DNA of 64,000 bases from Argopecten irradians (taxonomy: Eukaryota > Mollusca > Bivalvia > Pectinida > Pectinidae). A program made the position numbers and the translations under genes. The notes beneath the pieces were generated by a model. That model had not been told where the DNA came from, made no database searches, and saw only the letters and a list, made by a program, of their open reading frames with translations. The stretch covers positions 10,494,609-10,558,608 of the forward strand of contig NC_091149.1 of assembly GCF_041381155.1 (NCBI RefSeq), in the 5' to 3' direction. This document shows, in pieces, positions 1-64,000 of the stretch; the stretch's first letter is position 1, and the number at the start of each line of letters is the position of its first letter.

Positions 1-1195
1 AAATAATTACCTCCCCTTTGATCCATCCTATCCACACTAAATAATTATCTCCCCTTTGTTCCATCCTATCTACACTAAATAATTATCTCCCCTTTGTTCC
101 ATCCTATCTACACTGAATAATTATCTCTCCTATTTTTCCATCCTATCTATACTAGATAATTACCTCCATTTAGTTCTTTCCTATCTACATTTAGTACTTA
201 TCTCCCCTAAGCTCAACCTTATGTACACTAAATAATTATCTCCCCTTAGTTCCATCCTATCTACAGTAAATAATAATCTCTGCTTAGTTTCACTCTATTC
301 ACACTTAATAGTTATCTCCCCTTTGTTCCATCCTATCTACACTAAATAATTATCTCCCCTTAGTACCATACTATCTACACTAAATAATTATCTCCCCTTT
401 GTTCCATCCTATCTACACTAAATAATTATCTCCCCTTTGTTCCATCCTATCTGCACTAAATAATTATCTCTGCTTAGTTTCACTCTATCCACACTTAATA
501 GTTATTTCCCCTTTGTTCCATCCTATCTACACTAAATAATTATATCCACTTTGTTTAATCCTATCTATACTAAATAATTATACCTCCCCTTTGATCCATC
601 CTATCTACACTAAATAATTATCTCCCCTTAGTACCATACTATCTACACTAAATAATTATCTCCCCTTAGTTCCATCCTATCTACACTAAATAATTATCTC
701 CCCTTTGTTCCATCCTATCTGCACTAAATAATTATCTCTGCTTAGTTTCACTCTGTCTACACTAAATAAATACCTCCACTTAGTTCCATCCTATCTAGAT
801 TTAGTACTTATCTCCCCTTAGCTCCACACTATGTACACTAAATAATTATCTCCCCTTTGTTCCATCCTATCTGCACTAAATAATTATCTCTGCTTAGTTT
901 CACTCTATCCACACTAAAAAGTTATCTCCCCTTATTCCCACCATATCTACACAAAATGATTATCTTCCCTTAGTTCGATCCTATCTATACTAAATAATTA
1001 TCTCTGATTAGTTTCATCCTATCCACACTAAATAGTTATCTCCCCTTACTCCCACTATATCTATACTAAATAATTATCTCCCCTTACTCCCACCATATCT
1101 ATACTAAATAATAATCTCCCTTAGTTCCTCCCTATCTTCACTTTATCTAATTATCTCCCCTTTGTTCCACACTATCATTATCTTCACTAGTTGTT
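1..1195. repeat. 38-bp minisatellite, about 31 units
   Basis: A degenerate tandem array whose unit reads roughly CACTAAATAATTATCTCCCC followed by TTTGTTCCATCCTAT. It runs from the window edge and decays near 1195. No long frame and no exon edge is visible in it. It probably lies in an upstream intron of the hyccin gene, whose first readable exon is at 3349. Confidence 0.95.
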
Positions 1196-3284
1196 GCAGG
1201 TTGTATTAATGCCGATCTGTAAAATAAATCCATGACACTGTTGTATATTTTATACATGGATCATGAAATACCTTATGGCACACTCATGAAAGATTTAAAT
1301 TCAAATACAATAAAACCTGCCATAGCCACCACTTCTGCATAAAGACCACCTGCTTAATATGATCCTCAGAGTGTTCAGTAAAGACAGGTTTGTAGCAGTA
1401 GTAGTAGAAGATTCCTTGATAGTATATACGAAAATCCACCAACATTGTCAATCTCCCAGGGTTCATTGCAGTCCCAACATTTACCTGTCTACGGCTCACG
1501 GACTGGTAGTCTCTTGACCTCATTGGGTCATGGAGTATTATGTGATGGCAATAGTTTAATACGTTGCGCTCCCTGTATATTTCTGTGGGCGGTTTACAGA
1601 AGTGAAATGTGGGGACCGCAATGTACCGTAGATTGCGAGAGATCGCAACATTCCTACTAGATTATCTAGAAAAGAAAAGGGAGGTAACTCTTTTTTCTTA
1701 AACATGCTATTAATGGTGACACACCACAAAACATTAGCCGGAAAAAGTGAGTTCTTTAAGGTGTTGCCGTAAGGAATGGGCCATTTGTCCTTGAGGAGAC
1801 TTAAACTTAATGTAGGCTTGTGATGGTTATCGTGCAATCGGAATGGAATTCTTTGTTGTCTGTTGGGAAAAAGCGTAATCTTTGGCAGCCCTGAATATAT
1901 CACCCGACTCGCACAGTAACAGTGCTCTGTGTTTTAATCAAATGTTGATTAAAATTTCAAATGCCTTGAAGTCACTGAAAACTTCCTTGAATCAGTAGAA
2001 AGACTTGTTTTAAAAATTTAAAGCTGGCAATGCGTAGAATTGTTAGGTTTAAAAACATTTAATGAATTTTGACAAAACAAAAATCATAATTCAATTCATT
2101 GGAACATTTATTGAATTAAGAAAAAATAAATGCAATATAAAAAAAAAAAATTGACATGCACTTTTTAACGGGTAATTGTGAAGAAAATTTTAATGGTAGT
2201 TTTTTTTTCATTATCTTTGCTCTCTTTGATCATTATTCAACAATATTGCCAATCTGTTCTTGGACTTTTTTCCCCTAAATTAATCATCTTCATGATCTTC
2301 TTGCAGAAGCATGAAACAGATGTAAACTCATGATTACCACTAAAGACACAATTGAACTCTTCCAATTCAGTCACAGGACTATTCCATTAAGAAATTTCAG
2401 GGGTGAACAAGTTGATATGTCCAAGAGCAATAAGAAATGAGTGTATGAGGTTCTGTTTTTATGGCAAATGGACTCTTGGCAGTCGTTTCATCATTCTGTG
2501 CTGATTTCTCATTAATTTTATTACCAATATGAGATCAGCTTCTACACGCCAATGTTAATCTGCCGGAGTGTACAGAGCACATGTTGCTTGTCACGAAAAC
2601 TGTATAGCAACATTCTTTGACAGCTATTAAATTTCACAATCTGCATTTCAAGAAGTTTGTGAAAATTAGCGTTTTCAGATTTAAAGATTGAATGGGAATT
2701 CCTATCATTATTTAAATGATGAATTAGAAGATATTAATTCGCTGAGATAAACTTTCACGAATTTACTTGGATTGCGAAATTCATGAAAGTAAATCGCACA
2801 CGAAAGAAAGTTGGTTTACAGTAGTAAAATACAGGATTTTGAAGGCAGTTTTAGTCGTCAATATCTGAAGATTTAAAGGAACAGTGTATATGTCCAGAGG
2901 CAAACTCGAGTTGTGCTCTTCTTGCATGTGAATTAAGTCTTCTTGGACAAACTTACAGAAGATCTAGAGCTTCCAGATATGCAGAATAGCTACAAATTGA
3001 GTGATTGCTGTGGAATATATATTCTAGAAGTAGAAGAGGGCAAATCAAGTTTAAATGCTCGGGGAATTCACCTAACTTTAATTCCTACAGATTTAATGAA
3101 TTTGTGTTTTAATAATAAAAAAAACCTTACTCAAAAACTCTGACATTTCATCACAAATTTTCAGCATTAATACTAAATTAAGTAATAACTATTTAAATTA
3201 CACCAACACGAACACCTTTAGTCAATGTTATCAAAGAATCCTGACTGTTCAGCTCTCAGAAGCCTTTTTCTAAACGTTATTAAG
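1196..3284. other. Non-coding stretch, probable hyccin intron
   Basis: No supportable exon was found on either strand. The upstream hyccin exon, which should end near the residues before the PVSLGSLALTES segment, was not found here. The stretch contains AT-rich unique sequence and one short mobile-element end at 2805-2823 (AAGTTGGTTTACAGTA). That end matches the inverted-repeat ends of the element at 54940-55212. Confidence 0.6.
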
Positions 3285-3366
3285 ATCATGACATATTGTA
3301 TTTGTATGCGGTCAGTTTGGCTAAAATCATGACCTATTGTGTTTACAGCCGGTCAGTTTGGGAAGT
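3285..3366 (+). repeat. Tandem duplication over a hyccin 3' splice site
   Basis: Two copies at a 42-bp period share ATCATGACMTATTGTRTTT and then GGTCAGTTTGG. The second copy holds the working acceptor (GTTTACAG) and the first bases of the exon starting at 3349. The first copy keeps the exon bases GGTCAGTTTGG but has lost the AG. Confidence 0.85.
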
Positions 3367-6300
3367 CTGGCCCTCACCGAGAGTGTGTTATCACGATATA
3401 ACCAAACTGAGGCCAAGATCTGGCAGTCTGGACCCTTTCCACAGTACGAAGCCATCAACAGTCAAAACAGGTAACATGATAGTCAAAACAGGTAACATGA
3501 TAATCAAAACAGGTAACACAGAAACAAGAAATAAATGCATGTGTACGGATTGTTTTGCAGTTTAATTGGTCACTACACCCATCATAACATTTTGTATAAT
3601 TTCTGCAAAACAATTTCTTACAAAATAGTGTTATTTTCCAGCCAACTTTGACACTGTGTGCCACATTAATACATTATTGACATTCCAAAATACCCTTTTA
3701 CATTTCCATCTACCCTTTGACCTCTCCAACTACTGTTTGACCTATTGATTATTAAGCTACTCTTTGACCTCTCTAACTACTGTTTGACCTATTAATTATT
3801 AAGCTACCCTTTGACCTCTCTAACTACTGTTTGACCTATTAATTATTAAGCTACCCTTTGACCTCTCTAACTACTGTTTGACCTATTTATTATTAGGCAA
3901 CACTTTGACCTCTCCAACTACTGTTTGACCTATTAATTATTAAGCTACCCTTTGACCTCTCTAACTACTGTTTGACCTCTCCAACTACCAGTTGACCTAT
4001 TAAGCTACCCTTTGACCTCTCCAACTACCATTTGACCTATTAAGCTACCCTTTGATCTCTCCAACTACTGTTTGACCTATTAAGCTACCTTTTGACCTCT
4101 CCAACTACCGTTTGACCTTTCCAACTACGGTTTGTCCTATTGAGCTACCCTTTGACCTATTAAGCTACCCTTTAACCTCTCAAATTATTATTTTACCTGA
4201 TTAAGCTACTATTTGACGTTTTAAACTATCCTTTGACCCAATTAAGCTATCCTTAGCATTTGGTAATTGAAGTCAGGGCAATTTTATTTTAACAATGACC
4301 CTACTAGATTAAGGTATTAAGAATCATATCAAATTATTAAAAAAAAAAAAATTGACTTCCTCAAAGAGCTTGTAGGATATTCCTCTGTAATTGTATATGA
4401 ACTAAGTGTGTACACCTTCAAGACTTCAAGCCAAAATAGAAAACTTACAACAAGAGTAAAAAGTAAATACATACACACAACATTAGCAGAATCCAATAAT
4501 AGGAAATGTAACGAACTTTACTTCGCTGTGTAACCCCAACTTAATGTAAAATATAATCGAACGAGACGGAGAAAATGCAGTAAGACTGACAGAGCAATGC
4601 TATAACTGTAATCGAAAGAGCCTAATCTCTGGAAATACCATCAGCTTCGTATCCAGGGCCGATTGAATGAACAAATTTCATTAACTTTTTTCTTCCGCTC
4701 ATGGGTAGCTATCGTCATATTTCATTATGTCAACAACTGCATGGCAAGTGGCGTGTCTGAAACACATGTATTGTATAGTTGTTGAATATTGTGGGTGTAA
4801 AATTTTTACGATTTAGTCAATGGAAATTTTTCGTGGATGCTTATTTTCCGTGAATCATATTTATAGATTTTGAAATTATTTAAGTGACAGGCTGTGATAA
4901 ATAATACCGTCATTTTCAGATAATAAGTACGACTCTGGACACCTAAAAAGCTTTAGTTTTTAAGAATTGTGCTTATGATATTCTTGTGTGTGTTTTTAAC
5001 AGTGAATAGTTCATGTGTGATTTTTCGATGTCCTCAAGTAGTACAATGTGTACACTGTCACCTTCAAAACATATGATGCAGGTGACAGTGAACTCATCAT
5101 ACCAGTCATCAAAACAAGTCATGCATGAAATATTCACTGATAGTGTGACAATTTAATATCATTAACAAATAAATGTCATTCTATAAAAATCATGGGCTAT
5201 ATTTTTGAAAGATTTTTGACTACTTGTTGATTCTTGTCTTTTAAAGGTGCTAATATCATCCGTTCATTCGGTCAGACGTTGGCTTTGTGACAATATCTCA
5301 ACAGACATCTACCATTATGATTACACATTGTAATTTGTTTTCCAGACAAGGAATTCTAGCCTACCTCATACAGTGTTACAACGTGGATGTAGCTAACCTG
5401 TCTCCTGTATCTCACCAGATGATGTGTAAAGCCTGCTCAAGGTAACACCAAATATTATCTACAAATTTAAGGTTTTCCACTATTCTGAGAAAGTTAGGTC
5501 AAATCTCATCTTTTTATCTCACTATCCTGAGAAAGTTAAGTCAGATCTCATATTTTTATCTCACTATCCTGAGAAAGTTGGGTCAAATCTCATCTTTTTA
5601 TCTCCCTATCTTGAGAAAGTTAGGCCAAATCTCATCTTTTTATCTCACTATCCTGAGAAATTTAGGTCAAGTCTCATCTTTTTATCTCATTTTCCTGAGC
5701 TTAGCAAGTAAGGCCAAATCTCAATCCCCCCCCCCCACTATCTCCATATAGTCCTACATTACAAACACAAAGTGTGGTTGAGTTATTGTTTTAACTCAAT
5801 CATTATACTTTCGGGTATATCTTCTGTCCTATCTGATATTGAATCATCAGTATTTATTTTTAAGTTGGTTATAATAAATTGTAACAAATTCAAACCTACC
5901 CTTAAACTGTTGTGATTGATATCCTTCAATCAGTAATTTTTTTTAATCAGAATTGCAACGACGGGGTTCACAAACCTTCACCAGTTAGAAGAGGATGAGG
6001 GGCAACCACTAGCCAGCTTTCGTATCGGAGAGGAGAGGTCAAAGGGCAAGAGACGAAGCCAAGTAGGGGAACTACCTCCCAGGATTCCTGTTAGCCCCGC
6101 TCTCCTTGTCGAGATGTTGTCTGGTATATACTACATCATGTAAGTAAAGGGAGATAACTGGGCACATCCTGTCAGCCCTGCATTTATAAGTCAAAAGGGA
6201 GACAACTCTTACTACTTTCTACCTCATCAGATTAATGTTGGTGATATGTAGCAATAGTGTAGTTCAAAAGATTTTGACCTGTCATTGATATAAGAACTGG

Positions 6301-9300
6301 TCATTGTGTGGTGGTTTTTCTCCTGGTACTCCGGCTAAAGCAGTACTGACGGTATGTTATAAAAGAAATGACTGTTCAGAAAATTCCATCAAATGCTGGT
6401 CCCAGATGTTCAAAAGTTAAAAAGCTGTATTACTTGATTAGCAAAATGTTTATTAACCTTATGCTGCAAAACCTGTGATAACTGCAATGGCATATCTATT
6501 ATAAAATATGTAGATATGTAAACACAGGCTTCTATTAGATTTTGTCAAGTTTGTTTGACAAAAGATTATTTCATCTACACTTTAAAATTGTTGATAAACT
6601 GTGGTTAGACTAAATATCTTCTGAACAACTAGGTAAATGTAAAGTTACTCGATGGATGAGAACAGTGATGTGCTATAAACATTATTGTGCCATCTGAGTG
6701 ACCTTGAACTCTGTATGTTCCATATATAGGTGTCAGTGACCTTGAACTCTGTATGTTCTATATATAGGTATCAGTGACCTAGAACTCTGTATGTTCTATA
6801 TATAGGTATCAGTGACCTAGAATTCTGTATATTCTATATATAAGGTATTAGTGACCTTGAATTCTGTATGTTCTATATGTAGGTATTAGTGACCCTTGAA
6901 CTGTGTATGTTCTATATGAAGGTATGAGTGACCTTGAACTTTGTGTTTTCTATAAATAGGTATAATGGACAGACGACCCCAGGTATTAAGGCTGCCGTCG
7001 ATATTCACCACAGAGCTAGCTACGAACTTTATGCGGATGTTTTATTGGTGAGTTATTAGGTGATAATTAAAGCGAATAGTCGGGCAAGTGACTGTAAAAT
7101 CGGTAAAAATGGTATTAATATATCCGGTATAATTTCTTATGAATTAGAAAAATAAAACTTTCCGTCAAAATCGCTGTACATGCGAAGAAAATAATAATAT
7201 CTATGGGAATCCTAAAAGTCCTCCCGACCGGCTATGAGTGCAGTTCAACCTTAACGCATGCGCAACATCCACCACTCTCCGTAGTAAACAAAACATGGCT
7301 ACCGTAGTTTTGAACCAAAAGGTTTCCGCCAAAACAACCAACTGACTCACCTAAAATGCGAAAGGCAAGGCAACGGAGCAGCGACAATCCCAACAAATGA
7401 CTCGGGAAACATTACGACGCATGGAGAGTGTTAATACAACTTGTTATAGTGAAGAGAACAGTTCAAACGGGCACGCGGCTCCGGACCGCTACTGTACGTA
7501 CCTAGGCCTACTACCCGGTACTCCCTGCTCAGCTGATAGTGAGTGAGTCTTCGTATTTTGATCATTATGTAAATAGTCCCTAGCAGTATTTTTTCATAAA
7601 TTAGTGGTCACATATGGTCACATGTTTCATACCTGTTCCCCAATCGCGTAAAACGTAACCCTGGGGTAAATAGCGGTTCTTTAGTGGGGCCTCTTTAGGG
7701 GTAATGAATGCCCTGTATATTTATAAAATGTACCGTTGTAATGCATGTACAGTAAGAATGTAACCGCTAGTGCATTATCAAGCTAAGATTTGTTTCAATT
7801 AATCTATAATATTATGCTACCGGTCAATTCATACAGTTCTGATGTATATATTTATAGATTTTTAATTTGTAAATTTTTGTTCTGTACATGTTCTGGTAGT
7901 GTTATACACATACATTGTATATAGGATTTACATTGTAGGTTAATTGGTAAAATTGTATTGTATATGTTCTGATATACACATATACATATGTACATGTAGG
8001 TTTTAGCTTGTTCTTTAGATATATTTGGAGGACACATACAGTATTATTTCTGGTCATAATAATAAATAGTGTTTGTATATTTATTACAACTGTACCTGGT
8101 TCATGTGTATATGACAAACTTTACAGAGTTGAAATGTACTGCAGCCATGTATCATTTTAAATAATTATTCTGAATTTTTGTTGGAACTATGGATAATGAA
8201 TTTTGTATCTTTTTTTGATTCTATCAAATGCATCAGTGACACATTCACAACTTATAAAATGTTTTCTCTAAAAATAAAAAAAACCCCTGTAGAATGAACC
8301 TACATTTATTCATTTATATATATTTGAAATTGATCATTTCAATTTTTGTCATATTCAACAGATATAAAAAATTGTTGGTTCTTTTTTAGGTCATCTGACC
8401 CGAAGGGTCAGGATGACCTATAGTCATCATGTTTCGTCCGTCGTCGTGCGCCGTCCGCCGTGCGCCGTCCGCCGTGCGCCGTGCGCCGTCCGCCGTGCGT
8501 TAACTTTTCACATTTTGAACTTCTTCTCAAGTTTGACCAGTGGGATTGAGCTGAAACTTACCTGAAATGATCCTGAGATGGTCCCGACAAAGTGTTGTTA
8601 TTTTTCGAGTCGATCCAAAATCCAAGATGGCCGCCACAGCCGCCATCTTGAAAACACATTTTGAACTTCTTCTCAAATTCTACCGGTGGGATTTGGCTGA
8701 AATTTGCATGAAATGATCCTGACATGGTCCCGACAAAGTGTTGTTATTTTTCGGGTCGATCCGAAATCCAAGATGGCCGCCACAGCCGCCATCTTGAAAA
8801 CACATTTTGAACTTCTACTCAAGTTCTACCGGTGCGATTTGGCTGAAACTTGCATGAAATGATCCTGACATGGTCCTGACGAAGTGTTGTTATTTTTCGG
8901 GTCGATCCGAAATCCAAGATGGCCGCCACAGCCGCCATCTTGAAAACACATTTTGAACTTCTTCTCAAGTTCTACCGGTGCGATTTGGCTGAAACTTGCA
9001 TGAAATGATCCTGACATGGTCCCGACAAAGTGTTGTTATTTTTCGGGTCAATCCGAAATCCAAGATGGCCGCCACAGCCGCCATTTTGAAAACACATTTT
9101 GAACTTCTTCTAAAATTCTACCGGTGCGATTTGACTGAAACTTGCATGAAATGATCCTGACATGGTCCCGACAAAGTGTTGTTATTTTTCGGGTCGATCC
9201 GAAATCCAAGATGGCCGCCACAGCCGCCATCTTGAAAACACATTTTTAACTTCTTCTGAAGTTCTACCGGTGCGATTTGGCTGAAACTTGCATGAAATGA

Positions 9301-12300
9301 TCCTGACATGGTCCCAACAAAGTGTTGTTATTTTTCGGGTCGATCCGAAATCCAAGATGGCCGCCACAGCCGCCATTTTGAAAACACATTTTGAACTTCT
9401 TCTCAAATTCTAAGGTAGTCAGATGACCGTTAAGGCCCTTTGGGCCTCTTGTTTCAGGCACCATGCATGCATAGTGACATGAATATAGAAAGTTCATCCC
9501 TTGGACCTGTATACAAGTGTATGTATACATATACATACAATTAGCATCATATGAAGACTGAAAGTAAACTTTTCCAATATGGACCTAGAAGATCATGAAC
9601 AGAACATTTAAACAGTATTCATTTATTAAATGTTCCTTTCAACTGTAATCATTAAATAAAATTATGATGCAATACTTTTTCATTGTTTAACTTTGTAGAA
9701 ATATTTGTTTATATTAGTCCTCTAGATCCAGTGATTATAATTCTTGCATCCATATGCCAGCCCATTTGTTTGTCAGGGCTTGTGAGATAGCTTTTCAATT
9801 ACTTTTAAAATATAAGGATTTTTTTTACATATAGCAATATAGATACCATTGTCTTAGGATTTCTAAATTCTACTTTACAAGAGAGTAGACTCTCAACATA
9901 TAAATAAAACCATAAAACTAGCAAGTTATCTGAAATGTTAAAAATCTTTTTGTCTGAACCAAATTTCACATTTATTGTCTATGTGTAACTTGTACATAGA
10001 CCATTTATGTATTAATACTGTAGTAACAGTGATTACAAACACATAGACTAAAATGTAGTATGTAGTACTATGTACATCTGTCTTTGATTTGAGTTCTAAA
10101 CAAAAAAGTGGTACCTATTGGGAAGTTGTGACTTGGGCGGAGGATGAAATACAGAAGAAATAGCTACACATGGAAAAAAGAAAGATCTACAGTACCATAT
10201 GGATTCAAAGTTGCTCCAAAATCAATGAGACTAAATAACCAAAAAAAGCAGTGTAAACCCCAAATATGCAATGACCAGATCAATGATAAAGCACCCTTCC
10301 ACTTCCAGTTATCTGTAGCTATTTCTTCTATATTTCAACCCCCCACTCAAGTTACAACTTCCCATCCTCATGATTCTTCTGTCTTTTAGCCCCCCCCCCC
10401 CCACCCCCCCCCCCAACACACACATACCTGATTGATTGTCATGTTGTTTCAGGTTCCTATTCAGGTATTATTCCTAAAAACCAAAAAGGGTATACACACT
10501 GTGTACTCTCAAAGGAGGGGAACCACTTCATTCAAAAATGGAATTTACAATTTCATCTTAATTTTGAAATTTTCAATTTAATTATTAATTACTGGACTAT
10601 TAAAACAGTATAGAACCCCTCGGCTACAGACAAAGTACTGTGGTACACATTTCTCTTAATTAATTACTTTTCTTCAACTCAATCATCTTTTTCTCCAGAG
10701 CACAAAAAAGAACAGGAAACAACAGAAAAGGAAAGTAACATACATGTAGGCCTATATGTTTTCTGGAAATATATATGATGTGTTAATTCTCACAGCATAG
10801 GCCTACATGAATGTGAAGAATTAAATATTATCAATGTTTGAGAGAATTTCCTAGTTGTAATTCTATAGCAGCTACATGGAATGTACGTTTACATATATAC
10901 ATTGTACGATACATATACATCATAAAAGTTTCTTTCCTTCCAGCTGGACATTCATGTCATCTCTCTCCAGAACTCAAATATTGTTTACAAAAAAACAAAA
11001 AGAAAAAAAAACAACAACAACCAGAGACATAGATAATTTAATTAAATCTCTGCAAAAACTACACGAATAATTGAACACATATATTGTACTTGTAAAATAT
11101 CTATGTATGAGCTAATTTATTTTCACATCTTTGACAGCTACATGCATGGACGTTCTATGGAACGTTTTCGTGTGGTTTTGAATGGGAAATTATGTTACGA
11201 TTATTTGTATTTAACCTTCATGATTCGGTTCATGTAAAATACGACGAATGCGATGCTGCAATAATTGCCCCTTGCCGGGGCCCCATCTCTGCATCGGCCG
11301 AATATTTGTGTCGATTTCCATGTACAAGATGCTTTTATCGAAAAATGATTAGAAGCATTGTCATTAATGTAAGAATACTTCATTTGCATCAAATGTATCA
11401 TCTCAAAACAACAATTTTCATACCGCATTAGTGGTTTATCACACGAAACGAAACCGACACGACTGAGAAACACATGTCCATGTTGACATTTCCACGCAGC
11501 CTCGTTTTCAAAGAGTTTGGCGAATTTATATTTAGAACTGTGCTAAATTTACACGGGGCTTCCCCAAAATTTCAATGGTCAAAACTGGACACCGTAAGCA
11601 GAACTTGACCATCATTATGGTATACAATGACTTTTGGAAGGCCAAAGAACGCATTTAGACTGGTTTCCTTTGCCCGACTATTCACTTTAAAAGGGTCGTT
11701 AAAACTGCCAAGGAACAAAAATATTGTATCTAAAATCATACTTAATTGAAAAAAAAACTTTTCTCAGTTGGCAAAAAAATTATTAATTCTTGCATGCACA
11801 AAGGGATACAACTCCTGCTTCAGAAAATTATGAATAATCGCTCTTCCCGTGTTAATTAATTGGCAAAAAATAATTGATTCCTGTGTGCAAAAAGGGACAC
11901 AACTCTTATGTCCTGCTTCAGAAAATTGGTAAAATTATATTTCATAATTTTGTATTCAAATGATACAGATAAATACTCCCTAAATTCAAAGGGACACAAC
12001 TGCAACTTCAATCTATGAATTTATTCGTGATTTCAAAGCTATCTAATGTCCCTTTTCAGACAACACTACTTTTGAAACTGAACTTCTTAAAAGGTCATCT
12101 ACTATCCAGACTTCTTTGAGAAGGATTGTCAATTCGTATGTCACTTGTAAAAAGTTATATGATCAGGACATAATTAAGAAAAACAAACTCTATTATTTTA
12201 TTACGAGGTAGGATAATCAGGCCAAAAATTCTAAGGGATGACAACTGTCTTGTTTTCTAGGTAACTAATGCTATCCGGAACTCCCTACAATGTAATGCAG

Positions 12301-13703
12301 CTGGACATTCAGACGGTCCTATGGGAATCAGTATGTCCTTGACCCCAGCGACCTCGGGTCATACCATCTCTAAGTCAGCCATTACAAATGCTTCCTTCAG
12401 GGCACGCAAACTTCCAGGTAAAGCAATACGGATTATCTCAAGATTTCTAAAAAAAAAAAAAAAAGTAAAGGGACAAATCTCTGATGCCAGTTCAAAAGGG
12501 CACAACTAAAATTTCAGTCAGGAGGCATAACTCTTTATCTCAGATAGGGGACATAAGTCTTCGTCTCAGATAGGGGATATAACTCTTATCTCAGACATAA
12601 ATCAAATCTCAGTTAGGTGACATAACACTTTATCTCAGTTAGAGAACATAAGTCTTCGTCTCAGATAGGGGATATAACTCTAATCTCAGACATAAACCAA
12701 ATCTCAGTTAGGGGACATAACTCTTTATCTCAGATAGGGGACATAACTCTTTATCTCAGATAGGGGACATAACTCAAATCTCAGGGGACATAAGTCTTTG
12801 TCTACGAAAAAATATTAAAAAGTCGGGATTTCGATCTCAGATTCTGGTTTCAGCCATCATTGTAGAGTGAAAAATACTTAAAAAGAAAAAAAATATCCTC
12901 CATATACTTAAAAAGAAAAAAAATATCCTCCAGACCGACCGACCGACCCTATTTTTTTTGCCAATGTAACCCTAAACAAACATTTTTTTTATTTTTGCCT
13001 TATCAAATTAATTTTTAATTGCGTCCTGAAAAAATTCTCTTGCACTATGTCCTATATGGAATTTGATATTGATTGCGCATGTACCAAAAGCAAATAAATT
13101 ATTTTATATTATTATTTTGTGTGATTACCTAATTAAACATATACATACAATATTTAATACCAATTATTGTTGAAATGATGAGTATCGTTTATTTTCTGTC
13201 GACGATGGAGCATCTTTAAAGTAAAATAACATTTTTTGTTTAATGTTACAGAGGACATCAGTATTCCTTCTACAGAGGAAGGCGCTAAACTCCAAACGAT
13301 CGATGAAGACGGAGACGCTCACAAGCCCATTCTCAAATCTACAAAATCAGGAAAACTCTCGGCAGCATTCGGGAAAAAAGGAGACAAATTTAAGTTGAAA
13401 GATTCCAAGAAAGAAGGGGAGACAACTCCCAGACAAAACGGTGACTCCGTCGACAGTGTGCAAGTCGGCGTTGTTAAAAACAGTTCTAGATCAATTGTAG
13501 ATAGTATAGAAATGCAGAAATATTCCACGCATGACGACCTTGACGAGAAGATTAGCAGCAGCAGTGGAGGTAGCAGCATTCTACAAATGGCTAAACTCAA
13601 AACTACCACAGCGCTGGGTCTAACAAAGGAACAAAAAAACAAACATTCTCGAAATCCATCTTCATCGTCTGTAAATACTGAAAATTATAGTACTGATTTA
13701 TAG
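3349..13703 (+). CDS. FAM126A: Hyccin (FAM126 family), six 3' exons, 5'-partial
   Basis: Hyccin is an adaptor of the plasma-membrane PI4KIIIalpha complex (with TTC7 and EFR3) that makes PI4P. Exons are 3349-3470, 5346-5441, 5951-6139, 6960-7047, 12261-12417 and 13252-13703. All have AG/GT borders and matching phases, and together they give 367 residues and a TAG stop. Recognisable segments are LGSLALTESVLSRYN, NRQGILAYLIQCYNVD, RIPVSPALLVEMLSGIYY, MYNGQTTPGIKAAVDIHHRA and ELYADVLLVTNAIRNSL. They follow the order of the human hyccin core (SIGSMALTES, QNRFEVLTFLLLCYN, RIPVSSGFMVQMLTGIYF, FYNGEWDLAQKALDD, LLVANAIKASL). The last exon is a long Ser/Lys-rich, low-complexity tail, as in the family. 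The N-terminal roughly 150 residues lie left of the window. Vertebrates have two paralogues, so A versus B cannot be assigned and the symbol is a family label. Introns carry minisatellites and a 4.6 kb mobile element. Confidence 0.93.
3460..3522 (+). repeat. 21-bp tandem copies of a hyccin 5' splice site
   Basis: Three copies of (A/G)TCAAAACAG|GTAACA. The first contains the true exon end (…AGTCAAAACAG) and donor (GTAACA). The next two, at 3481 and 3502, repeat the last 11 exon bases plus the donor. Reading on past the first donor in the coding frame meets TAA at once. Confidence 0.95.
3664..4250. repeat. Minisatellite of TTTGACCT half-sites
   Basis: A variable unit of about 20-48 bp built from TTTGACCTCTCCAACTACTG and TTTGACCTATTAATTATTAA. 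It lies in the hyccin intron between 3471 and 5345. Each unit carries one or two AGGTCAAA motifs on the minus strand. Confidence 0.9.
4251..5345 (+). other. Hyccin intron remainder
   Basis: AT-rich unique sequence. I see no exon, RNA gene or clear repeat before the acceptor TTTTCCAG at 5338-5345. Confidence 0.6.
5463..5725 (+). repeat. 41-bp minisatellite, about 6 units
   Basis: Units read ATCCTGAGAAAGTTAGGTCA followed by AATCTCATCTTTTTATCTCACT. The array starts about 20 bases after the donor at 5442 but does not include exon sequence. It ends in a C tract near 5726. Confidence 0.9.
6692..6965 (+). repeat. 38-bp array copying the acceptor of hyccin exon 6960-7047
   Basis: About seven units of AGTGACCTTGAACTCTGTAT plus GTTCTATATATAGGTATC. 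The last unit is the functional one: TTCTATAAATAG followed by GTATAATGG, the start of the exon. Earlier units repeat the TATAG acceptor and the first four exon bases (GTAT). Several retain a usable AG. Confidence 0.92.
7071..11686. mobile_element. 4.6 kb non-autonomous TTAA element in hyccin intron
   Basis: The ends are inverted: AGCGAATAGTCGGGCAAG at the left and TGCCCGACTATTCACT at the right, each bordered by TTAA (7067-7070 and 11687-11690). About 200 subterminal bases at each side match the short copies at 53856-54193 and 54492-54747. The interior carries a nested tandem-core element (8388-9453), a C tract at 10390-10424 and AT-rich sequence. No transposase domain is seen, and frames such as 10144-10389 are not recognisable. 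TTAA targets with AG-starting ends fit a Kolobok-like rather than a piggyBac-like mobilising enzyme, but that is inference. It begins only 23 bases after the donor at 7047. Confidence 0.8.
8388..9453 (+). mobile_element. Tandem-core element A (Helentron-associated type)
   Basis: The 5' end is a hairpin (GGTCATCTGACCC, loop GAA, GGGTCAGGATGACC). The 3' side has GTCAGATGACCGTTAAGG, then hairpin GGCCCTTTGGGCC and CTTGTTT. Between lie a CG-rich stretch of GTGCGCCGTCC repeats and about six to seven units of roughly 145 bp. Each unit has CAAGATGGC…GCCATCTTG as a hairpin. Conserved ends around a tandem core, with no inverted terminal repeat in the usual sense, fit the Helentron-associated elements (pearl-like) that I recall from bivalves. 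The assignment is from memory. Short open frames across the core are repeat artefacts. Confidence 0.75.
12480..12800 (+). repeat. ~26-bp minisatellite
   Basis: Degenerate units of CTCAGATAGGGGACATAACT plus CTTTAT. It lies about 60 bases after the hyccin donor at 12418, in the last intron. Confidence 0.85.
12870..13010. mobile_element. Truncated MITE with TAACCCTAAACAAACA end
   Basis: The right part (GACCGACC repeats, then GTAACCCTAAACAAACATT) matches the right end of the element at 37978-38182. A 29-base segment is duplicated inside it. Its left end is not clear. Confidence 0.6.
13012..13215. mobile_element. Partial MITE, AGATGCTCCACCG family
   Basis: The right end GATGGAGCATCT is followed by TTAA at 13216-13219. 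The body matches the complete copies at 50252-50609 and 56908-57280. The left half is missing. It ends 36 bases before the acceptor of the last hyccin exon. Confidence 0.75.
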
Positions 13704-13911
13704 AATTCATAAACTGGTGGATATATTTTATTGAATTATTTAAATACGATTTGTCTAGTTAATATGTCTGTTATGGATCAGGTGTTATGTTAATTGTGTA
13801 TTAGATTGATATGTTAAGATATGTGTAATGGGTAATAGTAAGTGACCAAATGGCTGACCAGTTTCTCGACTAAAATTTCTGTAATTTCTTTTAATTCTCC
13901 TGTATTTTCAA

Positions 13912-13917
13912 ATTAAA
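13912..13917 (+). terminator. Candidate hyccin poly(A) signal
   Basis: ATTAAA lies 209 bases after the stop codon, in AT-rich sequence before the 14215 minisatellite. No cleavage-site evidence is available. Confidence 0.35.
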
Positions 13918-14214
13918 ACTACCGTAGAGAGCATGTATAGGCATTGTGCCTATTGCTCAATTCCTATTGACTGTAACATCTGACAATAAGATAATTTGGG
14001 CTGACATATCACACAATTTTTGCACCGAGTAGGCCGTAATAATTTATTTACAAAAGAAACAAAATATAGGAATCTTCACATTTTTCATGTTTCAGTCTGT
14101 ATTTAGGTTAGTTTAAGTTAAATTGAGGCCTCAAAAAACGAGGAGTGGTGCTTATAGGGACGAGGGTAATGATGCCTATTGGTTCTAATATGGTAAGTTA
14201 TGAAATTTCTCCAT

Positions 14215-15965
14215 TGAACCTCTGGTAGTTTCTCCTTAGAACTGGTAGTTTCTCCTTAGAACTGGTAGTCTCTCTTTAGAACTGGTAGTTTCTCTTAAAA
14301 AAGCTCTGAAATTTCTGTGTAGAACCTCTAGTTGTTTCTCTGTAGAACCTCTAGTGGTTTCTCTATATGACTAAGGTATGAAAGTTCTCTGTTGAACCTT
14401 TAGTAGTTTTCTTAAGAACTAAGTTCATAAATTTCTTTCTAGATCCTCTAGTAGTTTCTCTGTAGAACCTCTAGTATTTTCTCTATAGAACTAAGTTCTG
14501 AAATTTCTCTGTTGAACCTTTAGTAGTTTTCTTAAGAACTAAGTTCTGAAATTTCTCTGTTGAAACTGTAGGTGTTTTCTAAAGAACTAAGTTCTTCAAT
14601 TTCTCTGTTGAACCTCTAGTCGTTTCTCTATAGATCTTAGTTCTGACGTTTCTCTGTGGAACCTCTAGTAGTTTCTTTTTTAGAACTAAGTTCTGACGTT
14701 TCTCTGTAGAACCTCTAGTAGTTTCTCTTTTAGATCTAGAGCTAAGTTCTGACAATTTCTTTGTTAACATTTTGTAAGTTCTCTTTAGAACTAAGTTCTG
14801 AAATTCCTCTGTTGAACCTCTAGTAGTTTTCTTTAGAACTATGTTCTGAATTTTTCTGTTGAACCTCTAGTCGTTTCTCTATAGAACTTAGTTCTGACGT
14901 TTCTCTGTAGAACCTCTAGTAGTTTCTCTTTTAGATCTAGAGCTAAGTTCTAACAATTTCTCTGTTAACATTTTGTAAGTTCTCTTTAGAACTGAGTTTT
15001 GACATTTCTCTGTTGAACCTCTAATAGTTTCTCTGTAGAACTAAGTTCTGACATTTCACTGTTGAACCTCTAGTAGTTTTCTTTAGAACTATGTTCTGAA
15101 TTTTTCTGTTGAACCTCTAGTTGTTTCTCTTTTAGAACTAAGTTCTGACGTTTCTCTGTAGAATCTCTAGTAGTTTCTTTTTTAGAACCTAGTTCTGACG
15201 TTTCTCTGTAGAACCTCTAGTAGTTTCTCTTTTAGAAATAAGTTCTGACGTTTCTCTGTAGAACCTCTAGTTGTTTCTTTTTTTGAACTAAGTTCTGACG
15301 TTTCACTGTAGAACCTCTAGTAGTTTCTTTTTTAGAACTAAGTTCTGAAATTCCTCTGTTGAACCTCTAGTAGTTTTCTTTAGAACTATGTTCTGAATTT
15401 TTCTGTTGAACCTCTAGTTGTTTTCTTTAGAACTAAGTTCTGACGTTTCTCTGTAGAACCTCTAGTAGTTTCTCTTTTAGAACTAAGTTCTGACGTTTCT
15501 CTGTGGAAACTCTAGTAGTTTCTTTTTTAGAACTAAGTTCTGACGTTTCTCTGTAGAATCTCTAGTAGTTTCTTTTTTAGAACTTAGTTCTGACGTTTCA
15601 CTGTAGAACCTCTTATAGTTTTCTTTAGAACTAAGTTCTGACGTTTCTCTGTGGAACCTCTAGTAGTTTCTTTTTTAGAACTAAGTTCTGACGTTTCTCT
15701 GTAGAATCTCTAGTAGTTTCTTTTTTAGAACTTAGTTCTGACGTTTCACTGTAGAACCTCTTATAGTTTCTCTTTAGAACTAAGTTCTGAAATTCCTCTG
15801 TAGAACCTCTGGTAGTTTCTCTTTTAGAACTAAGTTCTTACATTTCTCTGTAGAACCTCGAGTGGTTTCTCTTAAGAACTAAGTTATAAAATTTCTCTGT
15901 TGAACATTTTGTAGTTTTTCTTCAGAAATAAGTTCTAAAGTTTATCTATGGAACCATAAGTAATT
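14215..15965. repeat. 50-bp minisatellite, about 35 units
   Basis: Units read GTTCTGACGTTTCTCTGTAG, AACCTCTAGTAGTTTCTCTT and TTAGAACTAA. The array lies downstream of hyccin and overlaps no recognised exon. An open frame inside it (14579-14770, minus) is repeat-derived. Confidence 0.95.
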
Positions 15966-16153
15966 TCTCTGAATATCTTTGGTAATACATGTACATTATT
16001 GTTTCACTTTTAGAATTGAGTTGTCATTTCTCAGGAAGAACTCTTAGCTTCTCTGTGATTATCTGAAATTCTTAGAGTATTTATTATGTTTGAACACTGT
16101 TTGTTCCTCTGTGAGGACATAAGTACAATTTCTTTGTTATAATTGCTAATTAA

Positions 16154-16554
16154 AGGCCCACTACCTTTCCGAAACGGTTTTTGATTTTTAAAATGGGAAT
16201 GTAAAATGAGATTGATAGTTTTGTAGAGTTGCAAAAGTTATTAACTTAACGTTAATACTACACTTATTATCACCTCCTAAACAATTTAATTAAAATAAAT
16301 AAAATGTTAATTTTCATAACGCGGGTGGTCTTATGTTTCCCCCCGTCGTCTTAAATACCGCGCGGTAGTTGGCTATCACTGCGGCAGACGGTAAAACAGC
16401 GAAATGACTCTCCATTGTTATCATATATTACGCAGGAAATCTTGCATATGTTTGGTGTTGTAACCTCATCTTAGGCCATCGGTATATATATTTTCTGAGG
16501 TTATTAATGTTTTTAAGAAATCTATATATTTTGCTCCGGAAAGGTAGTGGGCCT
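16154..16554. mobile_element. 401-bp MITE, AGGCCCACTACC ends, TTAA target
   Basis: Terminal inverted repeats AGGCCCACTACCTTTCCG and CGGAAAGGTAGTGGGCCT are nearly perfect over 18 bases. They are bordered on both sides by TTAA (16150-16153, 16555-16558). There is no coding capacity. Confidence 0.9.
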
Positions 16555-16802
16555 TTAATATCTCTTCTCGAGCTCCTTAATTTCTCTGTACCCTGTATGT
16601 TGAAATATCATATTCTCTTTAATTTGGAAATTTAAGTTTCTTTTAATCTACTCTCCAATTAGTTTCTTTTGAAAATGCATTTTTGTTTTTCTTTTGGATC
16701 TACTTTTTATGTGAGAACTTACTTTAGCAAATTCCTTCTAGATTCTGTTTTGGACCTCTTCAGTTTCTTTTTGAGAACTTCTCACTCCTATTCTGTATTT
16801 GA

Positions 16803-16963
16803 TATTACAGAGTTATCTGCCCTTGCAGGTAGGTATTGATTGTGACGTCATATGTTTGTGAGCAGCACATATTTATACATTTCAGAGAAAAAGATGTGAA
16901 CTGCGACAAACAAAATTTATATAACATTCGATACTTACCCGCAAGGGAGCTAACTCTGCAATA
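16803..16963. mobile_element. ~160-bp foldback MITE
   Basis: Inverted ends read TATTACAGAGTTATCTGCCC at the left and GGGAGCTAACTCTGCAATA at the right, with CTTGCAGGTAGGTATTG and its inverse inside them. A second copy is at 28842-29002. Confidence 0.8.
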
Positions 16964-17893
16964 TGCAAAGATGGAATATTATCTAGAACAACACATTTTT
17001 CTTGATTTTTTTTAGAATTATACATGTACTAATTTTCTCTTAAATACCTTAAGTTTCTCTTGACAAACTGCATTACTTAGTTTCTTTCTTTTCTTTTTTT
17101 TTTCATGATTTGGTTTCTCTTTTTCAACTCCTATATTTTCACTTTGAGAACTTCTTTATTTACTTTATGAAATTTGAATTTCGTTGTGATATCTCTTATG
17201 TTAGACCTTTTATTGTCTCTTAACAAACTCATTATAGTTTCCCTTTGGGAAATGCTAAACTCATTCACCCCTGGAAACACATTTGAACTGTTCTAATTCA
17301 AAGGCTGGACCAGTTCATTTTGAATTTCCAGGTGTGAATTATTTAATGTAAAGATTGATTATTATATAATACAAGATGTTGGTAAATTCATAAAGCTCAG
17401 ACATCAAATATAAATTGAAAATATTTTCCATAAATTCACGTTTAGTTAGGAACTTCATTTAAATTATGTTTTGTTGGCTCATACATCAGAATGAAAACAC
17501 ACAGGTTAACTGCAGTAGCTGAAATGTGTCTGAATTTGTTTGTTGACGTACATACATGTATGTGTAGGTTTGGTCAAATGTTTGTACCTGACCATGAGAA
17601 TGTCAGTCATTAGCTTGTGTGTCTATAGTAATAAAGACATCTATTTCTGTTACAAACCGACTCAATTGTTATTTATATTCTATAAATCGATTGATCAATT
17701 TTCTTTTGCGAATACTTAATTTCGCAATATCTATAATTTCAAAACAAGATCACAAAGATTAACATTCATTTTATAAATTGAATAAAAATATCTATCAATA
17801 TCAATATAGATATTAATTCAAAGAGATAAATTGTCCTAAATTGACTTAAGTCATGAAATTCGGAAAAATAAACATTTAATTTAACGAATCAAA
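16964..17893. other. AT-rich intergenic stretch
   Basis: No gene, RNA or repeat was recognised. Pyrimidine-rich tracts (TTTCTTTT) are common on the plus strand. Confidence 0.5.
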
Positions 17894-19392
17894 GAGGTTT
17901 TTATTTTTTGCGACCCGAAGGGTCAGGATGACCTATTGTCATCATGCACCGTCCGTCGTCGTGCGCCGCCGTGCGCCGTGCGCCGTCCGCCGTGCGCCGT
18001 GCGTAAACTTTTCATTCAAACAACTTCTTCTCAATAACCGGAAGGCCCAGGGTACTCATATTTGGCCTGTAGGTTGCTGGGATGGAGGGCTACCAAGTTT
18101 GTTCAAATGAATGACCTTGACCTTCATTCAAGGTCACAGGGGTCAAAAAGGCCAAAATCTTTAAACGACTTCTTCTCAAGAACCAGAATGCCCAGGGTAC
18201 TGATATTTGGCCTGTAGGATGCTGGGATGAAGGGCTACCAAGTTTGTTCAAATAAATGACCTTGACCTTCATTCAAGGTCACAGGGGTCAAATAGGCTAA
18301 AATTCTTTAAACAACTTCTTGTGAATAACTAAGAGGCCTAGAGACCTGATATTAAGCCTGTAGCATGCTGGGATGAAGTGCTACAAAGTTTGTTCGAATA
18401 AATGACCTTGACCTTCATTCAAGGTCACAGGGGTCAAATAGGCTAAAATTCTTTAAACAACTTCTTGTGAATAACTAAGAGGCCTAGAGACCTGATATTA
18501 GGCCTGTGGCATGCTGGGATGAAGGGCTACCAAGTTTGTTCAAATAAATGACCTTGACCTTCATTCAAGGTCACAGGGGTCAAATAGGCTAAAATTCTTT
18601 AAACAACTTCTTGTGAATAACTAAGAGGCCTAGAGACCTGATATTAGGCCTGTGGCATGCTGGGATGAAGGGCTACCAAGTTTGTAAAAAAATGACCTTG
18701 ACCTACATTCAAGGTCACGGGGGTCAAATAGGCTAAAATCTTTAAAGGACTTCTTCTCAAGAACCAGAAGGCTCAGGGTACTGATATTAGACCTGTGACA
18801 TGCTTGGATGAAGGGCTACCAAGTTTGTTCAAATGAATGACCTTAACCTTCATTCAAGGTCACAGGGGTCAAAAAGGCTAAAATCCTTTAAACAACTTCT
18901 TGTCAATAACTAAGAGGCCTAGAGACCTGATATTGGGCCTTTGACATGCTGGGATGAAGGGCTAACAAATTTGTTCAAATGAATGAACTTGATCTTCATT
19001 CAAGGTCATGGGGGTCAAAAAGGCTAAAATCTTTAAACGACTTCTGCTGAAGACCCAGAAGGCCCATGGTACTGATATTTGGCCTGTAGCATGCTGGGAT
19101 GAAGGGCTACCAAGTTTGTTCAAATGAATGACCTTGACCTTCATTCAAGGTCACGGGGGTCAAATAGGCTAAAATCTTTAAATGACTTCTTCTCAAGAAC
19201 CAGAAGGCCCAGGGTACTGATATTGGGCATGTAGCATGCTGGGATGAAGGGCTACAAAGTTTGTTCAAATGAATTACCTTGACCTTCAATCAAGGTCACG
19301 GGTCAAATAGGCTAAAATCTTTAAACGACAATGTTGTATTGTACTAATAGTCAGATGACCGTTAAGGCAAATGAGGTTTTTATTTTTTGCGA
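17894..19392 (+). mobile_element. Tandem-core element B, end-trimmed, 20-bp flanking repeats
   Basis: It begins inside the usual 5' hairpin (GACCCGAAGGGTCAGGATGA) and stops inside the usual 3' end (AGTCAGATGACCGTTAAGG). The core has about nine units of roughly 145 bp, with the signature ATGACCTTGACC…TCAAGGTCA. A perfect 20-base direct repeat, GAGGTTTTTATTTTTTGCGA, borders it at 17894-17913 and 19373-19392. Short minus-strand frames of the KVKVIHLNKLGSPSSQH type are repeat artefacts. Confidence 0.8.
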
Positions 19393-19460
19393 GCCTTGGA
19401 GAGTTTCATGAAATCTTGTATGAAATTAACACAATTCATAATACTTTTTATTACATTTTT

Positions 19461-20704
19461 AGGTCACCTGAGACGAAGTCTCAGGTGACCTATTTTAATC
19501 GCCTTTTGTCCGTCGTCAAAATTGTGAATCATATGGTCCCCACCCCCCAGGGAGCTATGGGAGGGGCCAAAAGGGGTAAAATTGACTAAAATTTCAAAAA
19601 TCTTCTTCTCCACTCACAGATGTGATGGAATTAAATACTCTTCATAGATAGAAAGGTCCTTTACAAAAATTGTGAATTATATGACCCTGGGGTCTCAGGT
19701 TTCCCCCTGGGGAGGGGGTTAAGTTTACTATAGTTTATATAGGGAAAACACATTTTTGAGTATTATTTGATCATTGTAATAGGAAATGAGTCAAATATTG
19801 TCAGAATTATCAGTATGAGATGGCCATTGAATCCTATTAACCAATTTTCCATGACTGACCCCCAGGGGCCTTAGGGGCGGGGTCAAAAGGGGTCAAATAG
19901 GCTATAACTTCAAAAACCTTCTTCTGAAATTCTGGAAATGGTAGAATCACATAGATTCATAGATGGAAAGGTCTTGAGGTCCTTTACAAAAATTGTGAAT
20001 TATATGACCCTGGGGTCTCACGTTTCCCCCTGGGGAGGGGGTCAAGTTTACTATAGTTTATATAGGCAAAAACACATTTATGAGCATTTTTTGCTCAATT
20101 TTCACAGGAAATGAGTCAAACTTGTTTAGAATTATTAGCCTGACATTTTAATATCATAACTATACTGGTCCTGGTCAACCCCCTCGGGGCAGAGGGGCGG
20201 GGCCAAAAGGGGCAAATAGGCTAAAACTTTAAAAATCTTCTGCTTAAATACTGGAAATGGAAGAATCAAATACTCATGATAGATGGACAGGTCTTAAGGT
20301 GTTTTATGAAAATTGTGAATTATATGACCCTGGGGAGGGGGTTAAGTTTACTGTAGTTTATATAGGGAAAACACAATTTTGAACATTATCTAGTCATTAT
20401 AATAGGAAATTAGTCAATTGTCGTCAGAATTATCCCTATGTGATGGCGATTGAATCTTATTACCAAATTTTCCATGACTGATCCCCAGGGGCCTTAGGGG
20501 CGGGGCCAAAAGGGGTCAAATAGGCTAAAACTTCAAAAATCTTCTTCTGAAATTCTGGAAATGGTAGAATCAAATACTCGTCATTTATAAAATCACTGAC
20601 TGACTTCAAGGGCCTGATGGGCAAATATATAGTGTTTATATGCATGTCTTTGTTTCATTCTGTATCTGAACTCAGGTGACCGTGAAGGCCCATGGGCCTC
20701 TTGT
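19461..20704 (+). mobile_element. Tandem-core element C (Helentron-associated type)
   Basis: It has a perfect 5' hairpin (AGGTCACCTGAGAC, loop GAA, GTCTCAGGTGACCT). The 3' side has CTCAGGTGACCGTGAAGG, then hairpin GGCCCATGGGCC and TCTTGTT. The core holds about three degenerate units of roughly 340 bp. It starts 68 bases after element B and belongs to a different subfamily. Confidence 0.75.
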
Positions 20705-20924
20705 TTTTTTTTGGAACTACAACAAAATATATATTGATATATCTCTGTGTCCTAATGTATTGCAAAAGTTCAGTAGAGGCCACCATTTCTTCCTGCACTT
20801 CAATTTTTACTGATATCGTGTTGTGACAAAGACTATTGGTGGAATGTCAGGACACATAAGCATTCTCATCACTGCCTCCCTGAGGTGAAAAGCCAGCAGT
20901 AAATGACAAACACATACACTCTAA

Positions 20925-21250
20925 ATACTTTGCCACAGTGACCTGAAGAGCTAGTTGTCCTTCAGAGCCTGTGTTATATCATCCATGAACTTCTTTCCAC
21001 AGTGACCCAGAGGTGGACTAGAGGTCTAGCTTATGACAGAGCCAAGTGTCAGAAATCCAGTTGATGTGATATTGTTCGTCAACCACTTTTCAAAGAAACC
21101 CAGAGCTGAACTAAAGTGCTAGATGTCCTTCAGAGCCATACAATGTCTGTCAAAGTTTCAGTCACTGTGATATCGTCTATGAACTACTTTCAACAGAGAC
21201 CCAGAGGTGGACTAGAGATCTAGCTGTCCGGCAGAGCCAAGTGTCAAAAA
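20925..21250. repeat. Degenerate ~120-bp repeat, three units
   Basis: Diverged units share GACCCAGAGGTGGACTAGAG and GAGCCAAGTGTCAGAAATCC. The array lies just downstream of the EF-hand remnant (minus strand). Confidence 0.6.
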
Positions 21251-21261
21251 TCCAGTCGACC

Positions 21262-21777
21262 TTATATGGTCAAAGAAGGCTTTGGAGACATTAAGATATT
21301 ATCTACCTGATATTGGTCTCCTTTGGTCACCATCGCCACAAATTCTGGAAAGAAAAAAATCTATAATGTCAATAGATTATACAAAAAATTGAATCTATCA
21401 ATCATTTATTGGACCTCAATTTCACATGCTTTTCTGAACATTTCATGAAATTCCATACTTTTAACATTTTCTGTTATTAAAAGCTTTGTGTAAAATATAA
21501 TACAGGCAATATAATGTATACCTTTAGATATGAGTTATGTCCCTTTAATGGCATCTGAGTTGTGTGTGTTATCATACTATTGATAGGTCATCAACTTGGG
21601 AGCCTACCTTTGTAGTTTAGTCGGCCATCTTTGTCCTGGTCGGCGATCTCCATCATTTCCGTCACTTCCGGTTCTGTTAATGTTATGCCCAGTCCCGCCA
21701 TTGCTTTTCTAATGCCGTCTTTATCGAGGAATCCACATCATCCTGATCAAATACCTCAAACGCTTCTTTAATTTCAG
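21262..21777 (-). pseudogene. EF-hand (calmodulin/troponin C-like) gene fragment, frameshifted
   Basis: Minus strand. Segment 21608-21777 encodes SEIKEAFEVFDQDD, then, one frame over, KDGIRKAMAGLGITL and TEPEVTEMMEIADQDKDG with RLNYK. It ends at a good donor (AAAG|GTAGGC). Segment 21262-21344 starts after TTCTTTCCAG, continues in phase with EFVAMVTKGDQYQ, runs on to VDNILMSPKPSLTI and stops at TAA. This is the helix-loop-helix pattern of the calmodulin superfamily. The second loop (DQDKDGRLNYKE) has all canonical calcium ligands. The first loop has glycine at position 12. One base is missing in the first loop near 21735-21745. No acceptor AG is visible before SEIKEAF, and no N-terminal exon was found. 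It is probably a decayed copy, though a sequencing indel in a real gene is possible. Confidence 0.7.
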
Positions 21778-22440
21778 ATATAATATCAAGAAAAATAATG
21801 GTTTCAAAATATAATTTTGATTATTGATGTTGTCACTTGTTTTGTTAAGAGGTAATCTAAATCTCCTATGCGTGCGATGTGCGGATAAGTATGGTGAATT
21901 GTTCATGTTTTGGGAGACTGTAGTATGTTCCATTATTGTGTCTCCTTGTGATAGTAGAATCTCCTCTTACTGTAGCATATAGTCCCTGTTCTTGCAAAAA
22001 CTCAGCATACCTAGGGTGTGGTACGACTGGTTCGCCTGTTGTCAGTATAACGTGACAGGATGGAGTATGCTTGCTTAATTTGTTTTGTTTATTTTTATTA
22101 AACAGCTTATTGACAGCCAGGGTCATTTAGGGCAAACAAACAGCAGCATTGGTACAGATTTGCTTGTTACGTGCTTGTTTGGTGTATTCGACGGAATGCT
22201 ACAGTGAGATAGCACTTTAAAAAGGGCAAGAGTTCCTTTATTAAAAGGAGACACACTAAGAATATGCTGCAGTCCCCTGAAAAATTTGCATACAGGGGAG
22301 ACCACCCTTAAATGACCGTTAAAGTGACAATTCACTCAGGCTTATTCTGTTACATAACCAAGAAGCAAAATATGACATAAATGTATTGTTATATATTCCT
22401 TTAATGTTCCTTTAAATCAATTGTAATTATTTATATGTCA
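21778..22440. other. Non-coding stretch
   Basis: No gene recognised. TTAAAGTGACAATTCACTCA at 22319 resembles a MITE end, but no partner end was found. Confidence 0.4.
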
Positions 22441-22444
22441 TTAT

Positions 22445-22540
22445 TGTTGGGAGAGGGCTAAATAATAAGTTGTAATAACTTGTGCCGATCCCTTTGTAAA
22501 TTTGTTTGCAATAAAATATGTTTAAACTAAACTAAACTAA
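22445..22540 (+). mobile_element. LINE 3' tail fragment
   Basis: A sequence with GGGAGAGGGCTAAATAATAA and GCAATAAAATATGTTTAAAC ends in AACTAAACTAAACTAA. It has the look of a non-LTR element's 3' end with a short-repeat tail. It abuts the next element exactly at 22541. Confidence 0.55.
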
Positions 22541-24780
22541 GGAGATCCCATAGCCCCATATATATTTATTTTGTGTGCAGAGGTTTTGGCCGTTAGATTA
22601 AGAAATAATGTAGATATTTGTGATATAAATGTAAATAACTGTCCCTTGTTAGTTTTCCATTATGCAGATAATACTTCTGTCATCTTGGATGGTGCAAGAA
22701 AAATCTTTGAAGGGCTCCATAGATGAACTCACTAGCTATAGGTTGCTGAAATATCAGGTCTAAAAATTAATGTCAATAAAACTCAGGTAATATGGATAGG
22801 CGACAAGAAATATAGTGACGATATTTACTTTCCTGATTTAAATTTGCAATGGGGAAATACATGTAACTTTTTTTTACTTCTCGGAATATAATTTCATCAG
22901 GATTTGCACCAAATACCTAAATTAAACTATGACAAAAAACTTGTAAAGCTCAAGGCACTTATTAAGATATGGAGCAGAAGAATTTTAATACCAATAGGAA
23001 AAATGAATATAATAAAGTCACTGCTCATATCACAGTTTAACCACATTTTTATATCCTTGCCAAATCCAGATGATGTTTTTATCAAAAAATTAAACTTTGA
23101 ATTGTATAATTATCTATGGAACAGCAAAACAAACAATATTAAAAGAGATATTATAACTAGAAACTATCCAGATGGAGGACTAAAACGATAAACAAAATCT
23201 TTCATTGATGCATTGAAACTTACTTGGATCCGTAGACAGAAAGCAAGTGGCAAATACTTTTAAGTTATAAGCTGATAAAGATAAACTGATTAATTGTGGA
23301 ACTGAATACATTTCCAGCTGTCAACAAAAATGTTCAAATTTATTCTGGAAAGACGTCTTCTTGGCCTGGAAGAAATTAAATTCTTAAATGTCTATTATCA
23401 ATTGCCAGCTGGATGTTATATTAAAAACTCCTATCTGGTATAACAATAAGATAAAGATAGGAAATAAGTCAGGTTTTTTTTCTCAAAGATTGGTATCAAA
23501 TGGGTGTTGTTATCATTAATAACATGATTAACAATTATTCTTCTAATACACTATTCACTTACGAGGAATTTACACAAAAATTCAACGTAAGAACATACTT
23601 TCCTAAATTTCATGGCATTACCACAGTGATAAGAAATTACCTCACTCCAGATATATCCAATACATTGCTAAGCGATCCATATACTGTATACCTAAACGTT
23701 TAGAGATTTTTCTGAAGCTTAAAAAAGGTACTAAAGATTTTTACAACCTCCTAAATATAAATGCTACAATCTCTACCGGGAAATCCAAATGGAATAATTT
23801 ATTTAACTTTGATGATGATATTTGGACACAAATATATAACAATCCTTTTGATGCAAATAAAAACTCCAGACTACTTTGGTTACAATATAGAGTCAACCAA
23901 TATGTTTTAACATCCAATTCCTTTTGTGTAAAATTGGGCTTGCTGAAAGTGCATCGTTGTAAAACGGAAATAGAGACAATAGTACATATGTTATGGGAAT
24001 GTATAGAGGTGCAGCATTTTTCGATTAACTTTGAATCCCTATTAGATAGATTACTCATCCCATTCGCCTTTAACAAAGAAACATTCATTTTTGGATTATT
24101 TAATCAACCAATACTACATAATAGGGTAGGCAATATGATTGTTCTATTATTAAAACAATACATATACAGCACAAGATGTTATCAAGATAATTTATCAGTA
24201 TGTGTCTTAAAGTAATATGTGCCGTAACTGGGCGATAATTTTGACATGCTATATTTTCATCCTTAATTTATTTAAAACCATAAAGTTTGATAAATAAAGC
24301 TGTAAAAATCATTCAAATGACTTCAGATGACTTATAAACGTTAGTTATAACACAGAAATTTTGTACTGTAAAATTGTTGTTTTTATGCCTTAAATATGGT
24401 TAAATGAAAACATACCTGCAGAAGTCACTTTAAAATTACTAAAAAATCATTTTCAGCTCTTATTTGTACATGTAAAATTAAAACCTATGCATTGAAAGCA
24501 CTATAATTTTCAAAAAGGTAATTTTTGGTGATGAATAACATATTAAAAGCTCATCTTGATTCGTGAGTATGAAAAATACGGCACATATAACTTTTACTAA
24601 ACTTATTAAAGAAACGTGCTTCACAGAAAAATATACTGCAGTCAGCAAAGGTGACATTCATATTTACAAATTAGACAATGATTGGAATAAATGGCTTAAT
24701 CAATTTGTAACCCTGGTTCAATATTTTTAAAAAGGAATATTATCAACCAGTAAACCATAATTAAAAATTCACATACACAT
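22541..24780 (+). mobile_element. 5'-truncated L1/Tx1-like LINE relic
   Basis: It starts at reverse-transcriptase motif GDPIAPYIFILCAEVLAV and continues to HYADNTSVILDG, where the catalytic YADD has become YADN. It goes on with IWSRRILIPIGKMNIIKSLL, YNYLWNSKTNNIKRDII, NYPDGGLKR, FPKFHGITTVIRNYL and ETIVHMLWEC. This order is typical of Tx1/L1-type reverse transcriptases. Several frameshifts and stops break the frame (for example near 23190 and 23700). A MITE at 24211-24592 interrupts the C-terminal coding part, which resumes as TKLIKETCFTEKYTAVSKGD and ends with TAA near 24729. The endonuclease half is absent. Confidence 0.85.
24211..24592. mobile_element. MITE, AGTTATATGTGCCGTA family, copy 1
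   Basis: Inverted ends AGTAATATGTGCCGTAACTG and TACGGCACATATAACT are bordered by TTAA (24207-24210) and TTTA. It is inserted in the LINE coding region. Relative to copy 2 it lacks about 120 internal bases. Confidence 0.85.
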
Positions 24781-25107
24781 GTAACATTAGCTGTATCTTC
24801 TGAGATCTTTCTTACCATAACTCTCTCTCTTTCTCTTTTCTCTCTACCCTCTTATATATCCACCATACAAACCCTTTCGCTTTCTCTCTTCTTTCTCCTC
24901 TTCTTTAGAAAAACAACAATACTGTATTTTCCTTTTAAAAATAACGAATTTAGTATGATGTCGCATCACTTAATCTCAAAATAACATATATATAATGGAT
25001 GTCAGGTTTATAATGTATATTAGACTGACTATATAGTAAAAGTATGTATGAATCGACGGTAAGATTATGAATGTTTGGATGAAAGAGAGTAATTATGTCA
25101 TACTTAA
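24781..25107. other. LINE 3' flank or UTR, CT-rich
   Basis: CT-rich microsatellite-like sequence (CTCTCTCTTTCTC) followed by AT-rich sequence. No gene. Confidence 0.5.
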
Positions 25108-25611
25108 AGTTATATGTGCCGTAACTGGGCGATAATTTTGACATGCTATTTTTTCATCCTTAATTTATTGAAAACCATAAAGTTTGATGAATGTAGCTGT
25201 AAAAATCATTCAAATGACTCCAGATGACTTATAAACGTTAGTTATAACACAGAAATTTTGTACTGTAAAATTGTTGTTTTTACGCCTTAAATATGATTAA
25301 ATGAAAACATACCTGCAGAAGTCACTTTAAAATTACTAAAAACATTGTAAAAATGTGTAATGACATTGTAGACCACAATTTGGCTTCATGGTCTGACCGT
25401 ATGTACTCATTTCACTTCATTATTGATGTAAATAAACGATTTTTGGCAGTACTGCCAAAAATCATTTTCAGCTCTTATTTGTACATGTAAAATTAAAACC
25501 TATGCATTGAAAGCGCTGTAATTTTCAAAAAGTTGGTAATTTTTGGTGATGAATAACATATTAAAAGCTCATCTTGATTCATGAATATGAAAAAATACGG
25601 CACATATAACT
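25108..25611. mobile_element. MITE, AGTTATATGTGCCGTA family, copy 2 (full)
   Basis: Perfect 16-base inverted ends AGTTATATGTGCCGTA and TACGGCACATATAACT lie between perfect TTAA duplications (25104-25107, 25612-25615). It has an internal palindrome, TTTTTGGCAGTACTGCCAAA. It is nearly identical to copy 1, 515 bases away. Confidence 0.92.
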
Positions 25612-25615
25612 TTAA

Positions 25616-27170
25616 TTTTTATTCCGTATATATGATGTCTACCAATAGTAATGCTTGTGCTAGAGGCGAAATTGAAATTGAAGATGAATGGGTGATATGA
25701 ATGATTACAGTACTAGTAGCACAAACCAGGGAGATTGAAATTGGTGATGAAAGAATGAGAGGAATGATGTATAAGATGTATTTCAAAATGATTATGATAC
25801 AATGTGTTGTTTCTAAAAATAAAAAAAGATACAAAAAATATTATTATACCAGTACACGTGTTTTAATCAGCAACGATTTCCCTGTTTGTTCCACTCATAC
25901 ATTAAGCACAAATTTCGAAGAAAAATAACTTAACATAATCTAATACAACACATTTGTGCTCCGACAATTAAAAATACAAAAAGATATAGGCACGATGCAT
26001 GTACTATTACACTTTGGGTTTAATATTTCAAAAATATATATATAAAAAAGGTTTTCACGCCACTGTAAATGCTATGTTCTGATCGATTACGGTCAATATT
26101 TAGTGAAAATATCAAAAGTGATAATTCAAGTGAACAATACTACATGTACATGTATTTTATTTTTTAACTCTAATAAGCTGTTTTTAAACATACAAATGTA
26201 TGTGATGCAGTTATATGACGATTCAGATCCACAAAAGCACCGACATACCATTCAGATATAGGTGAAAGGAATGTCATGATTTATAATCGGCCACAGGTCA
26301 ACGCCATATTTAAAACTTTTGAGTTATATCGGAAAACCGAGCTTTCCATCAAGTAACCGACATCGGCGATACCGTATAGATCGGAACATCTCGAGTCGTA
26401 TCACGTGGCCAACATCGACAATAACTGTACAGATCGAAATAGATCGGAATAGTTCGCAGGATTCCTAGCTATTTTAAATATGTTAAAAATCAATATTCAA
26501 TTTTGATTGTTATATAACTTTGCAAATACAAAATTAAAGAAGCAGAGACAAATATGTAGAACACTTTAAATACTTTTTTTTCTATGCCAAAAATACAGCA
26601 AGTCAACTTTAAAGTGAAGTAGGAGGATGAAGATGATCCAACGTTTTGATCTATCAGAGTTACTCCCCTTCAGACAGGTAACCAATCAGAACACCTCGTC
26701 CATTTCTGCGAACAATACATAGGATATGTCGATAATCAAATAACATTAATCAATCTAATTAGATAATAGTATTGTTTATATATCCTGTTATATAATCTTA
26801 TCGTTGTAAGTTGTCTCACGAATACAGATTCATTTAATTAGTATGTACCCGAAACAAAACTAATTATGTATATAATTTACAAAATGTGCAAGTGTATCAT
26901 ATCATTTTATCAGAGATTTGAATACTAATTAAATATCTGATTTTATGTTTTATGAATCCATTTAATTGTGAGATAAGTTTATTAATTTAATTAAACTAAC
27001 CCACCCTTAGATATATTGTCAATATTGAAGGTTAATTAGAGGTCGAACTGTGTTTTTATTAAATAATATGAGCATTTTCACCTTCAGTCTACAAATTGTT
27101 GTCTGATAAGGTTGATATGACGATGAATAAATACACTAAATATAATAAATTGACATTGCCAGCAGAAGGG
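25616..27170. other. AT-rich intergenic stretch
   Basis: No gene, RNA gene or clear repeat was recognised. The short frames here (25619-25834 minus, 25701-25928 plus) look like chance. Confidence 0.5.
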
Positions 27171-27312
27171 TTTATATAGCATCGAGGAAAGCGACCGGGC
27201 CTGTCGAATGGACGCCGGACTCACGAATGCTTTTGACATAGACATGCCGTTAACAGCCGAGAGAATACGAATGGCTTGTCCGAATGCTATTCCAACTGGA
27301 AAACCTGTGTAA
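27171..27312 (+). CDS. Candidate first exon or micro-ORF with TATA box
   Basis: TTTATATA at 27171-27178 is followed 37 bases on by ATG at 27208. A 34-codon frame begins MDAGLTNAFDIDMPLTAERI, continues RMACPNAIPTGKPV and ends in TAA at 27310. The frame is richer in G and C than its surroundings and has coding-like composition. The end could also be a splice donor (CCT|GTGTAA). No continuation was found downstream, and the product was not recognised. This could be a chance frame. Confidence 0.25.
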
Positions 27313-27823
27313 ACACAAAATGACTTGGAGAGAGGTGGAAGTGAATAGTATCCGAAACAGTTCTAAGATATTCAAAAGGTTATGAGGTTAAAAAGAGTTA
27401 AAGCAAATCGATATAACATATAATTATAAGTATTTCCAGGAAAATAAAAATTTATATGATTAGCTAGGCTAATCACTTTTTGAACATCTGGACCCAGACT
27501 TTTACCGAAATTCTGAAACGACGATTGGAATATTGGAGCATTTAAGTTGAAATATGTAATAGTGATATGTTTTTGGTGAAGTCGGCTTGACGTACTTATA
27601 TTTCATTATATGTAATTGATGTCATGGCGATTGACTAGAATTGACGTTCATTGATATTATAAAGTTGTCGTTTTTAATTATCAATATAATATTTAAAGGG
27701 ACCTGTGATATCTAAATTACATATATACTTATTTACAAAGAACATTATGATATAAACATGTTACGTTATTATGTTTGTCAATTTATTGCATTCTTTAATA
27801 ATTAATTTTCTCTTTGTTACAGG

Positions 27824-28584
27824 CTTTCTGATTGGTCCATTCATTTTTTTCATTCCACGATGAAAAAAAAATCCGAAAATGGCGCGGAATTCCCGACGTT
27901 ATCATGACGTCACAATAGAAACATTGACGTTGCGTATTGATTTGGAAAAAAATAATCCCTTGGAAAAAATCAATGGAATCGTACGTGTAAATGTATTTCA
28001 TTTTATAAAGTAGCCTGGGAAATTAATTATAAGTATTGAAGTCACTATTTTTTAATTTCATCGGGGTATGAAATAAATTGTGTTTGCAAACTTTTGTGAG
28101 AATCCGCTACGCGGATTCACACAGTTTGCAAACAAAATTTATTTCATACCCCAATGAAATCAAAAAATAGTGACTTCAATGCTTAACCATTTCATTCATA
28201 TTCACACTAATAAAATATTGCTAATAATGTGCAGAGAGTTTTGCCTTTAATTTCATTGCTATGACATCCCATGTTGTTCAAAACCTGTTTCTGGTCATTT
28301 CTCAACATTTCCTGGAAAGTATTCAGAACTTCGTTTTATCGGAAACATAACATTACAAAGACAAAATTAATAAATTAAAATGCAACTTTATGGTATCTCG
28401 ACAATACTTAAGTATTGATGTCACTATTTTTTCATTTCTTCGGGGTATGAAAGAAATTTTGTTTGCAAAAAAAGTGACATTAATGCTTATAATTCATTTT
28501 CCATACTACTCGATAAAATGAAATACAGTTACACGTACGATTCTTTATAGTGGTATGAAAAAAAAGAATCGGCCAATCAGAAAT
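27824..28584. mobile_element. Foldback element with nested hairpins
   Basis: The outer inverted ends are TTTCTGATTGGTCCATTC and the matching CGGCCAATCAGAAAT. Second inverted arms (AATCGTACGTGTAA…ATTTCATTTTAT) lie at about 27975-28010 and 28510-28545. Inside is a near-perfect 156-base hairpin, 28030-28185, centred on GAATCCGCTACGCGGATTC. A further partial arm is at 28406-28490, and a diverged relative is at 49890-50010. There is no coding frame. Confidence 0.8.
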
Positions 28585-28841
28585 CGAGATTTAGTTTGAA
28601 AACGAAGAAAAATTAATTAGTTTTATAGGAAGACATTTAACGTCACTAATGACAGATACTCTTAATGTATAACGATTTAATTCGTCACAATCAAATTCAA
28701 TTCATTTCTTGCCCATCTTAAAAATTGTGAACTTCGTCTTCTATCCAAAATATTTTTTAATGTTTTTCGCACACGAATTGTCCGATAGATAACTCTTTTG
28801 ACTCGCGGTTGAAGTCCCTTCAGAAATACATTCCGTCTTTG

Positions 28842-29002
28842 CATATTAAAGAGTTAGCTCCCTTGCGGGTAGGTATCGATTGTTACGTCACTACTTTGTG
28901 AGGGCAATTCACGTCGTTTTCTCCGAAAAGTATGACGTTACGCTCGCAAACACGTGAGGTCAAGATGGATAACTACCCGTAAGGGCAGATAAATCTGTAA
29001 TG
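28842..29002. mobile_element. ~160-bp foldback MITE, second copy
   Basis: Ends GAGTTAGCTCCCTTGCGGGT and CCCGTAAGGGCAGATAAATC are inverted and match 16803-16963. The interior is richer in CG than the flanks. Confidence 0.75.
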
Positions 29003-29830
29003 TGTAAATACAGAATAGCAACACCGAGGAAGCTTAAGCATGAATAAGGTGGACAAGTCATGTACCATACTCTAACCTGTAATATTTTGTTATGTATAAA
29101 AAAGAAAATATCCAAGTTATTAGTTAATGGAAGTTGCAAGGAACACGTGAACAGTAACAACATGTACTTAATTTTGCCAAATTTAATATAGAAATTAAAA
29201 AAAAAATCAATGTTTTACATGCCACGTTTGACAAGTAAATCACAAAAGGATACAAAGATAGTCGGTTATTTCGCGAGAAATGTTCGTGAAATAACTATGG
29301 CTGAAAAAATAGGATCTGCGAAAAATTGCGAAATTAATGAGATATAATACCCATGAGCATTTTGACACAAAAACGGGCTTACGGTAATTGTATTTGATTA
29401 AAACTTATCTGGAGTGTATAATTAAAACCACTGATTAAAAACCTGGTAAATATTTAGGGACATACATGCATGTATATACATGTAGATCATCTTTTCTCTC
29501 ATACCCACATATATATACTGGCTGGTATCAGAAACATATATACATAGGGCAATATACTCATGACGCCTTAGGCTGTATTGCATGTCTACCCATGCAATAA
29601 AATCATCGTGACGTCACAGTGTCAATAAAATTACTACTTTCTCGGTACAATTTAAAAAAAATTCCCAGAAACTATGCTGTATTTACTTAAAAGATACAAG
29701 CAATATAATTTGCGTTGAAAATTTCACGCAGTTATCATGTATGGAGAAATGATTTCCATTTACATTTTTTTTCGAATTTATTTCAAAATGGCGGAAAGTC
29801 GTAGCAGTAAAATTGCAATTAAACGTCGAA
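29003..29830. other. AT-rich intergenic stretch
   Basis: Only short mirror or inverted motifs such as GTATTGCATG…CATGCAATA near 29573 were seen. No gene recognised. Confidence 0.45.
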
Positions 29831-29833
29831 GTA

Positions 29834-29961
29834 TGAGCGAAAATACTCTTTCATACGTGGATATGAAGGATAGGGATATTCAGGCCTCGGGTTTTACAAC
29901 ATTTTGTGATCCTGAGGGTAGAATATCCCTATCCTTCATATCCACTTATGAAAGAGTCTTA
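29834..29961. repeat. Long inverted repeat (hairpin)
   Basis: Arms of about 36 bases: CTCTTTCATACGTGGATATG with AAGGATAGGGATATTC, and their inverse at 29922-29957. They are separated by a loop of about 36 bases. A plus-strand frame (29737-30012) crosses it by chance. Confidence 0.8.
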
Positions 29962-30146
29962 TATTATATACTTTATCAAAATTACTTTAACTCTGCATGT
30001 CCGGTACAATAACCTAATGGATGTATTTCACATAAAATATCACAATAAAGCAATTATTTGAAACATGGATTAAAAAACGTTAAATGGTATTCACAAAGAA
30101 GGAGCGGTCGAGACAAATTATATGTATTTTTTAATAACTTTTATAT

Positions 30147-30529
30147 CAATCTGATTAAAACACACAGATCCTTATAACCACTCCGTTCAATAAAGGATCT
30201 GACAATATCCCATAAGGGGTCACGTACAGATGACCTTTATACCACGTGTACTTCAGAGCAAATGCAGTTTCTATACCTTACAACATCAATTGAAAACGCC
30301 CCAGTAGACATATGCAATAAGCTTTGTTTTGCACTTCGGGCGAGATGACTACATACAAGAAAATAATTTGGACAGCTTTTTCAAACTATTTCGTCCCCAG
30401 TCAAGATTCTGGCAGTGCCAATTTGATTGGCCATTTCAAAAGGTCATCTTGACGTGACCCCTAATGCGATGTTCTCAGATCCTCTTATCCAACGTAGTGA
30501 TAATAAGGATCTGTATTTTAATCAGATTG
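30147..30529. mobile_element. 383-bp MULE-like MITE, 9-bp target duplication
   Basis: The 9-base direct repeat CTTTTATAT occurs at 30138-30146 and 30530-30538. Inverted ends are CAATCTGATTAAAA and TTTTAATCAGATTG. Further inverted blocks are inside (AGATCCTTAT, GGGGTCACGT/ACGTGACCCC). A 9-base duplication is typical of Mutator-like elements, while an 8-base reading would suggest hAT. Confidence 0.85.
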
Positions 30530-31980
30530 CTTTTATATGGACATATACTGTTTTTCAAGTTGATAACAAAATCGGTTTGTTTGCTTCTACTGTATAGTTA
30601 TTTAATTTCGTGAGGTAGGAAGTTTCGCGATTTTCTCTTTTATAATGTTCGAGTGGAGATATGTTCACGAATAAGTCAATTTCGAACAGTAATAAACTTT
30701 ACAGGTGACTTGTCATTCTTTTCAGTTTCTTTACAGTGAAAGGGGCGTTATTTAATTGAAGCTAATAAAAACAACTAAACATCGATAATAAAGCAGTTAA
30801 TGAATCTTGATGCTGACGTTTTGGACAGTTTTTAACATCCTTCTTAAAAGTTGTTACATCACCGACAATAAAGTTTTTATCAATAAAAAATTAAAAAAAA
30901 CATGATACTTGTACTTACACTATATCAATTAAGGAAATGTTGGTCTATACAATTTGGATTATGCTTAGATCTTTTCGAAACGGGAAAGAAAACTGAAGCT
31001 TACGCGAAATCCTCAATGACTAAATTGCTAGTACATAGCACATAGTCTCAATTTCGGATTTCTTAGTAGTTTTGATGTGATACACATCGATATACGTTTC
31101 ACATTTTTATATTTACATTCTGAGTGTTTCGTCACTTTATGAATCAACCAACTGACGAAAACAAACATTTGCCTATGAAAACACTATGAATACACTATGA
31201 ATACAACGATTCTCGTGCATCGTTCAGCTGATTTCAAACAGGACGCCAGTTTCATATCAATAAAAATAGTTCCCCACAATATTTTAATGTGTAATCATTA
31301 AAAAGAACGACTTTGTCATTCAGCTCTTTCAATAATCTCGTTTCTCGTCGTATATGGTATCATAATTTTAAATATATATAATGACCTTTCAATAATTTTT
31401 ATTTTCATAAATTATTCTAATGTAAATATATGGATTGAATGTATTTTTCTTATTTTCATAGCGGCTATGAATAGTAGTGCTTATATAATGTCGGATAATA
31501 ACCATATACATCTATTATAACCGTCCGGTGTTCCGAGAAATGGTCAGTTTACTTAACTAATGGAAAATTCAATTCATATCCGGCAAATTTAATCGATAGT
31601 AAAATAAATATCTTAGTCAAAATTTGAGAAGTTTCATGTTAACAAGAGTTTCCAACGACACAAAAGGAGGATGAAAGGTAAACCATCAGCTGAGTATTCG
31701 ATAATAGTTTACAAGAGACTATACAAACAATCAAGATTTAAGTTTGTTTACCAAAAAAAGTTTTGTTTATGATTTAAATGGAGAGCAAACATTAGTATGG
31801 GAATGGACGCTCCTCTAACAATGGACAGAGGACAAGTTGTGTGACGTAGGTATAGTCTTCACAACAAATACATCAATGCTCTTGTGTCCCATGAATGTAA
31901 TATGATTTAAATGTAGTGTTTAATGAACACAAAAGTTTCCCATCTGACATTCTGTTCTAAAGTTATGACATGATATTCAT
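30530..31980. other. AT-rich intergenic stretch
   Basis: No gene, RNA gene or repeat was recognised. Confidence 0.5.
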
Positions 31981-31989
31981 CTAAGTAAT

Positions 31990-32710
31990 TTGCGGGCGGG
32001 GGCAAAGGTTCTCAATATTTGACCCCCCCTCCTCGCCCCGCACCCACAGTGGATATTAATTCTTTAATTCAACACACAACCATACTTACTTTATAAACTT
32101 TTTCAGATATTGTTCAGTTGAATCCTTGTACACATTTATAGACAGTGGCGAGGAAACTAATGAATACGTCAATTGCCATGCGAGCGCCGATGGTGCGATA
32201 TTTTGGTGGGGGGGGGGGGGGGGGGGGGGGGGGGGAGGGCTGAGAATCCCCTTCGAGAAAAATATTACGATTTAGAATGGCTAAGATGAGTTTAACGATG
32301 CATTTTGATGAATTTGCGAGCGCTGAAGACGCGAGAATTTGGTGTTTGAGGGGTCGGGGTTCTCCCCGGGAAAAATAATACGATTTAGAATTTTACGATG
32401 CATTTTGATGTTAAGTCATTTAAACAAATGAATCTTTTAAGAGATATTTTTTAAAATAGTACGTAGAATCCCTTGATTGACATTTTTAGTCTAGTTCACG
32501 AAACTGTGCAGGAGGACCCTTTTTTCTTTCAAATGTGCAATTTTAGAACATTTCAGTCGGCGAAAATGGGGGAGGGGGGGAGGGGGAGGGGGGGGGAGGG
32601 GAAAAACATGTTTGCCCCCGTCCTGGGAAACGGGGAGGCAATTGCCCCCCCTTACCCCCTCCAACACCGACCCCCACCTCCCACCCCCGCTTCCTACGCC
32701 CCTGTATCTA
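31990..32710. repeat. G/C-run low-complexity block
   Basis: Contains a run of about 28 G at 32208-32235, GGGGGAGGG tracts at 32570-32600 and C-rich tracts at 32646-32700 ending CTACGCCCCTGTA. It also has two related segments with ATTACGATTTAGAAT and CGATGCATTTTGATG. It is probably a decayed repetitive element. The open frame 32473-32742 is a by-product of composition. Confidence 0.6.
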
Positions 32711-32974
32711 CATTGCTAAGTAAAACAGCATACGTTTTATGAAGCTTTAGAGTATTTGATGGAAATATGACAAGAAGTAAGAAGTATTTTCACCCGTTCA
32801 TTATGTATATATTATACATGAATGCAGGTGTACATGTACAATATTAAGCAAACATATACATAGGTCTACAATGTATATGTAAGGTATATTTTTGCTTTGA
32901 ATACATAAAAGTACACATACAATTTAGATATATAGTTAGGCTGATTTTTTTAAGTAAATCAGATGGAAAAAGTT

Positions 32975-33240
32975 ATATAACTAGTGATATGTAAGGGAAT
33001 GTCCATTAGACGGATAGAGGCTATAACTAGGTAAATATCGGGAATGTCCGTTAGACGGATAGACACTATAACTAAGGATATAAAGGGAATTTCCATTAGA
33101 CGGATATATATTATAACTAGGGCTATATAAGGAATGTCCATTAGACGGATAAAGACTATAACTAGAGATATATAGGGAATGCCCATTAGACGGATAGACA
33201 TTATAACTAAGGATATACAATGTACATGTATGGGGAATAT
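32975..33240. repeat. ~49-bp minisatellite, 5-6 units
   Basis: Units share GGGAATGTCCATTAGACGGA followed by TAGAGGCTATAACTAG. Both minus-strand frames across it are open because of the unit, not because of a gene. Confidence 0.9.
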
Positions 33241-34320
33241 CAAATATTGATATTATAATGATAAAAGAAATACACGTACTTACTTAGTCCGCTCAACATG
33301 CCTGTTTTATTAGTTTTGCCCCATTTCCCCCTTATTATAAAGTCTATATATTAGGCCATTTGTTTATAAGCCTAATAATATTGGCAGCTTTAGCGGAATA
33401 GTACCAAATGAAAATAAAATAATGGTAGAAGCAAGTATAAAACCATATAATATAGTGAAAACTCTTCTTTATGGCAGCAAAAACCTGTACAGTATAGGAT
33501 TATTTACACTTCGAAACTCTTGACAAAACTTCTGCATACGTTTCAACGTTTATTAGATTAACGCAGTAATCAGGAACCTGTAGTCTATAAATTTGTGTTA
33601 TCAGTCGATAGCAGATATGTCCATTAGACAGATGAGATTTCCTTCGATCGGATGTTTTGAATGTTCACGCGTCGCGCATGCACATAGGGGTTGTTTACAC
33701 TCGCCGAAAGATAATAATATGAAATAGTGACTAGGTCGTTTCTATTTATTTTCAGTTTTTCTCCATTTTTAACAAAATTGTTATACAAACTTTTGAATTT
33801 TGCTATTAACACAAAGTACACAACTTTTACCATTATTTTTAGTTCTATAATTCTTGTTATCTTTTATTACATGATATTTTTTAACGATTTAGTTCCTTTA
33901 AAGGACGCTAAATCTAATTAAATCAAACTTAAATACTTTGGACACCATAAAACCTGTCTGTCGACTACTCACACCTGCACATCGATAAATGTTATCCACT
34001 GATATCTTCAATAAACACAATTAAAAAGTCAATATATAAATCAATTACTCCATCTATTATATACATCACTTGGCGATGATGATTGGATATTGTTTACATA
34101 ACTAATGAAGAGTGTAAATTTGTGTCCGTATACTCATTTATGTTACAAGCTCCATTGATAGAATTTCAAAATGAAACTTCCTTTGTGTAAGTACATCTAA
34201 CGAAGGAACGTGAAGGATGTGAAAAGCTCCACATGGTAATGACACCTGCTGTAAAAATAACATAGTTACTCCTATTTGATAACAGTGGGCGGTACATGTA
34301 AATATCGGAGAGAGAACGCA
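33241..34320. other. AT-rich flank upstream of the lectin gene
   Basis: No gene or RNA recognised. GTCCATTAGACAGATGAGAT at 33620 recalls the minisatellite unit at 32975. Confidence 0.45.
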
Positions 34321-34574
34321 GTCTTCGATCAAAGCTCTGAGGGTTGTGCGCCTTTGACACAGCCTTTGATCAGAAGCGCAGAGGGTTGCGCGCCTTTGAC
34401 ACTAGTTCATTGCGAAAACTGTGTACATGTTATATAATTCCACTGACGAGTATTCTATGAACGAGATATGCAGTCTTTGATCAGAAGCGCAGAGGTTTGT
34501 GCGCCTTTCACACTAGTTCATTGTGAAAGCTGTGCACAGGTTATATAATTCCAATGAAGAGTATTCTATGAACC
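34321..34574 (+). promoter_or_regulatory. Duplicated TATA promoter of the lectin gene
   Basis: Two and a fraction units at a 111-bp period share TTTGATCAGAAGCGCAGAG, GCGCCTTTSACACTAGTTCA and GTTATATAATTCCA. They end in GAGTATTCTATGAAC. The last unit runs into the start codon at 34575. TATATAAT lies at 34431 and 34542, the latter 33 bases before the ATG, so transcription would begin close to or at the ATG. The promoter role is inferred. Confidence 0.55.
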
Positions 34575-37500
34575 ATGGTTGTCGGAATTCATCATTTGTT
34601 CTTACTTTTCACACTAGGATCCTGTGAAAGTAATGTAACACAGATGATTGAGATGACCCAAATGAGAAATAAGCGTCACACAGATGAAAGTGCGGGTATT
34701 ACAACGTTAACGTCTAGTCTACTTCGATGTGCGGTACAGTGCAGCGATACGTCATGCCTATCGCTATCATACCATGCTGGAACAAAAAGTTGTCGTGTCT
34801 TTGATTTTCTGATTACCAATGACACATCTGTGTCCACTAGTGAAAGTGGATGGAAATCTTACCAGAAAAACAGTGGAGGTAAGATCAAAAGATTCCTTAC
34901 TACGCTTGGTATTCTATCATAACTGATATTCATAACTGATATGTTGAAGTCTTCCTTAAGTTATAAGCCAAATGTATTGCAGTTGATAGCAACTTTATCA
35001 TAAATGATATTTTGATTTTCTTTTGAAGTTCCAAGTCAAATTAATTTGAGTTGATAGTCACTTTATCATAACTAACATTTTGATTTCTTTTTCATGTTTC
35101 AAGTCAAATGTATTGGAATTGATAGTCATTTCATCATAACTAATATTTTGACTTTCCTTTTCATGTTTCAAGTCAAATGTAATGAAATTGATAGTCACTT
35201 TATCATAGCTAACATTTTTATTTCTTTTTCATGTTTCAAGTCAAATGTAATGAAATTGATAGTCACTTTATCATAACTAACATTTTGATTTCTTTTTCAT
35301 GTTCCAAGTCAAATGTATTGGAGTTGATAGTCACTTGATCATAACTAACATTTTGATTTCTTTTTTATGTTTCAAGTCAAGTTAATTGGAGTTGATAGTC
35401 ACTTGATCATAACTAATATTTTGAATTTCCTTTTCATGTTTCAAGTCAAGTTAATTGGAGTTGATAGTCACTTGATCATAACTAATATTTTGAATTTCCT
35501 TTTCATGTTTCAAGTCAAGTTAATTGGAGTTGATAGTCACTTGATCATAACTAATATTTTGAATTTCCTTTTCATGTTTCAAGTCAATTAATTGGAGTTG
35601 ATAGTCACTTGATCATAACTAATATTTTGAATTTCCTTTTCATGTTTCAAGTCAAGTTAATTGGAGTTGATAGTCACTTGATCATAACTAATATTTTGAA
35701 TTTCCTTTTCATGTTTCAAGTCAAGTTAATTGGAGTTGATAGTCACTTGATCATAACTAATATTTTGAATTTCCTTTTCATGTTTCAAGTCAAGTTAATT
35801 GGAGTTGATAGCCACTTGAACATAACTAATATTTTGAATTTCCTTTTCATGTTTCAAGTCAAGTTAATTGGAGTTGATAGTCACTTGATCATAACTAATA
35901 TTTTGAATTTCCTTTTCATGTTTCAAGTCAAGTTAATTGGAGTTGATAGTCACTTGATCATAACTAATATTTTGATTTCCTTTTTATGTTTCAAGTCAAG
36001 TTAATTGGAGTTGATAGTCACTTGATCATAACTAATATTTTGAATTTCCTTTTCATGTTTCAAGTCAAGTTAATTGGAGTTGATAGCCACTTGATCATAA
36101 CTAATATTTTGAATTTCCTTTTCATGTTTCAAGTCAAGTTAATTGGAGTTGATAGTCACTTGATCATAACTAATATTTTGAATTTTCTTTTCATGTTTCA
36201 AGTCAAGTTAATTGGAGTTGATAATCACTTGATCATAAATAATGTTTTGAATTTCCTTTTCATGTTTCAAGTCAAGTTAATTGGAGTTGGTAGCCACTTG
36301 AACATAACTAATATTTTGATTTCTTCCTGTACTTTCAAGCCAAATGTATTGAAGTTGATCGTTAATGTATCATTACTAATATTGTGATATCTTTTTTTGT
36401 AGTTTTAAATAGAATATATTGGAGTTGAAAGTCACTTTTATTTATCATAACTGATATTTTGATGTCTTCCTGTAGTTTCAAAACAAATTATCGGAATTAA
36501 TAGCCACTTTATCATCACTGATGTTTTAATTTCTTCTTAAATGTTAAAGTCAAATGTGTGGAAATCGATTTCTACTTGACGTTTGAATTCAAATGTATAT
36601 AAAAATAGATTTAAATACACATTTAATATTTTTTAAGTAGTATGCATATCAGATCAAAAAGAGAAGTCAAGGTCGTTTATATATCTCGTCCGAGTTTCCC
36701 TTAAAATTCTGTTGATTTCCCACAAGGTAAATATACTGACTCAGGCGAGAATAAAAACCCCATAGGAAACTGTACGTTCGTTATTTGTCAGGTGTTCAAT
36801 TAATGTTTTATAAAAATGACCTTACATCTTTAAATGACCTTACATTTTCTAATGTGATGCAAAGTAGCATGACTAGAATCAATGCATGACAATAGGCTAA
36901 CCACAGGGAATGCAATATATCCTTAAAAGAGTCATAATTGAATCCGGCAGCACTGCCGTTGAATATTCTCTCAAGATATCCTTTTATACGCATGACAAAG
37001 CGTTAATATACATAACAAAGCTTTACAAGGCGTTTTTGTTTTGGATAATATGAAACAGTCAGGGATAACATTTCTTTGTGGAAAATTTTAATTCTTGAAC
37101 CCAAAGTTAATTATGGCATTACTTAAAAAAATATGGATAGCGTAAGAGTTCAATGCTCAAGGCGACCTCGTGATAATTACTCGTTTATAACGCAATTATA
37201 TATCGTTATGCAAGTAGATTGTTATGTAGATTTTATAACCAGACATTTTAATTAAAGCTCTAATAAAGATGAGAACATCATCACATAGATTGTACATAGA
37301 AACAGGTCGGTGGCACAAGCCTAATCCAATTCCAGTCGATTTGAGATATTGTTTTAATTGTGCAAAAATTGAAGATGAATGTCATTTTATCTTGGAATGT
37401 CCTATTTATGTAGATATTAGATCAAAACTGTTAAAAAAGAAATTTTGGTTGAGGCCTAATATGACTAAATTCATAGATCTCTTGACTTCAGAAAATAGTA

Positions 37501-39911
37501 GCATTGTTAAAAATTTAGCTATCTTTGTTCACAAGGCTAATGAAGTTAGAAATTCAATATTATTTGATAATTGATATATTTGTTATGTGCATCCTTTCGC
37601 TGATTTCTTTTTTTTATTTATATATATATAGTGTACATCCTTTTTCCAGAAAAGTCTGTTTACCATTGTCATGTCTGTATTTGTTTTGCACAAAGGCTTT
37701 TTAGCCTATTTGCTAAATGAAATAAAGATTATTCATATTCATAAAGATTATTCATATATAACTGACTGACCCGCCCACCTTGAATCCATTTCCTTTTCAT
37801 TCTATTATATAGCTGATTGTCTCGCCCACTTTGATTTCTTTTCATTTTTCTATTACATAATATAACTATTTGTATTTCATAGCTGACTGCCTCTCACAAT
37901 TTGATTTCAATTTATTTCTTCTATTGTAGCTGACTGTTCCGCCCCATGGTTTCATGGTAATAGGCCAAACAAAAGCATATGCCTGTTTAGGGTTACACCG
38001 GCAAAAAAATAGAGTCGGTAGGTCGGGAGGATTTTTTTAATTGTCCTTTATTCTAAAATTATGGCCGAAACCGGAGTCTGAAAATGAAATTTCCACTTTT
38101 ATTTTATTTTCGAAGAAAAGTGCGAAAAAAAATAGTTTCGAGGGTAAAAATTTAGGGTCGGTCGGGTAACCCTAAACAAACATATTATTTTTTGGCCTTA
38201 TAAAGCTGCCAGCCCTACACATCTTGGCTTTATTTTAATGTTTCTATTGTATTATTTAGCTGACAGCCCCGCCCACTTTGGCTTCATTTTAATTTGTCTC
38301 CTGTACCATATAGCTGATTGCCCCGCCCACCTCGGCTACATCTACAACGATAACCTGGACTGGTGTTACCGGCTAGTCACTGGACTAGGATTAAATGTCC
38401 CTAGTGCACTCAGTACATGTGGTTCAGATGGAGCGCATCTTATTCGGATCAACTCAGTTGAACGACAAAATTTTATAACCTCCTATCTGCGTAAGTCTAT
38501 TTCAGTTTTAATGTAATATAAATATCGTATAGCCGGTTTTTTTTATGAATCAAAATTTTCGATTTGCTCTAAAAACGAGAAAATCAAAATTTAGCGGTTT
38601 TAAATTTTCGCCATCCAACCAATATGCCGCTAAATCGCGAAATATCATTGCCACTAAAATATGAACCCTAGGAATATAAAGGGTTTTACAGTATCAATAA
38701 ATGTAAATGTAAACAAGCTGTGTAAAATGTTCTTCCGATGAGTACCATCTTCTTTAAAATCTGTATCCGCTGTGTAAAATGTTCTTCCGATAAGTACCAT
38801 CTTCTTTAAAATCTGTATCCAAACACCAAATTGATTAGGTCAGAGCAATTATTACACAAATGTAATTTCTCGAATACTTCACCTAAGTTTTACCTGATCT
38901 ACCTGCACGGAATTTACTCCAGTGCAGGTGTATACATACCTCAACATTTTAAAATATTACCTGATGTTAGGATTAATATAACATGCAACTTACCTAATAT
39001 TTTCCATCCATGTATCACCTGAATTCTGTGTAGTGGTTAAGTGTCCTGTTCTACATGTACAGTGTGCGTCAATCACAAGTCAAGTCAGAAATTAAAGTTA
39101 ATTCAAAAATAAGCTCAAGTAGTGATATCGCATGTACGTATCGTCAACATTCTTTGCATATGAAATAACATGTCATTACTTACCTCGAATTACGGAGTAT
39201 AAATTTCATGTTTAAAAATATCAGAAAAAAGTTATTTTGAATTCCGTCGAAAACTCAAAATTACATACGTTATAATTTCATGAAAGACTATAGATGGGAT
39301 TACCAAATTTACGCATTTACCAAGATATCCAAGTTGAAATCAAGTTAGTTGAACTTTTCATGCAAAATTATGCTTCATGCAAAACGTATGGTAAAACGTT
39401 AGACGTTTGTTTTAACTTTTCATGCAAATGTACATTGTTTGCTTAAAATAAGATTGATGTTTGTTTGAACTTTTCATGCAGACGTATGTTTATGAAATAG
39501 ACGTTTGCTTAAATTTTTAATGCAAATATATGCTAATATGACATATGTGTTTGGATTAACATAAGTTTTACTGTTTATCAATGCAATAATGATTGTTTTT
39601 TAAGCTTAAGCTGAGAAACTAATATTTTCTAGTAGTATCAAATAATGCGAGTTATATGGGAGCTAAAGCTAAAATCCCTAACGTTTTCTTTTCCAGTATC
39701 AAATAGTGTTAATTCTATATATATCGGAGGCCATTCTGAGAATAGGGATAACAACTTTGTGTACGAGGATGGCACCCCGCTACCCTACACCTCCTGGGAC
39801 ACAAACCAGCCTGTCAATCAAGAAAGAATTTACATCGAACTAAAAGGAGCACAGTATGTATGGGCTAATGGCCATGGGACGATGAGTCGTGACTTCATGT
39901 GTGAAATATAA
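34575..39911 (+). CDS. Secreted PAN-like / C-type lectin-like protein, three exons
   Basis: Exons are 34575-34878, 38314-38490 and 39697-39911. The phases agree and give 231 residues. Residues 1 to about 18 form a signal peptide (MVVGIHHLFLLFTLGSC). Next comes a cysteine-bearing segment (LLRCAVQCSDTSCLSLSYHA, then CRVFDF) like a short PAN/apple domain. Exons 2-3 form a C-type lectin-like fold: ADCPAHLGYIYNDNLDWCYR, GAHLIRINSVERQNFITSYL, IYIGGHSENRDNNFVYEDG, LPYTSWDTNQPVNQERIY and FMCEI at the stop. The N-terminal Cys pair and the outer Cys pair are present. The inner pair and a clear EPN/QPD sugar motif are not, so calcium-dependent sugar binding is doubtful. Such proteins often act in mollusc innate recognition, which is inference here. 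Both internal acceptors are flanked by repeat copies of themselves. Confidence 0.88.
34945..36540 (+). repeat. 69-bp minisatellite in lectin intron 1
   Basis: About 20-23 units read CATGTTTCAAGTCAAGTTAA, TTGGAGTTGATAGTCACTTG and ATCATAACTAATATTTTGAA. They are most alike at 35370-36300 and decayed at both ends. Because 69 is a multiple of three, open frames of FQVKLIGVDSHLIITNILNF arise (35367-36387). They are not preceded by any exon signal, and I do not regard them as coding. Confidence 0.95.
36541..37246 (+). other. Lectin intron 1, unique part
   Basis: No exon or repeat was recognised. Confidence 0.5.
37247..37745 (+). mobile_element. LINE 3' fragment with zinc-knuckle end
   Basis: Begins LIKALIKMRTSSHRLYIETG and continues CFNCAKIEDECHFILECPIY. 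It ends at a TGA-closed frame (stop near 37574), then a 3' UTR and the tail AAATAAAGATTATTCATATT. The CxxC…H…C end matches the C-terminus of the LINE at 46443-48371, so it is a severely 5'-truncated relative on the opposite strand. It lies in lectin intron 1. Confidence 0.8.
37757..38335 (+). repeat. Degenerate array copying the acceptor of lectin exon 2
   Basis: Seven copies of (T)AG|CTGAYTGCCCCGCCCAC with a pyrimidine-rich stretch between them: at about 37757, 37811, 37881, 37927, 38208, 38258 and the real one at 38311. Units are about 50-70 bases. At least five copies keep AG before the exon-like bases. A MITE (37978-38182) interrupts the array. Confidence 0.85.
37978..38182. mobile_element. 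~205-bp MITE, GTTTAGGGTTAC ends
   Basis: Inverted ends are CTGTTTAGGGTTAC and GTAACCCTAAACAAA, with GTCGGTAGGTCGGG/GGTCGGTCGGG just inside. A possible CATAT direct repeat flanks it. It has inserted into the exon-edge array of the lectin gene. A relative is at 12870-13010. Confidence 0.7.
38717..38820 (+). repeat. 52-bp tandem duplication in lectin intron 2
   Basis: Two copies of GCTGTGTAAAATGTTCTTCC…TTTAAAATCTGTATCC are nearly identical. No exon sequence is included. Confidence 0.9.
38821..39604 (+). other. Lectin intron 2 remainder
   Basis: AT-rich, with several loose copies of TTTGAACTTTTCATGCAAA between 39345 and 39530. No exon recognised. Confidence 0.5.
39605..39705 (+). repeat. Duplication over the acceptor of lectin exon 3
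   Basis: Two diverged copies at a 61-bp period. AGCTTAAGCTGAGAAACTAA then TTTTCTAGTAG|TATCAAATA is matched by AGCTAAAGCTAAAATCCCTA then TTTTCTTTTCCAG|TATCAAATA. The second is the working acceptor at 39696/39697. The first still has AG before the same nine exon bases. Confidence 0.8.
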
Positions 39912-40126
39912 AGATAGAAACGTTCCGAAGAGACATTGATTATGACGTCATGATGTCGCTACGTCACAAGTTGAGACTGATGAAATAGAGTGGGTGTCTG
40001 AAACGGGATGTTAAGAATCTGTATACAGGACAAAGGCGAACTTAAAACTATAACTATAGCTACTCAGAAAATATCGGTTCCTATTTCACATGATTTTTCA
40101 AACCTGCAATTCACCTTTTTTATTTC

Positions 40127-40385
40127 TATAGCGCCTCCAACATAGAATGTTAGTTTATTTCTATAGCGCCTCCAACATAGGATGTTAGTTTATTTCTATA
40201 GCTCATCTAACATAGGATGCTAGTTTATTTTAAGAGCTCATCAAACAAAGGAAGTTGATCTATTTCTTTAGCTCATCCAACATATAAAGGATCTCAGATT
40301 ATTTCTAGAGCTCATCAAACATAGGATGTAAGTTTATTTTCAAAGCTCATTAAATATAAGATTCTAGTTTATTTCTTGAGATCAG
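40127..40385. repeat. ~38-bp minisatellite, about 7 units
   Basis: Units of GTTTATTTCTATAGCGCCTC plus CAACATAGGATGTTA. It starts about 215 bases after the lectin stop and may lie in its 3' UTR. Confidence 0.88.
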
Positions 40386-43300
40386 TGGTTTCAAAAATAG
40401 GGCAGTTACTTTTGAACACGAAAGATATGTTTAAAATTGAAGTTCATCTCAATACTACTGGATAAGAATAAGCTTATATCTATTCTTGATCACTTTGTAA
40501 TGAAATGTTCCACTTATGCTTTGTTCATTGGATACCTGCTATTGGTGACACTATGAAGCGTGACGTGCGTAGTGCAGTCATCCGTGGGTCTCCGACGATT
40601 GGCTCTATTAAGATTCTTAGTTTTAGTCGTTGACAAAGTAGAAGAGTTCGAGTAAAGAACGATAACTCTGGATTTCACCTTCTTAAAAAACCCATTAAAA
40701 TATGCTTGCAAAAGCACCATTCATGAAATTAATTATATAAAATCCATTACGATAAGCGATCTGTATTGATCGCTTTGCAAATAAAACATTAATAGCAATA
40801 TACAGTACGTTTAATTCATTTTATATATGAAGAAACAAATACACAAGATTATTGATTTTGTATCCGCTTTTATTTTACTCCTGTATTGGGCCGCTTAACA
40901 GATATGAAAAACATATATCACTTATGCATATTTTCTATATTAAGATAACAAGGCTGAATTCGTAGAGACGTTATAGGAAATCCGGTAATATGTATTGTAC
41001 ACTTACATACACCATGTTGTACATAGTGAAGGGTGGGTGAATGACATATTCCTTTATTGACCTAAATATCAAATGCTGAGTAATGAAGTTTTGCTGATGT
41101 TTACGTATATGTAGGAACGTAATGGGCCATGGTGTATTGTATATTTTGGGATAATTAATTCAATTTTTTAATTAATTTCAATTCAATTAATTTGAATTAA
41201 TTCAATTAATTCAAATTCATGTGTAGTTATTATTATAGTGTGTTCAGTACGAAACCACAAATTGAGTGTCTTGATAAATTATTAATAAGATGAGTCATAA
41301 GTACTCTCTAAGAGTAGGATTTTGGTACGGTATTCTTTTACAGTGTACCACTTATAACTAGCATTTCCATTGGCAAAGAAGGTATTTTCTAGTGGATGAA
41401 ACAAATATACAATGATTTCGTAAAATAATTCACTCAATATGTTTTTAATTTTGAAAAAAAAAGTGTTTACATTTTGTATGTATGAATAGTGAATTTAACT
41501 ACACTGATTAATTTGAGTAGATCGTTTTGATATATTGTAGATATAACACAGAAATCTGAGTGAACTATCATCATATATTTAAAATGCACTCAGATTATGC
41601 ATTATATCTTCTTCTTAACATAAAATTATCCTTAAAAATAAAATACATCCATTTTATATCATAATATAGAGATAGTGGGACTGTAAAGAAGAATTGAGAT
41701 CTATACATGTACGTTCAACACATCTAACGTAATGCACAAGCTATCGGTAACCCTGTAAGATTTTATGAGGTTATGAATAACAAATTCTGTGTATTAGAAA
41801 ACAGGACATGTGAGTCTATTAGATCATTGAAGTATCATGTTTGCCTCTATAGCCTTTCCAAATGGAAAGCTATTTATGTATATATGGTCTATTAACCACT
41901 AGCGTAGAAAGTTCTGCATGTACATGTAATAATATATGACTTTAGATGAAATATAATTGGTTTAAAAATAAACGCAATGGCGACGAATGTTGGCAGAAAA
42001 ATATCATTCGAATTCCGTTCATATACTAATTACGCAGTTAAGTATTTTAGCAGAATAAATTTCAAATGCTATTTTATGAAATGATTATTAGATTTTGTTT
42101 GATTTTAAAGTCTTTTTGAGTAATGCTATCCTCGGTTTACCATTTCAAAGAAATAAAAACTTACGTCACACTACATTGGAACATTTTATTAAAGATATGC
42201 CTTATCTTCACCACATACAAAACCCAGGGCATGACAATAATAACCTAACATATATACAGTAATAATAAAGACTTAAAATGGCAAAGACGATGACCAATTT
42301 ACGGCAGTCGTAAATTTAAACTGCCGTAAATCATCAATGTCGTAATTGGTATTTCTATGATCTATAGTTATCGAATGTATATGCCCGACACAACCAATAA
42401 GTAGACGTAAGTTTCGACTGCATGTCATTCACAAATACAAACATGTTACATTGGAGAGGTCACTGGATACCAAGCTAACTAACTGATAAAACGTGCAGAT
42501 TTATAATACATCTAATGCGTAGAGTGTGATGTTAATCAACGTCAGTAAAACTGAGTTTTGAGATATTTGAAGGACGTCAGTGAGGAACGATTACCGTTAA
42601 CTAATCGTCCCATCTTCTGGTGCTTGCGATGTCACAAAATGTCGAAATTTGATGTAGCAATCACCAGAAGGTGGATGGACTAATTAACGGTAAATTTTAC
42701 TTCATTTACGTCGTTTTTGTAACTCGAAATCGACGCATTAAAAAGAGGAACAAAATAACTGCTCGCGATAGGTTCTTTCACATATTTTCTGCTTAAAGCC
42801 TGTCACATTACAGATTAAATGAAATATTATTTGAATGATGCATAGCAGGATAAAAATAAAATAAGACAACATACTGAAATAATGTGATCGGAATTATTTA
42901 TTCTTCTTTCACAAAACTTGTAATTAAAATTAGTCTGTTTTGCTACACCATTTGAACATGATTTCCGTTTTTATGTGCATAGTCAAAATATCTGCATTGA
43001 AGAGATTCTAAAATTGAAAAAAAATATGATACAAAAATCGCTACAAAGAGTTGACACATCAATCTTCCACATAAAAAATGTAGAGCGGTCGTCGTACCAT
43101 TGTATGTCTTAAAACAGACTAATAAAACTTAAACATAGGATATACTTTTCAATTATGTACCTTTGTTGTGGTCTATGAGGCGTTACATTTTGTATACCGG
43201 ACTGGTAGAATTAGTAATGACTTAGGGCCGTATTTTTTGTTTTAAATTCTACCTGGATGGTAAGACACCATATGGACCCGTGAATCATATGTCATTACTT

Positions 43301-44779
43301 CTACTATCAGATATGTAGTTACTTTGACAAATGTCAAGTAATATCTGATGTGAAAATAAATTAAAATAAACATGATGGCCATATGACGCCACTTTGAAGA
43401 ACTCCACGTTTGGGTAATAACAACACAAAGGAAAAGTGACTCGGTGTTTCTAAAATGAAAACACCGACCATGTATTAGCCAATGAGCATGTGGAGAAATA
43501 AGATTATATCCAATATTATAAATGTAATGAAGATTTCTATTTTGGCAGTTCTAAAACGTTCTTTAACGTGGGAACTACATACGTGTGGTTTTGTAATGTC
43601 GTTAATTAATGATGCATTATATATAATTATACATAATGGAAAAATTGATTTATAAAATCTCAATAACACCACAACATTATCTCAACTTCGGAAAATTATT
43701 ATATTCAGAAGTTTTAATGGAATAATAACGAGACAGAGGCTCGATTCAATATGAATAATTAAATTGATTTCCACATCAGTTTGACCCATATAATATAAAT
43801 TGTCTAATAGATATACGTATATAACTACCTGAGGGCAAATAGCAATACGAACATATATTTGTGTTTATATGTAGAGTGTATAATACTGTATAAATTCAAA
43901 ACAAAGTAAAAATTCTAAATACACATATATCAATAAATCGGAAAATCTTGAAAAAGCAGTATCTGTAGTAGAAGCACAAGAAGCTGATATATAACAAAGT
44001 CATTAATGTTTGTCGATAATGTGGCTAATGTCATATTAAAGTTTATCCTGAGAATTTATGACGTCATTACATTAAAAATCACGTGATATCGGGATTTGAG
44101 GACTAAAGAGTTAGTAGAATATTTTTCTGCACTTTTGATTCGAAGTTATCAAAGTGTCAAACTCATGAATAGCATTGCTGTTTATTTTTGACAATCGTCT
44201 CAAAGGACACTGACCAAAAAAATCAAAAAAAAATTCTATCAAAGACTAGTTTCCTAAAACACAAATATCATGTTACCTTATCTAAAATACCACATTTATA
44301 TTGTAAACAGAGGTAATTAAATTAAAACATTGTTAGACATTATGAAATAACGGTCATCTAATGACATCAAAAAAATGTTTTGTTGAAGAAATTGTTGGGT
44401 TTTACCATCAATGAATTCACCGGATGATTATCAAAAATCACTCAGATAAAATAATCGCCAATAAAGAATATTTACAGTAATGTATTTTATCACATCAATT
44501 AATAACAAAACAAAAACAAATCAAACGAAACAGAAATCCTTATTCACCGGTTATTATGAATGCCCAACAAACCCCTTTAAAGACCAATATATCATCATTT
44601 TTACAGTTCATATTTCCACAACTTTTAAAAGCACTTTTAGAGATGTAAGCGTACAAGTTATATACATATGAGTAAAACAAAAAAACATGCACCAGTTGAG
44701 CCAAAGTTCGCCTCAATCCCATTGTAATGCACTCTTTATAGACCTTACAAGGAAAGCGCATGAAGTTTTCCCTGAGCAA
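40386..44779. other. Intergenic stretch between lectin and MIOX
   Basis: AT-rich, with no gene or RNA gene recognised. An AT-only near-palindrome lies at 41150-41215 and a foldback at 42588-42694. Short inverted motifs lie around 42298-42350 (TTTACGGCAGT…ACTGCCGTAAA). Confidence 0.5.
42588..42694. repeat. ~105-bp foldback
   Basis: Inverted arms TTACCGTTAACTAATCGTCC…CTTCTGGTG and CACCAGAAG…GACTAATTAACGGTAA enclose a loop of about 40 bases. It could be a small MITE. No target duplication was identified. Confidence 0.65.
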
Positions 44780-45646
44780 TCACCATTTGAGTTTCCCTGG
44801 AATGTACTTGTCCATAAGATGGCTGTAGTAGGTCTGAAGATCGTCCACATCGGGTGGAATCGGAGACTTCGTGTAGAGGTCAAACTGGTTGAATTCATTG
44901 ACCCATGTCATCATCTCATTGTCCTTGTTGTTGCATAGGTATTCGTAGGCACCTGAGGTATGCCAGGGGTAGAAGGAATGGAACCGGATCATGTACAAAG
45001 CCTCTTCCGGCAGGTAGCACTTGTTGAGGTCAGAGGTCAGCACGCGGTATAAATATTCATCGTGACCCCATGACATGATGATGTTATTTAGTCCGCAGTT
45101 TTCCGTGTATATTCCAAGTTTGGAATTCAGCTTTTCGTCTTGTAAATCCGGATTATCTTTGAAACTTTCCGTCCCGAACACGATGTTTTTGTCCGGATAG
45201 CAACCTACCGGGAATGTATCGCCCACTGTTGACCATTGCGGCTCACCCCAATGCGCCATCACTTTCCCGGCATCATGGATCAGACCGACGACATGGAACC
45301 AATCTTTATCCGGGTGTGCCTTTCGGATGGCCTCAGCAGTTTGATATGCATGTAAAGAGTTCGGAATGTCAACGTCGGGATCACTTTCATCCATAAAGTT
45401 ATCGAGTGAATTAATAGCTTCCATCATTGTCATTTCGGCGTGATTAAACTTTGTGTAATATTCGATCTTCCCTCGAACGTACTCCAGTGTCTGGTGGGTA
45501 TGCATGTTTCTGTAGGTGTTTATAACCCGGGTAGGCGAGTTATGTATATCAAACTCACGATAATCCTTCTTGTCTTTATATTCCGGTCGGTATTCCGAGG
45601 GGTCGGACAGCACGACCTTAGTTACCTTGGAATTTTCGGTTGACAT
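44780..45646 (-). CDS. MIOX: Myo-inositol oxygenase, complete, single exon
   Basis: This enzyme is a cytosolic di-iron HD-domain oxygenase that cleaves myo-inositol with O2 to D-glucuronate, the first step of inositol catabolism. The frame has 288 codons against about 285 in mammals and is collinear throughout. The conserved core is visible in MDESDPDVDIPNSLHAYQTA, EAIRKAHPDKDWFHVVGLIH, GEPQWSTVGDTFPVGC, FKDNPDLQD, MSWGHDEYLYRV and YMIRFHSFYPWHT. The six metal ligands are all present: H99, H124, D125, H195, H223 and D256. The start is fixed by the family length, and the next upstream in-frame codons do not resemble the family. Vertebrate MIOX genes have many introns, whereas this one has none and looks fully functional. 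An old retrocopy or lineage-specific intron loss would explain that. The stop codon directly follows GKLKW. Confidence 0.97.
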   Translation of the reverse strand: MSTENSKVTKVVLSDPSEYRPEYKDKKDYREFDIHNSPTRVINTYRNMHTHQTLEYVRGKIEYYTKFNHAEMTMMEAINSLDNFMDESDPDVDIPNSLHAYQTAEAIRKAHPDKDWFHVVGLIHDAGKVMAHWGEPQWSTVGDTFPVGCYPDKNIVFGTESFKDNPDLQDEKLNSKLGIYTENCGLNNIIMSWGHDEYLYRVLTSDLNKCYLPEEALYMIRFHSFYPWHTSGAYEYLCNNKDNEMMTWVNEFNQFDLYTKSPIPPDVDDLQTYYSHLMDKYIPGKLKW

Positions 45647-45678
45647 CTTCTCAGCAGTTTTACCAGGTTTGGAATGAG

Positions 45679-45684
45679 TATATA
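45679..45684 (-). promoter_or_regulatory. Candidate MIOX TATA box
   Basis: TATATA (in GTAGTATATACTC on the minus strand) lies about 35 bases before the MIOX start codon. That is the right distance for a short 5' UTR. There is no other support. Confidence 0.3.
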
Positions 45685-46151
45685 CTACGGACTATAATGG
45701 GCTCAAAATGGCGAGCTGATCCACACACCGAGATTAGTATAGTATCGACTGTATGTTTGTTGATGTTCCTACACAGCTGCCTAATGTAGTATGACGAATG
45801 AATCTTCAAATCATGTTATTCGCACGACTTAGATCATTTAAATTCCGATCACATACTGAAGAACCAGATACGAATAATACACTGTCGCTCGGGTATGTTG
45901 TGAGCAGGTCACGGCCATAACACTACGTGTGTAAAAGGTATGTGTTGATAAACATTGGATTCAGTCTGTGGTATGGTAATTGTGGCTAACCTATAGTCTG
46001 TTTCTTATAACACTGTGCAGTTGTGTGTGTATGTGTATTGGGTTCCCGCTATGTGTGGGGTTAAGTTTGAGCACATACATAATGCATAACAATGGGTTGA
46101 CAAATGTCATATTCAACATCTGTCGACCACATCAGTATATAATCAGAAGAT
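45685..46151. other. MIOX upstream flank
   Basis: No gene or repeat recognised up to the tail of the neighbouring LINE. Confidence 0.45.
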
Positions 46152-48405
46152 ATTCATTCATTCATTCATTTTATTCCGTAGGCCTTTCGACCTATAGGTG
46201 AAAATAACAACATGTATTATCAATTGCAACGTACCAATCCATAAAAGGAGAGTGATCAACAAATATTGGAATATTACATAGGTTCATAATAATAATAATA
46301 ATATTCATGTAGTAAAATAATATATTATGAATTCAATGCGAGACAGTTGACAGATTTCAAACTCAAATCTAATAAATGAAAGATAATTAACAAGGACACT
46401 TATATATTACATTTGTTATCTAAATATATATTAATAAGGCTTTCAATTCCTCCTTTTGCATGCTAAATATAGATATTTACCTAGATTGGATAATTCTCTT
46501 ACATTATTAATACTTAGGAGCTGTATTAATTTGAAAACAGATGGTCTTTTATAATAGTATTTTTTGATGTATTTCAACCTTAAATCATTATAAAAAGGAC
46601 ACATCAGAATAAAATGAAATTCGTCTTCTACATCTCTTAGGTTACACTTAATACATATTCTATTTCTACGTAAAATGTTATGGTGTCTACCAACCTCAAT
46701 ATTTAAGTTGTGACATGATAATCTAAATTTGGTTATTACATGTTTGTATTTGACCTCAATAGATTTACGTAGATAAAATTGGACACAATGATTGTTTATC
46801 AAGTGTTGGTATAATGAACCTTTTGGTGAGGCAGATATTTTTGCTAAGATGTTTTGCTTAGTGCTATCAACTAGTCTCTGTTTTATTATTTGAAAAGCAA
46901 CGTTGTCAGGAATATAAGTGTCAACCATATAACCGAGTCCTAATAATGCTAATTCATTCTTAATATTACTTATCCACTCGTCATTTTCGTTCACGCGATC
47001 ATCGAAACAAGTTTTCACAATCAAGTTATCCGTATTTCTGAGCTTTAACCAATATCTAAACACTCTTAGTTTTCTAACTACATACATTGGTAAGCGACCT
47101 AGTTCACAATATACTAAATCATTACTTGTAGATTTTCTAACTTTTAGAATTCTCTTACAAAAATTCAAGTGTACCCTTTCTATATCTGGTGCTTTGTGTA
47201 GTCCCCAAATTTCGGCTACATAACATAGAATACTACTTACATGTGAATCAAAAACTGAACAATATGTTTCAACATTCAAACAATGATTTTTAAAGGAAGA
47301 TGCTAATGCAAATAATGCCTTTTTACCTTGTTCTGCAAGATGTTTCTGTGTTTTTGTAAATTTGCCGTTGTAATTAAAAAGCATACCTAAGTATTTGAAC
47401 GTGTCAACAATTTCTACATTCATGTTGTCATATTTCCATGATTCATTACTTCGTAAGTGACCACCGTTTCTAAAAACAATAATTTTCGTTTTTTCGACAT
47501 TAACCTCCAGGTTCCAGCGTCTAGAATAATCTAATAATGAATTTAACATGCATTGCAAACCTTCTGGGCTATTGGCAAATAGGACCGTGTCGTCAGCATA
47601 CATTAATAGGAACAAATTAAGCATTTGTAGTTCAATATTAGGACAATTATCATTAATAAAACTCATTTCAAAATCATTAACATACATTGAGTAAAGTACA
47701 GGTGACAATATTTCCCCTTGTAAGAGTCCGGTTCTGTTCGGGAAACATTGACTCAAATGGCCATCGAGTTTTACACAGGCTTTAACATTTTCGTATAATG
47801 AAAATATGATTTTTAAAAACTTTCCCCTAATTCCATAATTAATCAGTTTACTCCATAACTTTCCTCTATCAATAAAATCGAATGCTTTTCGAAAATCTAT
47901 AAAACAACAATAAAGTCTTTCCTTATTTCTTAGTTTCTTATTAATTAAAGTTTGTAATACGAATATGGCGTCTAAAGTTGAAGACCCCCTTCTGAATCCA
48001 AATTGTGCATCTGTTAAAATACTATTTTCTTTCTCCCATTTCATAATTCTATTATTCAAAATAGTAGTAAATAATTTACCGAAACAACTTACAATAGATA
48101 TACCTCGATAATTGTTTGTCTCGTTAACACATCCTTTCTTGAAAATCGGAACTATGCAAGATTGTGACCAGGACTCGGGGAAAAACCCAGATCTAAAAAT
48201 AGAATTGAACAATCTTTCCAAATATGGTAATAATATATCTTTTCCATGAATGAATATTTCATTCATTATTAAGTCTTCGCTACAACTTTTATGTAACTTC
48301 AAATTATTAATAGCACTGATTATTTCTTGGGCTGAGATATTGCAGTCAAGATTTTCGTACACAGGTTCCATATCATCTTCATGATATAGTGGGCCATCTC
48401 CAGAT
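46152..48405 (-). mobile_element. LINE with intact reverse transcriptase frame
   Basis: A 5'-truncated non-LTR retrotransposon on the minus strand. The coding part (46443-48371) is followed by an AT-rich 3' region. It ends in AAATGAATGAATGAATGAAT, a short-repeat tail at about 46152-46175. In-frame coding sequence extends slightly before the ATG (DGPLYHEDD) to a stop near 48405. No endonuclease domain is seen. Confidence 0.85.
46443..48371 (-). CDS. LINE reverse transcriptase, 642 codons, uninterrupted
   Basis: The protein holds the palm motifs of a non-LTR reverse transcriptase. GFRRGSSTLDAIFVLQ lies near residue 125, YCCFIDFRKAFDFIDRGKLW (first catalytic Asp) near 154-173, GLLQGEILSPVLYSMYVNDF near 215-234, and LLMYADDTVLFA (catalytic YADD) at about 255-266. 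The C-terminus has a CIKC…HFILMC knuckle (CxxC-x9-H-x4-C). The frame is open for 642 codons, so the copy is young or has been preserved, but the upstream endonuclease region needed for target-primed insertion is missing. The clade is not assigned. The plus-strand fragment at 37247-37745 is a relative by its C-terminal motif. Confidence 0.92.
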   Translation of the reverse strand: MEPVYENLDCNISAQEIISAINNLKLHKSCSEDLIMNEIFIHGKDILLPYLERLFNSIFRSGFFPESWSQSCIVPIFKKGCVNETNNYRGISIVSCFGKLFTTILNNRIMKWEKENSILTDAQFGFRRGSSTLDAIFVLQTLINKKLRNKERLYCCFIDFRKAFDFIDRGKLWSKLINYGIRGKFLKIIFSLYENVKACVKLDGHLSQCFPNRTGLLQGEILSPVLYSMYVNDFEMSFINDNCPNIELQMLNLFLLMYADDTVLFANSPEGLQCMLNSLLDYSRRWNLEVNVEKTKIIVFRNGGHLRSNESWKYDNMNVEIVDTFKYLGMLFNYNGKFTKTQKHLAEQGKKALFALASSFKNHCLNVETYCSVFDSHVSSILCYVAEIWGLHKAPDIERVHLNFCKRILKVRKSTSNDLVYCELGRLPMYVVRKLRVFRYWLKLRNTDNLIVKTCFDDRVNENDEWISNIKNELALLGLGYMVDTYIPDNVAFQIIKQRLVDSTKQNILAKISASPKGSLYQHLINNHCVQFYLRKSIEVKYKHVITKFRLSCHNLNIEVGRHHNILRRNRICIKCNLRDVEDEFHFILMCPFYNDLRLKYIKKYYYKRPSVFKLIQLLSINNVRELSNLGKYLYLACKRRN

Positions 48406-49010
48406 TAATGCATGTACAATAGGCTTAGTGAATGAATCAAAACGTGAGAATCTGTAAACCTCCTGACTGCACTTAATCAATTTAACCTATCATACCTGAT
48501 TGACTATTTATCCTTCATCTATCAAATAATCTTTCATGTACCCTACCTCTCGCTCTTTCTACCTTTGCAAAAAGGTTACCGTTGTTGTGCACAATGTACC
48601 AATAGGAAATTAAAGCCCGATTGTCGAAAGGTAGTTTTATGCTATATATTGTACAGGTGTTTTTTTTTTCTTCCATGAGCTTATTAATATTACATTTGAC
48701 GATATTCAAGAACGAGACATTCACATCATACAGTATTTGAGGTACGATACGCTTAGACGTTGCATTACTTTATGTCTTAATTTCATCAGATTTTTTTAGT
48801 TTTTATGTGTCCGATATCACGTCCGGCTGTAATATGATAAATATTTAAACCTAATTCAACGAAGTCTGCAACTCATTAAAAGCTGACAATGCAAGTTATA
48901 AAGCATGCCTTTGAATTTAAAAAAATATAATGTCTTATAAACGATTCTTGAAATACAAGTATACTTATTTTTTCATCAAAATTTAATACTTTTTATTTGC
49001 ATTATCAGCT
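48406..49010. other. AT-rich intergenic stretch
   Basis: No gene recognised. The minus frame 48515-48724 has no recognisable features. Confidence 0.45.
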
Positions 49011-49014
49011 TTAA

Positions 49015-49512
49015 GGTATATAATCCATAACTGGGCGAAAACTTTGACATGCTATATTATTACTTCTGTATTTGATAGAAATCCATGCGGTCTGGTAAAT
49101 TAATCTGTGGAAATTATTGAAATCGACAAACATGCATGATATCTTATAAACATTAGATACAACACAGCATTAATACACTGTAGAATGATGAGGTGGAAAC
49201 ATACCTGCCTGCTGGAATCGCTTTACAACTTCTGATAACATTGTAAGATATGAAATGAAATTGTAGACCACAAATTGGCTTGATGCTCTGACCTTATGTA
49301 TTCATTTTACAACACAGAAGATGTAAATGCATTGCTTTACGCAGAACTGACGAAAAAATCATTTTCAGTTCTTATGTGTAATTGTGAAATCAAAACTTAT
49401 GAACTGCAAATTATGTTTTTTTCCCCAAAATGTTTGTACCTTTAGGTGGAAAATAACATTTTAAACGCTCTTTTTTTGCTTCGTGAATATGAAAAATACG
49501 GCACATATAACT
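49015..49512. mobile_element. MITE, AGTTATATGTGCCGTA family, copy 3 (diverged)
   Basis: The body matches 25108-25611 with many changes. The right end TACGGCACATATAACT is intact and followed by TTAC. The left end (GGTATATAATCCATAACTGG) has decayed behind TTAA at 49011-49014. It is older than copies 1 and 2. Confidence 0.85.
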
Positions 49513-49889
49513 TTACGACATTGATTAGTGATAAAAATATTTATATACATGATCTGGTGATATGAGGAACCTATTTTTCCTATCTTTTCTTAATAAAAAT
49601 AAACACATCGGTATATTATTAAAGGAATCGCTGTCTGCCATGCGCACTCAACAACGCAACGAAGATAAAGAAGGTCTAGAAACACTAAGCGCTTATTTGA
49701 CCGAAGATAAAGTAAATCTGGTATATACAACAGATACCTAAATGATATAACAATTATTAAATTTAACATTAACGTATTTCAAATAAACTAAATTAAGTCA
49801 GGATATGTATATTTGATATAGTTGTATCTATTACTCATATTATACATGATACTGATATCATACCAAAATGCATATAAGCATAGATGCTA

Positions 49890-50010
49890 CTATTTCTTAA
49901 CTTCATAGGTGTATGTAAAAAAAATGTTTGCAAACTGTGAATCCGCGTAGCCATTCTCGGATTTTTTCTTCATAGTATTTGAAGAAAAAGAATCTGCTAA
50001 TCAGAAAACA
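49890..50010. mobile_element. Diverged foldback fragment
   Basis: CTATTTCTTAACTTCATAGG, TGTTTGCAAACTGTGAATCC and AGAATCTGCTAATCAGAAAA echo the arms and centre of the foldback at 27824-28584. Only part of it is present. Confidence 0.5.
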
Positions 50011-50251
50011 AATAATGTATGTCGAAACACTAATTTTTTGGGACAAATAGATCCATTTTAAGCTACAAAATAAATCTATGACAAAATTGAGTTAAACGTG
50101 AACAATATGTTGTTAACAAAAAGCCAGAGCAGAGGCATACTTTTTTCCCAGTGGTAATCCATAACATGATAAAAAATCACTAATCTAAAAGACGATCAGG
50201 TTTCAAGTGTTCGATGTTGTATTTGGATTAATTTAATAATTAATAATTTAA

Positions 50252-50609
50252 AGATGATCCACTGCTGAGAAATGGTATTTTTTTCACTATCAAAAACAGG
50301 AGCAGATGATTTAGTATTTTTCTTCAGCAACAAAAGTTACTTACTTTACACCATTACCATCATTGAAAAGTTTGAGCTTCTAATTTTAGGTCAAGATGAA
50401 AATATCGAAAACAATTAATTGCATCCCGAAAACATTCCGTGGCACTATGTCCTATATGGCATGAGGTACTGATTGTGCATGCACCAAAAGCAAAATATAT
50501 TATTTGATATGTATTTTTATGTTAGTTAGACATATATATACACGATGAAACACCAATTATTGTTCAAATGATGAGTATCGTTTAAGCTCTGTCGGCGGTG
50601 GAGCATCTT
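50252..50609. mobile_element. 358-bp MITE, AGATGCTCCACCG family
   Basis: Left end AGATGATCCACTGC and right end GGCGGTGGAGCATCT lie between TTAA at 50248-50251 and 50610-50613. The body matches 56908-57280 (in opposite orientation) and 13012-13215. Confidence 0.88.
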
Positions 50610-50829
50610 TAACGTTATGGTGTTTTTGTACCATTATGATGGCAGTATAGTGTATGTAAGTTAAGTAATGACAATACACATTCGCATTCTGATACAAGGT
50701 GTGTTCGATGTGCGGCGAATTGAGCATCGACACCGTTAACGTATGGCATTACTATTTGGATGAAGAGTACATGTATGCTGAGAAAATGGCAATGTACGCA
50801 GACTGTAAGTAATGGATAATTTCCGAAAA

Positions 50830-51892
50830 CCTGTCCATTATTAGAGAGAATGGATAGTACCGAGCCCGCAGGGCGAGGTACAATCCATTCTCTCTAATAA
50901 TGGACAGTTTGAGGAATTTATCCTACTTAAAACCCATCATACCACTACTCACTACCTTGCTTACCCTGTTTGAGAAATGGGACATCCCATTTCAGGAATT
51001 GCACAGGTGTTCACTCACCTGTGACAAATAATGGACTAACAATGTTGAGATGCATGCACAATCATTTAGTTTTACACCTTTGGAGGTACAACAGTGTTTT
51101 TGAACATCTCGGATAGTGATATTTTCCTTACCCGGCCATCATTTACATGTAGGGATGTACGCAGCTGTGATGCCTGTTTGAAGTGACCTATTTATTCGCA
51201 CAAGGACATGTGCATTGTCTAACGTTACATCAAATACATACAAGCAAGGTGAGTTTTCCCTACAATTTAAACATAACTGTTTTTTCCTAAAAGATCGACC
51301 ATACGCATGTTATAGATACGATAAAAAACATATCTGATTGCTATGATAGCATTGCACTGGTATACTGTGAAACCTGTCTAATCCGACACCACGTTGGAGC
51401 AACTTGTTTGGTCAGATTATTCAAGGGTGTAGGAAAGTCAGATACTGTTGTATATTATTGTTGCTATAGGATATAGGGAAAGCAGGTGTCAGATTAGACA
51501 GGCTTCGCTTATTATGTTTAACCATAATCATCAGATTATATGTTATAAGGGTTGTGAGATATCTGAGCTAAAAGACTGCATATTATCCCACCTCAGTCAA
51601 GAATCTAGAATTCCTATTCCTCGTCAATTACAATAAAACAAAAAGTTTTAAAAATGTGTAACAAATAATAATGCAAGACTATAATTATGTTTTGTTTTTT
51701 TTATTTTCAGAACAGTAACAGCTAGGAAGGGGAAGCAATAATTTCGATGGAGGAGTGAACATAAATGTAAAATTTTGGATAGTCAAATAAACATGTTTGG
51801 TTTCCTTACAGCAGCGGTTTTTTCCCTTTGTTCAAAATAGACTGTCCATTATTGTGGGGAATAATGGACAGTGGCCCTATAATAATGGACAG
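50830..51892. mobile_element. Hairpin-ended element, CTGTCCATTATT arms
   Basis: The left part has near-perfect 30-base arms, CTGTCCATTATTAGAGAGAA…TAC and the inverse, at 50831-50860 and 50878-50907. The right part has CTGTCCATTATT…AATAATGGACAG at 51842-51871 and another ATAATGGACAG at 51882-51892. Two more small hairpins (GAAATGGGA/TCCCATTTC and CACAGGTG/CACCTGTG) lie at about 50971-51033. I cannot place it in a known family, and it may be several small foldbacks together. A MITE is nested at 51366-51508. Confidence 0.5.
51366..51508. mobile_element. ~143-bp MITE, CCTGTCTAATC ends
   Basis: Inverted ends AACCTGTCTAATCCGACACC and GGTGTCAGATTAGACAGGCT flank a short AT-rich interior. Confidence 0.75.
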
Positions 51893-53855
51893 AGAGTTAC
51901 ATAATGGACTCCTAGGTGTCCGTTCTGTAATATAATGGTCATATACAACAAAGGAAACTTTACTAGCTGGGTTTTAAATGTAAATATAACTTGCCAGGTA
52001 ACACATTGTATAATTAATTGAGTATTAATTATATAGCAACACAAGTGTGCGAAACTACAATCAGTGCTTTCAAATTCATAATAAAAACATATTTACATTT
52101 GGTTGACATGATATCGTATCGGATATTTGAAGGCGTAAGCGATTCTGATGATATATGTTATATATATAACGCAATCCGTTTGGTGGAAGGAAGAAAGTTG
52201 AACACTGTATTTCCAATATTGGAAGGAATGTTTGAGTGGTTTCCGAGTGAATCAATTTTGGAATCCAAGATATTGACTATGACGGTATTGATATTATTTA
52301 CATTGTAATAAGGTTTAGTCATGATTACATAACTTACTCATGCTGAATACTAACCCTCATAACCTTAACAATTTGTTTTTAAAACAAATTCATAAACACT
52401 CAGAAATTGTATCAGTAGAGCTAGAGTAAAACATTGCTTTAGGTATGGCTTTCAATTTGTTTTACAGGTATTTATTATCTACCGACAAATTAATTATATA
52501 CAACGACAACTTGATTGTATAGATCGTTACCGAAATCCACTCCATTCTACGGTAAGCCTTACCACTCTCCCGGTATGTATTTCTGTGGATTAGAGTTTTA
52601 TTCAACGCTTAATTTATGTTAAAATATAATATTCTGTCTATTATTACAATTAATATTTCAAATTCTGCCATTTATCAAAAGGCTATCAATATAATTCATT
52701 TTAGTTATATGCAAAGTGTCTGAGGAACATGCTGAGTGTGTTTGTTTGATTAAATTAACGTCATATTATCAGCCAGGGTAAGGTAAGGACGGCATCCCAT
52801 GTATGCGGTACTGTTGTACGACATGTTTTATCTTCCAGTAAACCTATAATACCGTTGAACGATAAGTAAGCTTTAGACAATGTATATAAGCTGTACAATT
52901 CAATGTTATGTAAACATTACTAAATGACAAGTTTGCCACGTTGACAAGTATCTAGTATAAAAGAGCGGTGTTAAATTGGGCCTTATAATGTCCATGACCG
53001 ATAAGCATTATTTTTGTTTGCAGATACGGGGGTTAAGACATGATATGAAATGACTAAGGTTAGGTCGGAGTCCCTCATGAGGTATGAATTGTTAAACAGG
53101 AAAGCCAATCTTTTTCTGTTGGGATAGTTTTGCTGGAACCAAATTATATTTTCAAATAATTTTTCATGAATTATTATACATTGATAAGTTGCAAATAATA
53201 CAAAATGAAAGAAATAACTTACACCCAAAAACAAATAGGTCACAGTGACCTTATTTTGTAAAATGACAATTATGCAAAATTAAAGTTTATCTGATACCAT
53301 GATGTACCAGAGAAAATTTCATATATATATTATATTGCACTGAGCATATTACAAATTTAGGCAAAAAGTATGGTATGGGGTTGAGGTTTGTAAAGGTTTT
53401 CGATGTCTGAATTGTTTCGTTCAGTCATATGTTCCGAGGTCAACCAGGTCTTTTTAAGTATACTGAATAAGTTTATTTCATAAGCTTCAAAGTAATTAAT
53501 CCCCCAGATCTACTCTCCCGTATAACGTAACTTCTTAAAGCACTTTGTAGAAAGTTTCCCGTTTCAGGCAATATAGATTAGTGTTTTGCAAATATAAATA
53601 CTGACGATGTAAGTTGAAAAGTTTTCATGTTTTCGCATTATTTGTTTTTTAAATAAACTATCTTTGATAATGTTTGCTGGGACTTATCTGCTAGTAATCA
53701 TTACCAAAAATTAGCGAACGCTTTAGCAGTCTGTTTGGACACATAAGGGTTTTTCATGAAAGCACTGTAAATAACCAGTTAGAAGCTAAGACACGAGTAT
53801 ACACCCCTCTACCATTCAGAGACTGTTATCTCAGCATGTTTAGATTTAGTTTTAA
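51893..53855. other. AT-rich intergenic stretch
   Basis: No gene, RNA gene or clear repeat was recognised. The frame 52018-52308 begins MSINYIATQVCETTISAF. It shows no family signature. Confidence 0.45.
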
Positions 53856-54193
53856 AGTGAATAGTCGGGCAAAGAAAACCAGTCTAAATGCGTTCATTGG
53901 CCTTCCAAAAGTTCTCACATATTAATGCGACGGTCAAGGTCTGCTTACGTTTCCCAGTTCTGACCATTGAAATAAAGAAAAGGTGAAAACATTGAAAGCG
54001 AGGCTGCGTGGAAATGTAACCACGGGCATAGTCAGCCGGGAGGACGTTTTAGGATTCCTATACTTTAAATTAATTTCTACGTGCGCAGACAGATTTTGAC
54101 GAGAAAGTTTATTTTTCTATTCCATAAGAAAATATTCTGGATACTTTCACACCATTTTTACCGACTTTAGCCCTCCTTGCCCGACTGTTCACT
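53856..54193. mobile_element. 338-bp MITE, AGTGAATAGTCGGGC family
   Basis: Ends AGTGAATAGTCGGGCAAAG and TGCCCGACTGTTCACT lie between TTAA at 53852-53855 and 54194-54197. Both halves match the subterminal parts of the 4.6 kb element at 7071-11686. Confidence 0.92.
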
Positions 54194-54491
54194 TTAAAAG
54201 GAGGCATTTCTAAACAATTTGACAACAAATAATGGTTGATCTCAACACGAAAATTTTCACACTGTCAGCTTTTTGGTAGCCTTGTCTACTCTCTAGCGGA
54301 CTACTGTTTGGGTCTTTTCGTTTTGCTTCCTTCAGTGTAAATAGTATAACTTAAATGGATGGGATCGTTGGAACTAATCGTTGTGTCCATCTTTGAACAC
54401 GGGACATACACACTGTCAGCTAAAAATTATTCCTAAAATCGATCGGTCCATGATCTCCAGCTTACCGGTCGACGTACGATTCATACATATG

Positions 54492-54747
54492 AAGAATAGT
54501 CGGGCAAAGAAGGCTAAAGTCAGTAAAAATGGTGTTAAGATATCCAGTATAATTTCTCATTAAATAGTAAAATAAATGTCCAATCAAAATCGCCCTGCAT
54601 GCAAAGAAGTTAATTTATATTATTGGAATCGTAAAACGTCCTCCCGGCTGGCTGTGATAGTGTTGACATATCGATGTCAAAGTCGATTAGATATGTGTAA
54701 TGCCAATGAATGCATTTAGACTGGTTTTCTCTGCCCGACTATTCACT
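54492..54747. mobile_element. ~255-bp MITE, same family, decayed borders
   Basis: GAATAGTCGGGCAAAGAAGG at the left and CTGCCCGACTATTCACT at the right. The TTAA borders are lost. It lies 300 bases from the copy at 53856. Confidence 0.85.
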
Positions 54748-54776
54748 TTGACGATAGTTTTGAACAACCGTGTCCA

Positions 54777-54839
54777 GGTGTATAAATTAACCTGTTCTAT
54801 AGACATTTGAGGACAATCTCGTCACGATGAACTCCGAAG
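54777..54839 (+). CDS. Candidate 5-codon first exon (weak)
   Basis: TATAAAT at 54781 is followed 46 bases on by ATG AAC TCC GAA G and a strong donor (GTAAGT) at 54840. This would be a first exon encoding MNSEG. No second exon was found, so this is only a pattern worth testing. Confidence 0.15.
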
Positions 54840-54939
54840 GTAAGTTTAGTACCTTAAAGGTGAAGCTAAAGAACAAACGCCGTCAATTTGATGAAAAGAT
54901 TTTATTACACAACACCAAAAAACAAGGTAGGTCATTATA

Positions 54940-55212
54940 TACTGTAAACCAACTTGATTTCGTGGCCATTTATTTTCGCGTTTCCTTGCTAAACGCCCTT
55001 TTGACGGCGATTTAAATTCGAGATTTAGCGTCATATGGTTTTAGTCTATCTCGACTTAGAACATGTTCGCAGCCACAGGGGCCGCACACGATTTTCTAAC
55101 CAGTTAGTTTAAACATTCGTGCCCTGTGTTCGCGGCGATCAACTTTCTAAATTTCTAATTGCTACTGAAATACGCGAAATGCGATCGCACGAGAAAATAA
55201 GTTGGTTTGCAG
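54940..55212. mobile_element. ~270-bp MITE, ACTGTAAACCAACTT ends
   Basis: Left end TACTGTAAACCAACTT and right end AAGTTGGTTTGCAGA are inverted. The right end at 2805-2823 belongs to the same family. Confidence 0.65.
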
Positions 55213-56823
55213 AATTGGAGAAACAAATTAAACGATTAGACCAATCCAGAATTACATTTCCGAATATGCAACAAAAATACTGTATGAATGTTAGTTGATA
55301 TTTTATGCATTTTCTTTCTATTATATCTTACATCAAACGATTATTTGCTAAAAACTCTAATTTTTTGTTTTGGTGTCGGAGCATACTCACAACCAAATAT
55401 CAATTATCAAAGCTAATTAGTAAAGTAGGTCAAATTATAATTAACAAACATGAGGTAAATTACACCAGGTAATTCTCAAAACATTTACATACACATTGTG
55501 TAGGATCTTGGATGTTTCTTAAAAAGGACCGAACTCTACTATCAAATCCGGTATGTTTCATTTATTGTTTTTCGGTTACGTTGAAGATTAATTACCATCT
55601 TGTAAGTGAATATCAGATATATTGTATTAGTGAAAATAAAGGTCTTCACATGTAAATAATGTAAAATGGTACAATTGGTAGCTAAAAGAATCAAAACTAT
55701 CAAACAAAATGTTGATGGCAGCTACAGTTTGATTAAATCCAATGATTTTAATAGGATACATATTACAAAGCCTTTTATGTTCCATCTAGAAATTATGTCG
55801 TTTATAAAGTCAATATATTATTGAGTCTAGTTCAGTCAACACCAACGATTTATTCTAGTTTGTAGTTGTGTCAATGACATCAAATCACTTAAAAGTGTAA
55901 ACCAATTGACATTTAACTTTTCCATTTTACAAGATATCAATTTGATTTGTAATTACAGTAACTACTGTATACGAACTTTTTGTGAAATATATATATGACC
56001 ATTGGCCAGTTGGGAGAGAAAATAGAATAATATAAAATGAAAATCAAGACATCTCGTTAGCTATCTAGAACAATAAATACATTTATAAAATAAACTCTCA
56101 ATATGTATCTAATACATTAATTTTTACATCTGACATATAAAATCATAAAAAATCTGTTATTTTGCTGTAATATTCAAGTTAAGCGAAAAAATGGATGCTA
56201 TGAAAAAGTGTTAGCAAGCCAACACGTTTTGTTAATTTATATAATCTATTAAGACATCAAGCATGTGATTTTTGTGAGTCAAAATGAATTTACTTAACTT
56301 GAGCATTTCACAAAGCCAACAGATAAAATGATTTGGACGTTTAAGCCTTGACCAATATCAAACCACAATGAATTAATTAAAGCACGTCATCGAGAGAAAA
56401 CATCAAACATTCATCCAAAATTTGAATTGCTGTATAACTTTCGAGGAAATTATAATTTCCATCATAAATTCCACGTGGATAAATGAAGATGATATATTTA
56501 GAGCGTAAGTTTTATTAATTATTCCCAATCTTAAAATCATGGAATAGGTCTCATTTCAGTGATAGGGCATCAAACTAAACTAATTAATTAAAAAAATAAG
56601 GGACAATTAATGAGATATCTCTCTCATAAAATACTTGGTAAAATAATAAAACAACAACAGAATATTTAGCTTCAGAGAAGTTCATTTCCTCACAAACCAC
56701 AGCATAATATTCACCGAATTATGATATTCTGGATCCAAATTCCTACGATTTAAATATGTTCCTGAATTTCAGGAATGTAGAATTTTCTGAGCTCTATGTG
56801 AGCCTTCCTCTAAAGCCCATCAC
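55213..56823. other. AT-rich stretch downstream of TMBIM6
   Basis: No gene recognised. It should contain the TMBIM6 3' UTR on the minus strand. An AATAAA on that strand lies at about 56513-56518. Confidence 0.45.
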
Positions 56824-59800
56824 TTAGTTTCTCTCCTTCTTCTTCTCCTGAAAGAGAAATATCTCGGTTAATATACAATGAAATAATGAGATTTTCACAT
56901 TACTTAAAGATGCTCCACCGCCGACAGAGCATAAATGATACTCATCATTTGAACAATAATTGGTGTTTAATCCTGTGTATATACATTGTATGTCTAATTA
57001 ACACAAAAAATAATATAATTTTTTTTTTTTTTTTGCTTTTGGTGCATGCCCAATCAGTACTTCATTCCATAAAGTATATAGTGCCACGGAATTTTTTCGG
57101 GTTGTAATTAATTATTTTTGGTATTTTCATCTTGACCTAAAATTAGAAGTTAAAACTTTTCAATGAAACTTTTCAATGGTGGTAATGGTGTAAAGTAACT
57201 TTGTAACTGACGAAAAATATTAATTTGTCTGCTTTTGTTTTTTAGTGAGGAGAATTCTTTTTGTCACCGGTGGAGCATCTTTAATCAATGTTATAATATA
57301 ATATATATGCAAATGTTGACAATTAAAAGTAATTTCTCAATCATATAGGTATACACATAGTGTGATATCCATTTGTTAAACATGACTTTTCTTACAGTTA
57401 TACTGAAAAATAATTGTCTAACTTTTGAATTATCTTTACTTTTCATTTCAGATGAAGAGAAATATGTTTGCCTGTTAAGTAAGATTTTCATATCAGTTCA
57501 TTAAGGTTTTACGAAAAGTAATAAAATAATTCTGTATTTTTCAGTCAGTTATATACAATGAATGGTGTCCAACTATTTACTATGATTTTTTCAAGAGTTA
57601 GACAGAGAGATAATTTCTAACAATTTTTCAAAAATTTATCGAAGTTCTACAGAGAAACAACGTTTTCTGATTTTTTTTATTAAAACAATCAGAATTATGG
57701 AGGTGAATACTCTACCTTGTTGGACAGAATGATGAGAAGGCGTCGGAAGATTTGGATGAAGTCCAGGAACAGATCAACGCTGTGCCTGTATCACAAAGTA
57801 AACAAAACAATGAGGGCGAGTCTAACAATAACAAACGAGAAAACAATGGGGGCTATGGTCTGAGTATATTTTATTTTCATGTCTGCATTTGTCATTGCCA
57901 CATTTTTTATTTTTCTAGATTAGGTATCACTTTAATCTTTATTTTTCGATAAACAATATTTTTCAAAAGACCTTTTGCCTCCCTTGATGAAATAGACTTT
58001 TTCTCTCTTTTTTTTTCTAGATGAATTGACACCTTCATATTTTTACATCCCTGGATGCTATAGATATATTTCTAGATGAGATGACACCCTTATTTTTTTT
58101 ATTTTTGCCTCCCTGAATGCTAGACCTATAAAATGAAGTCAGTATATCCCTGGATGCTATAGACCTACCAGATGTAGTCAGTATCTCCCTGGGTGCTATA
58201 GACCTACCAGATGTAGTCAGTATAACCCTGGATGCTATAGACCTACTAGATGTAGTCAGTATCTCCCTGGATGTTATAGACCTACCAGATGTAGTCAGTA
58301 TCTCCCTGGATGTTATAGACCTACTAGATGTAGTCAGTATCTCCCTGGATGTTATAGACCTACCAGATGTAGTCAGTATCTCCCTGGATGTTATAGACCT
58401 ACCAGATGTAGTCAGTATCTCCCTGGAAGCTATAGATCTACCAGATGTAGTCAGTATAACCCTGAATGCTATAGACCTACCAGATGTAGTCAGTATCTCC
58501 CTGGATGCTATAGACCTACCAGATGTAGTCAGTATCTCCCTGGATACTAAAGACCTACCAGATGTAGTCAGTATCTCCCTGGATGCTATAGACCAACAAA
58601 ATGTAGTCAGTATCTCCCTGGATGCTATAGACCTACCAGATGTAGTCAGTATCTCACTGAATGCTATAGACCTACTAGATGTAGTCAGTATCTCCCTGGA
58701 TGCTATAGATCTACCAGATGTAGTCAGAATCTCCCTGGATGCTATAGACCTACAAGATGTAGTCAGTATCTCCCTGGATGCTATAGACTTACAAGATGTA
58801 GTCAGTATCTCCCTGGATGTTATAGACCTACCAGATGTAGTCAGTATCTCCCTGGATGCTATAGACCTACCAGATGTAGTCAGTACCTCCCTGGATACTC
58901 TAGACCTACAAGATGTAGTCAGTATCTCCCTGGATGCTATAGACCTACCAGATGTAGTCAGTATCTCCCTTGATGCTATAGACCTACCAGATGTAGTCAG
59001 TACCTCCCTGGATGCTATAGACCTACCAGATGTAGTCAGTACTCCTTGATGCTATAGACCTACCAGATGTAGTCAGTACCTCCCTTGATGCTATAGACCT
59101 ACCAGATGTAGTCAGTACCTCCCTGGATGCTATAGACCTACCAGATGTAGTCAGTATCTCCCTGGATACTATAGACATACCAGATGTAGTCAGTACTCCC
59201 TGATGCTATAGACTTACCAGATGTAGTCAGTATCTCCCTGGATGCTATAGACCTACCAGATGAAGTCAGTATCTCCCTGGATGTTATAGACCTACCAGAT
59301 GTAGTCAGTATCTCCCTGGATGCTATAGACCTACCAGATGTAGTCAGTATCTCCCTGGATGCTATAGACCTACCAGATGTAGTCAGTATCTCCCTGGATG
59401 CTATAGACCTACCAGATGTAGTCAGTATCTCCCTGAATACTATAGACCTACCAGATGTAGTCAGTATCTCCCTGGATGCTATAGACCTACCAGATGTAGT
59501 CAGTACCTCCCTGGATGCTATAGACCTACCAGATGTAGTCAGTACCTCCCTGAATACTATAGACCTACCAGATGTAGTCAGTATCTCCCTGGATGCTATA
59601 GACCTACCAGATGTAGTCAGTACCGGATGCTATAGACCTACCAGATGTAGTCAGTATCTCCCTGATATACTATAGACCTACCAGATGTAGTCAGTATCTC
59701 CCTGGATGCTATAGACCTACCAGATGTAGTCAGTATCTCCCTGGATGCTATAGACCTACCAGATGTAGTCAGTATCTCCCTGGATGCTATAGACCTACCA

Positions 59801-62800
59801 GATGTAGTCAGTATCTCCCTGGATGCTATAGACCTACCAGATGTAGTCAGTATCTCCCTGGATGCTATAGACCTACAAGATGTAGTCAGTACCTCCCTGG
59901 ATGCTATAGACCTACCAGATGTAGTCAGTATCTCCCTGGATGCTATAGACCTACCAGATGTAGTCAGTATCTCCCTGGATGCTATAGACCTACCAGATGT
60001 AGTCAGTATCTCCCTGGATGCTATAGACCTACCAGATGTAGTCAGTATCTCCCTGGATGCTATAGACCTACCAGATGTAGTCAGTATCTCCCTGGATGCT
60101 ATAGACCTACCAGATGTAGTCAGTATCTCCCTGGATGCTATAGACCTACCAGATGTAGTCAGTATCTCCCTGGATGCTATAGACCTACCAGATGTAGTCA
60201 GTATCTCCCTGGATGCTATAGACCTACCAGATGTAGTCAGTATCTCCCTGGATGCTATAGACCTACCAGATGTAGTCAGTATCTCCCTGGATGCTATAGA
60301 CCTACCAGATGTAGTCAGTACCTCCCTGGATGCTATAGACCTACCAGATGTAGTCAGTATCTCCCTGGATGCTATAGACCTACCAGATGTAGTCAGTACT
60401 CCCTGATGCTATAGACCTACCAGATGTAGTCAGTACTCCCTGGATGCTATAGACTTACCAGATGTAGTCAGTATCTCCCTGGATGCTATAGACCTACCAG
60501 ATGAAGTCAGTACCTCCCTGGATGCTATAGACCTACCAGATGTAGTCAGTATCTCCCTGAATACTATAGACCTACCAGATGTAGTCAGTATCTCCCTGGA
60601 TGCTATAGACCTACCAGATGTAGTCAGTATCTCCCTGGATGCTATAGACTTACAAGATGTAGTCAGTACCTCCCTGGATGCTATAGACCTACCAGATGTA
60701 GTCAGTATCTCCCTGGATGCTATAGACCTACCAGATTTAGTCAGTATCTCCCTGGATGCTATAGACCTACCAGATGTAGTCAGTATCTCCCTGGATGTAA
60801 AGACCTACCAGATGTAGTCAGTATCTCCCTGGATGCTATAGACCTACCAGATGTAGTCAGTATCTCTCCTGGATGCTAAAGACCTACCAGATGTAGTCAG
60901 TATCTCCCTGGATGCTATAGACCTACCAGATGTAGTCAGTATCTCTCTGGATGCTATAGACCTACCAGATGTAGTCAGTATCTCCCTGGATGCTATAGAC
61001 CTACCAGATGTAGTCAGTATCTCCCTGGATGCTATAGACCTACCAGATGTAGTCAGTATCTCCCTGGATGCTATAGACCTACCAGATGTAGTCAGTATCT
61101 CCCTGGATGCTATAGACCTACCAGATGTAGTCAGTATCTCCCTAGATGATATAGACCTACCAGATGTAGTCAGTATCTCCCTGGATGCTATAGACCTACC
61201 AGATGTAGTCAGTATCTCCCTGGATGCTATAGACCTACCAGATGTAGTCAGTATCTCCCTGGATGCTATAGACCTACCAGATGTAGTCAGTATCTCCCTG
61301 GATGCTATAGACCTACCAGATGTAGTCAGTATCTCCCTGGATGCTATAGACCTACCAGATGTAGTCAGTATCTCCCTGGATGCTATAGACCTCCCAGATG
61401 TAGTCAGTACCTCCCTGGATGTTATAGACCTACCAGATGTAGTCAGTATCTCCCTGGATGCTATAGACCTACCAGATGTAGTCAGCATCTCCCTGGATGC
61501 TATAGACCTACCAGATGTAGTCAGTACCTCCCTGGATGTTATAGACCTACCAGATGTAGTCAGTATCTCCCTGGATACTATAGACCTACCAGATGTAGTC
61601 AGTATCTCCCTGGATGCTATAGACCTACCAGATGTAGTCAGTATCTCCCTGGATGCTATAGACCTACCAGATGTAGTCAGTATCTCCCTGGATACTATAG
61701 ACCTACCAGATGTAGTCAGTATCTCCCTGGATGCTATAGACCTACCAGATGTAGTCAGTATCTCCCTGGATGCTATAGACCTACCAGATGTAGTCAGTAT
61801 CTCCCTGGATGCTATAGACCTACCAGATGTAGTCAGTATCTCCCTGGATGCTATAGACCTACCAGATGTAGTCAGTATCTCCCTGGATGCTATAGACCTA
61901 CCAGATGTAGTCAGTATCTCCCTGGATGCTATAGACCTACCAGATGTAGTCAGTATCTCCCTGGATGCTATAGACCTACCAGATGTAGTCAGTATCTCCC
62001 TGGATACTATTATCTCCCTGGATGCTATAGACCTACCAGATGTAGTCAGTATCTCCCTGGATACTATTATCTCCCTGGATACTATAGACCTACCAGATGT
62101 AGTCAGTATCTCCCTGGATACTATTATCTCCCTGGATGCTATAGACCTACCAGATGTAGTCAGTATCTCCCTGGATGCTATAGACCTACCAGATGTAGTC
62201 AGTATCTCCCTGGATGCTATAGACCTACCAGATGTAGTCAGTATCTCCCTGGATGCTATAGACCTACCAGATGTAGTCAGTATCTCCCTGGATGTTATAG
62301 ACCTACCAGATGTAGTCAGTACCTCCCTGGATGCTATAGACCTACCAGATGTAGTCAGTATCTCCCATTCTGCTCTTCTCCACTATCATCTGTGTATCAT
62401 ACAGTACAAAGGCACAGAAGAGAAACAGACCGGCGTACAGCTGGAACTGGAAACAAAATATTCATCTTAATAAACAAAATACAATTTCAGTACAAGGGTT
62501 CTGACAATCACAAGGATAAAATTGAACTATCAAGAAAACAATGACCCTCAACTTCTACGTTGAGAATTTTTAATCCCATTTTTAGTGGATGCCCATCCAG
62601 TCATACACCCGGCACATCCTTAAATGTTCCTATTTGTTATAGGACATTAAACTAATCCAATCAATTCAAAAGGAATTTGAAAGGAGTGGTGGGTAGATCA
62701 TTGGTTTTTTTTATAGAAACATTATCTTCGAAAATATCACACAAAAATATTTTAAATTTGGAATAAAACAGCACAACTCAATATAAAAGGATTTGTAATT

Positions 62801-63772
62801 TATTTTTAGAATTTTATTCTAATAGATTTATAAATTTAAATATATTCTGGATGTTTCATATATGAGACTTAATTTGACAATACAAATACTCACTTCAAAG
62901 AGAATCCTTGATCCAATAAAGATGTTAAGAAGTCCAGCCAGACACAGCCAGCTCAAAGTGCTCAGCAAAAAGCCTGAGTAATACAAACATATCAGGGTAC
63001 AAAATGTTATATTAGTCAGCTCAAAGTGCTCAGTAGAAATCCTGAGTAATACAAACATATCAGGGTACAAAATGTAACATTAGCCAGCTCAAAGTGCTCA
63101 GTAGAAAGCCTAAGTAATACAAACATACAAGGTTACTAAATGTAACATTAGGCAGCTCAAAGTGCTCAACAGAAAGCCTGAGTAACACACATATCATGGT
63201 ATAAAATTTAACATTATTCAGAAGAAAAAACTTTCGCAAAACAGCAAAAAGTATCGTCAATGTATGAGACACCAGTGAATCTGGGAATTCAACCTAAAAT
63301 AATTCATTTCTTATAAGTAATATAATCTTAAAACCAATTAGTGCAGACAAAATGTAACTCTTGTGGAAATGAGCTGCAAAATCATGTGCTCTATAACATT
63401 GGCATCCATGGAGACTCAGGGATAATAGTGGAAACTCAAGGACAAGTTTTTTTTCTGTGAAGGGGAGTATGTAAACTTGTGGAAACTAGATCAAAATACC
63501 TGGTTTGAACACACTTACCTCCGATGTACAGAAACCTGGTGAGAATACTAAACCAAAATATAACAGACTTACCTCCCATGTACAGGTAGGTGAGAATACT
63601 AAACCAAAATAGAACAGACTTACTTCCCATGTACAGGTAGGTGAGAACACTAAACCAAAATAGAACAGACTTACCTCCCATGTACAGGTAGGTGCGGTTG
63701 GTATTATACAGGGCTGCCAAAGAGAAGCTGATGAAGATGACGGATGTCCCGAGGAATGCTGTTACGATGATA
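56824..63772 (-). CDS. TMBIM6: Bax inhibitor-1 (TMBIM6), five 3' exons, 5'-partial
   Basis: BI-1 is a multi-pass ER membrane protein that lowers ER calcium and restrains cell death. Exons (minus strand, in transcript order) are 63675-63772, 62894-62973, 62346-62446, 57716-57785 and 56824-56847. Every border is AG/GT and all phases match, giving the last 123 residues. They read [109 protein letters not shown] and SNKEKKKERN. These align with human BI-1 from IIPTAFMGTAMIFTCF to the end, including FVLxDTQLIIEKAE, DYIWHCIDLFLDF and the Lys-rich tail. N-terminal exons lie right of the window. Three of the nine splice edges are embedded in tandem repeats made from the edge itself, one filling a 4.56 kb intron. 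Confidence 0.95.
56908..57280. mobile_element. 373-bp MITE, AGATGCTCCACCG family
   Basis: Ends AGATGCTCCACCG and CGGTGGAGCATCT are perfect inverses between TTAA at 56904-56907 and 57281-57284. It sits in the last TMBIM6 intron, 57 bases from the final exon. Confidence 0.92.
57975..62365 (-). repeat. 39-bp array made of a TMBIM6 exon end plus its donor
   Basis: About 105-110 units. On the gene's strand each reads GGGAGATACTGACTACATCT, G|GTAGGTCTATAGCATCCA. The first 20 or so bases equal the end of exon 62346-62446 (GDTDYI and two bases of W), and the next equal its donor and first intron bases. The real exon end is the first unit. Units near 57975-58130 are decayed. Those at 59700-60350 and 61550-62300 are nearly identical. 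Variants with an extra TATCTCCCTGGATACTAT recur at 61990-62130. Continuing in the coding frame meets TAG directly after TGG. Confidence 0.97.
62447..62893 (-). other. TMBIM6 intron, unique
   Basis: AT-rich, with nothing recognised. The acceptor at its 3' end is TTTGTTTCCAG. Confidence 0.6.
62949..63215 (-). repeat. 68-bp array copying a TMBIM6 acceptor, four units
   Basis: On the gene's strand each unit has ATTACTCAG followed by 25 exon bases (GCTTTTTGCTGAGCACTTTG AGCTG in the real exon). Copy edges lie at 62973 (real), 63041, 63109 and 63177, an exact 68-base period. Two extra copies keep CAG and one has TAG, so all remain candidate 3' splice sites. Since 68 is not a multiple of three, use of a decoy would shift the frame. 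Confidence 0.95.
63512..63693 (-). repeat. 51-bp array copying a TMBIM6 donor, four units
   Basis: On the gene's strand each unit has ACCTACCTGTACATGGGAG|GTAAGT plus intron bases CTGTTCTATTTTGGTTTAGT. Copy edges lie at 63675 (real), 63624, 63573 and 63519. The first two steps are 51 bases and keep the frame open: each adds [17 protein letters not shown]-like residues. The donor GTAAGT or close to it is present in every copy. Confidence 0.95.
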
Positions 63773-64000
63773 CTGTAATAGGAAAAGGTATAGTTATAGT
63801 ACACATGGTGCGTATTTAAAGAAAGACCACGTGATCTGTATCATATCAGGGTATGTCAAACATTCATTTTATTGAAAATTTATTAATTAACACCATCTTT
63901 CATCTTACATTTGTTTAAAAGAAATTGTTAAAAAATCAATAGGCTTAGTTAAGGATCTTTGAGGATTGAAACGTCCTGTCTCATTGTAAAGGATCAATGA
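63773..64000 (-). other. TMBIM6 intron to the window edge
   Basis: AT-rich, with no exon recognised before the window ends. Confidence 0.5.

Follow-up and report, generated by a model that had tools for sequence, protein, structure and literature searches.

Do the tandem repeats that cover exon ends in three neighbouring genes of Argopecten irradians reflect a preference of duplication for exon borders, or are they minisatellites that crossed these borders by chance and were tolerated? In the 64,000-nucleotide stretch of DNA analysed here (the window; GC content 34%), hyccin, a gene for a PAN and C-type lectin protein, and TMBIM6 were rebuilt, and their 22 splice edges join in frame (Table 1). 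This count comprises 10 donors and 12 acceptors and leaves out the uncertain donor 57716, compared with 24 readable edges in the initial annotation. The spliced frames of the three genes are uninterrupted. Pfam matches were obtained to Hyccin for spliced hyccin (1.2e-58), to Lectin_C (1.2e-9) and PAN_1 (1.1e-4) for the lectin, and to Bax1-I for TMBIM6 (2.4e-29); a search of TMBIM6 against the PDB found nothing. Furthermore, the alignment to human hyccin was gapless at junctions 3470/5346 and 6139/6960, with one 2-residue gap elsewhere, in the first exon. Hyccin exons upstream of 3349 were not found within the window. The evidence for the lectin acceptor 38314 consists of its signal and its frame.

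Table 1. Gene models and repeat regions at splice edges (window positions; in the units, a slash marks the exon-intron border).
Feature	Position	Strand	Basis or description
Hyccin exons	3349-3470, 5346-5441, 5951-6139, 6960-7047, 12261-12417, 13252-13703	+	splicing, Pfam, human alignment
PAN + C-type lectin gene exons	34575-34878, 38314-38490, 39697-39911	+	splicing, Pfam
TMBIM6 exons	63772-63675, 62973-62894, 62446-62346, 57785-57716 (last end uncertain)	-	splicing, Pfam
Hyccin acceptor 3349 array	3281..3361	+	TRF: 41 bp x2; 28 intronic + 13 exonic bases
Hyccin donor 3470 array	3460..3518	+	TRF: 21 bp x2.8, 11 exonic bases; unit AGTCAAAACAG/GTAACATGAT
Hyccin acceptor 6960 array	6697..6963	+	TRF: 38 bp x7, 4 exonic bases
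Lectin acceptor 38314 region	37740..38341	+	TRF array 38200-38341, 54 bp x2.6, 28 exonic bases
Lectin acceptor 39697 repeat (rejected)	39640..39720	+	
TMBIM6 donor 63675 array	63507..63694	-	TRF: 51 bp x3.6, 20 exonic bases
TMBIM6 acceptor 62973 array	62949..63221	-	TRF: 68 bp x4, 25 exonic bases
TMBIM6 donor 62346 array	58109..62366	-	TRF: 39 bp x108, 21 exonic bases; unit GGGAGATACTGACTACATCTG/GTAGGTCTATAGCATCCA

Seven of the 22 edges lie inside TRF arrays that include at least 4 exonic bases (3349, 3470, 6960, 38314, 63675, 62973 and 62346). The unit of these arrays contains an exon end with its splice site, and both donors (3/10) and acceptors (4/12) are affected, as initially annotated. 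The sizes also agreed with that annotation, with units of 21–68 bp in 2 to 108 copies, and the smallest exonic capture was 4 bases as claimed; the largest was 28 bases (lectin 38314) rather than about 25. The exonic share of the unit ranged from 0.11 to 0.54 and tended to fall below uniform (KS P 0.07). In the gene models the site nearest the exon body is always the real one, as had been noted, but the uniqueness of the exon-body sequence already entails this.

In hyccin and TMBIM6, the exonic part of the unit is the gene's own coding sequence: the SQNR end and the PVSLGSLALTES start of hyccin align to human hyccin, and the TMBIM6 segments GDTDYIW and TYLYMGG fall inside the Bax1-I match. Within hyccin, the AG is lost in the upstream copy at 3349, and the donor is intact in three copies at 3470, where splicing from a later donor would run into an in-frame TAA. 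The array at 6960 has AG followed by GT in 7/7 copies, displaced in one copy by an extra base, and is the weakest of the seven cases, with only 4 exonic bases captured. In the lectin gene, four further degenerate copies lie at 37760-37960, three with TAG and one lacking AG; some 240 bases of other sequence lie between these and the TRF array. The upstream copy at 38260 also joins in frame, so homology does not single out the real edge among the copies; the captured exon piece lies upstream of the Lectin_C match, which begins at residue 129.

The TMBIM6 array at 63675 carries four GTAAG donors; splicing from the later ones would lengthen the exon by 51, 102 or 156 nt, in frame and free of stops. 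The array at 62973 keeps AG in 4/4 copies, with the pairings of the three upstream acceptors meeting a stop. The largest array, at 62346, repeats a unit whose exonic part encodes the exon end GDTDYIW and keeps the donor GT in 106 of 108 copies. Its identity to the edge unit was 0.973 in the exonic part and 0.965 in the intronic part, indicating that both parts evolve alike. The overall identity of about 97% across the 108 copies fits concerted evolution, and youth of the array would explain it likewise. By coordinates, array sequence makes up 4237 bases of a TMBIM6 intron 4560 bases long, and the intron growth proposed earlier is thus evident.

Edge 39697, an eighth case in the initial annotation, was rejected: no TRF array was found there at score 50, and the best edge-spanning copy was at chance (z 0.7). 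At the other 14 edges (22 less the seven and 39697), no decayed copies rose above a null of 60 first-order Markov resamples per edge. This test excludes the 14 bases nearest the edge on either side and therefore overlooks even the plain 21-bp array at 3470, whose support comes from TRF. Seven array ends fell within 30 nt of an edge, all of them exonic and none intronic, and the next closest array was 37 nt from an edge, which argues against arrays that merely grew up to exons. A dispersed element, such as an introner, landing beside exons was also considered; BLAST of the seven units matched only their own arrays within the window, and this argues weakly against it, since the search was insensitive (1/2 copies found at 3349, 4/7 at 6960). 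In-frame units were likewise rejected as a sign of coding use, as the 4/7 units divisible by three are not unusual.

We read the border arrays as 'mirage'-type minisatellites, tolerated as one intact exon and site remains, with a probability of about 80%. A short tandem duplication, probably arising by slippage or unequal exchange, would by chance straddle an exon border and give a unit of exon piece, splice site and intron piece. The duplication would be tolerated because an intact exon and site can still be made from the copy adjoining the exon body, and the straddling unit may later expand and be homogenised like any minisatellite. Its copies would sit in the intron as nearly neutral decoy splice sites and should be removed with it, the site used presumably being the exon-nearest one; in the lectin gene, too, the direction would be from exon to array. 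Tolerance through one remaining working copy, as the initial annotation had suggested, fits the exon interiors: of the 1369 exon bases at a distance of over 30 nt from either exon end, 0 lie in arrays, in contrast to edges and introns.

The number of captured edges was then compared with chance. TRF rows with a period below 10 were dropped (61 rows, 57 kept), and the array 1-1176, cut by the window end, was excluded from both the slide and the seeding null. The slide null places array blocks randomly within their own introns with limited exonic overlap; with up to 28 exonic bases, a limit equal to the observed maximum and chosen after the data were seen, 1.13 edges were expected and 0 of 20,000 trials reached seven. 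Limits of 40 and 60 bases gave 1.57 (P 0.00005) and 2.23 (P 0.0016) expected edges. The uniform seeding null, with the unit and intron lengths of the slide analysis (two variants taking the shorter or the best TRF period) and estimated pre-expansion intron lengths, gave 1.6–2.0 expected captured edges against seven observed (P 0.0006–0.0023), suggesting that tolerance alone may be an incomplete explanation. P was 0.0067 without hyccin, 0.0018 without the lectin gene and 0.012–0.097 (four variants) without TMBIM6. Per base, the 32% of edges in arrays does not exceed the intron coverage of 43%, a figure that falls to 31% once the TMBIM6 intron carrying the 108 copies is left out. Array density is higher in the introns of the three genes (19 arrays in 23.2 kb) than in the stretches separating the genes (9 in 38.7 kb; binomial P 0.001). 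All excess statistics come from one window, picked for the pattern. The claim that the recurrence goes beyond chance thus holds to the extent of seven edges against about one or two expected and is softened, in this selected window, to P 0.01–0.1 once TMBIM6 is set aside.

Chance combined with selection, by which minisatellite-rich introns must cross some borders and the window was picked where many do, is possible but not probable. Arrays hold a larger share of intron bases than of edges and the seeding expectation is already about 2; the slide null and the exonic position of all seven near-edge array ends speak against it, albeit within the same selected window. A genome-wide mutational habit in which duplication favours exon borders as its starting points, with AGGT microhomology or co-transcriptional breaks as conceivable causes, is in our view rather doubtful. 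Such a preference, also raised in the initial annotation, is suggested by the excess over uniform seeding and by the density of arrays within genes, and is opposed by the single selected window, the weaker P values once TMBIM6 is removed, an edge frequency not above intron coverage and the estimated intron lengths in the null.

That the extra copies are useful, as alternative or backup splice sites or as in-frame peptide variants, is very unlikely. The copies at TMBIM6 63675 and the 54-bp lectin unit are open in frame, and three alternatives among the 16 TMBIM6 pairings keep the frame without a stop. In one published case, to judge by its title, a minisatellite with repeated donors reportedly provides several donors to the transcript; the likeness lies in repeated donors within a minisatellite, but there they serve the transcript, whereas here they are putative decoys. 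However, the copies at hyccin 3470 and TMBIM6 62346 lead to immediate stops, the other 12 TMBIM6 pairings meet a stop (4/16 keep the frame including the normal one), the share of units divisible by three is ordinary, and RT-PCR in lancelets, in the available part of the report, suggests regular splicing (PMC3087553). Recruitment in the opposite direction, in which an intronic minisatellite or mobile repeat became an exon end (intron sliding), would likewise give sequence common to both sides of the border, and the lectin piece outside the Lectin_C match and the 4 shared bases at 6960 would suit it. It is nevertheless extremely unlikely: the exonic parts at hyccin 3349 and 3470 encode residues common with human hyccin, those of TMBIM6 fall inside the Bax1-I match, and no unit matched elsewhere in the window in the insensitive BLAST search. 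The splice-site turnover and intron sliding of the initial annotation found no backing, as all edges join in frame and the aligned hyccin junctions are gapless.

The mirage reading places the arrays in a known kind, and the dense example here is worth following up. It is distinctly doubtful that, in this lineage, exon borders act as hot spots of mutation at which minisatellites are born, with a sizeable share of splice sites self-copied. If so, decoy sites would be supplied steadily, introns would grow and new ones might arise, and single genes would become natural tests of choice among more than 100 near-identical donors. If border arrays were equally frequent genome-wide, mirages would be general beyond the lancelet cases found and would let an early stage of the tandem-duplication models of intron gain be observed. 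The intron of TMBIM6 already amounts to a natural experiment: the spliceosome must pick the donor joined to the exon body from among 106 GT sites whose 39-base surroundings are almost identical, and choosing any later one would end the protein at DYIW. Our literature search found no paper on choice among identical donors.

Several known systems resemble these arrays in part. Work by Rogers in 1989, Gao and Lynch in 2009 and Hellsten in 2011 is said, by its titles, to concern intron gain by tandem genomic duplication. According to the accessible part of a review (PMC3443670), a copy of exonic AGGT makes a new intron; tandem copies of splice-site-containing sequence in genes are common to both, whereas here the borders of existing introns are copied. 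In UBC and VCX3A, for example, dual-specific AGGT splice sites occur within tandem repeats (excerpt of PMC10809524), resembling the AG followed by GT in the hyccin 6960 units, but there whole introns lie inside a gene's tandem repeats. In human segmental duplications, internal tandem repeats located at exon-intron boundaries may create novel introns (excerpt of PMC2812944); these minisatellite expansions also touch such boundaries, but they belong to recent primate paralogs, are mostly coding and are not described in that excerpt as copied borders of old introns. An abalone gene has an intronic 27-bp minisatellite, not placed at a border in the available part of its description, and no mollusc or bivalve border array was recognised among the literature matches listed, including those on repeats at splice junctions, as far as their available text goes.

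The closest match is the lancelet mirages, so that the phenomenon, first taken to be undescribed, is of a kind already known. The available sections of the mirage papers describe minisatellite-like duplications of intron/exon boundaries in several lancelet genes (PMC3087553, PMC3902484), affecting 5' and 3' boundaries, with AG/GT kept in many but not all copies and with units of 10-72 bp in Adh3 (PMC3087553). They add length instability between alleles or cells and concerted evolution of units, with cephalochordates as the cases; mirages as a genome-wide habit in any organism were not found in these sections. The arrays here likewise straddle donors or acceptors, crossing the boundary at all seven edges and not at 39697, with short units of exon piece, splice site and intron piece that keep AG/GT in many copies but not in all (GT lost in two copies at 62346, AG in one at 3349). 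Evidence of instability and from RT-PCR belongs to the lancelets, whereas the scallop loci are known from one sequence alone; the scallop arrays, in turn, occupy 7/22 edges in three genes within 64 kb, one of them with 108 copies.

Exon borders were placed by consensus splice sites and reading frame, and the joins give an open frame in hyccin (six exons within the window; product matching Pfam Hyccin, 1.2e-58), in a PAN/C-type lectin gene (three exons; Lectin_C, 1.2e-9, and PAN_1, 1.1e-4) and in TMBIM6 (four exons, minus strand; Bax1-I, 2.4e-29, query 1-113 vs. profile 95-207). The edge total was 22 (10 donors, 12 acceptors), with the doubtful donor 57716 excluded. The hyccin junctions 3470/5346 and 6139/6960 are gapless in alignment with human hyccin chains. 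Support for the lectin acceptor 38314 consists of signal and frame; the Lectin_C match starts at residue 129, past the exon piece captured there, and an upstream copy at 38260 would join in frame too. TMBIM6 acceptor 62446 (minus strand) is a six-base tandem acceptor, TTTCCAG/TTCCAG; the model takes the first site, and the second would be frame-keeping as well.

The initial annotation had placed 8 of 24 splice edges inside tandem repeats that contain the edge. This held for 7 of 22 edges, which lie in TRF arrays holding at least 4 exonic bases (3349, 3470 and 6960 in hyccin, 38314 in the lectin gene, and 63675, 62973 and 62346 in TMBIM6), but not for edge 39697, which gave z 0.7 in a second search that was centred on the edges and compared each of them with 60 resampled sequences. 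The edge-centred search backed six of the seven and cannot see 3470 by design, the 21-bp unit being shorter than the excluded stretch; at the remaining 14 edges it found no copies above the null of 60 resampled sequences each. The exon piece captured by the units spans 4-28 bases, and 6960 is the weakest of the seven cases because it captures only four.

The 62346 array comprises 108 copies of GGGAGATACTGACTACATCTG/GTAGGTCTATAGCATCCA (slash, splice edge), with GT kept in 106 by script count and a mean identity to the edge unit, itself included, of 0.973 in the exonic and 0.965 in the intronic part. Donors 3470 and 63675 have three and four close copies, respectively. AG is kept in 4/4 copies at acceptor 62973 and in 7/7 at 6960 as read from the sequence (6/7 by fixed-position script, one copy being shifted by an inserted base), and is lost in the second copy at 3349. 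At lectin acceptor 38314, the TRF array of 2.6 copies is accompanied, about 240 bases of other sequence away, by four degenerate copies, three of which keep TAG. If copies were spliced, any later donor at 3470 or 62346 is predicted to bring an in-frame stop within the first copy, and the 54-bp lectin unit is open in frame. In the TMBIM6 intron 63675-62973, four donors can be combined with four acceptors; of the 16 pairings, 4, including the normal one, are predicted to be in frame without a stop, all with the exon-nearest acceptor.

The coverage, slide and seeding views answer the question of chance differently, all figures being computed within these 64 kb, which were selected for the border-array pattern, and uncorrected for that selection. 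Per base, arrays show no preference for edges over introns: they hold 9985/23176 intron bases (43%) vs. 7/22 edges (32%). When arrays were moved randomly inside their own introns (20,000 trials; 15, 28, 40 or 60 exonic bases permitted), 0.59, 1.13, 1.57 and 2.23 captured edges were expected, respectively, against 7 observed, and at least 7 were reached in 0, 0, 0.005% and 0.16% of trials in this pattern-picked window. When a unit of the observed length was dropped anywhere in the pre-expansion intron, the expectation was 1.61 (shorter TRF period) or 1.98 (best TRF period), with P = 0.0006 or 0.0023 given the same choice of window; with 8 exonic bases required, six edges were observed (P = 0.0012 or 0.0047). 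Omission of TMBIM6 from this seeding model gave P = 0.012-0.097 over four variants, and omission of hyccin or the lectin gene gave P = 0.0067 and 0.0018, respectively. Moreover, the array ends within 30 nt of an edge number seven on the exonic side and none on the intronic side, a 7:0 split to which a one-sided sign test assigns a probability of 1 in 128, again in a window picked for its pattern.

Arrays hold 122 of 2149 exon bases in total. They are excluded from exon interiors and permitted at edges, since none of the 1369 exon bases more than 30 nt from both exon ends lies in an array. Edge arrays may be permitted because the copy adjoining the exon body would keep exon and site intact. The exonic pieces at hyccin 3349 and 3470 align to human hyccin, and those of the TMBIM6 arrays fall inside the Bax1-I match, which argues that these arrays most likely derive from exon borders and not the borders from arrays; the lectin acceptor and 6960 (four bases) lie outside this claim. 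A BLAST search, which missed several known copies within arrays, found no match to the seven units elsewhere in the window.

Other features of the window
Feature	Position	Strand	Basis
Myo-inositol oxygenase	44783-45691	-	Pfam MIOX 1.8e-108, profile 3-249 of 249; single open frame without introns
111-bp x1.9 array	34319-34573		TRF; lectin ATG at 34575
Open frame, 653 aa	46443-48404	-	Translation
Two 146-bp-period arrays	8509-9412 and 18018-19326		TRF; G+C-rich 7-bp repeats precede each

The window has a GC content of 34%. Array density is 19 in the 23.2 kb of intron of the three genes (one clipped by the window end) vs. 9 in the 38.7 kb between (binomial P = 0.001), an intergenic span that may contain unannotated genes. 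The sequence directly upstream of the lectin start codon is duplicated as well, because the 111-bp array stops one base before the ATG. The myo-inositol oxygenase frame appears to be either a retrocopy or a gene lacking introns, the 653-aa frame presumably resembles a LINE-type reverse transcriptase by its translation and motifs, and the 146-bp-period arrays are possibly related satellites.

The arrays in hyccin, the lectin gene and TMBIM6 are a real cluster of arrays of the type called mirages (minisatellite-like duplications of intron/exon boundaries, known from lancelet genes), more than predicted by the chance models tried. Border arrays may be a habit of the whole genome or reflect a mutational preference, as viewed from one window chosen for its pattern. 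No mollusc case of border-straddling repeats was recognised among the literature matches listed, which does not prove absence. Published work describes mirages also in PGBD5 and troponin C (PMC3902484), human tandem repeats at exon-intron boundaries (PMC2812944), splice sites within tandem repeats (PMC10809524) and, in a review, intron gain via tandem genomic duplication (PMC3443670). Mirage-type arrays are a known kind, here dense and with one extreme array.
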